Assembly (NCBI GenBank): GCA_963971425.1
Contig: OZ020517.1
Coordinates: 24,438,462 to 24,502,461 of the forward strand
Direction of reading: 5' to 3'
Source: Bryoerythrophyllum caledonicum
Lineage: Eukaryota > Streptophyta > Bryopsida > Pottiales > Pottiaceae
DNA length: 64,000 bases
Positions 1-64,000 of the stretch are shown here, in pieces (the first letter of the stretch is position 1; each line of letters opens with the position of its first letter). The notes below the pieces were generated by a model. That model had not been told where the DNA came from. It searched no databases and saw only the letters and a list, made by a program, of their open reading frames with translations. Made by a program: the position numbers and the translations under genes.

Positions 1-1072
1 ACGCCTCGCTACCGCGTCTCCTCCCCGAACGACTACACGCTTGCCATCGACTTCACCGCGGCCAGGATGGTCGCCGCCGTGGGCGAGAAGTGCAAGCTCT
101 TCCAGTGCATCTCGTCCCTCCTGAAAGACGAGTCCCAGGAGCTTCTCTCCACTCTCGATGGCCTGCACGCCGCGCTCCTCGCCGCGGCCGGCAGCAGCCC
201 CTCCTGCCTGAGCAAGCTCCAGCGCGTGGTCGAAGACGTCCTCCTCTACTCCACCAAGGCCTTCACCTTCCTGGAGAAGCTCTGCGTCGTCGCGCCCGCC
301 CCGAGCTCCAGCCACAAGAACGCCGCGAAGATGAGCGAGTTCGCGTGCCGATTCGACAACCAAACAGTCCAGCTCTGCGAACCTGACTTCATCTTGAACT
401 CCGATACCGAGAAGAACAACTCCCGCCTCTCTTTCGGCGTCACCACCTACACCATCCCCGTCGACGAGGTCCTCCCTCTCAAGAAGAAGCGCGTCGTGAT
501 CCCAATCGTGGACCTCGAAGGCGCCTCCTCCTACAACGTCGAGCTCACCTCCACCTCCACCTCCAAGTGGCGCCTCTCCGGCTCCAGAGACCGCACCTTG
601 AGTGCGCGAATCGAGAGCCACGACCGAGGATTCTCCTAACTGTTGCACGCGGACCGCGTGAAGATGAAGAAGGGCACCTTCGGATGGGAGGAGGCGCAGG
701 AGACCGTGCTCCTCACCTACGACGACCTCGTGGTGGCGAACGTCGCATCCGTGACAGGGAGCTTGCTAACCACGCAAAACAAGCAGGACTCGACTACGTA
801 CGTACAGGACGAGCATTCAGATTGTAGGCACAAGCAGGATCGACCTCGACCTGCAGCACTTGTTCGTGAAGAGCGTGAGGGAGAAGGACCAGATCTACTA
901 CAAGTGCTTCGTGCACACGACCGGGCGTGAGGAGGTGCTGGCGATCTACAGGTTCCAGCAGAAGCATGAGCTCCACAAGAGCGAGGGGATACTGCATGTT
1001 TTGGGAAGAGGCAACCAGCGTGGGCTTAGGCATGTGCTCGTCTCCATCATCGCCTCCCTTGGATTCACATGA
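1..1072 (+). CDS. Hypothetical protein, 5'-truncated, possibly a pseudogene
   Basis: An open frame runs from the window edge through an internal ATG at 67 to a TAA at 637-639, with the strong C/G third-position bias of the other genes here. The same frame stays coding-like past this stop (about 640-797, including the peptide GTFGWEEAQETVLL). A different frame then continues from about 838 to a TGA at 1070-1072 (peptide DLQHLFVKSVREKDQIYYKC). The frame change could be a very short intron (798-837, GT..AG, 40 nt) or an indel. The in-frame TAA has no convincing splice explanation. I do not recognise the family: the visible protein is hydrophilic, with no signal peptide or membrane segment. It may be the 3' part of a larger gene lying left of the window, or a decaying copy. 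Confidence 0.4.
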
Positions 1073-2131
1073 TCAGAGTGCGTTTTTCAACACTCTCTCA
1101 ACAAATAAAATTCAGGTGCAGCACATCTTGGAGCTGAGTTCACAAGTCTCATTTTTTTATGAATCCAGAGAAGTTAGAGTGCAGTGCTTGAGTCAAGGAC
1201 CACTCCTCCTTTTCTCAACTTCACTCAGCAGAGTATATATTCATGACAAGCCTTTTTTTCTCGGTTGATTGCAACCGAGGTACACTGGAGATTAATATTT
1301 AATTTTCACTAGCAGGCCTCTGTCTGAATTTGCGAAGCCGGACGTCGTTGTCGGGATACAAGTTTTTTTAGGATGTGCACATTGACGTTTGTTGATATTT
1401 TTACTCCAGACCTGGATCATAGGTGTAACCTTATAATTTGTAGAATAGTGTCGTGAGAGATAAGGAGCTGTTTGTGAAATGGATAGACCCAGATGCACTA
1501 CACTTTTTTTGCCGCATGTGCAAGTATTCCACCTGCTCTAAATAGTGGAAGGAATTAGACGCTGATCGACGTACAAGATTGGTAATCATGGTTAGATTAA
1601 GTGGAGGATGACGATGGTACGTTTTTTTTGGTAAGACTCATGTATATGGACTGGATGCTCAATAAATACAATAAGATATTATGCATTGTGCTGCCCCTAA
1701 ATTATGTGCATTAGATGTGTTATGAGCTCAGCTGTTAAACTAAACTCTAGTCGTTATTATAAGTGAATCCAACCAAGGGTTCTCAACACTAGAGACTCAA
1801 ATCTGCATTCCACTTTGATTGAAATCAAAAAAATAAACTGATTCTTTGATGGATCTGAAATTCAACAGAACAACATCAACGCACTTAAAGAGGTGAATTT
1901 CAAAACAGTAGTCTCCAAAGAACTTGTTTTAATTAGCTGACGCTTGGGCAAAATTACAGATAGTTATCAATCCAGATTATAGTGGTACAAATTTTCACAC
2001 TCCCGACAACAGTCAGGCCAGCGATAAGTGGACATTCTCATCCACCAGATCCTAATCTAATCCTCACCATGTCCATCATTGCTAATTAACAGATGTGGCA
2101 ACAATTTGGTGCAAGATCAAAAGTGCATAAA
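1073..2131. other. Intergenic, A/T-rich
   Basis: No open frame, RNA gene or clear repeat was found. The segment lies between the 3' end of the edge gene and the 3' end of the ABC1 kinase gene, so it probably holds two convergent 3' untranslated regions. A tract near 1660-1690 (aataaataca followed by aataagata) resembles a plant polyadenylation region. Confidence 0.4.
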
Positions 2132-5100
2132 CTAACCGTAGATTCCGCCGGGAATACGGCCCACAAGATTATACAAGAAGAGGCACGGCACCGCAGCGTC
2201 CATGATGGATAACTTGGGATCCAAGCTCCGTGCAAAGCCCACCAGCACGCACACTGCAACCACGAGCGACGCATACGAGCTGTCGATCGTCACCTCGTGC
2301 TTCCTACAAAGCTGCAACACCTGCAAAAAGGAGCAAAAAGGAATAGAAAGAAATTAAAACCTCAAAAGATCAAAGTGTCAATAACATACTCCCTCATTTT
2401 TCATTCAAAGCAGCTCTTATTTGATCTGGAAGGAGCTCAAAGGAAAGAAAGGCAGCTGATTGATCTCATGAAACCACTTTCTTTGCTCTTACTATAACTT
2501 TGGGTGAAAGGATGGTTACCTGCTTCAGAACATGGTTGAGATCTATAGGTTTGATTCGCAAGTCACATTCCCGCTCAAACAAGTATTTCAGGTCGACGGT
2601 GAGGAGGTCGGGTCTTGGGCAGCGTTGCACGTTTGGCCAGGAAAATTGCAGCAGATGCTGTGCCTGGCAAATGATAGTGCAATCAAACCATGAGACAAAA
2701 GATTCTCCCAAATGTAAAGAAGAAGGATCTAAGTTCCTGATGCAAGTGGACAAGGGGTTAACATGAAGATGATCACACACCGCACGCTCTCCATCGGCTC
2801 CGCCAATGTTCATAATGAAGGAAAGGAAGTGGTATCTGACTCGAGGCGGTAGCTCCTCCGCTAAGCCAAAATCCAGCAACACGAGTTGCAACTGTTCGAT
2901 GCACTCTCCCTTGTCATTCTCTGAAAAAGTGTTCAGCGAAAATTTAGTATTAAGGTTCTGACATGTTAAGTGAGGGTGAGGTCTGACCTCTTAATTTCAC
3001 GTTGTGAATGATTAAGTTAGCCCCTATATAGCTCTACAGCGAGGGGAAAAAGCAGCTAAGATTCATATACCTGCCATCCTAGCAAGTATATTTCCAGGGT
3101 GCAAATCCGTGTGCACGAAGTTGTCGGTGAGAATCATCTTGAGATATGCGTCCACGCCAACTGCAGCAATCTGTTACGCAACGACCACAATTATCACCCT
3201 GTAAGTTCTGTGTATGCCAACAACTTACAGTAGATCATGAGCCTAAACTACTGACCTGTGTGTTGAGTGACGATCTTTTGCGCAGGAACTCGTGTAATGC
3301 AGCTCCTCTCTCAAAGGTCTCCACAATCACACCTTCAGAAACCTGTACAAGAGAGAGGCTCAACACTTGAGTCGAGGTTTCCTTAAGGAAAAGGTGGTTA
3401 TGATGAAGTTATTTGAGGCAAAGAGACCATAGAGTTTGAGGAGGAAGCAGCTTACAAGATCAGGTATGAGCTTCGGCCACACCACTGTCTTGTGCAATCC
3501 ATCAAAGTTGTTGTAAAATCTTCGCAGATTAATCGCCTCAACCCGAAGATCTGCCTGCATAGATCAATCATACGATTGCTCTGACTTTAGAATATGTTCT
3601 AGAATCAACAAATAGGAAACTGTTCTCTATTGATGAACCCACCTGGGAGGTCATTGTGTGAGAAAACTGATCGATACTCTGACGCAAATTGAGCCACCGA
3701 AGCGCAGGGAGACCTTGCACAATGTCAGCCACTGCTGACATTATTTGGAAGTCTTGGTAAACCCTCAAAGCAACTGAGGGATGGCGCACCTGAACAGTTG
3801 CACTTCTTGTTATGTACCTGCTAAGTTGCAAATTCAATGACCACAGATTTTCCAGAGAGTAAAGGTTGTGATGATAATACCTTCACTGCTACATCTAGAG
3901 GAGTCCCATCGCCCCGGTCCTTCAATCTAGCTCGGTACACCTGATCATGCAAGCGAGTAGCTTGTTAACTCAAATAAACTTGCACCATATATGTCACATA
4001 CGATAGAGAGGAACGAGTAGTAAAGTATATCAAAAGAGGGGTGATTTTCAGGGAGCCTCACCTGTGCAATGCTTCCAGAGGCGCAGGGTTTAGTTGGGAA
4101 CTCATCAAAAATGGCTTCAATGGGACGCTTCAGATGCTTCGAAATGGCCTTGCGAGTTTCTTTGTAACTGTGGGTTGGAGCCTGGTCGTGGAGGCGGCCC
4201 AAAATTGTGCACAAGCTTTCTGGAAATAGATCCTCTCGCGTTGACGACCACTGCATTCACAGCACAAATCAATCGCACTTCACATCATAGAAGGTAGACG
4301 TACCTAAATAGGATACAGACTTTTCAAACTAAAAATTATGCACTGAGTTATCCTCCCTCGAAACAATATTAAAGTTCACCATGGTAACTACCTGACCCCA
4401 CTTGATAAAAGCAGCGCCTCCTCGTTCCAAGCAATACCGGAGCGCCTTCCACACAACGCACTGAAGATGTTCTCGCCAAGCAGCAGATAAAAAAGTCGAG
4501 ATGAAGTAGAGAATGAAAGCGAACACCATGAAAGGGATGAAGATCACAGCAAGCCAGCAGCCCCTGGAAAACAGGGACCATTTCTGTTTGAACCCTCTCC
4601 AACCGCTGTGCACTTCACTGAGGTTGTTCAGAAAGTCGTTCGTTCCACTGCTCTCCACCACTTCCCAATCATTGGTAGGAAGAGAGCCGATTATGCGCTC
4701 AGCATGACCGTTGTAATCGTAGGAATCCACAATTGTCATGTCCAGCTGCTTCTTCGGGTCCTGAAGGAGTCATTTGTAACTTGTGAGGATGAGTGAGGCA
4801 AGACTTTAAGTGACTGACATATAACTCTAGAATGTGATTGAACTTGGGCTAGTTTTTTTACCTGTTTGAGAATCTCGGGTGGAGTAGAAACGACGATCTC
4901 CTTTTCAGCTTCTTTCTCATAAGGTAAATTCTGTCTGGATTTGAAGCAGAGAGGCAACGGAGTGGAGATATTGTACAAGAGTTGTTGGTTGAGAGCAGGT
5001 ACAGCCAACGTTCTGGAACAAAACCCTCTTGTTCCCGGAATAGCAGTTGATTTCTCAATGAGGTCGACTAACCAACCCAATGCAGAGGGTCTGCACCAAA

Positions 5101-6449
5101 CATTTTACGAGACGATTATAACATCATTTTAGAAGTGATTTTAAACGAGACAAAAAGGGGGTAAAATCTTACTCAGACTTGAGGTGACTTTACAAATGTT
5201 TGGACCATGGAATATGAGTTCTTACTCTTGAAACTCTTTCATTAGACCACAGAGACGACGTGCAGCCCATCGATGTCTGTGGCGCCACATTGCTTCGCCT
5301 TTCCGGAATCCTCCCTTTGGCAGCTTCTTCACTTGAGCTTTGGTTATGGCATAGCCCAGTCCCACAGGTATGGCCGCTCCCACACAACGTAATGTTTCCT
5401 GATCATACCCAAATTATAAAGTGAGGATGAGTTTAAACCTCTACAACTAGATCTAACTTGAGTTTGAAGGTTTACTAACTACTTGAACCTCCAGGGAAGA
5501 GGTCTTACATAGAGTTGTCGGTTTTGTGACTTCAGTAGAGGCACGCCGATGGAGAGCAATAACGAAGCTGCTGAGAATTCCTCAGCTCTAGCTGGAATAG
5601 TCGTCTCTATGGTTTTCAACGACGACGAGTGATGTTGCAAACCGAAAAGACCTATCACGTGTGGAGCAACCGCTTGGATGAAGCCCACCACTGCCATACA
5701 ACCCATGGCAACCGTTGCAACAGGGCCACAGAATGCCTGCATTCATGGATAAATACCACCCAAACAATAAATCAAAAATTGTGATGGTGAACCTAAGAAA
5801 TTGCAAAATATCTTGATCTAGGTACTACAATACAAAGGGCTAACCTCACCTGTGAAAGGAGGAGGATGCTGGCAGCATCGACAACGTTGCCCACAGATTC
5901 CAGTGTCTTGCTACTGCTTCTTCGCCTCATCCTCAAGCTGTATACACCAGAATATATGTTTTAGGTTGATATCAATTGAGAACCACGGTTGAGTATTCCT
6001 TGCTGCGACCAGTTCCCTACTTTCCTAGCTCTGGTAGTAATCACAACAACTGAATTCTCCTGGAGAAGATGAAGATGAGGTGACAAGTACCTGAAATTGT
6101 GATCAAACTCATGCTCATTCTGTGCACCACATCCGCCTTCCACACGAGCAAGACGAAGCATGAGACCTCCAGAATCCACGCCGCCAACGCCCGACCCAAT
6201 TCCAAAACTGAGAGGAAACGACACCCGAACGCCGCCTTGGTGGTGGTGCTCTGGTTGCTGCTTTGGTTTCCTCCAAATTCTCACCTCTGCATTCTCTCCA
6301 CTGACCCATTCCGGGGTAGCAGAAGGAAGCGGCCATGTCTGCAACGGCGCTAGTTTCGCCCCCCAGCTAGACTTGTGTCGTTGGCTCCTGCCAATGGCCG
6401 AAATTATCCTGCCCCTGACCTCCTCAACATCTACTCCAGTCGTAGGCAT
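2132..6449 (-). CDS. ABC1/ADCK (UbiB-type) atypical kinase, ADCK2-like, 15 exons
   Basis: Exons: 6449-6091, 5937-5850, 5736-5509, 5398-5226, 5090-4862, 4760-4392, 4250-4062, 3940-3881, 3789-3643, 3554-3456, 3342-3256, 3170-3071, 2920-2781, 2663-2520, 2320-2132. All phases agree and give about 866 residues. ABC1 signatures are visible in order: the KxGQ motif as FIKWGQ followed by WSSTREDLFP, the alanine-rich loop ASGSIAQV, the invariant lysine in DVAVK, the catalytic VHTDLHPGNIL and the metal-binding LDFGLAEEL. The KWGQW context resembles ADCK2 proteins. ABC1 kinases act in mitochondria or plastids on coenzyme Q or prenyl-lipid homeostasis; the compartment here is inferred. Hydrophobic segments precede the kinase (AVVGFIQAV region; WLAVIFIPFMVFAFILYF). 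The first 120 residues are unlike the family and rich in G, H and Q. Translation could instead begin at the MRRRSSSK methionine in exon 2. Confidence 0.9.
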
Positions 6450-6670
6450 GGCGATAATAATAATCCTAAAACAGCACCTGCGTAGGAGAAGTTGAAGTGA
6501 TGCTGACAATTGCGCTCACAGGAGAGCCACCACGGGTGACGTCCTGCGACTTCTCCGCCATGAACATCATCAAGGCGGGCATACTTACAGAGAAGCAGCA
6601 GCAGCAGCTCCTGGAGGAGCAAGATTGTCCTGCACTAGCTCTTTCATTCAGTCCGATTTCCACCTTCACA
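6450..6670 (-). promoter_or_regulatory. Probable 5' leader of the ABC1 kinase gene, with a leader intron
   Basis: A consensus GTAAGT donor (minus strand, at 6588) and a pyrimidine-rich acceptor ending at 6478 define a likely 111-nt leader intron just upstream of the ATG at 6449. The upstream exon contains a CTG/GCA triplet run at about 6595-6612. An alternative frame through this stretch is open but lacks a credible ATG, so it is treated as untranslated. Confidence 0.4.
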
Positions 6671-7726
6671 GCTTCACGTCTAGAAAACTAGCCACATTTC
6701 CTAAACTTCAACACATACCATCCGAAATTGCACACAAGTAGATAAGGTGTTCTTCAAGAGCGTGATGAAACACTACTCATTGCCTCTTCACGAGCTCTCA
6801 AACAGGCCACCAACTTCGATGGCTCAACTGTCGCGCTCTTGAGAAACTCACCCACAAATAAAAGATACTAAAGCGTGACCTCAATCACATTCATCCCAAC
6901 CACCAACAAACGCTTCACAGTCCGCCAGCCAGCCACAAAAGCGGCCATTTGCATCAGCAAAAAGCACGTTGTGGACCCTCCATTCCTGTAAGGTTGTTTG
7001 GAAAAACAGACCAGTTGAGGAGATTGTGAGGTTCTTAGCTCTCTAGACTCTCTCTTCCGATTTCAGAATATTTCTGAAAAAAAAGATGTGAGAGGAAAAG
7101 CTGACCTCTATCAGAACCATCAAAAGGGTGACGCGCTGATGGTGCTGATGGCGTCCGTCACGCTCACGGTGATGAGAGCACCACCTTCGGATGGATGGCT
7201 GCGGATGGTTCGTGAACTTTATCCTCTCAGGTGGCCTGGCACTTGGTTGTATCAGAACGCACTTTATTACATGTTCATCTGAGTTTCACCTTTTGGATGA
7301 GATTTTCCGACAATTCTGCTTAAAGCTCAAAGCTCACACATTCTGGCTTCAAGAAACATGAGACGTAGCGATACCAGAACGAGAGTGATGGTATCTGTAA
7401 ACCAGCTGATTCTTCCTCTCTGCGCGTTGAAGTTATCAAGTAAGAAATATGAGTTTAGAAAGGATTAGAGGTTTAAAACGACAACCTTTCGTGTGATCTC
7501 TGTAGATCCTACATCATTGCCTGAAGCCTTGTCAATCTGCAACTCCTGCTCAATCCTGTCTCGGCCATAGAATCCAGCGGACAGATCCAAGGAAAGAGTC
7601 GGAAACTGGAGAGGAAATCGTCCCTGAGGACGAATTTGATTACAATGAAAAAGATGAAAACAAAAAAAAATGAAAAGAAACCAGCTACTGATATACAGAG
7701 GTCTGGTGTGAAGAGACAGGAGCATC
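6671..7726. other. Intergenic between ABC1 kinase (5' side) and FkbM gene (3' side)
   Basis: No conserved frame or RNA gene was seen. It should contain the ABC1 kinase promoter and the 3' untranslated region of the FkbM gene, both on the minus strand. An A-rich stretch near 7640-7680 lies just downstream of the FkbM stop codon on that strand. Confidence 0.35.
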
Positions 7727-9839
7727 TCACAACCAGGGCAGAGGCTCTCTACAGAACCAGAAATCCTGGTAATTCAAGGAAGCATAGGAGTCCGGGTCTC
7801 TGACAATACTTGTCACCTCCACAAGCGTGGCATTTCGCAGAGTGAACTCCTGAAACGGAACCGACAACGGCTGGATCACCTCATCCCAGTTGTACACATG
7901 CGTGAACCCACCCTGCGTGAAAATGGTGTGCAACAGGCTCCTCTTGGACGGCGCGTTCGCCTGCTTCACCTCCGCAAGGATATGGTGAATCTTGCGCTTG
8001 GAGAGCAGGTTCTTGGCACCTGCAAACACGTTAGCTTCGTATCCCTCCGTGTCGATTTTGATGAGGAGGACGTCCTCGTCCACGACGCTGTCGAGCATGG
8101 CGACCTCCACCGTCTCCAGGATGCGGCGTTTCCTCACGAAGCCGTTGAGTGCCCAGGTATCCGTCTGCTTGTACTCCCCCTGCGTGTTGGACTCCCCCAC
8201 GCCCTTCTGGTGGAGCGTCACGGCCTGGTGGAAGTCGTTGATGGAGGTTGACAGGTTGAGGTACCGGAGAGCGACGGAGTTTGGCTCGAAGGAGTGCACT
8301 CTGCAGCCGTATGAGGCGGCGATCAGGGAGAAGTAGCCGACGTGAGCGCCGATGTCGATCACCAAGGATTTCCCGTCTTGGCAGCCGTGATGGCGCAGCA
8401 CGTGGTGAAAGATTTGTGACTCGGCTGGCGACCAGTAGCCCAGGTTCCGCACCTTGTCGCAGATGTCGCAGAAGCAGTTGCTGCACACGAACATGAAGAA
8501 GGGGTGGTTCATAGCGGCCATGACCTCTACCAAGTGGATGGTTGGCTTGCCGACTTGGCCGTGCTGCATGGCTTCCTTGAGCACGTTACTCAACCTACAC
8601 ATCCACAAGATATTGTTAATCTCTATAAGCACAAAATGTCGACCCCAGCAAGGCCATTCTCTAAGGATTTGGACATTCCATCCCCTTGAGAAAGCAATTT
8701 CAATCCCAATGAAACAGAGCTAGAAGGTCTGCATACAAATATTTCTAACTCAACCTGCAAATCCACAAGCCATTGTCAATCTATTCATATAAACTACAAC
8801 ACAAAATGTCAGCCCCAGCAAGATCATTCTCGGAGGATTTGGACATCCCATGCCCGTTAGAAAGCTCTCGGTGAAACAGAGCAAAAAAGTCTCTATACCG
8901 ACATCTGTGTTACTCAAAGGGCTATTTATACATTAAAAACTGCAGCACCAAATGTCAACCCGGGGAAGCCCATTCCATTAAGGATTTGGAGATTTCTTAA
9001 AGCTCTCAGTGAAACAGAACAAAAAGTAAGAACCTACGACTTCATCAGCCAGAGAACTCTTCTCGTCAATCTTGCACCTGTCCAGATGATAAAGTACCTC
9101 TGACTATGGGTTCTGTTGGCTAACGATCTCCCATTCTACCAACCGATTTTGTTGACTTTTGAGCTCCCGATTTGCAATTTATACATATTTCCAGGACACT
9201 CTAATTTTCTTTTTCCAGTCATTTTCTGGCGACCCTGCTATGGTGCTACAGTATGTGAAGGATCCGGACATCCCATAAAGCAACAGGTCAATTACAATGA
9301 GGCCAGAGCAGTAGATACATCACATCACATCCTAAAGAGAAAACACACATACACACACGAGAAAGAAGTGAAGCATGGGCAAATGGCATTACCCAATGGA
9401 CTTCTGCTCCTCCGCCACATCAACAATCTGCTTCTTCGCAGCTGAAACAAAACACCACGAGCCACTTCCACTCACCACAGAATCTGACACGAACCCTAAT
9501 CTCTCCAAGGAACTTCCAAACACAAGAGAATCTCACAGTACCCTACAAACCGACACACGCACCAAAAAAAACAATAGGTCCAAAGGAGAAATCTACCCGG
9601 GGTTTGCAACAAGCCGATTCTTTCTGGCGCATCCTTCCGAGGCAACAAGGTGCCGCACGACTTGTTGTTGTACCTACACGATTGCACCAAACCGCTCTTA
9701 AGAAACCCTAAGTTACAGGAAGATCCGCATTCAATAATTGTAAGAAGTGGAAGGCTTACTGTGCGAGACCGAGCCAGAGGACGATCAAGAGCAGCAGCGC
9801 GGCGGCCACTAGAGCTTTGACCTTCATCCTGATCGCCAT
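7727..9839 (-). CDS. FkbM-family methyltransferase, type II membrane-anchored, 3 exons
   Basis: Exons 9839-9760, 9097-9038 and 8594-7727 join in consistent phase to about 335 residues. Exon 1 encodes a short basic start (MAIRMKVK) followed by a hydrophobic signal-anchor (LVAAALLLLIVLWLGLA), which predicts a type II protein of the ER/Golgi lumen. Exon 3 carries the FkbM SAM-binding fold: motif I as VIDIGAHVGYFSLIAA, an acidic ribose-binding residue in VHSFEPN, and the family's LLIKIDTEGYEANVFAGA segment. FkbM proteins typically O-methylate sugars or small molecules; the substrate cannot be inferred here. A C-C pair (CFCDIC) lies upstream of motif I. The intron between exons 2 and 3 contains tandem repeats that also duplicate the 3' splice site. 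The start was chosen because its anchor-encoding exon splices in phase. Confidence 0.88.
8587..9031. repeat. Three degenerate ~120-165-bp tandem repeats in FkbM intron 2
   Basis: Units begin near 8587, 8746 and 8911, each opening with a version of gttactcaa. All share ccacaag/aaaatgtc, ccc-agcaag-cattct and aggatttggacat blocks, and the later part aaagctct-gtgaaacagagc. The first unit contains the exon 3 acceptor. The second carries a second acceptor-like tgcag followed by the same GTTGAG exon start. Confidence 0.8.
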
Positions 9840-10355
9840 GATTCCAGAGCCGCAGCAAAAGGTCAGCTGCCAAACTTGCAGCTCCAGGTTTGCATAGTAG
9901 TTGTAAAGATGCAACTGAGCATACTAGCTACCAAAGCTCTAAGTTTCCATTACAATGTTCAAGCCAGTGTTCGCCGGATGATGCAAAACTTGAGAGAGTG
10001 TGGATGTCCATCTTCTCACTTATGAGCAAGAGGAGAATTTTGAAGTCTACATGTACAGTGATTTATTGCAGCCATCGACGGAAACTGCAATCACGGTGAC
10101 TCGGTCGTTATCAAGCACGGAATACACGTATTCGTATTCCAGATACATATGTACGCTGTATTCCATATACGCCGCATTCCCAACGTTCCCATTGCGTTCC
10201 CATAATGTTACCCAATTCCGCTCTCAAGTCCCAAGTCTATCTTTCCACGAGGAAAAGTCATTTTATTTTTTCATTTTTTAATGTTTTGTATTGTTTATTT
10301 TACTATGTAGATAGAGATAGAAAGGAAATAATCTCTGAAGTTGATTGACTAAATT
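9840..10355. other. Intergenic; FkbM promoter side
   Basis: Sequence upstream of the FkbM start (minus strand), reaching the first TTAA element. No frame is convincing. Around 10110-10205 there are repeated short motifs of the type gtattc/gcattcc/cgttccc. No TATA box can be assigned with confidence. Confidence 0.3.
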
Positions 10356-11173
10356 TTAACCCCTAAAGGACCAAGGCAATTTTTCCTCAAAAACACTCCA
10401 AAACTGCCATTTTCAGCACATTCAACACAAAATGATACAAATAAAAAATTTGAAAATTTAACCGTAGGATCTTGTACTAGATTTTAATGAAAATGTGTGG
10501 TGAAAATTTTGACAAGTTTGACCGCACGGATTGAAAGATATCAGCCTTTGAAGTGAGACACAATCTCTTTTTTTGAGGTCATACTAAACACCTTCAACAA
10601 ACTTCGACCACCTTCTATGGCAACTTTTTGCACTATAGGCCGTGAATTTATTATGTTAACTTCAAAAGGATCATGTTAGGCACATGTGCTCTAAATTTTA
10701 GAAATAGAAGAGGTGTAGAAGATGTCCTAAAAAATCCTGCAATGCAACCATGTGCTGAGAATCAACGATACACTTTATATTTTGCATATTTCATATCCAT
10801 CTCAAATATTTGAAATTCACAAATCCAGACGGTAGATGCAAAGATCTCAATTCCCTTTCTAAGAGGACATTTTCTTTCCTTTAAATGGACCAAACTTAAA
10901 TAACTTCTAAATTCAATAGAAATTTGAGTTTTTGTGTCAGTATTTGTGATATGTCACACTAAATCGCTGCACTATTTGTATATGTAAGTGAAAATAAATT
11001 GTTACTTTTGAACTGTAAGTCAGAATTCTACAAAATTTGTGTCTACGCAAAGCTAATCAAAAGTTGTCCGTTCAATAAAAAAATCTCAGAAAATAATGCC
11101 TAGAATTGAGAACGTGGTACCTTATCCAAACTCAAAATGTCCCCCAAGGGGACATTGGTCCTTGAGGGGTTAA
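10356..11173. mobile_element. TTAA-flanked non-autonomous element 1 (piggyBac-type MITE), 818 bp
   Basis: TTAA is present at 10356-10359 and 11170-11173. The termini read CCCCTAAAGGACCAAGG on the left and, inverted, CCCCTCAAGGACCAATG on the right. The interior carries the family motif accgcacggattgaaaga. It has no coding capacity. Confidence 0.8.
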
Positions 11174-11284
11174 CTTCAAAATTGTTGATTTTAGTATAAG
11201 GAGTGGGAAAGGAAAAAAAAACTTTTGGATATAACAATGTTTATCTTAATTTTGACACATAAAATATTATGCTCACACGGTATC

Positions 11285-11490
11285 GTAAATTTTGACCAAC
11301 AAATTGAAAGTTTATTGTGTTTGAAGTGAAGAGAAGGGTTATTTTTCTTCTGTGTGACTAGAGGAACAATAGACTTTGACTTCACTTGGTGTCAAATGCT
11401 TGCACTATCATATTTTACATGATGTCACTTGCTTGTACACCAATTTTTAAAAGTAGAGGATGGAAGTAGCATACTCAAAACAATATCAAC
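11285..11490. mobile_element. Decayed fragment of the TTAA element family
   Basis: The stretch contains gactttgacttcacttgg, then a gap, then acaccaatttttaaaagtag, matching in order the interior of the complete copy at 40646-41589. No TTAA-bounded termini were found, so it is a truncated relic. Confidence 0.55.
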
Positions 11491-13037
11491 ATATCAATCA
11501 AATATTTATCAACATATCAACACATTTTGTTGTGTTGGCTTGAATTGTAGTGAAGTACGTCCATTTCCAAAATTAGAAAGTATGTGGACAATTGAATCCG
11601 ATATCTAGAAGATGGAAAAAACTCTAATAAGCTCCATATTTATAATATTAAAACCAATTATGCTACATTTCTTATCAACCAATATTGCTTTCATCCATTC
11701 ATTTTCGGAAGATGATTATCATATTGTAAGTTACATGTAGAGTTGGAATAATTACTTTTCAATTTTTATTATCAAACAATACAAATTAAAACCCAGATTT
11801 TTTTTTATATATAGCAATCAGGGTCTCTAATGAAGATGGTAGGGCCTTACACACAAAGCACATGAGGGCTACATATGCTAGTGAGAAAAAGAACTCTGGT
11901 ATCCAAAGGAGATGGCCGTGAAAAATGTGTCGATTCATTCCACTTCTTATTCTATGTCCACCACTAAGCATGTATCCACCACTAAGCCTATGTCCAACAG
12001 ACATAGGTTAGTAGTATGAAACTACTCCTCCCTCTTGAGGATAGACACTATGGAACAAGTTACAAAGAACCAAAGACGAACCGAAGACACAAAAGACCAA
12101 CTCCACATATTAACTAATGATGCTAGTTTTCAAGTAATAAAAGGTTCAATGTGGTGTAGTAGTCGTATTTAACTAGTATCGTGTAGTCCTTGGAGGGGTT
12201 GATTATTATCGAGTAGCCATTTATATAGAAGAATGGACATTGCATGTTGGATAGCAATAGTGTTGATATTTTAGAATGTATTTCTAATTGGTACATATGC
12301 TAACATATATGTCAACCTTTGAAAGCCAACTGCAAAACTTACGGTTTACCCTACTAGGCTCAAAATTGGAACAAATAGGCCTCCTATACCTCATTTGTCC
12401 ATCCACCCGAAAATCCTCCAAATGATCCTATTCACACTAAAGCCAAATACAAATGCCACAAATTGAAAACTAATACTTCTACTGTAAATTTTTACTTTTG
12501 ATGAATATTTTGACTGAGAACACAACTATCTATTCAAAGAGAGAGATTGTTGTAAACACGATTAGTAAGAATATTCATCAGGAGTAAAAACTTAAAACCT
12601 TTTTATGTCAACTACACCAAATACTAAATATAGAGTGGATTAATTGGTAATTGGGAGAAAAATGATGTGAACCACATCAATTTTGGTTTTGATGTGGACA
12701 CATTCCAACATATGTCATGCCATTCTTTGCCACTACACAATCACTCACTACCAAATATCTTCCACTCTTCTTCGCTTGCTACCACCTCACCGCCGCTTGC
12801 CGCCACCTCTCTATAATCCACATTAATTTTGTGTCAACAATTTTGAAACATCCCACACTATTTTATGAGGAACATGATTTGATGTGGATTTCGAATTGAG
12901 GTGGACCAATGTCATTTGCGTATACCGGAATTAGTGTATGTATTTCAAAATAGTTGAATCTGCACTATATGTAGTGTCTAGTGTAGTGTGGGTTATATTA
13001 AATATCAGGAATGGTAAATGGTGAGTACCATAGTGAG
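11491..13037. other. A/T-rich intergenic with remnants of a CACTA-like MITE
   Basis: No gene was identified. At about 12660-12990 there are fragments resembling the element at 54.1-55.2 kb (gatgtgaaccacatcaat; catgatttgatgtggat; then an agtgtagtgtg-like end). Short direct repeats of tccaccactaag occur near 11960-11990. Confidence 0.4.
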
Positions 13038-13326
13038 TACACTCATCCCTCCCATAAGTTATAGCCAAATATAGCGCCGGTGGATGGAGGTCATAAGAAC
13101 TTAGTAGAGGTCAAAGGGTAGTGGTGGCTTCACTAGAGGACTTTGTAATTTCAGCACAATTTATCTTCATCCACCTCTATCATTTCCTAAAATTGGCCTA
13201 GCATCAAGCGCCACGTCAAATGGCATGTGTATGTCATATGACCATGCTAACTTGAGTTCGCCCTCATGTAACCTATTCGTAGGCATGTTGGATGGTTGAA
13301 AAGCTCAAAAAGTGTTTAGAAACCAT

Positions 13327-14303
13327 TTAACCCCTAAGGTACCAAGTGTCAAAAATGGGCTTTTTGAAAGTTTGGTCAGGTTCCTATGGTGTCAATTTCC
13401 AACATTCTTCTTTGAAATTTTTGCTATAGAAAAACATTACCAAGACCTTAGTGGGAAAACAATTTTTTCCTAAATTGGACATTTGATGAAAAAGTTACAG
13501 GGTTTTGAATTTTAAATGGGGAGGGCGGGCACCTCCGGCAGCTCCAAATTTTTTTGATAGGACACTCCATTGAAAGTGAGATTTTCAGTACTCGCAAGTA
13601 ATATTATTTCCCTTCATATTGTCAAAAAAAAATTCTTGTCTTTAGTGAAAAATAGTATACCAACCCAAGTCAAACATTTTCACACATTGTCACTCATTGT
13701 TGGGCAAGGTACCAAAAAAACTTCTTCTTTTCCACATAAAGCCTAGGTCTCTATATATTTTTTCACTTTTTATTTTTTCCACAACAATATGTAATGTAAA
13801 CCTTCTTTATTTTTTCCACAAGAATATGTAATGTAAGCATTCCGATTATCAATCAAAAACATATTGAGTTCAAAAAAAATTAAAGTGTGAATTAACAAAT
13901 TTCGAGCCTCCACTCCTTGCAAACTTGTTTTGAATATACTACACCCCATCTCTACTTCTAAAAATTGGTGTGTAAGGAGCTAACATCATGCTTAACAAGA
14001 TGGCAATAGATTTAGACCTTGTGTAGTGAAATATTTGACACCAACTGAAGTCAAAGTCTGCTGATCCACTAAACGCAGGGAAGAAAATGAACCATTTGCT
14101 TGACTTCAAACACTATAATCTTTCAATCGGTGCGGTCAAAGTTTATGAAATTTTGTACATGTATTACTTAATAAGCCTTTATTGAGATCCTACGGTCAGA
14201 ACTAAAAATCAAAGTTTTTGTTACCTTTTTTATTCATTGCACTAGAATCCATTAAGTTTGAAGTGTTTTGGGTATAAAACTGTCACGGTACCTTAGGGGT
14301 TAA
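13327..14303. mobile_element. TTAA-flanked non-autonomous element 2, 977 bp
   Basis: TTAA lies at 13327-13330 and 14300-14303. The termini are CCCCTAAGGTACCAAG and, inverted, CCCCTAAGGTACCGTG. It is nearly collinear with the copy at 19790-20741 over its full length, which suggests recent mobilisation. No open frame is present. Confidence 0.85.
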
Positions 14304-14309
14304 AACAGT

Positions 14310-14660
14310 CTTGAAAGGTAGATGGCAACACATGTGAGGATTGTGGCACTATTGCACTATTGTAATTGAATAGTGATATTGTTGTGATTGAATAGTGACA
14401 TGTGAAGGAATAGTAGCAGTGTTGAGTGATATAGTGATATTGTAATTGATTGGTCTTAAAAACATAAAACAACATCATTTACTGATTTTGTGCTTTGATT
14501 CAGACATGCCTGCACTAAAAACACTTATCATTTACCGATTCTGTGCAGGCATGTTTGTAGTGTTTTTAGTGTCTTTAGTGCAAGCATGTTTGTAGTGTTT
14601 TTTGTAGTCTTTTTGTACAGGCATGTTTGTTGTGTTTTTCTGCACTAGTCACATGGCAGC
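14310..14660. repeat. Degenerate minisatellite-like stretch
   Basis: Variants of attgaatagtgatattgt recur at about 14350-14450. Variants of caggcatgtttgtagtg recur at about 14545-14640. The copies are imperfect and have no coding capacity. Confidence 0.5.
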
Positions 14661-14719
14661 ACTAGTTAGAACTTAGTTGATGTTATAGTTAGCTAAGGTC
14701 TTAAGTTAGTGGCATTATA

Positions 14720-14745
14720 CATTGACTCAAAATACTGAGTCAATG
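14720..14745. repeat. Perfect 10-bp-arm hairpin containing TGACTCA
   Basis: The arms CATTGACTCA and TGAGTCAATG are separated by AAATAC. A related hairpin (ACACTGACTCA / TGAGTCAGTGT) lies at 17381-17408, and the sequence around the two is similar in inverted orientation. Together they look like subterminal repeats of one larger element. Confidence 0.6.
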
Positions 14746-14917
14746 TTTTAGTTAGTTACATTAGATCTACAGTGCCATGAGAACAGATGAACAAATTGAA
14801 AAACTTTGTATATAAAAGTTGTAAAGCATAAAATAATAAATAGTACCTAAGTGAAAAAAACACAAATTAAATTGATAGATTCCAAGATATGGAATTTGGA
14901 AATTGGATATATACATG

Positions 14918-16113
14918 GACTCGGTTTTTTGAGTACTTTTTAGAATACACTCAAAAATTCGTCCAACTTTCTTTTGATTTCAAACAGCTCCAATTCAAGC
15001 AGGAATGCTAGCATACAACTTCCTACACTCATCTACACTGATAGAGGCATAAACCTCTTCAATACGAGTCCACAATTCATGGAGATTCCTTGGAGGAGTG
15101 GGATAATAATTCAATCTCCGTTTCATAGAAGCCCACACATGTTCAATGGGATTCAGGTCGGAAGACTGAGCAGGCCACTTCATAACATCATATGGTTGCT
15201 CCCAAAACCATTCTCGAACAATCTTAGCCGTGTGCACATGAGCGTCGTCTTGTTGAAAAATAACTTCATCGAGATCAAAGTCAAAATCTACCAATGTAGT
15301 GTATAATTCCTCCTGTAACAACTCAAGATAATTTGTAGCATTCATCTTCCCATCTGTCTTGTGCGCATCACCTACTCCTCTTGAAGTTAAACAACTCCAA
15401 AACATGACTGAACCTCCTCCATGTTTCACAATTTGTTTGACAGCATGACTTGGAAGGTTCTTTTTATCACGAATCCAACACCAAGTCCTTCCATCAGAAT
15501 TAAAATGATTGACTCTTGTCTCATCATTTAAAATGACCCTCTCCCAATCATTAATTGTCTAATACTTGTGTATTTTAGCAAAAGCTAGTCTATCTTTCAC
15601 ATTATTGGCAGACAAAGTTGGCTTGGGAACCTTCTCTATTGCCCCTAAACCTGCGTCTTTTAAAGCATTTCTCACTGTTTCAACACAAACATCCACCCCC
15701 GTCTCAGTTTTGAGTGCTCTCGTTGCTTGAACTGCATTCTCCAACCTACCTACAGTCATTGAGCGTACAACAAATCTCTTCTCACAACTTTTTAAAGCCT
15801 TTGGACGCCCTCCTTTTGACTTGTCAATGTTCTCAAAGCATTTCTTTCTAATTCTATTCACCGTAGGCTGCGACAATCCCACCGCTTGTGCTACTTTTCT
15901 ATTGCTGAAATTCTTCTGCAAAAGCGCAACTACATTCAACTCTTTTTCGTTTGAAATTGACCTCATTGTGCCTCACAACTTCTCCAGACACACTAGAAAC
16001 CTTCTACGCCCTCAGATGAACACCGGCTACAAAAAATTTCACTCAAAACTGATCAAAATTGACAAAGTTTCACTCATCACAAGTTGCTTCAAAAGTACTC
16101 AAAAACCTGAGTC
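14918..16113. mobile_element. Tc1-like transposon, ~1.2 kb
   Basis: Inverted termini are visible: GACTCGGTTTTTTGAGTAC at 14918-14936, and GACTCAGGTTTTTGAGTAC when the right end (16095-16113) is read inverted. The right end is followed by TA. The left TA duplication appears to have mutated. The element encloses a transposase-like reading frame on the minus strand. Its right end directly abuts the TTAA element starting at 16116. Confidence 0.8.
14995..15966 (-). pseudogene. Tc1-like DD34E transposase, near-intact, one internal stop
   Basis: The frame starts at an ATG (15966) and extends 324 codons with one internal TAG at 15559-15561; the frame is otherwise continuous. The N-terminus has a helix-turn-helix (KVAQAVGLSQPTVNRIRKK) and a GRPK hook-like linker typical of Tc1 DNA-binding domains. 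The catalytic triad is visible: aspartate in VILNDETRV, aspartate in IFQQDDAH, and glutamate in SDLNPIEHVW with exactly 34 residues between the last two, a DD34E signature. The final codons end slightly early compared with usual Tc1 proteins. Seed-plant mariner-like elements are typically DD39D, so this type is unusual. The copy is probably inactive because of the stop. Confidence 0.88.
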
Positions 16114-16115
16114 TA

Positions 16116-17217
16116 TTAACCCCTAAGAGCCCAAGTGTACTTGGGAAGTACGTTTTGGATTTTGGGCATGTATCTTTGAGTGGAAAAAATACTCCGATTC
16201 TTATGAAAATTTTACACTACATTGTCTTTTAAGAAATCTATATGGGAAATTTTTCAAATATGATTTTGGACTCTTGGTTCAAAAGTTATTGGCCTTCAAA
16301 GGTCAAAATGGGGACTCTAGACTATTGGGGCAGCCATGTCAACCAATGCAATTTGAGGAGAAAAAAGGGGCAAAATTTTGGGACAGAAAATGCGAGGAAA
16401 GGAATCCAGACTTCTATGCACAAAGTCCAAGTAGAAAAAGCATTGAAATTTTTTAAAAGAGTTGTTAAATTTTTTTTTTAAAAAAACAACAAACAATCAG
16501 CAGTCAGCTGGCCTGCCAGCATCCCGCGCCAGAAGCGGGCCCGCCTAAAAAAACTTTTTTTTTTTTCTTCGCCCCCCCCCCCCCCCCCCCGTCCAGCTAC
16601 GTGGGCGGGACAAATAGGCCACCCAATTTCAAGCACTGCCCTTTCCCATAATGCTTTATTTATTCCATATATTCATGAAAATTATGGATTTTACTATTTT
16701 TAGTCGTTTCTTTTTCTAAAATTAGTGAAAAATAAATTGAAAGTTTCCACCATTGGGATTCTCAAATGCAACAACTTGTATGAAACAAACAATTTCATAT
16801 CACTTACGTAGTAATTGTCAACATTTTGTACCCCCTTTCACTAAAGTGTATATTTCTACATCTATTACCCCTCGAATTGACCTCAAATTTTGCACACAAA
16901 TAGCTAATAACATACAAGTCATATTGGTAAAAGATTTGATCACATTTCAATGTAAAAACTAGAAGATATACCTAGTCAAAGTAGGCTGACCTTGCCGGGC
17001 AAGGGGGGAAAAATACTTTTCTTTGCACTTCAAACGCTATAATCTTCACATCCGTGCGGTGGATTGCAACCAAATTTGTATTGTAAGTTCATATACGTGT
17101 CTATTTGAAGATTGTACAGTTAAAAGTCTAAAATTAGACTGTAATGTTAGATTTCGTTGCCACTTGTTGATGATGGAGTGTTTCATGAGGGAAAATGCCT
17201 GGGCTTTTAGAGGTTAA
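16116..17217. mobile_element. TTAA-flanked non-autonomous element 3, 1102 bp
   Basis: TTAA lies at 16116-16119 and 17214-17217. The termini are CCCCTAAGAGCCCAAG and, inverted, CCTCTAAAAGCCCAGG. The interior includes atccgtgcggt, the inverse of the family's central motif. A G/C-rich block with a run of 19 C residues (16572-16590) interrupts an otherwise A/T-rich body. Confidence 0.78.
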
Positions 17218-17589
17218 TGCCACCTCTCTTCCTAGTCTCTCTCTCAAATTCGACCACCTATAATAAGATTAGGGTTATGTGGCATGAATCTACATAAAAA
17301 TATCTTCAAACTATCACAGTTTCTAAGATTAGATATATTCTAGAATGCCAGATGTTGCTCTCTAAAGTTGACAAACTATAACACTGACTCAGCATTTTGA
17401 GTCAGTGTATGTAACTTAGCAGTGGTATGACTTATGGGAGGGATGAGTGTAGTGAATTGGCGGAAGTGAAGAGCAGCGCGCATTGCGAATCTGCATCTCT
17501 GGAACACCAAAGCATCTGCCTTTCGTGCATCACGCTCAATCTGAAATTGCTTCTCCGCATGTATAATCCACGATTCTTTGCAAGCGCCA

Positions 17590-18057
17590 GAGCTTCTTGA
17601 GAGGAAAACTCGATTTCAGGTCAGGCATCAGTGCAATAGAGTGAGCGAGTCTCTAGGAATTTTCTAATTCGCAGAAATCTTGAGGAAAATTCGGTTTCAC
17701 GACAAATTTTGGTGCAAAGAAGTGGATGAGTCTTTAGGAATGCTCTAATCCGCAGAAATCTTGAGGAAAATCTGATTTCAGGTCAAGCTTCTGCAATTGT
17801 GTGAGCGAGTCTTTAGGAATGCTCTAATTCGCAGAAATCTTGAGGAAAATTCGGTTTCACGTCAGATTTTAGTGCAATCAGTGAACGAGTCTTTAGGAAT
17901 GCTCTAATCCGCAGAAATCTTGAGGAAAATCTGATTTCAGGTCAGGCTTCAGTGCTATTGTGTGAGCGAGTCTTTAGGAATGCTCTAATTCGCGGAAAAC
18001 TGGAGGAAATTCGGTTTCAAGTCAGATTTTAGTGCAATCGAGTGAACGAGTCTTTTG
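17590..18057 (+). repeat. Six ~80-bp repeats with alternating A/B variants upstream of the LOR gene
   Basis: The block gagtctttaggaatgctcta recurs near 17645, 17726, 17805, 17885, 17966 and 18046. It is followed by cgcagaaatcttgaggaaa. Two variants alternate, one with tcggtttcacg and one with ctgatttcaggtcag, so the higher-order period is about 160 bp. The array ends about 135 bp before the LOR start codon and probably lies in its leader or promoter. Confidence 0.85.
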
Positions 18058-18137
18058 TGAATACTGTCTCTTTCTTCCGGATTTTCGATCCCGTTCTCTG
18101 ACGAATCCATTCCGTGTTGCATCAGATCAGAGAAATC

Positions 18138-18161
18138 ATGGTTGAGAAGGCTGGAGAGTAG
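18138..18161 (+). promoter_or_regulatory. Short upstream ORF before the LOR start
   Basis: An ATG at 18138 opens a seven-codon frame (MVEKAGE then TAG), out of frame with the main start at 18193. If transcribed it would precede the main ORF and could reduce its translation. Confidence 0.45.
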
Positions 18162-18192
18162 TCTGGAGACTTTCGGCATTTCGGCATCAGCG

Positions 18193-19115
18193 ATGGGGTT
18201 TCAGTCTGATTTCTCGTTGCTGGACCTCGAGGAGCTTCACGCGCCGGCGGCTACGCAGGCGCTCGCGGCGGTGGTGCGGCAGTGCTACTGCATCTCGAAC
18301 GCCGCTCAGTACCGCCTTGAGAACGAGCTGCTGTCGAAGGCGTGGACCATTACGGACGCCAACGGCGAGGTCGTGTTTCGCGTGCGCGGCAAGAAGGTGG
18401 ACTGGTACAAGTCCAAGCGCGAGCTCGTCGACGAGAGCGGCAACACCGTCGTGTACATGGAAGAGGAGGTATTGATTTGGTCTCTTCCCTTCCCGTTGCC
18501 GAATTCTTTTGTCGACCTCGGCGCATTGTTCTTAGACGGAGGTTTTGTGGAGTTTTTTTATCAGCCGTGGACGTTGAAGAATGTGTGGAAGGCGTATGCG
18601 CCGGGGGAATCGGAGCCTCTGTTTACATTGAAGTCGACGAACGCGTTTAGTTTCAAACCAAGGGTTAATATCTTCCTTCCTGAGAACACCGCGCAGAAGC
18701 TTCCGGATTACACCATTGAGGGAAGTTTCCTAGCCAAGAAATGCCGCATTTACTTTGGCGAAGAGCTTGTCGCTGAGGTAAAGTTCTCTTAGGCTTGATG
18801 GATTTTAGGTTACTGGTGTGTTAACAGGAGCATGTAGCACGCGCAATTGTGTTATGAGGCATTTAAAGGCTGTGCAGTTGTACACTGTTAGTGCAAAGTC
18901 ATGACCGAGATTAATCTATTTCGTATTTATTATGGAGTAGGTTTGATATGATTTTGCCGTTGTACTTCTGTTCTCAGGTGTCACGGGAAGCATCTTTGAA
19001 GAACATCATTATCACGAAGAGCATTTTTAATGTTTTTGTATATCCTGGTGTGGACGTAGCGTTCATCTTCTCCATCATAATCATAATGGACAAAATTTAT
19101 GTTCATGATGATTGA
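18193..19115 (+). CDS. LURP-one-related (LOR, tubby C-terminal-like fold) protein, 3 exons
   Basis: Exons 18193-18468, 18565-18777 and 18978-19115 join in phase 0 to about 208 residues, the usual length for LOR proteins. The first intron (96 nt) is a multiple of three and open, so it can look coding. Removing it brings VVYMEEE next to PWTLKNVWKAY, matching the LOR strand pattern. Family features are a central beta-barrel with basic strand residues (FRVRGKK), LFTLKSTNAFSF, and a C-terminal hydrophobic helix after VYPGVDVAFIF. LOR proteins resemble phospholipid scramblases and tubby; LURP1 in Arabidopsis acts in basal defence, but the role here is unknown. The 80-bp repeats and a small upstream ORF precede it. 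Confidence 0.88.
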
Positions 19116-19789
19116 CAAGCTGAACGCCTTGACAATCGAGGGGATTCAGGAGCGCTACATGAGAGGTATGGTTTTTAACAGTAATTAGGTGGCAAGCACT
19201 TGTTGCTACTTTGAATGAGATTGAGTCTGGTATTGGAACCGTTGAAAGAAAGCCTGATTTTAGAGGTCAAATTGTTTGTTGATATAACTGCAAGGATAAT
19301 GTTATGCTGCTCTGCTCTTTGGCTTATTGAGAGTTCTAGATCTCAAAGGAGCAACGTTCCAAGCTTTGTACCTGTTATCCCGTATTTGAATCTGACACAC
19401 TTTCTGTTCTACCGCTTCTCTGTTGACACTAAAATCTGAGCTGTTATTACAAGGCAGCGTGTTCTGCAAATTGTGTCACTTTGTTTTCTCCCAATTGGCT
19501 CAGGCAGGTGGCAGGTCCGAAGTCTTTGAGCATGAGGCTCACAGGATTGCACATCACTTGACAGCACGGATACAGCAGCATTGACAAGGTTCACAGCTTA
19601 CCCTGTAATATTCACTGCTTAGCCCAGGCCCCATGGATCTCCCTATTTACCCCGGTCGAGCATTGCACCAAGCCTCAACTTTGGGTGGGTCCATTTTTTT
19701 GGCCTTCTAACTTTCGGGGCTCTAGAGGCTTTTCTAGGAAATTTTTTGCCAAATTTGCAGCCTGCAACCCCTACTCAGAAGTCCTCTGT
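19116..19789. other. Intergenic, 3' side of the LOR gene
   Basis: Contains the probable 3' untranslated region of the LOR gene. No further exon joins in frame after the TGA at 19113-19115, and no RNA gene or repeat was recognised. Confidence 0.35.
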
Positions 19790-20741
19790 TTAACCCCTAA
19801 GGACCAAGTGTCCAAAACGGGCTTTTTGAAAATTCGGTCAAGTTCCTATGCTGTCAATTTCAAACATTTATCTTTGAAATTCTTACCATAGAAGGGCATT
19901 ACCAAGACCTTAGTGGGAAAACAATTTTTTCCTAAATTGGACATTTGATGAAAAAGTTATAGGGTTTTGAATTTCAAATGGAGAGGGCGGGCACCTCGGG
20001 CACCTCCAAAAACTTTTGATAGGACACTCTATTGAAAGTGAGATTTTCAGTTTTTGCAAGTAATATTATTTCCCTCCATGTTGTCAAAAAAAAGTTTTTG
20101 TCTTTAGTGAAAAATAGCATACCAACCCAAGTCAAACATTTTCACACATTGTCACTCATTGTCGGGCAAGGTACCAAAAAAACTTCTTCTTTTCCACATT
20201 AAACCTAGAGATCTTCATATTTTTCACTTTTTATTTTTTCCACATCAATATGTAGTATAAACCTTCTTATTAACCATTCAGATTATCAATCAAAAACATA
20301 TTAAGTTCAAAAAAAATTAAAGTGTGAATTAACAAAATTCGAGCCTCCACTCCTTGCACACTTGTTTTGAATATGCTACACCCTGTCTCTACCTCTAAAA
20401 ATTGGTGTGTAAGGAGCTAACTTCATGCTTAACAAGATGGTAATAGATTTAGACCTTGTGTAGTGAATTTTTTAGACACCAACTGAAGTCAAAGTCTGCT
20501 GATCCACTAAACGCAGGGAAGAAAATGAACCATTTGCTTGACTTCAAACACTATAATCATTCAATCTGTGCGGTCAAAGTTTATGAAATTTTGTACACGT
20601 ATTACTTAATAAGCCTTTATTGAGATCCTACGGTCAAAACTAAAAATCAAAGTTTTTGTTACCTTCTTTATTCATTGCACTAGAATCCATCAATTTTGAA
20701 GTGTTTTTGGTGTAAAACTGCCTTGGTACCTTAGGGGTTAA
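19790..20741. mobile_element. TTAA-flanked non-autonomous element 4, 952 bp
   Basis: TTAA lies at 19790-19793 and 20738-20741. The termini are CCCCTAAGGACCAAGTG and, inverted, CCCCTAAGGTACCAAGG. It is a close relative of the copy at 13327-14303, sharing blocks such as ggacatttgatgaaaaagtt and tgctgatccactaaacgcag. Confidence 0.85.
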
Positions 20742-21896
20742 TCAAGTAGGGTCCCCCCAACATAAAAATAGGGGCCGGTTTTGTCCCTACCCTCCCCCAC
20801 CCTCTCGGGCCCGAGACATGGTGCAACTCTCAACCGGGGTATTTAGGCAAATCCAAGGCCCATACGATATACAATGCACTTTATTCTTAATCTGTACTTG
20901 CAAATGAATGCTCTCACTATTATTACACAGTCAAGTATAAAAAGTTACAATAATTTTACTCATCGTACTCTTGATCCCTTAGATAAGTTATAATCAGCCA
21001 AGTTGTAATTGCCACTAACTTGTAACCTTTGCTAATTTAAAATTCAAAGTCAACAATTGGTTCGTGAGATTTGAGGTCCTAAAGTTTCATAATCTAAAGT
21101 TTGGTACTTTTAATTGTTTCACATATAACAATTTATGATATATTTATGTTCTCTGATTCAAATTTGGCAATATTGTAAAACAAAATATATTCTATATATA
21201 CCTGTGAATTTTATTTTATAATGTAATTGTATTTTATTTTATTTTTTGCTTGAATATCAATAAAATCTATTTGAGTTCTTGCAATTAGCGGTAATAACCC
21301 TTTAAGGCTGATGAAATATCCTAACTTGAGAGAATCTACGATTGTTTTACATCATGTAGAATGGCATCTACGTACTAGGTTATTTCAGCACAAAAATCTT
21401 TGATCCCACTTCACGGAAATCACTGTGACTTCCTAATGCTTGCACCAATTGCCGTGGCAATGGTCTAAACAGATGCCCATCTTTCCCCACCTCTAAATTA
21501 TTGTGTATTTTTTCCTTCTAGGTGGCATGTATCGCTTGCTACAAAGGTTCTTGTGCCAAAACAAGTCATATATGGTCGTTAGGTCTTACAGGGTTAATGG
21601 ACTACTAAAAGCATGATTCATTTCAGGAGGCAAGTTGGCAGGATGGAGGAGCATGTGCAGGTTGGGTGAGTGATTGGTGATGACGATGGCTTGAAGAAGT
21701 ACAGTTTTATATGTCGAGGACATACAAAAAGTGGATAGAGTGTGGTTTTTTTGAGAAGTTGAGATGAGGTGTTTGAGGTTCATGTATCGATAAACTGGAT
21801 GATGGATAGAATGCCCAACTTTTTGGTCATTGTTGTTTGATTCCTGTTTGCATGCATCATATGGGTGAGGAGGCCGGAAGACTGAAGTGACGCTCA
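20742..21896. other. Intergenic, no gene found
   Basis: A/T-rich sequence without a coding frame. A C-rich patch near 20790-20830 and an A/T run near 21210-21250 are the only compositional features. Confidence 0.35.
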
Positions 21897-22883
21897 GTCA
21901 GCATGGCCGTGTGGTCTAAGGGCCGGTTTACAGTAGGCCTGGGGTCGGATGGAAGGCTGGCTTGATTTGCCTTCAATCCGGCCCCAATTTTTCCATCCGG
22001 CCCAAAATAATGTAAAGCATTGAGGCCGGATTCTAGGGCCGGATTTCAAATTCATCATCTTGGCCCTAGTCAATGTAAAGTGTGGGGGCTGGATTTTAGG
22101 GCCGAACTTCCAATTTTTAAGTGTCTTAGATTTTCATAAGGCTCAACTAAAAATTATAAAAGCACATATGTCAAGCCTTTGTCTTTGTTTCTTTCCTAGT
22201 TTAAAGAAAAATAGGCTTCACTTTAAATGTTTTTTTCCTTACTACATTTAAAATTAAAAAATAAATAAGAGAATTTTTTCTATTTTCATAAATGTTTTCC
22301 TTTTTCTCCTATTTTTGATAGGTCTAAAATAAAAGAGAGTTTTTTTTCATACGTATGGAATTTTAAATTCCTCTTCCTATTATGACTATTGGAAAAAAAA
22401 AGTTTTATTTAATTTATTTGACCAAATTCCTTTTTTTGGGTGCATATCCTAATGGAAGGAGTATTTTTACTTTTTCAAAATTAAAATTAAAATAAAAAAT
22501 GAAAAATGAAAAATGAAAAATGAAAAATGAAAAATAATTAATTGATGGTAGTGATTTGAAGAATCCAACGGAGGACCTGAATTCGGCTCTAGATGGGAGT
22601 TTGGGCCACCCCAAACCTTGTCCCGATTGCTCCCAAAGGGCCAAAAGGTTTGGCGCCAAAACCATGCCACCTAAGGCGACATGTAGGATGAAATGTAGTT
22701 TCGGTTGGCCCCAAGTATAAAGCTTTTGGGTTGGATTTTGAGAGATTGAAAGACCCTATAGGTTGAAACTTGGAGAGTTCTGGCTGGCTCTCAATCTGGC
22801 CCCAAGTATAAACCGGCCCTAAGGCGCCAGACTCAAGTTCTGGTCTTTGAAAGGGGGGCATGGATTTAAACCCCACTGCTGAC
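21897..22883 (+). pseudogene. tRNA-Leu(CAA) relic split by a transposon insertion
   Basis: The halves 21897-21919 and 22823-22883 join to an 84-nt tRNA-Leu. The acceptor stem GTCAGCA pairs perfectly with TGCTGAC. The anticodon arm CCAGA-CTCAAGT-TCTGG gives anticodon CAA, and a long variable arm follows. The D-loop is interrupted after GTGGTCTAA by a 900-bp element with a TAA target duplication. The B box reads GATTTAAACCC instead of the usual GGTTCAAATCC and the T stem has two A-C mismatches, so the gene was decaying before or after insertion. It could instead be a tRNA-derived SINE head, but no SINE body or A/T tail follows. Confidence 0.85.
21920..22819. mobile_element. PIF/Harbinger-like MITE, 900 bp, inserted in the tRNA-Leu relic
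   Basis: The termini are GGGCCGGTTTA on both sides when the right end is read inverted. They are flanked by TAA at 21917-21919 and 22820-22822, the 3-bp target duplication typical of Harbinger/Tourist elements. Homology between the ends continues further (GGCTGGCT-like blocks). The interior repeats ggccggatt and aatgtaaag. No transposase frame is present. Confidence 0.85.
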
Positions 22884-23504
22884 TTGTGTCTCTTGAAGAA
22901 AAGAACAAGCACTACATTCATGTTGGTGGACCGGAGTTCTTCTTCTTCTTATGGAATGATTTCATTCAACATTGAAATCCAGCGCTACCGTGCACATTGG
23001 TTGGGTCAAATTAAATAATTTTTCCAATCCACATTAGTTTGGACACAACGGGTATCACCTAGGTGTTACATGAGTATTGCCTATATATTACATGGATATG
23101 ACCTTGACATCACACGGGTATCACCTTAGACAAATCCCTTGTATTTTCCAAAATTATTGGATAGTCTCCATTTTGAATAAATCATGTACGAACCTGACCA
23201 ATGTGTAGGGTAAGCTATGATTTTTGAATATTTTGAAATGGTCATGAGTTATATACATATAATGAAGGTATATTGTGTTTTATTAAATCATTAAATATTT
23301 TTAATGAAGTTGTGTGTTTGAGAAAGGTACCACATTATGATTATTGTATAAATAGTAGTAAGTAAAGTTTTCTTGAAAGTCCTTCTCAAAGAAGAAATAG
23401 AGGAGGCAAAGAAGGTATGATTTTTTTATGCACCAAAATAGATCATTAAAAATTTCATGCTCCTTTATTTTGCACCAATGAAATGCATTAGTAATGGCAA
23501 TCAA
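22884..23504. other. Intergenic, A/T-rich
   Basis: No gene was recognised. Near 23040-23120 there are repeated gggtatcacct / catgggtat motifs. The last 200 bp resembles in part the sequence at 24180-24300 and belongs to the repeat block that follows. Confidence 0.3.
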
Positions 23505-24545
23505 TGCTATTGGGCCCTGCCCAAAGCAAGCTAAAGCTTTCTCCTAGTTCCCAAGTTGACCAATGGTCTCTCCACACCTTCCCGAAGCAAAGCCAAGCCA
23601 ACATGTACATGTCGTCCCAATCACTAACAGAAGACGTCAAGATTCTGTGTGACATACGAGGTCACCTCCCTTTACTTTCATAACAAACTCTATTTTTTAT
23701 AATAGAATTTTCCATAATAGAGTAAACCATGTCACCCCGAATCTTAAAGTCTTATTTTGGTATCTCGGACCACATGGACATGGTGACTTGGCTTAGGAAA
23801 GGTGTAGAGAACCATCGGTCAACTTTTTAGGAACTTGGGGTACTACAGGGGAGCTTTAGCTGCATGTGTTAGGGCCCAAGAGCATTGATTGCGATCAACA
23901 ATCATGCATCTCATTGGTGCAACAAAAGGACGTATGAGATATTTCAAGTCTATTTTGGTGCATAAAAATATCTCATACTAGAGTTTTTTTGAAAGTAAAG
24001 GATCTTTCACCCAAAATCTTAGAGTCTTATGTTAAAAACTGGGACCACATGTACGTAGTGACTTGGCTTGGAGAAGGTGTAGAAGAACCAGTGGTCAAGT
24101 TTTTGAAAACTTAGGGTACCACGGGGAAGTTTTAGCTTGCATGGGGTAGGGCCCAAGAGCATTGATTGCCATGCATCTCATTGGTGCAGAAAAAGGGAGT
24201 ATGAAATATTCTCCTGCATAAATTTTTTGTCTTGTCTGGCACCATACTTCTATTGGTTTTCCCCTTTGAAAAGAACTTTCAAGAAAACTCTACTATCTAG
24301 CACCTCTGCTAGCCTCCAAGAGAAGATATCAGCTTTTGAGCCAATAGAATGCATGACAATCAATGCTCTTGGGCCCTACCCCATGTAAGCCAAAGCTCCC
24401 TCGTAGTACCTCAAGTTTCCAAAAAATTGACTAGTGGTTCCCCCATACCTCTTCCAAGCCAAGCCACCATGTACACATGATCCCAATTACTAACGTAGGC
24501 CCAAAGATTCAGGGTGAAAGATCTTTTACTTTCAGGAAAACTCTA
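23505..24545. repeat. Four copies of a ~190-bp repeat in +, -, -, + order
   Basis: Copies lie at about 23505-23700 (+), 23720-23900 (-), 23985-24175 (-) and 24355-24545 (+). They share gggccctaccccatg, aagctaaagctcc, ggttc-ccacacctt, a ccatgtacatg-like block, gattc-ggtga and cctttactttca. Adjacent inverted copies can form long hairpins. A fifth copy lies at 62030-62220. Confidence 0.75.
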
Positions 24546-24546
24546 A

Positions 24547-24801
24547 GAGCATCTCCATTGGGGCACGGGGCCCCGATAGATTTGCCCAGATGCCGCGGAC
24601 TCTACTCGAAAGAGTTACACCACCCACAGGAACGCGAACTGATTAAACGAGAACATGAGGGTGGCTGCGATTTTGGCTCCCCCTTCAAATTTTCTCTGTA
24701 TGCGGTGCATGTTCATCCCGACAATTCTCAAAATGCGCCCGCTTTACTTGGAATTTCTCCATCTTGACATGGAAATTATCCCGCCACGGGTGGAGATGCT
24801 C
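24547..24801. mobile_element. Harbinger/Tourist-like MITE, 255 bp
   Basis: The termini are GAGCATCTCCA and its inverse TGGAGATGCTC, flanked by TAA at 24544-24546 and 24802-24804. The GAGCATCTCCA terminus with a TAA/TTA duplication is common in plant Tourist-type elements. It sits at the end of the fourth 190-bp repeat copy, splitting it from its former neighbour sequence. Confidence 0.8.
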
Positions 24802-24989
24802 TAAAGTCTTTTCATCTTCTCCAACACAGGACTGAAATTATTGACCTACCATGCAAGGCCCTAGGCACATTAAGTTTTTTGAGGACCATCCCTTATCCGA
24901 ACCCACTAGAGACGAAGCTTCTGGTCGCCGAACCGCAGGCTCGATGACCGACCCGGAGGCCCGGATCCGAACCTGCACGACGGACTCAT

Positions 24990-25608
24990 ATGGGGAAGAA
25001 GATGACGCAGCTCGGGGCGTGCAAGGGAAGCGCGCTTAGGGTTTCACTTGTTGCCGCAACATCGCCGGCGCTTGTGTTCGCAGCGGAGAGCGCTTCCGGA
25101 GCCGTCAATCCACGCCGTTCTGCGTCTCCAAAGGTGCGTCCTCGTCTCTGCTCGCCGCTCCCGTTTTTTTGGTACGATTTCTCCCCGTTTCTGCACCGTG
25201 AGCGCTAGCCTAGGGTTTGAACGCGGCTTGCCCTTGGAATTCTCGCGGCGGTGCTTTGTTTTAAGGTTAGAAGGTTTTGGATGAGAGTTAAATTATTTTT
25301 TTGTGTTGATGCGCTTTTTCCAGGGTTTGTCTTTTTTAATTGGCGGTCGGTATTTGGAGTGGAGAGTGTTTTTTTGTTTGTTTGTATGTAGAGGAGCGAG
25401 TTGAGGCTGTTTGATACCGTAGCAGGGTAGAGTGAGGGGGTGAGTGGATGTTTGAGAACCTGGTGTGCATCAGGCCGGGGAGTGGCCGTGAGATTCTGTT
25501 ATCATAGGCGTGCTTTAAGAACCGAGTGTGTCTCTAGTTTTTGATTTGGAGCTGGTTGTCGGGAAAATTTCAAGAGTCGACGTCTGATGTTCACCTTAGT
25601 GTTTGCAG
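24990..25608 (+). promoter_or_regulatory. 5' leader of the zinc-finger gene with upstream ORF and 475-nt intron
   Basis: An ATG at 24990 opens a frame (MGKKMTQLGACKG...) to a GTGCGT donor at 25134. The intron runs to the cag at 25608. After splicing, the frame ends two codons later (GTT GCC TGA), making a roughly 50-codon upstream ORF that ends before the main start at 25709. Its protein does not match the conserved start of the zinc-finger family, so it is treated as leader. Confidence 0.45.
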
Positions 25609-25708
25609 GTTGCCTGAGTGGTGACTACCAAGGGACGTGAGAGTTCGCAGGGGGCGAGAACAGGAAGGCTAAGGGCCAGGCGGAGGGATCTAAGCGTAGG
25701 AAGTAGTC

Positions 25709-25948
25709 ATGGGCGGAGGTAATGGACAGAAGGCCAAGATGGCCAGGGAACGGAATGCTGAGAAGCTCAAGGGCGCCGGCAAAGGCAGCCAGCTTGATTC
25801 CAACAAGAAGGCCATGAACATTCAGTGTAAGGTCTGCATGCAGACTTTCATGTGCACTTCCAACGAGGCCAAGTGCAGAGAGCACGCTGAAGCAAGGCAT
25901 CCGAAGGTGGACGTGACAACGTGCTTCCCACATCTGGCGGCTAAGTGA
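25709..25948 (+). CDS. Small At2g23090-type zinc-finger (SERF/4F5-like) protein, 79 aa
   Basis: A single exon begins MGGGNGQKAKMARERN, the conserved start of this eukaryotic family. A lysine- and alanine-rich stretch follows (EKLKGAGKGSQL). Residues about 41-68 form a C2H2-type zinc-binding unit: CKVCMQTF, then KCREHAEARHP. The protein ends PHLAAK, close to the plant consensus, and the length equals that of plant homologues. Function is not well established; family members are small basic zinc-binding proteins, probably nucleic-acid or protein binding. The leader holds an upstream ORF and an intron, typical of a steadily expressed housekeeping gene. Confidence 0.93.
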   Translation: MGGGNGQKAKMARERNAEKLKGAGKGSQLDSNKKAMNIQCKVCMQTFMCTSNEAKCREHAEARHPKVDVTTCFPHLAAK

Positions 25949-28155
25949 AATGTTTTTATGTGACGCGAAATGGAGGTCGCAGATTTCGGTCCTCCTCGTT
26001 GGGGAAAAAGATAGTTACAATACTGGCTCGTAGTATTAAAGGCATGGTTTCGGCAAGATTAAGAGTTACTTTCAGCTTGCAATTTTCATAAGACTGAGAA
26101 AGAGCTGGTTACTTTCAGCTCGCGATTTCCGTAAGGCTGAGTAAGAGTTAATTTCAGCTTGCAATTTCCATATTGTCTTGTATAATGTGCTCTTGGATGG
26201 GCCCGTCAATTTAAGAATGAGTTTGAAGATAATTAGGTCTTCTGGTTTGTGCTTTTGGCCTCATAGAATGTTGCTGCTTTTCATGTACATCTGACGATCA
26301 ATAAACTGACTACGTGAAGTTGAGCTCTGATTAATTGGTTGTACTCACATTTCCTGGGTATTTTACGTTTATGTGAATGACCTTTCCCGCTCTGTTTTAT
26401 TTTTTTCTCATGGTCGCAGTGGACCTACAGATTTGTTTTCCCGTAATTACCGTTTCATGTTAAGTGTATTGTTTTAGCTGGGATATGTTGTGCTAAGATA
26501 TGTCGTGGCTGATTAAGCATGGTTGTCTGGAGGTGCTGGTCGACCTGGCGCTGATGAGAGCTTGAGCTTGCAAGGATAAAACTTTTATCATCGGTGGATT
26601 TCTGGTCCGGTTGTGGAAGTGTAAGAGACTACAAATTCGTACTCTTGCGTTCATTGTCTTTAGCCAATGACCTCGACATCCAGCCTTCAATTGTTTGGAA
26701 GCTTCAGATATTGATATTTGAAGATTGAAACGATCTTTTATTTACGATTTTTTTTGTTTAAGATGCTGCGCTAGGATTTTGCAGGCACATGACAGATTGC
26801 TCTGTACCTGCAACGACGGCAGAGAAACGCTTCTCTTCAATGTGGCAGCGAGACTGTCAGCATTGTTAATGTACGGAGATCCATATGCCAATGTCTTCAA
26901 GCTTCTGATGCGGAGATATTCGTCAGGTGTATCGCTCGGAAACCTTTAATTACAGCATCTCGGGCTGTCGCGTCTTAGCAGCCATTTGTCATCACTCGTT
27001 TCTTATAATGTGTCTTCCCTGTCTCGATTGAATGGTTCTCTCGGTTTGCAACTCCACGTCGTTTGCTCTTATCATCCGAACAGTCTTCATTTTGTGTCTT
27101 TCACAGATGCTGTGATCTTTTATTTCTCTACTTCGAATTCTACTCTATGTGTGAAGAATCATGCGCCGATCCTGATTGTGAAGTATAATATACCTTTCTA
27201 ACATGGGTGGGTGAGGATGGAAACGAACTTACTGAAACCTGACTAGTAAACCTTAACATGATGTGTCCTTTGGCAGGCCATGGGAAATTACGATTTTGCG
27301 CATTGTCGAACGAGAGCACCCTTCAAGTAGTTAAGTTAACAACCTGTTTAAATATCAAAGCTGGAAAGAGGTACATCCTGACCTAATGATGCTTTCCTTT
27401 GGTTCCTCAGGTCCTTTCTTTCTTTCTTCTCCCTAATCGTTCCTACCGATGCTTATCTGCTTGTGATTTTTGTCGATCTACGCCTGGCGTCTCCTGTTCA
27501 AGTTTGCTAGGCCATCCCTAATTCATTCGTCCTCTATCTGTCGCACCACTATTGGTTTGCGAAACATCGTTTATAAAAGTTTTAGATGGATGTATAAGCT
27601 GGAGAATTTGATAGGAGATTGACCTAGATTTATCCCCTGTTCCAGAGTTTGTCTTGTTCGTCATGTCTTTAAATTTCTTGTCCCGTTTTTTACTTGCTAC
27701 GTACGTCAATCATATTTTTCTGGATTGGTGAGGCTGTTGCAAGGGAGGCATTTATCTGTCAAATTAGGGTTCCGATGACATTGACAAATCATCGTAATGG
27801 CATGTCAAAGTCTGGTCTCTTTCTTCGGAACTGTCATTGTTGGCAAGCGTCGCTAGTCATCTTGGTATTGGTTACCTACTCGTACCATATTTTTGAATGC
27901 TGCTTACTGTTTTCCCGCAATTTGTCACTCTAAACAAAATTTTCCTGGTCTTGAAGTGTTATTACTGTTGCAAACCTGATGCAGGTTGTCTTCTTTTCGA
28001 AAGCAATCCAGGTGCATGATGAGAATTCTTGAGGTTGCGAAGCTGGTGTTAGCCATGGTTGCCATGGAATATGGCATGCCAAATTCTGTGATCATATCCG
28101 GGTCGTGAGTAAAGGCTAAGTGCCACGCCTGCGCAGTCGATGCGTGGTCTGCATT
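25949..28155. other. Intergenic; zinc-finger gene 3' side and AP-1 gamma promoter side
   Basis: No conserved coding frame or RNA gene was recognised in 2.2 kb. Near 26055-26170 there is a triplicated block (actttcagctt/cgcaatttcc-ta). The rest is unique A/T-moderate sequence that could hold the upstream leader exon of the adaptin gene. Confidence 0.35.
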
Positions 28156-31100
28156 ATGGCTTTTCTGATGGGGAATAGACTCAGGTATTCTTCTCAATCA
28201 CTTGTTGTCTCCTTGCTGTTTCAGTGATTCAGTAACTCTGCTTTGTTCTCAAATTTTTTGGCTAGAAGGCTGGGCTTTGAACCGCTGCAATATCTGGATG
28301 TGCAGGGATTTGATAAGTTCTATTCGGGCATGCAAAACAGCAGCTGAAGAGAGGTCAGTTGTTACCAAAGAGTGCGCAGCATTACGTGATTTGCTGACAG
28401 AGCCGATCCAGTATCACCGACATCGCAATATTGCAAAGCTTATGTTTATCCATATGTTGGGCTATCCAACTCACTTTGGGCAGATGGAGTGCATCAAAGT
28501 GATCGCGGAGAGCGACTATCCAGAGAAGCGGATTGGCTACTTGGGACTCATGGTCCTTCTCGATGAGCGCCAGGAAGTACTCATGTTGGTCACAAACTCG
28601 ATCAAAAAGTATCCTATCCCCATTTTTTCTTCGCTATGAGAGGCGCTGTAATGCCTTCTCAACGTTGGATTCATATCTAGGTTGAAGTATAGGTTTCTAC
28701 ATTGGGTACTGTCAAATTCCTTCGCATCAAGTAGTAGATGTGGCGGTGAGGTTTTGCACGTTCTCACGACGTTTTGACAATCTGGGACCTTAACTAAAGC
28801 CAGTGACTTACACCATTCAAATCAGCATGTCACTGGGCTGGCCCTTTGTGCTCTTGGTAACACCTGCACAGCTGAAATGGCTCGAGATCTTACTTCTGAG
28901 GTTCAGAGGTTGCTCAATGACAATAACGCCTACATCCGCAAGAAGGTACGTATTATCTGACCATGATGTCGAAGTATTTACCGCTCATTAGTATTCAAAT
29001 ATCATTGGTGGTCTCAGCTCAGTTATGTATGGATGCAATAAATTTTAGTTCCAAATCACGAGCTGATTTGTTACCAAAGAAATGAAAACAATTAGCGTTG
29101 GAAAGACAGGTTATTGACGACTAACCAAATGGGTCGATTTTGAAGAGATCATATTTATGAGAAAAGCAGTTGATCCTTCATGCAAGGAAAGATTAAGACT
29201 TCAATGGTGCAGGGTGGGGTTACGTGGTCTTGTAGGCAGCCCTGTGCGCAGTTCGAATAATACGTAAAGCTCCAGACCTCATTGACTCCTACAAAGGGCC
29301 AGCATCAAATCTCCTCCTGGACAAGCATCACGGTGTTCTCGTTTCAGGAGTCAAGTTATGCATTGAGCTCTGTCGAGCCAGCGAAACAGCTCTTGAACAT
29401 TTCAGAAAGGTGTGTGTGCACGGTTGATGTTTAACGTGAGTCGAGGTGATCATCTTTCATTAGGACAGAAAAACAAATTCTGAACCCTGGTGTCATGGTT
29501 GTGCAGCAAGTAGAAACAATTGTGAGGCTATTGAAGAATCTGGTACTAGGTGGCTATGTCCCCGAATATGATGTAAGTGGGATTTCCGATCCCCTTCTAC
29601 AGATTAAGATTCTCAAGCTACTGCGTCTTGTGGGGAAAGGGGACAGCGACTCGAGCGATATCATGAGCGATGTTCTTGCACAGGCTTGTATACTAATCCT
29701 CAGTTTTTCGCTGCAACATAAATCCTGCTTCTGACTTGATGTCTCGTTTACATGATTTCAGAGCTTTTGTTGTCCGAATACTGGTAACGTAATCGATTTT
29801 TCTAAACGGGTGTTGCATATATGATGGCCATTAACTTTTGTTCTTGCAGGTTGCTACCAACACAGAAGGTACAAAGAATGCTGGAAAAGCCATACTGTAT
29901 GAATGCGTGCTAACCATAATGGCAATTGAGGATATAGGAGGATTAAGAGTGCTGGCAATCAACATCCTTGGTCGGTTTCTCCCAAGCATGGATAACAATG
30001 TTAGGTCGGTGGGATCTGGTCTGCCTCTCATTGTTCATTATTGGCTAGTACAAAGATAGTGCCATCATATCAACTTGTTCAAATTCGTCACATGCTTCGA
30101 CCCGGAGCGTCTTCTCATCCTTTGTTTGATGTTCCTGCTAGTTGAGCATTTGTCCAAACTCCATCATATAATTAGTGACAATCTCTTAACGACAATTTAC
30201 TCTTATTCCTAGACTCCAAGTGGATGTGTCATTATGGGCTCATGTAGTGGGACTAAAGGCCATGAGCCTCGTACTTCTTGTCGCAGGTATGTTGCTCTTA
30301 ATACTCTGGCAAAGGTTGTTGCTGTGGACACTCAAGCCGTGCAGCGCCACCGCAAAATAATAGTGAACTGTGTCAAGGTACTTCTCAACTGCTTTTGTCC
30401 GTTGCATTATTACTAATTCGCTCTTGTTAATATCTTATTCCCAAATAAGAGGTAAGATAAATTTTTAGTCTGAATTCTGAGCAACCAGGTTTGGATGTAC
30501 TAATTCTTTTGTTATTATTTTCGTTAATCCTGATAGAAGTGCATGATCATGTGTTCAAAGCGGTTGCTCTGACCACACATCCAGGACTCAGATATTTCGA
30601 TAAGGGCACGAGCTTTGGAGCTTGTAGTTAACCTTGTTAATGAGAAAAACGTGAAGGCGTTGACCACAGAGCTACTTGAATACCTCAAAGTTAGCGATCC
30701 CGAATTCAAAGTGGACCTTTTGGCAAAGATTGCTGCTCTAGTATACAAGTAACATGGTCTTGGCAATCTTTGTTCTTGGATCACTTTAGTTTCTGATGCA
30801 ATAGGATTGGGAGTCATTTCTTTGTACTAAGATTCGTGTCTACAGCCCCTTGTACTTTGGTTGCGCCTCATAGTCTTTCTAATAAGATTTTTGAAGTTGT
30901 TGCATGGGCAGGTACGCTCCAACAAAGCTCTGGTACATTGATCAACTCATATTAATAATGGTGGAGGTAAACGATCCGTTTCCTGCAAAGCCATCACGTT
31001 TGCAGAATTGGTTGTTTGAATTTCAATGTCATAGCAAGGGTCCAAGTTTATGAACGTTTCATATGTTTCATATATGCCAAGTCTTGAAATCCAAGAACTG

Positions 31101-34100
31101 AATGATGGAGGCACTGTATCTGCTAGAAATTTTGAGCTATTGCATTCATCTGGCAATGAAGTGTACAGGAGCACCTCACGTTCACTGAGTTTATGGGTTG
31201 TTGCCTGGCCAGGCTGGGAAGTATGTCAAAGAGGACGTCGTTCGGTCTTTGGTGGCTGCAGTCAGTAATGCAGCTGATCTTCAAGGATATGCTGTTCGTG
31301 CACTTCATCGTGCGTTTCTAAATTGGAGCGGTCAGGTCTAGTATAATTACCTATCATCACATGTCTACCCTTCAATACATTTATAGTGAGACATGTTTGT
31401 TCGGGTGTTTAAACCATAACGGAAAGAGTCAATGACAAATTCCTTCTGTGAATGTGAATCAAATCACTAGTCTCTCAAGTTGTTTGAACTTTTCTGATAA
31501 TAGGATAGCCTTGCTCAAGTGACAGTATGGTGCATTGGCGAATACGGTGACATGCTTGTCAACAATTCGATGGAATTGGACTGCGAGGAGCCTCAAACGG
31601 TAAGTTACAGACCAATCTTTGATCCAAGCCTAATATTAAAATCGTACTGTCTTTACGCATCGTCGATGAGCTGATTTATTGGCGTTCTGATTTGGTTGCC
31701 GTGGACTCAATTTTACAGGTCACTGAATCAGATGCTGTGGACGTTGTCGAGAGTGTCCTCCACGATTCTCGAGTTAGTCCAACAACAATCGCATTCTCCC
31801 TCACAGCTTTGTTGAAACTGACGTCACGGTTTCCTCAGTGTTCAGAGTAAGATCCCGATTTTATTCGTTAAGAGAATATGTACTACTTGGTACCATAATT
31901 GCTGCTCTTTATAAGTTGGAATTGTACATAGAGAAATCAAAGCTTCTAATGGCCATATAACAGGCGACTCAAAGCTTTGTTAGATGGATATTCTAGAAGC
32001 ATAATCCTGGAATTGCAACAGCGCTCCGTGGAGTTTGGATCCATTATTTCCAGGCACTCCAGTCTCAGGTTAGTGACGTTAATTCTTTCTACTTCCCTTT
32101 TCATTTATTCAAAACCTCAGATCTGTGTGGATACATACATGACTATGTTGAGCGTTGCACTCCTCTTGATGGAGTTTTCCTCTGGATCGCAAATTCCTAT
32201 GTGTCTCAGAGGTCCGCTTTTGGAGAGGATGCCCGTTCTGGATTTGGAATCTTACTACAAAAAACATGCTGGAAAGTACGAGTGTCGTTTTGTTAGTCGT
32301 TCTGTTAGTCCCGTGGATAGAAAGCTCGCAACATATCCAGCGCCGACAGAGTTGACTACGAACAACCTTATAGACATGCTCACTTTCCAACCCGAGGAGC
32401 ATTTCTCAGCTCCCTCCGTTTCAGCTGTTAGGTGTACCAAGTCCAGCACTTACACCCACTCTGTCGTCTACTCCCGGTAAGTCTGCCTCCTCGATCACCT
32501 TTGAATATTTGCAATGTCCTTTCTAGAAATTAGAGTCATTTGTAAAGTCACCTGGAGTTTCAGTAAGACACCTCTCTTTTAATTTCTTAATATACTATTA
32601 TTTGTTTACCCCAAATAGTTATTAGATAATGAATGAGCTTGGTGGTCGTTCAATTATAATCCTTCAACTCAGTTAATGGAAGTGCTTGGTGGCCTCTATC
32701 CTCATGTCAAAGTAGTTTTAGCCGCCCTTGACGAGATTGCATGAGATACACTTCTTTTGAGCTGATTTTAGATATCGAGAAGTATTTGTAGCTGAATAAT
32801 AGGGGGTATCTTTCTCAAACTTCGGGGGTGGCTTTACAAATATCTCTAATCGGAAATGTTGGTCTCTTCATGGTAAATACATCTATACATTTTGGAGATG
32901 TATGTCAGAGCTCTAACAGAATTTTTACATCGTGGCTTACAGTGGGATATTCGGTGGGAGGTGCTAGTTCGCTGCTGGATATTTTGTCAGTAGGGGAGGA
33001 AACAAATCCACAAAATTCTACAGCGTCTCGAGGACCTTCAACATTAGAGGCCCTGCTATCGAATCCAAAGCCCGACCATCGACTTTCCATTCTCGAATTG
33101 GACGCACAACCTCTCCTTGCGACACCAGCAGAGGTGGGTACCCCATCGAGAACCAATCCAGCTCCTCTTGTTGAGCCAACGCATCAGACTAGTTCCCCTC
33201 CATTCGTTGAGATCCCATTGACAGACAGTCGAAGCTCGACATTCCAGCAGCCAACACTAGCTGAGCAAAAGAGGATTTCTATGAATGACGCTCAAAAGCA
33301 AGAGAACCTGACCCAGCAGCGCAGGAAATCTCTCTTTGACGATGTACTGAAGAACAGTGAAGTTCGGGTGGCTGAGACGTGGCCTACTACAGCCCAGCAA
33401 CGGAAGCTGAAGGAAGAGTCCGAATTGAGACTCAGCCGCCTCTCTTCTCTTACTGAACCTCAGTTGTCACCTAAAAGATTCTCTCTAGGAAGCAGTGGGG
33501 TTCCTAAAAGCAGTGAAGTTCCTGGTGACGATAGTACGTGGCCTTCCAAATCCCAGCAACAGAAGCTGAAGGAAGACTCCGCAGTCAGAATCAGCCGAAT
33601 GTCTTTTCACAGTCCACCTGCTCAGCAAAGTAGTGTTCAAGCTGATGCTTATCATGATGATACTTGGCCTTCACTAACCCAGCAACAGAAGCTGAAGGAA
33701 GACTCTGCAGTCAGAATCAGCCGCCTTTCTTTTCACAACGAGTCTCCACCGCCTCAGGAGCCACTTGGCGTATCCCTTGTGCCAGACGAGCCAAAAGGAA
33801 GTGAATTAGCTTCTGTTTTGCCCTCACCAGCCGAGCAACAGAAGCTGAAGGAGGAAGCTGAAGTGAGAATCACTCGTATGGCTTTCCACAGCATTGAGAC
33901 TCCAGTCGCTTTCGAGCCTTGCGAAGACTATCCTGCTATCGTGGCTCTGCTAACGCAAGGGTTGAGGGTGGACTTCGAATTCAGGAAGAGCCCGGGGTCG
34001 CCGCAGTCTACAGCTATCAAGGCATCTTTCACCAACATGTCAACCACACCCTACACAGATTTCGTCTTTCAAGCTGCAGTGCCAAAGGTACCTAAATTGT

Positions 34101-34684
34101 ACTATATATTTTTCATATCTTTCATTGTTTAAGTAAGAGTGGCATCAAGGATCTTCCAAATTGGGCTGCCCTTGAGAAAACCGTTTCTTTCTTGTTACTT
34201 GTCCTTCTCTCTTGGTTTTGTGTGGATGCTGATCCTTTTCTGCTGGGAATAATTATAGCATTAGACGTGGATATCATTTGGCAGTATATGACGCTGAAGA
34301 TGAATCCAGCCAGCGGTTCTTCTCTTCCGCACAATAGTGTTGGTGCTATCACGCAAATTTTGATGGTAACCAATAGCATGCATGGCCAGGTGCGTAGTCT
34401 CATTCCAGTTGAATTTAACCATTTCGACTCCAGTTTTGTTTTTTCACTAAATCTCACCATTGGTGGAGCTAACCACACGAGCATTGTCTTTTGGTGCTTA
34501 AGAATTGTAGCCCGCAACTTTACATGATCTATTTAGTTAGTTTTGTCGTCGTATTGGAAGAATCCATCTTTATTTTTCCTTTTTGCAGAAACCCTTCATC
34601 ATGAGATTGAGGATCAGCTACAAAATGAATGGGAGGGATTTCCTGGAGCAAGGCCAAGTCAACCACTTTCCTCCTAATTTGTAG
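28156..34684 (+). CDS. AP-1 complex subunit gamma (gamma-adaptin), ~18 exons
   Basis: Exons: 28156-28184, 28306-28608, 28804-28945, 29236-29409, 29507-29683, 29850-30004, 30287-30377, 30585-30748, 30912-30966, 31213-31335, 31504-31599, 31719-31846, 31964-32068, 32210-32275, an unresolved hinge exon near 32310-32480, 32943-34087, 34285-34389 and 34589-34684. The trunk is highly conserved ([82 protein letters not shown]). The hinge has a clathrin-box-like LLDIL. The C-terminal ear domain is present ([29 protein letters not shown]). AP-1 sorts clathrin-coated cargo at the trans-Golgi and endosomes. The in-frame ATG at 28168 (MGNRLRDL) is an alternative start. The hinge carries four copies of a 26-residue motif not seen in familiar plant homologues. 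Intron 5 appears to start with GC. Confidence 0.95.
33377..33892 (+). repeat. Four coding repeats in the AP-1 gamma hinge
   Basis: Units of about 26 codons start at 33377, 33536, 33662 and 33815 (spacing 159, 126 and 153 bp). The pattern is T-W-P-S-x-x-Q-Q-Q-K-L-K-E-[DE]-[SA], then V-R-I-[ST]-R-[LM]-[SA]-F-H. The spacers differ and are acidic or proline-rich. Confidence 0.9.
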
Positions 34685-35887
34685 CACATGATTACTTGTG
34701 CAAAAAAATTGGATGGTAAAGCCTTAGTCCTAGCAGTGGTACGGATCATTTAGGTAAGGATCAGAGGTGCGTTGCCCATTGATTTGATGCATTGGTTGGA
34801 GGTGGCATAGACAATGGATGATGTAAATATGATGGTTTGATTTCGTGCAAGTGAGATAATACATTTGACAAGCAATGAATTATATTTTATGCTAGGTTTT
34901 TAAATGCAGTAGTTCTACTTTCTTCCAGGTATTGCGCACAATAGCACGTGAAAATAGTTGGGAGTTTGGTTCTTCAAAGGTTAGGGTCTAGAGTTGGGTG
35001 CTGAGGGACAGACTAGCTATGCATCTATCAACACACCAACTGCAGGAAATGCTTATTATGTGTCACAAAAGCGGCTTGAAGCAGAAGTGACGCATTCAAT
35101 GGAGGGCGTTAGTCCATAGATTAGTCCATAGAGGGCGTTAGTCCATAATGTGTCCCCACTGTACTGTACAGTACAGCATAGAGCCGTTTTTCTGTAGTTG
35201 TCGTCTTTTGGTGTTCACTCTTTTGATCTGTTTGCTTGAACTTTTAGCAATTCAGGTTGGGTCTAGTAGACGTGCGTAAGGATGGACCGCATGCTTGGTG
35301 ACTACTCTTAGCGTTTAAAATATTGCTTCGGTATCCTTGTATCATAGTCGCTTACATAACGTGGTGCTGTTGTATTCCGTAACTTACGTCAAGATTCGAT
35401 GACACCAGTGACATCTACCTAAGCAGTGTCGGAAAAAACCAGCTGGGCCCATGTTAGTGTTCGCCCCAAGTTTGGAGGTAGCTTCCTAAACAGATCTCGT
35501 GTCACTGGTGATATGTGTGACCGAATATAAGGGAAGCGGTCCCTGATCGGCTGCAAACGGAGTCAGTCAGGGCCTCATCATCGACTTAGCATTAAATTCA
35601 TGAGTCTCAGAAGATAGTGGAATATTTGAGTCGGAGTCGGTTTGAGTTCTCACTTCAATGATCAATGTTGGCGATTAGAGTTACAAGATCGTGAAACAGT
35701 TTGGAGTTCTTTATATTTAATAGTATCCGCACATGGTGTGTAGATCTTACAGGTTTCAAGACATTGAAGTACGTACTCTACTGTCGATGGGCCTTGGTGG
35801 AGCTTCAGAACCTGATATTCTCATTTGGCTGAGGATCTGAATCAGTAGTGTTATCATCTTTGAGGATACATTCTTCATTCGCCCTCC
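34685..35887. other. Intergenic between AP-1 gamma and the GH53 gene
   Basis: No gene was found. A direct repeat of gagggcgttagtccata lies at about 35100-35145, followed by the 18-bp perfect palindrome CTGTACTGTACAGTACAG at about 35158-35176. The last few hundred bases are expected to hold the GH53 promoter. Confidence 0.35.
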
Positions 35888-36997
35888 ATGGGGAAAACCA
35901 AGGGGATGCAGCTCCTGGGCCACGACCTGTCCACAGTGCTGCAATGTGAGAAGAGCGGCGTGAAGTACTTCGACTTCAGCAGCTCACAACCTCAGCCTCC
36001 AGAGCACATCGTGGCCGCTCACGGCGCGAATCTCGTCCGCATCCGCGTCTGGGTGAACCCACCCAAGGGCTACAGCGACTTCTCATCCCTGCTGGAGATG
36101 TCTCGCCGAGCCAAGCAGGCCGGCCTAAACACCCTCCTCTGCCTCCACCTCTCAGACTACTGGGCCGACCCGGGGCAACAAGCCACTCCATCCGCCTGGG
36201 CAACCCAGCCATTCCTCACCCTGTGCAAAACCGTAGAGTCCTACATCACCAACCTCCTAGACTCCCTCCAGCGCCAAGGCACGCCCCCCTTCATGGTTGC
36301 AGTGGGAAACGAAATCTCCAACGGTATGCTGTGGCCAACGGGGAGCCTCAAATTCCCCTCCCAGTTCACCGCCCTCCTTAAGAGCGGCTTGGGCGCGGTG
36401 CAACGCCGGGGGATCCTCACCATGGTGCACATCAACAACGGCCAGGACGCATCCCTGGTGACCTGGTTCATGGACCTGATGGTGGCAGATGGAGTCTCCT
36501 TCGACTACTTGGGGCTGTCTTTCTACCCTGGTGATGGAGCCCTGCTCTCGGACCTGGAATCGTCTCTCGCTGCGGCGGCAGGGCGGTATAACAAGCCCAT
36601 GGTGATTGCTGAGACGGCGGATTCCTGGACGCCATCCCCTGAGAGGCAGGAGGAGTCGTTGCGGAGGTTGCTGGAGGTGGTGAGGGACGTGCCCAGGGGG
36701 TTGGGCGCTGGGGTTTGTTACTGGGAGGGGGGCTGGGTGGCGCCTGGGGAGGCGTATCCAGGGGAGGGAAATGAGTATTGGACGAGGGCGCTTTGGGACC
36801 AGCGTGGGAGGGCTTTGCCAGCCTTGCGCTCCTATGAGCCTTTTGCCAAGGCCTCTCATGGAAACAAGCATGAGGAATCGATGCGGCCTCGCGGTGTGGA
36901 TCAGCAGCCTATGATGGGACACAAGCATGAGGAATCGACGCGGCCTTGCGGTGTGGATCAGCAGCCTATGATGGGACACAAGCATGAGGACTTGTAG
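35888..36997 (+). CDS. GH53 endo-beta-1,4-galactanase-like glycoside hydrolase, intronless
   Basis: A single 369-residue frame matches family GH53. It has GHDLSTVLQCEKSGVKYFD near the start, VRIRVWVNPPKGYSD, the LHLSDYWADPGQQ segment and SAWATQPF. The two catalytic glutamates are visible: E142 in AVGNEISNG (acid/base) and E242 in VIAETADSW (nucleophile), 100 residues apart as expected for the family. GH53 enzymes hydrolyse beta-1,4-galactan side chains of pectin or arabinogalactan and are best known from bacteria and fungi. There is no signal peptide, so the protein would be cytosolic unless an upstream exon was missed. The lack of introns, unlike its neighbours, hints at horizontal origin or retroposition. 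The C-terminus is a tandem repeat tail outside the catalytic barrel. Confidence 0.9.
   Translation: MGKTKGMQLLGHDLSTVLQCEKSGVKYFDFSSSQPQPPEHIVAAHGANLVRIRVWVNPPKGYSDFSSLLEMSRRAKQAGLNTLLCLHLSDYWADPGQQATPSAWATQPFLTLCKTVESYITNLLDSLQRQGTPPFMVAVGNEISNGMLWPTGSLKFPSQFTALLKSGLGAVQRRGILTMVHINNGQDASLVTWFMDLMVADGVSFDYLGLSFYPGDGALLSDLESSLAAAAGRYNKPMVIAETADSWTPSPERQEESLRRLLEVVRDVPRGLGAGVCYWEGGWVAPGEAYPGEGNEYWTRALWDQRGRALPALRSYEPFAKASHGNKHEESMRPRGVDQQPMMGHKHEESTRPCGVDQQPMMGHKHEDL
36866..36994 (+). repeat. 57-bp coding tandem repeat at the GH53 C-terminus, 2.2 copies
   Basis: Units start at 36866, 36923 and 36980, each opening with aagcatgagga. They encode 19-residue units around HEES-RP-GVDQQPMMGHK. Only a few bases differ between units, which indicates a recent duplication. 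Confidence 0.9.
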
Positions 36998-37294
36998 ATG
37001 AGAGGGGATCTGCAGTGGTGTGCTGATTGCGTGTATGTGTCTATATTTATTCTTGTGCATGTCGGCCGTGTCATTCGTAATTTTTATTTGGCGTAAGCTT
37101 TTCACAAGGATATGAGTGAGCTTGTATGCTGGTCGTAGGCATGTCAATGAGCTAGGTGAATAAAGGTCTCGATTCTTCTCAAGATTGCGTGTGTGCTGAT
37201 GCCGGAAGGGCCGGTCCAGAGCATCGACAAATTGCTTGAACGTTACGTCTTGTCATCTAAGCGGGACCTGCTCTCGTGAAACGTAGAGCACACA

Positions 37295-37369
37295 GTTTTC
37301 GTGGGGTAGTTGATTTTTCACATCAGTCTAACACACCGAAGGTCTCCGGTTAGAACCTGGGCGAAAACA
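37295..37369 (+). tRNA. tRNA-Val(AAC)-like gene, possibly decayed
   Basis: The 75-nt sequence folds as tRNA-Val. The acceptor GTTTTCG pairs perfectly with CGAAAAC, with A as discriminator. The D arm contains GGGTAGTTGA and is one base longer than usual. The anticodon arm is TCAGT-CTAACAC-ACCGA with anticodon AAC and one A-C mismatch. The variable region AGGTC is normal. The T arm reads TCCGG-TTAGAAC-CTGGG. The invariant C of the T loop is A, which damages the B-box promoter, and no T-run terminator follows. It is therefore a degenerate gene or pseudogene despite the perfectly paired acceptor stem. Confidence 0.75.
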
Positions 37370-37673
37370 ACATGCTCAACTTCCTCATGCGACAAAATAG
37401 GTCTTATGAACTGCAGTTTATTTTTTCTCCATTTTCACGGTTCTGAAGCTTGTGGACGTCGAACAGGTAGTTACTACATCTGACCTGTTTCTTACTTTAC
37501 TGTCTAAACAGATGTTTGTAATAACTTATTCAAGTCATGATCACGTGCAGAGTGCCTGCAACGACGTTGCCAACGTGACCCTGGAGACACTCTCTGATCA
37601 TTCTTGGTCTTAGGATCCCTTACTAGCAAAGTCTGTGGGCTCTCGACAGGGAAAGCGGAACATAACGGTGAAG

Positions 37674-37865
37674 ATGATCAAGACGCAGCGCGACTGGTTT
37701 GAGTTCTCACCCGTCATCAAAGTCATCCGCTTCGTCGGCGATCTGTACGCCAACCAGCACCGGCGCTTCACGCTCCGGAGCATCGTCTCCGAGGCTGTCA
37801 TGGCCGGATTCAAGCTCCTCGAGTTCGTACTCCCCTCCGAGCTCGAGAAAACCATCTTCGGATGA
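37674..37865 (+). CDS. Unrecognised short ORF or terminal exon, 63 aa
   Basis: From the ATG at 37674 the frame encodes MIKTQRDWFEFSPVIKVIRF and continues to ELEKTIFG before a TGA. Nearly every codon ends in C or G, as in the adjacent transporter, which argues for real coding sequence. The frame is open upstream to 37614, and a possible acceptor (ctcgacag) ends at 37649, so this may be the last exon of a gene whose earlier exons I could not find. It is tail-to-tail with the NPF transporter, whose stop codon is 85 bp away. I do not recognise the family. Confidence 0.4.
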   Translation: MIKTQRDWFEFSPVIKVIRFVGDLYANQHRRFTLRSIVSEAVMAGFKLLEFVLPSELEKTIFG

Positions 37866-37949
37866 AGAAAACCTTTACCAGGTACCCTTGCCTTTCAATT
37901 GATGAAACCAGTGTTCACTTGTTGTGACCACGAGCCGCACAATGTTGAG

Positions 37950-39850
37950 TCATTTCGCTTCGTGATCGTTTTCGGGCGAGACGCGCTCGAGGTTGGTCTC
38001 CATGGCCGGTTCCTTGGCTTTGTACTTATACCAGCGGGCACAGAACACGAACACCACGAAGTTGACGACAGTGATGGCGAGCAGTACCGCGTAGAAGTAA
38101 TCGAGGTGGGCGCGGTTGAGGTTGGTGACGAGCCACGCCTGGCTGCCGCCGTGGCCAGTCAAGCGGTTCACACACGACACAAGTGCGCTGCTCGTGAAGA
38201 ATCCGAAGGAGATGGTGCACAGGAACACCGCCGTCGACATGCTGCGCATCCCGACCGGCGACTCCTGGTAGGAGAATTCGAGCTGGCCGACCTGCGTGAA
38301 TACTTCCCCGGCGCCGAGGAGCATGAACTGCGGCGCCAGCCAGAAGACGCTCATCGGCACCGTGGCCTTGGGATGATTCTCCAGCCCGTGCGCGTGCGCG
38401 ACGCGCCGCCGCTGTGCCTCCACCACGACCGCAGCGACCATGGACAGAATAGACATCGCCAGCCCGGCTCCGATGCGCTGCAAGGTGGACAGCCCGCGCT
38501 CGTGCCCCGTGAAGCGGCGCAGGAGAGGGACTAGCTGTGGCCCGTAGAAGGCCAGGATCACCATCACGCTGATCACGCGGAAGATCGCCAGGCTCGCGGG
38601 CGGGATCTGGAACCCGAGCTGACCCCGCTCCATCGTCATCCCCTGCTCTAGCGTGAACGTTAGCAGCTGCGCCCACACCGTGTAGAAGACGACCGTGAGG
38701 AGCGCGATCGGAAGCATGCGAATCACGCACTTTATCTCCTCCACTTCCGTCAGTGTCGCCAAGTTCCGGCGCGGCTTCGAATCGCCTGCGTCCGTCTCCT
38801 GCACCACTACTATCGCCGCCTTGTCGAGAAACCTGCACGCACAGGCTATAGATCAATCGAATCTCAATGAAAGGATAATGAGTCGAGCACGTACCGGAAC
38901 TGGTCCGTGTGCGCGATTTTCTGTTCGGCGCCATCGTGGAGGAGATGCGGAGGCGGCGTTGTGAGCGCGCGGTTGCGGAATGCGATGGCAAAGACGCGGA
39001 CCGCCTGCGAGATCGGGCTACCTCGCAGGGACGCCTGGTAGCGGAAGTGTGGCGCGCCTGTGAGGAAGATAGCAATGGCGACGAGCATGGCCGCGGCGGT
39101 GGCGGCGAAGCCCCAGCCGCGGCCGAACTTGATCTGCACGTAGATCAACACTGTAACAGACAGCAACGCGCCGGTCTCGATCGCCATGAAGAACCAGTTG
39201 AAGAAGCTCGACTTGAGCTTGCGCTCGCGCGGGTCCGTTTCGTCGAACTGGTCGGCGCCGAGCGCGCTCACGCTGGACTTGATCCCGCCCGTGCCGAACG
39301 CCACCAAGTACAGCCCGAGGTACAGGATCGCCATGTCCCAGCCTTGCGCCGGCGCGCACACTCCCTGACGGTCATCGCACGGTGGCAGCCGGAACGCCGG
39401 CAGCTTGGCGGAGAGTGTGAGCACCACCATCCCGAGGAACTGCAGCACTGTGCCGACAAATATCGTCCAGAAGCGCCCGATGTACGTGTCCGCGATGTAT
39501 CCCGCCAGCAAGCACGTCATGTACGCCGTCCCGATGAAGTTCGTCACAATGTTGGCGGAAAACGCCAGCGGGAGGCGCAGATTCGTCACCAGGTATGTCA
39601 CCAGGTTGAGACCGATCCCGAACCCCGCCAACCTCTCGCACATCTCCGTCACTGCGACGCAACACGTTCATGAGATTCTGCAAGCGTTTTCGCAAGAGTT
39701 TCTGCAAGGGTGTTCGCGAGTCAAGTGTTGCAAACCGATTATGTTTGAAGCAGCTCTCCAGCCGCCGCTGCGCCGCCTGTCCGCCGGCCTGCCTTTGACG
39801 TCCACGGTGCCGTCGTGCACCAGCCATGTCGCGTCGTCACCGCTCTCCAT
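37950..39850 (-). CDS. NPF (NRT1/PTR family) proton-coupled transporter, 3 exons
   Basis: Exons 39850-39736, 39651-38895 and 38832-37950 join in phase to about 584 residues, a normal NPF length. The start region has DGTVDVKGRPADRR and SGGWRAA, as in plant NPFs. The ExxER proton-coupling motif is present (TEMCERLAGFGIGLNLVTYL). Other family marks are GYIADTYIGRF, FGTGGIKSSVSALGADQFD, FFNWFFMAIETGALL, FLDKAAI at the exon 2/3 junction, and the second half with WLAPQFMLLGAGEVF and EFSYQESPVGMRS. About 12 membrane segments are expected, in the plasma or vacuolar membrane. NPFs carry nitrate, peptides or hormones, and the substrate cannot be read from sequence. A charged loop between helices 6 and 7 is typical. 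Confidence 0.94.
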
Positions 39851-40645
39851 CTGCTGTTCGTTTCGTCACATAATTCTTCTACCGTTCAGAAGCCTCTAAG
39901 CTGAGCATTAAATCATTCTCTAAGGCCTAAAGCTTCTCTACGCTCGACAAGAGGTCGCGAAAATCTTACCGCCATGTCTGTTTGCTGATGTTAGTTCGTA
40001 TTGAAACTGAAGCTGAAGCTCCACCTACACCGAAGTAGTAGACCCACCTGTTTTTGTCATCGCACTTGACTCCCAAGTCCCGCACTCACAGATAGTTAAC
40101 TCCTTCCTCCTTCCATTTCTAAACTTCACAACCTGATCAGACAGAATCCCGATGAATCACCGCTTCGCTGTGAAGGCGATCGGTGACTGAGTCGCTTCGT
40201 TCTCGATCACAATAATGTGTCTGGAGGAGTGACAAGTCCCAGTCCTTTGCAGCGGTAGTCACATGGAGTTGCAAGGTGAGGTACTACGTCGAGATACCAT
40301 TATGATCCGAAACTTTCAGTCCTTTACCATGCATTAAATTCTGGCTTAGAGCTAAACTCAGACGTTAACCTGGTTAACCTTGTGCATATCAGTACCGCCA
40401 AGGATGAGAACATGAGGAAATTGTGACATTGGAATCTCTCTAGTTTTCTGGCATCGGCAACAACTAATTATTTCTCTAGAGTGGCTCCTTTTTCAGTCTC
40501 GGCCGACACTGACATTCCAGGCCAAATCACGCAAGTTGGTCCATTGATAGAATCACTGAAATTGCAAGACAATCTTGAAATGAGTGAAAGTTGTCATTGC
40601 GTAGCTGGATCTCTGACATGCACAGGGATGCCCTAACATTTGCGA
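39851..40645. other. Intergenic; NPF promoter side
   Basis: Lies upstream of the NPF start on the minus strand and should hold its leader and promoter. No frame, RNA gene or repeat was recognised. Confidence 0.35.
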
Positions 40646-41589
40646 TTAACCCCTAAAGGCCCAAGGCATTTTCACACCAAAAACACTCTTGTTCTAATGC
40701 AATGAGTAATGAGGTGATCGAAGCGTTTTATTCCTATGCCTAACCGTAGGATCTAAATTAAGACTTATTCATTAACGCCCTTGCAAAATTTCATAAACTT
40801 TGACCGCCCGGATTGAAAGATTTTAATGTTTGAAGTAGAAAAAACTGTTATGTTTCTTCCCTGCATTGAGTGGATCAGCAGACTTTGACTTCACTTGGTG
40901 TCAACTTTTTGCACTACACAAGGTCTGAAAACATTACCATGATGTTAAGCATGATGTTATTTCCTTGGACACCAATTTTTAGAGGTAGAGAAGGGGTGCA
41001 ACGTATTCAAAACAAATGTGCAAGGAGTAGAGGTTCAAAAATTGCCAATTCACGTTATATTTTTTAGAGAACTAAATATGTTTTAGAATGATAATCCGAA
41101 TGGTCAATATGAAGGTTTAGACCACATCTTGTAGTTGAAAAAATAAAATGTAAGAATTATGAAGATTTCATAGTTTTATGGGGAAAAGAAGAAGTTTTTT
41201 TGGTACCTTGCCCGACAAAGTGTGACAATGTGTGAAAATGTTTGACTTAGATTATTATGCTATTTTCCACTTCAGACAAGAGAATTTTTTTGACAATATG
41301 AAAGGAAATAATATTATTTGCTAGTATTGAAAATCTCACATTCAATGGATTGTCCTGCCAAAAGTTTTTGGAGTTGCCTGATGTGCCCGGTCTCCCCATT
41401 TGATGTTCAAAACCCTATAACTTTTGCATAGAATGTCGGATTTAGGAAAAAACTAGACTCACACAAAGATTTTAACAGTGTCCATCTACGGTAGAAATTT
41501 CAGAAGGGAATGTTACAAAATGACACCATAGGAACGTGCCCAAACCTTCAAGTGTCCCCCGAGGGGACTCTTGGGCCTTTAAGGGTTAA
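40646..41589. mobile_element. TTAA-flanked non-autonomous element 5, 944 bp
   Basis: TTAA lies at 40646-40649 and 41586-41589. The termini are CCCCTAAAGGCCCAAGG and, inverted, CCCTTAAAGGCCCAAGAG. Orientation is opposite to copies 2 and 4. It contains gaccgcccggattgaaaga and the tgacttcacttggtgtcaa block. Confidence 0.85.
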
Positions 41590-42050
41590 TGTAGTGATTC
41601 TATATGAATTAAAAGTGCTATAAAATATCCATCGGGAGTAAAAAGTTGTAGCATTTATAAATCATACGTGTATAGTGATTTTCATTTTCCAATTTTTGTT
41701 GACACATGTTTGGCGCACATAGCAGGGCTTTTAATATCACGTCCTGATATGGTCCCATCATTCCCTCATGGTTCCCATGACACTGGGCAGTTCATTCAAA
41801 GCTAATCATATGGAGTACGAAGTCATATCGAAATGTTTTTCTCAAGTGTTCTGGAGTACTATAGTACAAGTGTGTACCATTGTACCCTAGAAGACTGATT
41901 TTTCACAAAGTTTTATCTTGTGCATGTCCCCAAACCGGTAATTTCAGCTACTGAAAGAAAAATTGTTTTCTTCTATATTTTTTGTGAAGATTGTGTATTT
42001 TATGGTGTGTGAAAATATAATCTACCTCATTTTGTTGGTAGAAATGAATG

Positions 42051-42453
42051 TAAGGTTGGATAACCTATCACCACCACCAACCCCAGAATCAACAATCTAA
42101 TGTGGGCCAAAACCACCAACCACCCACCCCATTTCCGAAATTTTAGGAAGTCAGTTATGATTGGGTGTTAGTTTATAATTGGTTCAAAGCTCTCAGTTTT
42201 TTGTCTCTTGCACAAATGCTCATTAGCACAACTTACTGTCGAAGTAGAGAGTTTTGTATGTTGAGAATGGGTCACAGCTTACTGTCCACTTAAAAAATTT
42301 GTAGCAATTTCAATATGAAGAAATAAATGGTCACAACAATTGCAATATTCATGAAATCCTATTTTGAATTCCCAAAAAAATTCTTACCATGTATACAAAC
42401 GCTATAAATAGGTCAGCAAGCTTAAGTTGGTGGTTATAGGTCATCCAACCTTA
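42051..42453. mobile_element. Foldback element with ~28-bp inverted ends, 0.4 kb
   Basis: The left end reads TAAGGTTGGATAACCTATCA then CCACCAACC. The right end, inverted, reads TAAGGTTGGATGACCTATAA then CCACCAAC. No target duplication is clear and there is no coding capacity. Confidence 0.65.
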
Positions 42454-42572
42454 GGTGAATGAATCACCTTAAGGCAAACTCTTTGGATTAAATTTGGTTG
42501 GCTTGTATTTTATTTCCTAATGTATACACGTCATTTGTATGTAAAAGATGAAAAAGAAAACATTTGGAGGAT

Positions 42573-42840
42573 TTGAGCTCCACCAGCTCCACGTCAGAAG
42601 GTGCCACTGGTGGGTACAGTATTCTACATGTATAGTGCCGTATTTGAACATGATATTGAAATGACCTCCAAATGAATGATGTTAGTGGAAGAACAGTCAA
42701 TCTTGCTAAACTTTAACCCCTAAAGGCCCAAGAGTCCCCTCCGAAGACTCTTGGGCCTATAGGGGTTAATACATTTTCTGTATTCTACAGAGTAGAATAC
42801 TTGCCTGTACATATGGTTCCCGACTGACGGTTGAGGGTTA
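42573..42840. repeat. Copy of the 52-kb foldback family, interrupted by TTAA element 6
   Basis: The stretch shares cgtcagaaggtgccactggt, then attctacat, atttgaacatgat, gaaatgacctcc and gatgttagt, with the element at 52027-52442. It continues after the inserted 57-bp element with tgtattctacagagtagaat. It is a partial copy. Confidence 0.75.
42713..42769. mobile_element. Minimal TTAA element 6, 57 bp
   Basis: TTAA lies at 42713-42716 and 42766-42769. Between them are two facing termini, CCCCTAAAGGCCCAAGAGTC and, on the right inverted, CCCCTATAGGCCCAAGAGTC, with only about 13 bp between them. It is the same terminus as copy 5 with the whole interior deleted, and can form a near-perfect hairpin. 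Confidence 0.85.
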
Positions 42841-43237
42841 AAAGCAGTGCAAAAAGCAGATTACCTGAGAGAGACGAGACCAAAAGTTGCTGAGAACCAA
42901 GACACAAACATTCTGTTACAAGGAACGAAACAAACGGCGCACGTTTATTATTTCTTCATCTTTGTGCAAACAACCCGAACGCGAGGAAATTCAGGCATTC
43001 ACATTTCCACAAGGGTGCTACCAAACATAATCTTGAGAATAATACTCATACCTGTCTTATCACTTTCTCTCCAACCTGTCTCATCATCATTTTCACTTAC
43101 TCTCCAGCCCCTAGTTCAAAAAACACTTTGACATAGGTTAACTGCCAGTCACAACGAGTCATAGGAATGCTATTAGAGGGTTTGTTTATTTTTTTCTAAG
43201 CTTTCATTAAGTAGAGGTGAGACCGGACCATTCAGAG
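42841..43237. other. Intergenic, 3' side of the SDE3-like gene
   Basis: Probably holds the 3' untranslated region of the helicase gene (minus strand). No frame or repeat was recognised. Confidence 0.35.
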
Positions 43238-46200
43238 TTAGCATGTACCATCTGGCCACTGCGGGTCTTCCACGGCGGCCTTGAGAGAGGCTGGCAACCC
43301 ATCGTTGTCGGCTGAGATCTCCTCCGCGTCAAACCAGTTGTCGACCGTCACTATGATCGCGGAATGCAGCTGCTTGCTCTCCTCATTTATCTCATCCGAT
43401 GGAGGAGTGCAGCCGATGTAGCTGTTGTTGTCGCGGCAGTACCGGAGGAGCTCGTTCCAGCACCGGTCCTGAACCAAACGGAGCAGAGATTATCATTAGA
43501 TCTATTTGTAAAGTCACCTTAAGTTTGGATAAGATACCCCTATCAGCTTGAAATGTTCTCAAACAAGGAGCTCAAAGCAAAGAAGAGAGAGAGAGAGGAA
43601 GAGAGGGAGCGGGAGGATGTTCATGGTTGAACTCGTGCAAACTGTTTGAAGAGGGTTAGAACTGGCTTGAGTCAAGAGAGCGTCGAGCCCTTCCATTGAC
43701 TGAATTGAAGGATGATACCACCAAGCTGGATTTATTCGATCTAATAACTATTCAAAGTGAGAAAAGAGCAGAGTAACACATCAAAACTGGTGACATTACA
43801 TATAACTCTATTTACGCACTTGGTACAGTTCAGTTACTATGACGAATACCCCTGACGTGATGAAGAAACAAGCGGTGTTTTTGAGAGGGCGTAACAGTTA
43901 GATACCTGAGAGAGGACGTGGGGGTTGCCAACGATGATGAGGAGAGCTTTGGCACGCGTGATAGCCACGTTGAACCGCTTCGGATTGGTGAGGAACCCCA
44001 GGCTGTGCTTCTTATCGAATTCCACGTACTCCTTGCTGGAGCGCACCGTGGAGATGATGATCACTCGCTTCTCCTGTCCTTGGAACGACTCCACGCTCCC
44101 CACCTTCACCTCACCCAAGTTTTGACTTGCAAGGGATTTCTTCAGCTTGTTAACCTGCTGATTATACGGAGAAATGACGCCAATGTCTTTGAGCTCCACG
44201 CGGCTGCGGCGGTAGTCCTTCACCTTTTTGACGATGTCGACCACTTTGCTGGCCTCTTGTGCGTTGAACCATGAGGGACTGGAGCCTTCTCGCTCGTCCC
44301 GGCCCTCCATCCCAATGAAGAGAACCGGGAATCTCTTGTTGGGAAGCTCATCCCACTCCACCAAAGAGTTCCGGCTCTCATCCGCGCATGCCACAAGCTC
44401 TCCGTCGTAGAAGAGACGTGAAGGGAGGTCAAGGATTGTAGGGTGGGAACGATAGTTCCGCACGAGCTTAGTCACCAGGCTGTTGTCGTACACCAGGGAC
44501 TTGCCATTTGCACTAGAAGGCAGATAAGTTGTGAGAGTGGAGAGGCGCTCCAGGTAGGACTTGTCAAGGCCATACTTGAGGGCGACAGGGGACCGTATCA
44601 AGGGGCCCAGCTGCTGCTGGTCACCTGCAAGCACAACAACAGTGTTGGAGTTCGCGAGATTACCGATTGGCACCATGGCCTCCGGCTCCGTCCCTTGCCC
44701 TGCTTCGTCCAGGAAAATATGCGTGAAGTGACCAGGCCGAATCTCTTGCGCGTCCAGCATCGCGGCGCTCCAGTACGTGGTTACCACGACGCGGTACTTC
44801 ATCAGGGAGGCTTGGTCAGGGGTGCAGAAGAAGTTGTTCTCCAACAAGCAGAAGTCCAGGACTCGTTTCGGAACTTCGTCGATTGACCGGGTGTACGCGT
44901 TCAAACGCAGCATGTCACGCTTCTCCACGGAACCGATGAGGCGTTCAAGGAGCAGGTCGGAGGCTGCGTTTGAAGGTGCGCATGCCAGGATGCGAGCGTT
45001 CGGTTGAGCTCTTCTGATCTGAAGAATCGCTTCAACAACGGTCACGGTTTTTCCTGTTCCGGGTGGACCGTATATGAGATAAGGAGGCGCGCCTTTCCTC
45101 TTCAGAATTTCAGAGACGGCGCTCATTTGTTCAGCGTTGACAGCCCTGTTAAAGGGGATGAGCTTTTTGCCGGGTTCGGCCCGAGTGGGAACAGGTGTGC
45201 TTGGGAAGAGAAACGAGTCCAGGAGGACCTTGGCTGCTTGAATTCCCTGGTGAGCACGTCTGATGTTGACTCGGCCAAACGAGAAGCGGATGTCATAGCG
45301 AGAGTTGTAGATGAAGCTCTTGTGAAACGCGTCGCTGAATCTTAAATGTACCTCACTAGCTTGTACTTTGTGAACGTATCCCTGTTACAACATTCAAGTC
45401 ATCAGCCACTCAGAAACTCCACAAACATTGCCAACTAACAACATGGTTTAAATTGAGAGAATGAGGAATCGTCAGAACAGGACATAACCTGAAACTCTCT
45501 TGCGGTTGTTCCAGAAGGCCTCACGTAGATCTTGTCACGGTAGATTACAGAGGGTCGCCTTTCCGCCAGGCCTGGCACATGAAGTCCCAATACTGAGTGG
45601 CTCACTTTCCACATGGTTACATTCTGCATGTCGTATGCTCGAATATCCACCTGTATGATCAAGGCACAAACAGCTTGAAGAGATAAGAGATAAGAGATAC
45701 GATCAATGAAGCAGCACAGGAACAAGTTTGACAATAGCAATGCAATTCACATTGAAAACTCTCCAAGACAATGTAATGAAAGAAAAGTGCCATGTGTGCA
45801 CAAACATAATTTGACGATGTACAGCTGAAACAAACCAGTGAACTGACCTCCATTTGAAGCTCCTCGGCAAACATAAGGGTAGAAAAGTAGTCAAAATAAT
45901 TTTCCTTTCGCAGCCCATCCGTGAACACAGGAAGGGGTTCTTTCTTCAGAATGGCCTCCTTGATATTCGGGGGCATGAGGTAGAATTCGAGCCTTTTCTT
46001 GAAAAATGGCAGAGGAGGCGGAATGCCAGGAACAAATTTGTAAAAGTTCCGAATACGCGGACGAGGCAAGCGAATATACGGCTCAACTGGTGCCATTGCC
46101 TTGGCAATCTCATCTTCACAAATGAGGCTGATGTAACGAACGATCTTCTGAGCACCGAAGTCAAAGAGAAGCACTGCCTTGTGCAGCCCCATGGCTGTTG

Positions 46201-47908
46201 CAGTGCACCCAAGTTTAAAGGTGAGATGCAAACCGGGACCAAGGATCCAAGGACCCCCAGGAAGAACTCCATTCTGTGACTTGAGAACTGATTTGGACGT
46301 ATCAATCACAGGTGCATTCTTCTCCGTGGATGATGGCGCTCGTGAAGGTGGGGCCAGGGAAAGACTGAAAGAGCCTTTCGGGCTAGAATAAAGCATCTTC
46401 ACAACCAACAGCTTCACTCTTTCCGTCCCGTTGTTAACGACCGCAATGGAAGCTCCCTCCGTTGCACCAACGCTGATTGTTAGAGGTCTATCATGACTCG
46501 GAGAGAACGGCTGCGAAACAAAAATATCCTTGCCAGCCTCTTGCGACGCCTTCCAACTCCGTTTACCCACTCCAAGGTCGGGAAGGGAATTGGACACCTC
46601 ACTTTCTGTTCCAACCTCTCTCTTGGAGCCTTCCCCAATATTAATCATGGTAAAGGATGAATCCTCGCCCTTTTTGGCACGACCTTTCCCCTTCCCCCTG
46701 TTCGCTTTTATTTTCTTCCCTTTGCCACCCCGATGGCCTCGTTTTCCCACACTAGATTGCTGTTTATTCCCAGCCTGGAAATTTTCATAGGCTAATTTTG
46801 GTGCAGGGAATGGGTTCACGCACAAAGATCGCCAATCGCTGTCCAAGGCCTGAACACCCAGAAAATCAAACCCTGGCGCATATTGGCCCCTGTGGTAGGC
46901 ACCATAGTCGTAACAAGGCGCACCTCCAAGGAAGGGATCTACCAGCTCCGTAGCAGCCTCTTGACCTGGATAGTAGGGCACTGAGGGCAATCCAAGGAAG
47001 TCATTCGTGTCGGCGAAATGCGGAAACTGAGACTGCGGATGCCATCCTCCAAAGCCAGGCTTTTTCTCAGCTCCTCGTGGCCCTGCTCTAGATTCATCAT
47101 GCGGAGGCCTGTGTTGATGAAACTCTTGGCTCTCCTTGAACCTCCCCTTGTCGATGAGATTCTCTTCAAAACCATCTTTGTACAACGGCACCCGATAAGA
47201 GGGTCCTGGAATTGGCACTACGTGTGGAGGACCTTTACATGACACAGGTGCTCTCCGAAGGCTTCCTCTGGGACTCGTGTTTTTGGAGATAATTCCTCTG
47301 GAGTTTTCGTGGATGGTGAGATTCTCCAAGCCTAGGCTTTGGGATGCATCAGGTAACTTCTCCCGCCCGCTCCACACAATCTCCTCCTCGCCATCACTGA
47401 CAGTCGGTATCCATAAGCTTTCTTCTCTCTCCACAGCAACCGGCCTGTTGATTTGAGACGAGTCTAATGAACCGTCTACAATTGGCCGCCACCGGTTCTT
47501 TGCGCGGGTCTGCCTTGATCGCAAGGTGCGACCTCGCTGCTGAGAGTCTTGTGGGTCTATATTTTTGTTGTCCAGTCGAGCGTCTTTCCCTTCGACCATG
47601 GCGCCGGCAGGTGTCGTCCACGTGATGTCTAGGTCCCTCCACGACTTGATGATGCCTAACCTGCGCAATGCATGCAGAAGGGCAAGCGATGTGCATGGAA
47701 CTTTCGATGGGGTGATTCCTGCATGGTAACATGAGTACTGAAAAAATAAGTCTTCCACTGACGAAGGCAGCGGACCCTCTTGGGTTTCCAAATACCCAAA
47801 AAAAAACCATGCATCAGTGTTGTCATGTTCCTGCTGATCAAAATACGCCATGGCACTTTTCAAATTATTCACTTTCTGCAACAAAGCCTGCGATGTGAAA
47901 TCTTTCAT
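43238..47908 (-). CDS. SDE3/MOV10-type superfamily 1 RNA helicase, 4 exons, long N-terminal extension
   Basis: Exons 47908-45848, 45650-45489, 45381-43906 and 43468-43238 join in phase to about 1309 residues. Helicase motifs are complete: Walker [29 protein letters not shown], motif [54 protein letters not shown] and [10 protein letters not shown]. The tail [20 protein letters not shown] matches SDE3. The family unwinds RNA and in Arabidopsis acts with ARGONAUTE and RDR6 in post-transcriptional silencing and antiviral defence; MOV10 is the animal counterpart. Plant SDE3 is about 1000 residues, so the extra length lies mainly in the first 430 or so residues, which are hydrophilic, disordered-looking and include a lysine/glycine-rich basic tract and one GGW motif. 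That region has no recognised domain. Confidence 0.93.
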
Positions 47909-50690
47909 CTTTCAATAAAGGCAACAATGATCCCTTAGACTTAGTGCTGAAAGGGAGGTAAAGACCTTGGGTACGAAATCTAAATGACACACAAACCTAG
48001 AGAGTTCCGATCTTAATAAACTCGAGAGAAAGTTATTTGCACTCACAGAACTAGCAATCTTCTAGAAAATTGACCTTTGAGCGGAAGCAGAACACACCTT
48101 TCCACAGATGAGAACAAAATCCCTATCGTCTTAGAAATACTGCGACAATTTCAATTTTGCTGAAGCTCGCTGTCCATTATGCTATTTCATCGCAGTACGT
48201 CGCCGCTTGTAACTGTCAAATTCACATACAACAATACCATCTAAGAATAGTACGATGCAAAAGACAGTGTCCCTCCGCAAGTGAACATGCATTTCTGTTG
48301 ATACAGAATAAGGACTTGTAGAAAGAAGCCTCTGAAAAATAGTGGAAAATTCTCGAATCTATTAACAGTGAATCTGTAAGCTTACATGAAGAAGAGAATC
48401 CCCTGGCATTGTCGGTGAAGCAATAGGAACTGCAAAGTGGGTATTCCATAAACAGGTTCCTTGTGACAAGTGCAACCCTCAGCCACGTCCAGATCTACCG
48501 CACTACAATTGTCCAGTAAACCTATTATCACGCACTTGAAGTTTTAGAAAAGGTTTCTCATAAACACCTTCTACAAAAATCGTAAGGGTAAGAGACAGTT
48601 TGAACTAACCCTGAAAAAGCATTTATAACACTGGCAACTCAGTGTATTCACCTACATCTATCTGTATATTGGGTTTCGAGGAATCGAAACTACAGTCCCA
48701 AATGGTAACAATAAATTTGGAATTGGTAACACTAAACTAACTTGCTCACCCACAGATCCGCCATATCAGCCTCACAGAATTGAAGACTATCATCTCCGAT
48801 TATCAAGCTCGACTATCATATACGTTTCTCCAAACTTCTGCTGGTAGGATTGACTTGAACAAAGTGACAAAGACCAATAATGATCGTGAAGACAAAACAA
48901 ATGATTAAACGGAGCTGTAGCTCTACTCGAGCCTCACGTAATTCTCTCCCTATGATTGAGCTCTGCTAAAATTCAAACTCAGATACATGCAAAGTGCATA
49001 CCACCGCCATTGACCTCATTTCTAGCTGAAGGATATTCATGCAGTACCGTCATCAAGGAACCACATCACATCGCCATGGCAATCGCTCCTTCAGGTTTTT
49101 TCTGTCAAATTCAAGAAACGAGGCCTTGATATAGGCATCAACATGAGCATATACTCTTACGGAAACTGCAGGTTCTCAAATACTATGCAATTTCGCTCTA
49201 ATGATGCAGAATGTCACTGGTAGGCCACTGACCGTCAAAAGATACCATACAAGAGTATGAAACCGCTGCTAACTCATTCATCTAAAGTGAAGGACAACAT
49301 TCATCTCAAAAGCCTTGTGTTGGAAACCTATGATTACCATTGCTGTAAAATGCAAGCTCCTAACCTAACGTTCAATAAACGAAATTCCCTTCTCCTTCAA
49401 ATTCGTAAACCTTATGTGTCGTACCCAATCGTCCAAAACAAACATTCCACATTCCAACAGAAACATGCTAATTCACACACCGAACCCCCTCTATTGCAAG
49501 AACATTCGGACACCTTCCTCCCTCCCTTACCTCCGAACACCATCAACTCGCCATCGCCACGCGCCTTTCACACAAGACAAGAATATATACACACGCCGGA
49601 AACTTCGACAGATTTTGCAATCTCCGCCGCACCACCTCGAAACTGAAATGTACCGATTAACAGCCCCCTCCCGGAGCCAACCGTCCTCCTCACCCCCTGC
49701 ACACACCACAACACACATGACCTCCATCAGCACACAGTTCCCACGTTCGATATCCCGCACTTTCAGCATTGATCAATCCATCACGTCACGTCAACCATTA
49801 AAAAAAAAACACTTTCGCCTTTCCCATCTCCTCCCAATCCTCACTCTTCCACCACCACAACCCTCACCACTCCCAAAAATCTCACATGCATACAATAAAT
49901 CATCATTCCTACTGCAACAGGTAACTACATCATGACGCAAGGAACGCTTATTCAAAGCCCTCACCACCCCCAATTTCACAAAGCTGATCTCAACGGCATC
50001 CACTCATCCAACAAAAGCCATTTCCATGACAAAAACAACATCCAATCAACGACATGAACAAACGCTCCTAATCAGCTTGGTTTCAAAAAACGGAGACAAC
50101 AAACGCCACACTCAATCCAACAGCAAACAACGCCCTCATCGCACCTCAACTCTCACACAACCGACTCCTCCGCCAATCCCAAACCAAACAATCCAACTAA
50201 CAAGAAAAACTCAACCCTAACCACTCCCAATTTCCACACGCGTCGATAAGACAATTCCAACTAACAAACAACAGCAAATTACACGAACCAAATCTCCCCT
50301 CTCTCCGCCAGCTACTGCTCCGAAAAAGGACACAGCAACCCCGAAACAAAACAAGTCAGAACAAAAACTCTCCCATACACCGTCGCAAATTGCATCGAGT
50401 TTCTCCGCCAATTGAGGGGAAAACTTCAACAACTGTAAGCCTAACCACTCCACACTAAACACACACATCAGATCGTCGCCAATTGTTCGAAGCAGCCGAA
50501 TACCAACTCTCCTCCGATCACCAAACCCTACTCCTGGCAACTGCGATCCTCTCTCTCTCTCCCGTGAATTGGCAAACACGAAGCAGCAATTGAGCCCTAA
50601 CCTGGAGGCTCCAGAGGGCGATCGCGGCTACAATTGGCCCCTGAACAAGGTCATGTAACTTGCACCTCCGGATCGCTGTTGCGGCAACGA
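47909..50690. other. Upstream region of the SDE3-like gene; G-poor plus strand
   Basis: No conserved frame is visible. From about 49380 to 50640 the plus strand is strikingly poor in G and rich in A and C (for example 49801-49860 contains a single G), so the minus strand, the sense strand of the helicase gene, is T/G-rich. This could be a long leader intron plus promoter of the helicase gene. Frames seen on either strand have no family resemblance. Confidence 0.4.
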
Positions 50691-50714
50691 CGACGCTCGC
50701 GATCGTCACCAACA

Positions 50715-50780
50715 AGTCCTCCACTTCTTCTCCTCCTCCTTCTTCTTCTCCTTCTTCTTCTTTTTTTTTTTTTTTTTTTT
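50715..50780. repeat. Pyrimidine microsatellite (TTC/TCC triplets then T tract)
   Basis: A run of ttc, tcc and cct triplets at about 50717-50760 passes into an uninterrupted T tract of about 20 bases. Similar tracts are common in plant promoters and leaders. Confidence 0.85.
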
Positions 50781-52026
50781 CTGCTTATTAAATTAATGCT
50801 TTCTGGATCATTGCACACTCCCCGTTCCCGGCAAACCTGTTTCCGTTCATCCCAGGTATTCATCCTCGTTTCATCCTTCCGTATTTTATTCCCAGGTATT
50901 TATCCTCGTTTCATCCTTCCGTATTTTATTTTTGGAGTTGAGTTGGATGAAAGTTGGCTGGTGTTTATTGGGGAATCCCAAATCCGTCACAGCACTGTGC
51001 TCTACTTTTACATGTCTGTAGAGTTGTTATGATAGGGAATCAATTTTAAATTAAGACCAACAGATTTTTGTGATTACACGATTGTTAGGATGACATATGA
51101 CTTTAGGCAAATTTTGTGTGTGTAACCCTCCTAACCCCTAATGGTGCCGAGGAAAGTGTGGCTTCTCCTTTCTAGTGTGCATTGCATTTTCGGCCTCTTT
51201 AGGATTAAGGTAGAGGCATCGAATTCCAATTGGCCACCCAATTCCGATCAATAGAATATGCATGAAATGGTGTACGAAAGTGATGAATGCATGAAATGGT
51301 GCATGAAGCAATCCAAAACCGACAATTCAAAGTCTGAAAACCCTAGTCAATATCGGCATTGGGTCATGAAGTGTGCAATTTTGGGTTGCTTTACCTTCAA
51401 TTGAGCTCTCATTGGTGGCCTTGCCTTGAAAGTCAAATAAGGCCGATTGGCATTAGGTACCTCTATGAGTTGGTTATACATGGTATGTCTTCTCTCTTTT
51501 ATTCACTTTTGCTTATTGGCATTGGACAAACGAAGGCACCAAATCTCACCTGCTCTACACTATCGTTATGGGCTCCGGTGGTTTTTGGACTTTTAAATTC
51601 AATATCAATACCAAATCTTTGAGATTAAATTTGAAAAAATATATGTTGAGATTCATTCCTAATTCCGCATCTTTCTACATAAATGTTTTTGACACACAAT
51701 GTCATTTGAGTCCCCGACTCGCTTAAGTGATCGGAATTAGGTGCCTCCACCATAAGGCTTAACAAGTTCATGAGGCCTAGAAGAATCTACAAAAATGATA
51801 GATTATGCGGAACATCACGTAAATAACAAGTACATTTGATTGGGACCCCACTTCAAAAAAAAAATTGTAGTTTGCACATGCTTGCTTTGTTTTTGGTGGT
51901 GTCTGTCCCGTTAGATGCCCATCTATCTCAGCCCTTCAAGCACAGTTGAAAATTTGCATGTAGGTGGCCTCTAGCCCTTGCTAGAGAGGATAATACCACC
52001 AAACATACCCATAAATAGATGTTAGG
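50781..52026. other. Intergenic with a possible foldback element
   Basis: A direct duplication of ggtatt-atcctcgtttcatc lies at about 50856-50930. Inverted similarity between about 51200-51240 (agaggcatcgaattcc, then ccaattccgatca) and 51735-51760 (gatcggaattaggtgcctc) suggests a degraded foldback element of about 0.55 kb. No gene was recognised. Confidence 0.4.
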
Positions 52027-52442
52027 CCTTAACCCTAAATCGTTAGAAGGTGCCAGTGGTGGCTACAATATTCTACATCTATGGTGTCATATTTAAACAT
52101 GATAAGGTTGAGATATTGAAATGACCTCCAAATAAAAGATGTTAGTAAAAGAAACTGCAATCCAAAGGTATAAGCCTTACTACACTTTGATGCAATTTTT
52201 GTATCCTACAGAGTATAATATGTCCCCAAATATACAGTTGGGAACCAAATACACAACCATGTCATTTACTCTGTAGTATACAAAAAATGTAGTGAATTTA
52301 GCAAGACCTACACTTTTGGATTGAAAATTCTTTGACTATCATCTATCATTTCAATATCTCAACCTCATCATGTTCAAATACGACATTACACATGTAGAAT
52401 AATGTGGCCACCAACCCCACCTTCAAACGTTTAAGGGCTAAC
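52027..52442. mobile_element. Foldback (long inverted repeat) element, ~0.42 kb
   Basis: The left arm carries ccttaaccctaaatcg, gaaggtg, attctacat, aaacatgat-aggttgag and atattgaaatga. The same blocks recur inverted in the right arm (tcatttcaatatctcaacc, catgttcaaatacgac, catgtagaataatgtgg, caccttcaaacgtttaaggg). The arms are about 120-200 bp each, leaving little unpaired centre. It has no coding capacity. Confidence 0.75.
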
Positions 52443-54106
52443 GTGTTGAACTTCCGGTGCTTTTGAATCAGGTAATATGTAATTTTCCAATTGTGGTGAA
52501 AATCGTACCCAAAACCGTCAAACGGTGTCTGGAATCTCGAAAAGAATTGGATAACGACGGTTTCTAGACGCGACCTGTGTTCATCCGTCGATGGGGAACT
52601 TTCATCCACGCAGCGTTGGAGGAGTGGATGGATGAAGGATGAATGTTCTTGTTGGGGGGAAGAATGATGACATCATCATGGTTGGGGTGGATGGTGATTG
52701 GAGGCCTGGATGTGGATGGATCAACATGCACTTCAAGTACTCTTCCTCTTTATAGGCATATGGAACATGATGCTGACGTCACTGGCAGTGTGAACTTTTG
52801 CACCTTTAGCACTGCATTCGTAAAGTTGAGTTAACTTTTAGTAAAGTTAGAGTTTTTCTTGAAAGTCGAGGAGAGGAAAGAAATGAGAATGTAAAGGCGG
52901 GGTGAGATTGAACCCTTCATGCCACGGAAGGCCGAAATGGGACTCCGGAGGTGTGAAAACTCAATTTGCATGAAATCCATGAGGACTTAGACTTCGAGAT
53001 ACGAGGTTCATATTTGCGCACACATTCCATGAACACTCTCCAATTACCAGATCATGCAAGATTTAATGTACATAGCTGGGAATTTGGAGATTCTAGGTTT
53101 TGTGGCTATTCAATCATACAAAACAAGACTCTTGTGAAGGGTTGACCCAAGAGTTGGATTGGAATTTAAACGGACCTTGCCACTTCCGCGAAGGTTCTCC
53201 TACCAATCCAAGGCTCAGGCATAACCTCTTATTAGAGAAACGACAAAAATGAGTATACAATGTATTTTATGGTGTTACGCATGCAAAAGTGGAAGAAATA
53301 ATACCTCAGGGGTCGCCAGCCACTGTGATGCTTTGATAGTAATCCAAACCGCCCTATCTGTTTCTAGCTAAGGCTTCCCTAAATTCTTAATGCCATAGGT
53401 GGGGTTTAGGGCACTTATGTCTCCCGCGCTCTTTCCAGCTTTGACCCCAACCTCTCTCCTAGATCATTCCCAAGTCACATATACTAAGGCATCAAAAGAT
53501 AAGTCAAACAATCAACCCAAAGACAAGACCCCCGACAGACGCACCATTTATGTATCCACAAATTCACTCCCCTTAAATTTGTTGTGTAGTCAAGGAGTGA
53601 GTTCAAGATTACACCGTATCACTAACACCATAATTGATTACACAATGGAGAAATGCAAACCTAACTCTTTACTTATGGATTCCGAATTAATTTAACTTTC
53701 TTTAATGAATTAGCTTAACCTAAGTAGTTGGATTTCATTAAAACCACTGGAATCATCCCACTTTTATTAATCAAACGTGATAAAGATTACTTGGTCTTTA
53801 GGAGTTAAATGAAGTTAGATTAACTTAGAATTAGTTCACATTGAATCCAAGGTACATGGAGTTCGACCAAGAAAATTAGTTTATTCCATGACTTAGACTA
53901 ACTAACAACAACTCATCATTTTATCCAAATGCAAATTCAGCACATGGAAGGACAACAAGTCAACTCAAAAGATTAACTTAGGTTTACTTTAATTGTATTG
54001 AACTACCCTTACTTCATCACTAGTAACTACCTCTTAATTTCTTCTTTTACCATGTAATTCTTTCTTTCTTTCTTTCTATTATTTGATTTATGCTCAATTA
54101 CTTAAT
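52443..54106. other. Intergenic, no gene recognised
   Basis: Open frames are short and overlap without codon bias. The sequence around 52560-52740 is G/T/A-rich with atggatga-like short repeats. A TTTC microsatellite lies at about 54060-54077. Confidence 0.35.
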
Positions 54107-54228
54107 CACTACACCATTCACTGAATATAGTGTAGAGGTATAGGTAATGTGGATGAAAATTGATGTGGACCACATCAATTCTAGTTTTGGATGAAAATTG
54201 AGGTAGACCACATCAATTTTGGTTATTG

Positions 54229-54440
54229 TATATAATATTAATATGTTATTATTTTATGTTATTATTATGTTATTATTATTTTATTATTTTATTATGTTAT
54301 ATTCTTATGTTAATATTATTTTATGTTATATTATATTATAATATTATGTTAATATTCTTATGTTATAAAATAATATTATTATGTTATATTATGTTATTAT
54401 TTTATTATGTTATTTTATTATTATGTTATTATTTTATTAT
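54229..54440. repeat. TTA/ATTTT-rich microsatellite
   Basis: About 210 bp of alternating ttatta, ttttattatg and ttaatatta units, nearly free of G and C except single G residues. A shorter similar tract lies at about 54963-55030, on the other side of the inner nested element. Confidence 0.9.
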
Positions 54441-54551
54441 CTATATCCATAAAAGAATTCAGGATGAGAAATCCGTTTGATGGATGAACACGTCGGATGA
54501 AAACGGTCCGTCAAATGAATGAACGCTACAAAACAGATCCACAATTTCTTT

Positions 54552-54690
54552 GCATGTGCCCTTTGGAGGAATCCATTGCATGTGCCCTTTGGAGGAATCC
54601 AGTGAATGTGCCCTTTGGAGGAATCCAATGAATGTGCCCTTTGAAGGAATCCTTTGAATGTACCTTTTAGAGGAATCCTTTGAATGTGTC
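54552..54690. repeat. 26-bp minisatellite, ~5.3 copies
   Basis: The units are variants of gcatgtgccctttggaggaa followed by tccatt. The first three are almost identical and the last two diverge (for example gaatgtaccttttagagg). Array length is about 138 bp. Confidence 0.92.
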
Positions 54691-55232
54691 CATTCATTAG
54701 GATTTGGATTTGATCTAATCCAAAACTCAAATTTTTCATCTACGTGCCTTTAGCCCGTCGGTTGTTTAGTGAATATAGTGTAGAGGGATTATTGATGTAG
54801 ATCACCCACACTAATTTCCATCAAAGCATGTGCATGCCAAGTTCTGATTGGGTATTTGTTCTCAAACAAGTGTGTGTCAGTCAACAATGGCATGTAAATT
54901 TTCAATTAGTGTAGGAAATTTCAAATAGACTAGTCTACACTATATTCACGGAACGGTGTAGTGTTATTATATTATTATGTTATTATTTTATTATTATATT
55001 ATGTTATTATCATGTTATTATATTATAATTTTGGTTTTGAGTACAATTTGTAAAAACTTATCCACATCAATTCTTGTGTGTTTTATTTTGAAACAAGCCA
55101 CACTATTTCTAATGGACATGATTTGATGTGGATGGAAAATTGAAGTGGACCACTTTAATTTGCGTTTAATGAAATTACTGTAGTAAATTTCAAATAGTCT
55201 AGTCTACACTATACTCAGTGAACGGTGTAGTG

Positions 55233-57780
55233 ATATCTTTTTTTTACTTAAGTCACTTGTACCACAGCCCCCACTCCATTCGTCTCATAACTTCTTATGA
55301 TCATTGTTATGCCCTAACCTCTCATGTACACAACTGCCCATCCCAATTCACAACCAACACCCATAGATTCAAAGAACGAACACATCACATCAAGTTTCAA
55401 AGCTTGTACCAAGGATATGCACACTACATTAAGGATTCTTGACCATTATAGGAACCCACTTGCACGGTGCACTACGGAAATTAACCCGAAAAATCACTAC
55501 AATTAAGGTTTAGGTGGAAAAATGTTGTGTATCCAGTCTTGGCACTCTTCCGATTCGGGCAACGCTCTTGCACAGTCAGAGAGACCGTGATCAACCACGG
55601 CACGACACTTAGCAGCCGTGCAACGACAACCTTGGAACCTTTGGTGTCTCCGAAACACCAAGCAATCCAGCTCCCACACCACCAAACAAGCTCGACCCAC
55701 AATCTTTTTGCACAGAAGAAAGCATTCACCTCACAGCCGCAGCATAAGCATCCACCAGTTTACAACAACCAAGCTAAGAAGAAAAATAAAATAAAATAAA
55801 ATAAATAAACGCACGAACACGAACAGAGATAAAGGCAGAATTCAGCCAGAAAGATCTCGCCTAGGAGGATTCAGGGTCCCGAGCTCTACACCGATCGCGG
55901 GGCAGGGATCCTTCCCATCGTCATCAGCTCTCACACAACACCACGATCCTCCAGCCTTCCACTCACGAACCGTGTGGCGCCGTGACTCTTGAGCTGTAAC
56001 GCTGAAGGTGATGCAGCTGCGAAGCCGTTGCGTGCTCGTGCCCCTGAGTTGATCTCGTCCGTCTCACTGCGATCTCCTCAGTCGACGCTACTCTCTAAGC
56101 CACGGGCAGAACCTCACTGAACCGCCGCCTATTCCTCCGACCACCTTCGTCCGCTCCCTCGACTCCAATCAGCAATTTCGGACTGGTTAGTTGCATCCCC
56201 CGACGCGAATCGCCGCGGTGACAATCCCCGCGATCTCACCACCCACAAACTCACGCTCTTTCGAACCCAAAAAATCTGCTTCCCACTCTGGACAGGACAA
56301 TGTCTCCTCCACGACACCAACCCCACCCTCCCCCGCAACAATTCTCCTACCAGCACTTCTTCCTGCACATCGACCACTCTCTCCCGGGTCCCTCAAAACT
56401 GAACCCTCTCACACCCACGTTTATTCCTCGCGATCTCCTTGCACTCTAACTCACACGCTGCCTTCGGCGCGCACACCCTCAATCAGTCTGTACTCCGGCG
56501 CCATCATCGTACACCCAATCCTTCGGGCAAACCAACATGAAGAAAACAACACGAGCTTCGGAGGAAAGCAACCACCTTGTCACGGGACGTGGTGTCAAGG
56601 GCCTCTCCGTATCGTAGTTTTAGCGTAGATTAGTTTGTTACTAAACTACGGGTGTTTAGGGATGTATGGCAGTGCAACACATTCATCCATGGATGATTTT
56701 CATCCACTTAGGGTTGTATGTTTGTGCGTATAGCGCCGCACACGTCCTTGACTTGACGTCTTTGTCAAGTCAAGCTTTGTGAGTGAGTTAGAGAGTGTTT
56801 TGTGATTTCTTTTGCTTGTAAGTGATTGTTTATCATTGGTAAAGGCTCTGCATTCTCTTAAACTACTTGCACTCGTTGAGTCTCCCTTTGAGGAGTGTGA
56901 GACGCTTGACTACGTGAGTGATTTCATACTTGTTCAGGGGGGGCACTTGAGGGTGTATTACGTATACTTGTTTTAGTGTATGATTTTCGTTTTTTTATGT
57001 TAATTAGGACTCTTGATCTACTGTGGTTATCGATCTTTCTTTACACGACAACCTTCTTTTCATCACCTACGCTTATGGTCATCTCAATTTCCACGATATG
57101 TCTCCGTCTACTTCCAACAAGTACCACGAAACCTCCTTCCCGTGTGGTCGTGCTATCACCCTCCTCCGGCCTCTTACCGGTGCTCACAAGCGCCCTCGCT
57201 CGCCTATTGGTCTGATCGTTGTGTCGCTTATTTTACAGCGTGCGTTGATCGCCTTCTCGGCAGCCCTGCCGCGCTCTCCCTTTGGAGCTCGATCCTCACT
57301 GTCTCCCTCTTGAAATCCTTGCTTTAGCCCAGGTCGTTTTTCTCACTCTTTCTCTTTCCTTGCGCCGAGAGCCTCCTCGTGCCGATGCCTTCTGTCATTG
57401 ATCTCCCAACACTCTGCCTCTCCCCCATCACATATCGGAGCTCTTCCTCGTCGCGAGTACCGCTGCGCTCCTTGTCCCATGCTCTCACCCGCTCCTCGCT
57501 TTCGAGCATCTCATGCTGCCCTAGTGATTACGCAAGTCTCGCGCCCTTTCCTGAGCTGCGCATTGCTAATTTCTTCAACTTCCCCACCACTTGCTTCCAC
57601 GGTCCTCCTTGATTTACTACCATGTTCTCCTAAGATTGATATCCACCTTAGAACCTCACGGGTTCCTACATCCAACGATCAACCAGCCTTGGTGGCCATA
57701 TCCATGTGTCGGCCATGGCCAGCCATAACCGCCATAGCCAGCGGTAATCAACAAGACTTCTTCTTCTTTCTCTTCTTCTA
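55233..57780. other. Large intergenic block without a recognisable gene
   Basis: Several overlapping open frames occur on both strands but none shows a family motif or stable codon bias. The 55500-56600 part has a moderate G+C content and could be a degraded gene or retroelement. The 57000-57750 part is pyrimidine-rich with proline/serine/leucine frames in all three phases. No long terminal repeats, primer-binding site or reverse transcriptase motif was seen. Confidence 0.35.
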
Positions 57781-58200
57781 TCCCCTAAAAACTCCAACAC
57801 TCCTTGTTGAAATATAACATTTTAAACTCTAATTCTATAATCTAATTTCCACATTCTAAATTCTAACAATTTTTCAATTATATATATTTTTTCTTTCTTT
57901 TCCACTAATCTTTCTTTTCTCTCTCCTACTATTTTACCTTTCACTACTTTAACCACTAACTACTAACACTAACTTCCATGACTAACTAACCATAACAAAA
58001 CCCTAATAAAAGTCACTCTAAATTTCTTTTGTCTCTTTAACTCCTCGCATCTAAACTTTCTCACTAACACACCGATTTTCTCATTACCACTAATTTAATG
58101 AGATCCTCAGATCTCCATTACTACTAACAACATCCCATCACTAACTTCTAACTAACCCACACAAATCCAATAATTTAGTCTAAAACCAAATGTGACCCAA
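57781..58200. other. Plus strand almost devoid of G
   Basis: In 57781-58080 I count seven G residues in 300 bases, while C, T and A are all abundant. Motifs such as ctaacta, actaac and cccaca recur. There is no coding frame. Confidence 0.6.
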
Positions 58201-58229
58201 AATTTGGGCTCACACCTGTCCATCACCGC

Positions 58230-58502
58230 CACCTTCCTACCAATGCAAATCTATATTTAGTCCCAATTTCACCCCATATCCACCCCATTTCAACCCATTC
58301 ACTCTTTTTTAGCTCCAAGTTGAGGCTTAGTATTGGTCAAGATCCTAACTTTAGGTCGGCGCTAATGGGGGGTACCTAGGGGCAGATATAGGCCAAACAT
58401 GGCAGCACACTTCGAAAATTCATAACTAATTCAATTTTTATCGAAAAAATATGAAACCACTTGGGTTGAGATTATAATTATGTTGGCTACCACTGAAAAA
58501 TA
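58230..58502 (+). repeat. Left arm of a diverged inverted repeat pair (partner 63430-63700)
   Basis: Shared blocks include gggtacct near 58370, catggc, attcataactaatt, atatgaaa, gggttgagattataatt and gttggctaccact, all found inverted at 63440-63570. The outer part matches more weakly (agctccaagttgagg against agctccaaatggagg). Confidence 0.6.
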
Positions 58503-58804
58503 AATGTATAATTGTTTAATTCTCCTTAGATGCGCAGTAGATTGAGCTGTCACGAGCCACTCCAAAACGATGTGCTTTCGCAAGCCAAATTCTGGGCTTC
58601 AAGCAAAAAGAAGTAGCGAAGGCCTTTTCCTCAGGGTTTCACCCTTTTGGTTGGCAGTTTGGTTTCCTCGGTTCCTTTGTTTCTCAAGCACAAAGCTATG
58701 GCTGTTCCTTTAGTTCTTGGCGTTGCTCTCCGTTGAACTCTTCTGGGGGAGATGGTTTGACTTTCTTCTTTCTTTGACCCCTTTGGGACGGTTATTATGC
58801 TAAG

Positions 58805-60123
58805 TGGGGTTTCACACATGGACCATGGTACCAAGGTACCGAAGGACCAAACTATGCCAAGGTGCCGAGTTCTGGAATTGGAATTTTTCTTTTATGATAC
58901 AGTCTCCTCCCTTTACAAAGACCTCATTCGTTCTCCTCCCTTTACAAAGACCTCGATAGTTTTGCCTCCAATATTGAGAGGTTGTTATAATGGAAAGGGG
59001 GGTAAATGAGTGTACTGTAAGTGTTGTTGTCATAAAGGGAGATGATTGGTTTTGATTTTAGGTGGCAGTTATCACGAAATTGTTGTTGTATCAGATTCTT
59101 GTATAAAGAGAGTTGATTGTATGCGATCTGCAGAATTTGGAACCTTGTAGTGTGAAAGTTCAAGGTACCGAGTTGAGAGGCCATGACCCAATCTATTTTA
59201 CAAATCTCTAGTCAATATTTACTTCTTTAACCCCTAAATTACCAAGCCATTTTCAAACCAAAACTCACTTCAGAATTGCTTGTTCTAGTGCAATGAGTAG
59301 AGAAGAAAACCAGAACCTTTAATTCTATTTAAAATTGTAAGATCTCAATCAATACTTATTGAGTAACATACTCACAAAATTTCATAAACTTTGAGTGCAC
59401 GGATTGAAAGATTAGAGTGTTTGAAGTAGAAAAAATGGTTCATTTTCTTCCCTGCGTTTAGTGGATCATCAAACTTTGAGTTCACATGGTCCAATTTTTG
59501 CACTACACAAGGTCTAAATTCATTACCACCAGGATAAGCATGATATTAGTTCCTTGTACACCAATTTTTAGAGGTAAACAAAGAGTGCAAAATATTTTTT
59601 AGAATTGTGCAAGGAGGAACTTGCCCAAACCTTCAAGAGCCTCCCAACGGGACTCTTGGTAATTTAGGGGTTAAGGTCCTCTGAATAAAAAAATCCTCTC
59701 AATTTCTTTAGTCATGGAGCCTAGAAGAGAACACATTCTTGGTAAAAAAATCAAGACAATGGTCCAAATGCTCATTTCACAAAAAAAATCCAGCATACGC
59801 ACTAGGCACAGAAAAAATTCACGTAAAAAAATTCAGGTGAAAATTTAAATTAAAAATTTAAGGTAAAAAATTAGGAAATATTTTTTGGATAATTTTTTTT
59901 AGGGTTGCATAAGTTATTATTTTGATCTAATGGGTGAGATCTTGTCAAATTTGAATATTTTAATAAAAGAAATTTGGCACCTCGGCAAGAGTTTGGTGTG
60001 ATAGAGAATAGAAATCTAAACATCCCTCACGTGACCAAACTCTTGGCGCCAAAACCTCTAAATAGTGCTACCATGTATTCAGTTTATATGCCCTTGGTAC
60101 CTTGGTCCAAGTGCGAAACCCCA
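58805..60123. mobile_element. 1.3-kb element with ~30-bp inverted termini, containing TTAA element 7
   Basis: The left terminus is TGGGGTTTCACACATGGACC then ATGGTACCAAGG. The inverted right terminus is TGGGGTTTCGCACTTGGACC then AAGGTACCAAGG. No clear target duplication is visible. A short direct repeat of tctcctccctttacaaagac lies inside near 58906-58955. The last 12 bases overlap the first unit of the 531-bp tandem array. Confidence 0.65.
59227..59674. mobile_element. TTAA-flanked non-autonomous element 7, 448 bp
   Basis: TTAA lies at 59227-59230 and 59671-59674. The termini are CCCCTAAATTACCAAG on both sides, identical over 16 bp when the right is inverted. It carries the left half of the family interior (gcacggattgaaagatt, cttccctgcgtttagtgg) and then jumps to the right terminus, so it is an internal deletion derivative. 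Confidence 0.88.
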
Positions 60124-61704
60124 AGGTCCTGACCAAGGCCAACTTTGAAGTTGTAGACCAATCTAATTGCTAGAAAACTTGGTACATGGGTACCATAGTC
60201 CATTTCACACCATATTCAATATATTGGGAGATTTTCAGGACTTTGAAAGGTATGAATGGTTTTCCCAATAGTAATTGTTTGTGCACATTCAGCTCGACTT
60301 GAGCTAAATATGTACCCATATTGATCATAATGGAAAAATTTCATTGTGTAAATTCACTAAACATTTGCATGTTTAGGTCGATTCAAGCTTCATGTAATAT
60401 TTTGGGAGGCTCCCAATCTCCCAATATAATGAATATGGTGTTATTTGTGAAACCTTCCTAAGCTTCCGCACATGACCACCATATGACCTCATTTGGTTCC
60501 GAATCCGGGAGCAACGGATGCGGGTTGGGCTCTCAAGATCTATATTGGTTGGAGTAGACAATCTGGTTTGGAAGCCGTGTTAGGGAGCTCCAAACAATGA
60601 TTTGAATAAGATGGTAGTGCACTACGAGTGGTCGGTGGTGCTTGCGAAACCCCAAGGTCCTGACCAAGGCCAACTTTGAAGCTGTAGACCAATCTAATTG
60701 CTAGAAAACTTGGTACATGGGTACCATAGTCCATTTCACACCATATTCAATATATTGGGAGATTTTCAGGACTTTGAAAGGTATGAATGGTTTTCCCAAT
60801 AGTAATTGTTTGTGCACATTCAGCTCGACTTGAGCTAAATATGTACCCATATTGATCATAATGGAAAAATTTCATTGTGTAAATTCACTAAACATTTGCA
60901 TGTTTAGGTCGATTCAAGCTTCATGTAATATTTTGGGAGGCTCCCAATCTCCCAATATAATGAATATGGTGTTATTTGTGAAACCTTCCTAAGCTTCCGC
61001 ACATGACCACCATATGACCTCATTTGGTTCCGAATCCGGGAGCAACGGATGCGGGTTGGGCTCTCAAGATCTATATTGGTTGGAGTAGACAATCTGGTTT
61101 GGAAGCCGTGTTAGGGAGCTCCAAACAATGATTTGAATAAGATGGTAGTGCACTACGAGTGGTCGGTGGTGCTTGCGAAACCCCAAGGTCCTGACCAAGG
61201 CCAACTTTGAAGCTGTAGACCAATCTAATTGCTAGAAAACTTGGTACATGGGTACCATAGTCCATTTCACACCATATTCAATATATTGGGAGATTTTCAG
61301 GACTTTGAAAGGTATGAATGGTTTTCCCAATAGTAATTGTTTGTGCACATTCAGCTCGACTTGAGCTAAATATGTACCCATATTGATCATAATGGAAAAA
61401 TTTCATTGTGTAAATTCACTAAACATTTGCATGTTTAGGTCGATTCAAGCTTCATGTAATATTTTGGGAGGCTCCCAATCTCCCAATATAATGAATATGG
61501 TGTTATTTGTGAAACCTTCCTAAGCTTCCGCACATGACCACCATATGACCTCATTTGGTTCCGAATCCGGGAGCAACGGATGCGGGTTGGGCTCTCAAGA
61601 TCTATATTGGTTGGAGTAGACAATCTGGTTTGGAAGCCGTGTTAGGGAGCTCCAAACAATGATTTGAATAAGATGGTAGTGCACTACAAGTGGTCGGTGG
61701 TGCT
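60112..61704. repeat. Exact tandem triplication of a 531-bp unit
   Basis: Units are 60112-60642, 60643-61173 and 61174-61704, each beginning tgcgaaaccccaaggtcctg. They look identical except for rare single-base differences (aagttgtag against aagctgtag in unit 1; cactacaag against cactacgag in unit 3). The repeated short frames inside have no family resemblance. Either a very recent duplication or an assembly feature. Confidence 0.97.
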
Positions 61705-63429
61705 TGTGAAATTCTAGAAGCACAGGCAGCAAAGACTTAGCTAGCAACTACGATTTTGCCGAGGTTGACGTTTTCATGTTCTTTTTATGTAAACTTTAAT
61801 GTGTCTTTTCATGTAAAAGAATTGATCTCATGTAAAAAACATTGTATTTGTTACACGATGATTATTTTGAGTTTTGACAATATAAGATCTATGTGAAAAC
61901 AATAGAACTTTCTTTTGATATTCTAAACGATATCCTTGGAATATGTGTACAATACTAGAGCCAGAGACAATTGGATCGATATGATTTTTACATGAGCTCA
62001 TCATCGACACTAGAGCCTCTCTTTTCCGTGATGAAGCTCTTTGGCCCTACCCCATGCAAGCTAAAGCTCCCCGTAGAACCCCAAGTTCCCAAAAAGATGA
62101 TTGGTGGTTCCCGAAACCTTTCGCAAGTCACCATGTGCATGTGGTCTCAGTTACTAACATAAGACCTTAAGATTCGGAGTGACACACGAGGTCACCTCCT
62201 TTACTTTCAGGAAAACTCAAGATTTATGTCTTGTTGTTTTGACTAGAGTGTAGGATGTGATGCTTATCCAAACCAGGTTAGCCCATAAAGGACGGCGACT
62301 ATGACCGTGGAATCAATCTCAATTTCCATACTGCTATGTGCTTTAATTTTTCATTAGATACTAGTGGGGGTTTTTTTATTTCATTTTTCAAAGATGAGGT
62401 TACATGTTTTGTTTATGTCACAAAAATCACTATTTGTTTTGTGAAATTTTGAGTTTATTATGATTAATTGAAGTAAAAGTGAAGAAAATTCATATGAAAA
62501 ACAAAGTATGCTAATTTTTTTGAGAATCTCACCAAAGGTGTACAAAATAGGGACAAAACTTGTGGTGTAAATGAAACTTCCGTGTTCAGCTAAAATTAGA
62601 TTTTTTTGGTAGGCCCAAACTTCAAATTGCAATAACATATTCAAATTTTTTGTATTTTTCAAAATTACAAATTGGAATAGAAACTTGACTTCATAAACTT
62701 CCTTTGATTTGCTGGACTCAAAATCAAAAGATATCATCTCAATGACTTGTGTTCACAGTTAGAGCAACACCAAGAAGTTTCAAGAATTCAATACATTGAG
62801 ATGCATGTCACCAGCCCTTTTTTTTTCATTTTAGTGGGATCGCCACAGTGGCTGCAGAGGCCAGGGAGCTGTAGTACTTCTGGCTTTCTCATCAATCCAA
62901 ACGAAACTAAAATTTCTCCATAAATTTTCATTTCGAAGATTTCATCTATATAAACATAGATTTGTACATCCTTTTTGGCGACAAGATGGAGTCCCCGTTA
63001 TTCATTAGTGGCAATATGGCGACATAGCAACGACCATCCATGGAATTTTGGCGATGTGAAATCACAAATTTCCCACTTTTTTCGGGAATATTCTATTTTA
63101 TGATAATTTTTTTCACCATTTGGCTGTTTTTCGCCTAAAAAAAAAGGGCTGCATGTCACAAACTCTTTCTTCTTTAAATTTGACTTGATTTCCTTGACGA
63201 GGCAAGTTTCATCATCATCTAACACTTACACATTCAATAAATTCCCTACAACAGGAATTAGATTAAAAAAATGACCGGTTACATCGATAGGTTATCCTTT
63301 AAATGTCATCCGAGAAGCCACTATTTGGCTGCTCAAGCGTTTAAGGGTTAGTAAGAGAACATAAGATAAGCCCCCCTAAAACCCACAAGTTAAGGAATCT
63401 GCATACATGGAGAGAGGAGATGATTAAAA
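61705..63429. other. A/T-rich intergenic with a fifth copy of the 190-bp repeat
   Basis: At 62030-62220 the sequence gccctaccccatgcaagcta, then gtggttcccgaaacc, then gaggtcacctcctttacttt, matches the repeat family at 23.5-24.5 kb. The remainder is A/T-rich with no coding frame. Confidence 0.6.
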
Positions 63430-63700
63430 TATTATTTTTTAGTGATAGCCAATAGAATTACAATCCCAACCCATGTGATTTCATATTTTTCCGATGAAAA
63501 CTGAATTAGTTATGAATTTTCAAACTGTACAGCCATGTTTAGTGGGTGGCCAACAGCAGGTACCCCCATAACCAACGACCAAAAGTACGGGTCGTGACTA
63601 ATAGAAAACCTCCATTTGGAGCTGAGTTGGTGGTAATGGGATGGAAGAAGGTTGAATACACCCCAATTTTATAGGCGTTGGCTATGAGTTTTTGTTGGTT
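63430..63700 (-). repeat. Right arm of the diverged inverted repeat pair (partner 58230-58502)
   Basis: Contains gatagccaatagaattacaa, then cccaacccatgtgatttcat, then aattagttatgaattttc, the inverse of the blocks around 58410-58495. Confidence 0.6.
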
Positions 63701-64000
63701 ATTTGGGGGCCTCACCTTACTTCTATTGTGTGCACTTGTCGGTCGAGGTTGATACTTTGCGTTTCCGATCTCGTGCGTCTGCTTTCGAGGTTGTCGGTGA
63801 CATCGACTGTTGCCGACAACTTCTTCCCAGGTTATTGGTTTCGTCGTGGCCGGTACTATGCACTTTCCTGTCTGTAATCTTCAATGATGTAACTTGGGGT
63901 GCTTCGGAGAAAGGTTCTGCCGCAGCTTCACAAGCAAGTGCGGTGATGTGACTAAATCGTCTCTTTGTGGACAAGTGCTTTAGATCGATGGAGCAGAAAT
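63701..64000. other. Window end, unassigned
   Basis: Moderate G+C sequence with short overlapping open frames on both strands, all running near the window edge. No motif allows assignment; it could be part of a gene continuing beyond the window. Confidence 0.25.

Follow-up and report, generated by a model that had tools for sequence, protein, structure and literature searches.

Transposons of the piggyBac type are best known from animals. This superfamily is defined by a DDE transposase with three catalytic Asp residues and a cysteine-rich domain at the C-terminus, and its excision is footprint-free. A close parallel to the elements described here comes from Acropora corals, where CMITEs occur alongside several piggyBac-like elements and one family is apparently element-derived (PMC2872659). 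The coral CMITEs resemble the moss MITEs in their TTAA target, in termini with a CC[C/T]T motif and in the presence of MITEs and piggyBac-like elements in one genome, but their host is an animal, and between coral MITE families the internal region is better kept than the TIR, whereas here a MITE and a full element share their two ends. Stowaway and Tourist, which are the MITEs recorded for plants, are likewise non-autonomous relatives of DNA transposons, but they are listed under Tc1-Mariner and PIF-Harbinger (PMC9033089 Table 1), whereas the parents here are piggyBac elements with a TTAA target. Earlier listings of piggyBac from land plants exist (PMC4438587; PMC6890710), so the view of an initial sequence-only reading that such elements are not a standard component of plant genomes is fair without being absolute. 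Four plant genome tables (including that of PMC6890710) give 1,230, 206, 60 and 0 piggyBac fragments, a genome share entered as 0 or 0.00% in every case. The six TIR superfamilies named for land plants in a 2022 review do not include piggyBac (PMC9033089).

The window, a 64,000-nucleotide stretch of the genome of the moss Bryoerythrophyllum caledonicum, contains seven elements whose intervals had been given correctly to the base in the sequence-only reading. They are listed here with one adjoining remnant; strand + means that the A-type end lies on the left.

10356..11173, strand +: E1, MITE of 818 bp, TTAA at both ends
11174..11483, strand +: older E2-type MITE remnant adjoining E1, 66.9% identical to E2 positions 599-938, reversed; outer end missing
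13327..14303, strand -: E2, MITE of 977 bp, TTAA at both ends; 90.3% identical to E4
16116..17217, strand -: E3, MITE of 1102 bp, an internal-deletion derivative of an element like G000:C8:124364-131920
19790..20741, strand -: E4, MITE of 952 bp, from a low-divergence subfamily with many copies
40646..41589, strand +: E5, MITE of 944 bp, TTAA at both ends; 75.8-78.2% identical to E2 and E4
42713..42769, no strand: E6, palindromic mini-element of 57 bp in which a short loop separates the two termini; 8 loci genome-wide including the window copy
59227..59674, strand +: E7, 448 bp, shortened relative of E2, E4 and E5, placed by its similarity to them

All 14 outer edges read TTAA. The inverted terminus proposed to follow it, CCCCTAA, is exact at 10 of the 14 ends and deviates at the other four (E1 right CCCCTCA, E3 right CCTCTAA, E5 right CCCTTAA, E6 right CCCCTAT); the inverted termini are of the CC[C/T]T type given in the Acropora report (PMC2872659). 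Although these termini are common to all seven, the elements are better regarded as several subfamilies than as the single seven-member family first proposed, because E1 and E3 match the other members only in pieces (about 58-73%), E6 is a palindrome, and E2, E4 and E5 are homologues over their full length (75.8-90.3% identity). E7 is 77-78% identical to E2, E4 and E5 over about 390 columns, and its last 60 bases are 83% identical to E5. One A end and one B end are found in each of the six larger MITEs. No stop-to-stop frame of at least 120 aa lies within any of the seven elements; one 131-aa stop-to-stop frame (15731-16126) extends into the first bases of E3.

With at most one mismatch, TTAACCCCTAA occurs 17 times in the window, compared with a mean of 1.10 and a maximum of 5 in 100 shuffles. 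The terminus does resemble the plant telomere repeat, CCCTAAA, as would be expected if these were telomere-like or chance CCCCTAA repeats that are immobile. However, TTAACCCCTAAR occurs 19,651 times genome-wide against 145 for the reversed control, and the copies include full-length homologues between unrelated flanks, which leaves the telomere-like or chance reading with next to no probability. Some counts speak against the piggyBac reading. Among 74 places with CCCCTAARGNCCAAG, exact TTAA was present at only 42; the remaining 32 were one base off (21), had TTAA plus an extra C (5), or were two (5) or three (1) bases off. Of 17 loci picked by one exact end, 9 had a clear partner end no more than 2 kb away, allowing a single mismatch in 11, and 8 did not.

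The same genome is rich in piggyBac transposase sequences. A profile search with the piggyBac DDE domain, PF13843, returned at least 120 matches in the 437 Mb assembly (116 of 305 candidates scored), the best with an E-value of 6.2e-81, and no match in any of 14 control genomes. None of the 120 matches listed falls in the window, in agreement with the earlier remark that no source transposase is present there; the nearest of those listed ends 15.9 kb before it and carries two stops. The moss transposase is homologous to 6x67, which we take to be Trichoplusia ni piggyBac (its database label reads only 'Transposase'), over about 430 residues and to piggyBat (9c0f) over about 380, both of which share the TTAA target. 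These relationships are distant (E-values of 9.5e-29 and 2.6e-24, respectively), and some plant frames differ by long N-terminal extensions that bring the total length to as much as 1,059 aa. In the alignment, putative catalytic Asp residues stand in register with those that we presume to be catalytic in 6x67 and 9c0f. When eight sequences taken from seven copies were scanned strictly for the motifs, 3 had the full set of three, 4 had two, and the short 3' piece of L030 had none. In the translations, cysteine-rich C-termini can be made out by eye. The transposases fall into four groups that are less than 50% identical to each other.

Whole piggyBac elements bounded by TTAACCCCTAAA are present in this genome, so a longer copy with a piggyBac DDE domain and the same termini, which the sequence-only reading had proposed as a check, does exist. 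Full elements on C3, C9, C10/C2 and C8 read CCCCTAAA at their termini, and the L036/L046 lineage reads CCCTTAAA at the single end visible. The C8 element (G000:C8:124364-131920) is 7,557 bp long and has a transposase frame of 1,059 aa; the C3 transposase measures 813 aa. The C3 and C9 elements show 99.4% identity across 5,761 columns and 100% across 355, and their alignment stays in line from 1 base ahead of the TTAACCCC-bounded ends to 5 bases beyond them. Between L043 and L044, identity is 99.9% across 5,501 columns, reaching 1 base past the 3' TTAA. Such near-identical full copies at different loci carry open frames.

End types A and B recur in the full elements, which have in common with the larger MITEs the terminal repeat plus about 60 to 600 adjoining bases at both ends. 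The match is closest for E3, whose positions 1-283 and 507-1102 are 80.6% and 84.4% identical to the two ends of the C8 element; the other five larger MITEs share both ends more distantly. E1 matches the C8 and C3 elements at its left end (64.6% over 257 columns and 63.1% over 225, respectively) and the C3 element at its right (72.2% over 97). The right end of E2 matches the C8 element (63.4% over 273 columns) and its left end the C3 element (68.9% over 177), the ends of E5 match the same two elements (63% over 261 and 63% over 173, respectively), and those of E7 match the C8 element on the left (60.6% over 289) and L082 on the right (69% over 62). Gene direction also counts against this picture: in the C3/C9/C1 lineage the gene runs between the A and B ends in the direction opposite to that in the C8 lineage. 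Because gene direction differs between lineages, the labels A and B replace '5'-like' and '3'-like'.

The partners identified are thus piggyBac elements (PF13843) and not members of another superfamily, and with both ends shared and full TTAA kept, the piggyBac-type interpretation is borne out. We are highly confident that E1-E7 are non-autonomous piggyBac MITEs, E3 being a full-length element minus its middle and the others most likely having arisen likewise from related elements. Having kept the TTAA target, the CCCCTAA terminus and some 60-600 adjoining bases of both ends, the MITEs could be bound at these ends in trans by a DDD transposase from open full-length copies, which, by analogy with known piggyBac, would cut them out exactly at TTAA and insert them at another TTAA. 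The pairing of a given transposase with a given MITE, and any present-day movement, are matters of inference.

The E4 subfamily provides a genome-wide view of the target site. First-look searches with its two ends gave 3,235 and 2,950 candidates, and the 40 scored per end were at least 97% identical, either across the full 190 bases or across no fewer than 217 of 220. When 20 copies with unrelated flanks were compared over their full length, TTAA was present at all 20 selected ends and at 19 of the 20 ends left out of the selection; one more copy, the 21st, which came from a different comparison, likewise has TTAA on either side. These counts bear on whether the family consists of Tc1/mariner MITEs with a TA duplication that sit in TTAA contexts by chance. 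At a TTAA target, an ACCCC-ended element that duplicates TA would be indistinguishable, and empty-site comparison alone cannot separate the two duplications there; moreover, a Tc1-type element (DDE_3, HTH_Tnp_Tc3_2) directly adjoins E3 in the window. However, a TA-only target would not require the full TTAA that is preserved at 19 of the 20 ends outside the selection, E3 has the two ends of a piggyBac element, and the Tc1 element, the only one in the window, has its own inverted ends, unrelated to those of the MITEs, which also rules out its gene as their source. A Tc1/mariner origin is therefore extremely improbable.

A direct parent of E2, E4, E5 and E7 was not found when places with E4 ends were compared by eye with the piggyBac-domain matches listed, and the ends of these four are only 58-74% like those of the full elements examined. 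Sola3 and Kolobok are said to use TTAA, and another such superfamily might have moved the E4-type MITEs; Table 1 of PMC9033089 records Sola1 from moss. Against this, E2, E4 and E5 resemble full piggyBac elements at both ends, over 127-286 columns and more closely than by chance, and a piggyBac parent is at hand for E3, whose A/B layout is the same, so that we regard a Sola3- or Kolobok-type source as very unlikely. The closest pairing of an E4 end with a transposase, 3.7 kb apart on C9, proved to be an ordinary E4 MITE beside a C8-type element. E4-like sequence 3' of several transposase genes (L030, L032 and kin, C8, L046) had pointed to the MITE as a portion of the full element. These sequences are now read as probable MITE insertions, because the one in the C3 and C9 copies lacks termini while that in the related C1 copy retains one terminus.

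PiggyBac is a known kind of transposon that is unusually abundant here, in a group where little of it has been described. Plant transposon lists seldom give it weight. With at least 120 matches to the transposase domain and nearly 20,000 exact termini in one genome, our data suggest that in some land plants piggyBac is a main source of DNA transposons and MITEs. Full elements, shared ends, TTAA flanking independent insertions, open frames and near-identical copies at different places were observed. It is an evenly balanced judgement whether this moss has a piggyBac system that is large and diversified and whose activity is recent or perhaps continuing, with four transposase groups, open copies 99.4-99.9% identical, MITE families of probably thousands of copies and a turned gene in one lineage. 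If so, no earlier system of this kind would have been described from a plant, and it might offer a native plant piggyBac tool. Because full copies that are open and nearly identical exist, piggyBac activity in a plant can be tested directly.

At the extremes of length, a 9.4-kb pair of exact termini on C10 resembled one long element but was rejected as such, since it has further termini inside and no frame above 109 aa. Tiny elements are not in excess, since paired exact termini lie 44-74 bp apart at 3 places compared with 324-354 bp apart at 8. The E6 palindrome, sought with at most 3 mismatches in its 35-base core, has exact TTAA at both ends in 4 of its 8 loci.

The sequence-only reading had described seven TTAA/CCCCTAA MITEs in the window (E1 to E7), which it took to be of piggyBac type. 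Their intervals proved correct to the base and TTAA stands at every outer edge (14/14 ends), followed by CCCCTAA at 10 of the 14:

MITEs of the window and their end types (A or B, see below)
10356-11173, E1: A-type end left, B-type end right
13327-14303, E2: B-type end left, A-type end right
16116-17217, E3: B-type end left, A-type end right
19790-20741, E4: B-type end left, A-type end right
40646-41589, E5: A-type end left, B-type end right
42713-42769, E6: 57-bp palindromic mini-element
59227-59674, E7: A-type end left, B-type end right

At one mismatch or fewer, TTAACCCCTAA occurs at 17 places in the window (G+C content 43.4%) against 1.10 expected, a count reached in 0 of 100 shuffles. E2, E4 and E5 share 75.8-90.3% identity over their full length and E7 is a shortened relative of these three; E1 and E3 show only piecewise likeness to the other MITEs, at about 58-73%. 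Stop-to-stop frames that lie inside E1-E7 all stay below 120 aa. The assembly that carries the window (G000, contig C4, bases 24,438,462-24,502,461) comprises 437 Mb in 894 contigs, where TTAACCCCTAARGNCCAAG has 42 exact places and TTAACCCCTAAR has 19,651, compared with 145 for the same pattern read backwards. At a first look, E4's two ends had 3,235 and 2,950 loci, which are candidates rather than confirmed copies; all of the 40 scored for each end were at least 97% identical over 190/190 or at least 217/220 bases, and each of the two match lists held one extra short piece. For a PTR2-family frame in the window, the Arabidopsis 'Nitrate transporter 1.1 / NRT1/PTR family 6.3' scored 239.6 bits and the animal SLC15 chains at most 89.2 bits. 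The host is probably a land plant.

A full-length piggyBac element on contig C3 sits within an E4-type MITE, and the uninterrupted E2, E4 and E5 carry one TTAA at that spot, which shows a single insertion at TTAA. This empty site alone does not rule out duplication of TA, because the target reads TTAA either way. Among the matches listed, 39 full-length right-end matches to E4 lay outside the window, and we sampled 20 of them (the first 14 listed plus 6 lower down, picked before their sequence was seen). All 20 were full-length copies, with TTAA at 20/20 of the ends used in the search and at 19/20 of the opposite ends, the exception being GTAA; a 21st copy also has TTAA at both ends. Their flanks, tens of bases each, are unrelated except for one 23-bp match, and the copies average 98.15% identity to their majority sequence (94.5-98.4% pairwise). 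TA duplication is thus excluded by the TTAA kept at independent sites. A looser and less clean test used CCCCTAARGNCCAAG, found at 74 places versus 3 for the reversed control: TTAA was exact at 42 of the 74, and the remaining 32 were one base off (21), TTAA with an extra C (5), two off (5) or three off (1). At loci picked by one exact end, the opposite end was clear within 2 kb in 9 of 17, a count that is partly circular because the search pattern itself contains TTAA. At L096 (G000:C7:11046350-11047450), an E4 copy directly abuts the start of another element and one TTAA is common to both, as if one had inserted into the other's duplicated site.

Longer copies with a piggyBac DDE domain and the same termini were found outside the window:

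Full piggyBac elements
C3 17,753,132-17,759,686: TTAA-bounded, paired with the C9 element; A-type end on 5' side, B-type on 3' side
C9 9,718,676-9,725,151: TTAA-bounded, paired with the C3 element
C10 18,464,557-18,470,105: paired with an element on C2
C8 124,364-131,920: 7,557 bp, 1,059-aa frame; B-type end on 5' side, A-type on 3' side

The C3 and C9 elements are colinear, with 99.4% identity in a stretch of 5,761 columns and 100% in one of 355; the match begins 1 base ahead of their TTAA-bounded ends and runs 5 bases past them on the far side. Each contains one 200-N assembly gap, and their open frames measure 813 and 805 aa. The C10 and C2 elements agree at 99.9% across 5,501 columns as far as the 3' TTAA, the 5' end being known for C10 only because the C2 stretch ends too early; their DDE part is an open frame of 474 aa, preceded by a second frame. 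Near-identical copies with open frames point to recent movement of the full elements. Both the C3 element and its C9 counterpart contain an E4-like MITE, truncated and lacking termini, as well as an 887-bp element bounded by TTAACCCC; MITEs have therefore been carried along inside the full element.

PF13843 has at least 120 matches in this genome (scores cover 116 of the 305 candidates, and four genes enter as two pieces each), with a best E of 6.2e-81 among the matches listed, and zero in 14 control genomes. The 813-aa frame of locus L031 matched 6x67 (E 9.5e-29) and 9c0f, piggyBat (E 2.6e-24); two other chains (E ~0.001) were rejected as different proteins. The translated copies compared form four groups less than 50% identical (L031/L030/L045; L043; L036/L046; L047), with pairwise matches of 30-66% apart from L036 versus L046 (84%).

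The MITEs are connected to these elements by their ends. With its positions 1-283 (80.6%) and 507-1102 (84.4%), E3 matches the C8 element at both ends and is therefore an element of the C8 kind that has lost its middle. Among the matches listed, the transposase relic nearest to the window lies 15.9 kb ahead of it, and its 5' end shows 81.3% identity to that of E3. Across all elements compared there are two end types, and the 6/6 larger MITEs have one A and one B; A also occurs on the 3' side of L112, and B on the 3' side of the C1 element and the 5' side of L082. The ends of E1, E2, E4, E5 and E7 are 58-73% like those of full elements over 62-289 columns, and the B-type link of C3 to the C8 lineage runs indirectly via E5. 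Given this layout, gene orientation is opposite in C3/C9/C1 versus the C8 lineage, the transposase gene being reversed between the same A and B ends (G000:C3:17753132-17759686 versus G000:C8:124364-131920); gene exchange or turning are possibilities. The earlier finding is correct in both observation and interpretation.

PiggyBac is listed with the superfamilies present in all groups studied (PMC4438587) and named as one of the plant superfamilies (PMC10794571), and an abstract states its isolation from plants (PMC10813416). Fragment counts are given as 1,230 (0.00%) for the C-fern assembly (PMC6890710), and in genome tables as 60 for Stellaria dichotoma (PMC13180808), 206 for Oryza coarctata (PMC10576809) and 0 for Cyperus iria (PMC11751304). 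Against this, passages of a 2022 land-plant review list six TIR superfamilies, the word piggyBac being absent from them (PMC9033089). A moss paper (PMC10619864) was rejected as a source, both matches in its text being 'piggybacking', and among the matches listed no open-licence title concerned a native land-plant piggyBac family, including moss, fern and lycophyte. The transposon kind itself is already known, the host group has scarcely any description of it, and its abundance and diversity in this genome are surprising.

One neighbour of the MITEs is of another kind:

about 14917-16115, minus strand: Tc1-type transposon matching HTH_Tnp_Tc3_2 and DDE_3

Its two frames are separated by a single in-frame stop, and D and E are spaced 34 apart (manual count). 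It has inverted ends of its own kind, the right one adjoining E3. DD34E Tc1 elements seem unusual in plants. E1 adjoins an older E2-type remnant (11173-11483) without an outer end; simple nesting does not account for this arrangement, the left flank of E1 differing from the missing part. Palindromes of 57 bp such as E6 are rare, with two further examples:

G000:C9:1931493-1931549: 57-bp palindromic mini-element
G000:C7:18085043-18085099: 57-bp palindromic mini-element, inner sequence other than the E6 type

E6-type mini-elements occur at 8 loci, with exact TTAA on both sides in 4.
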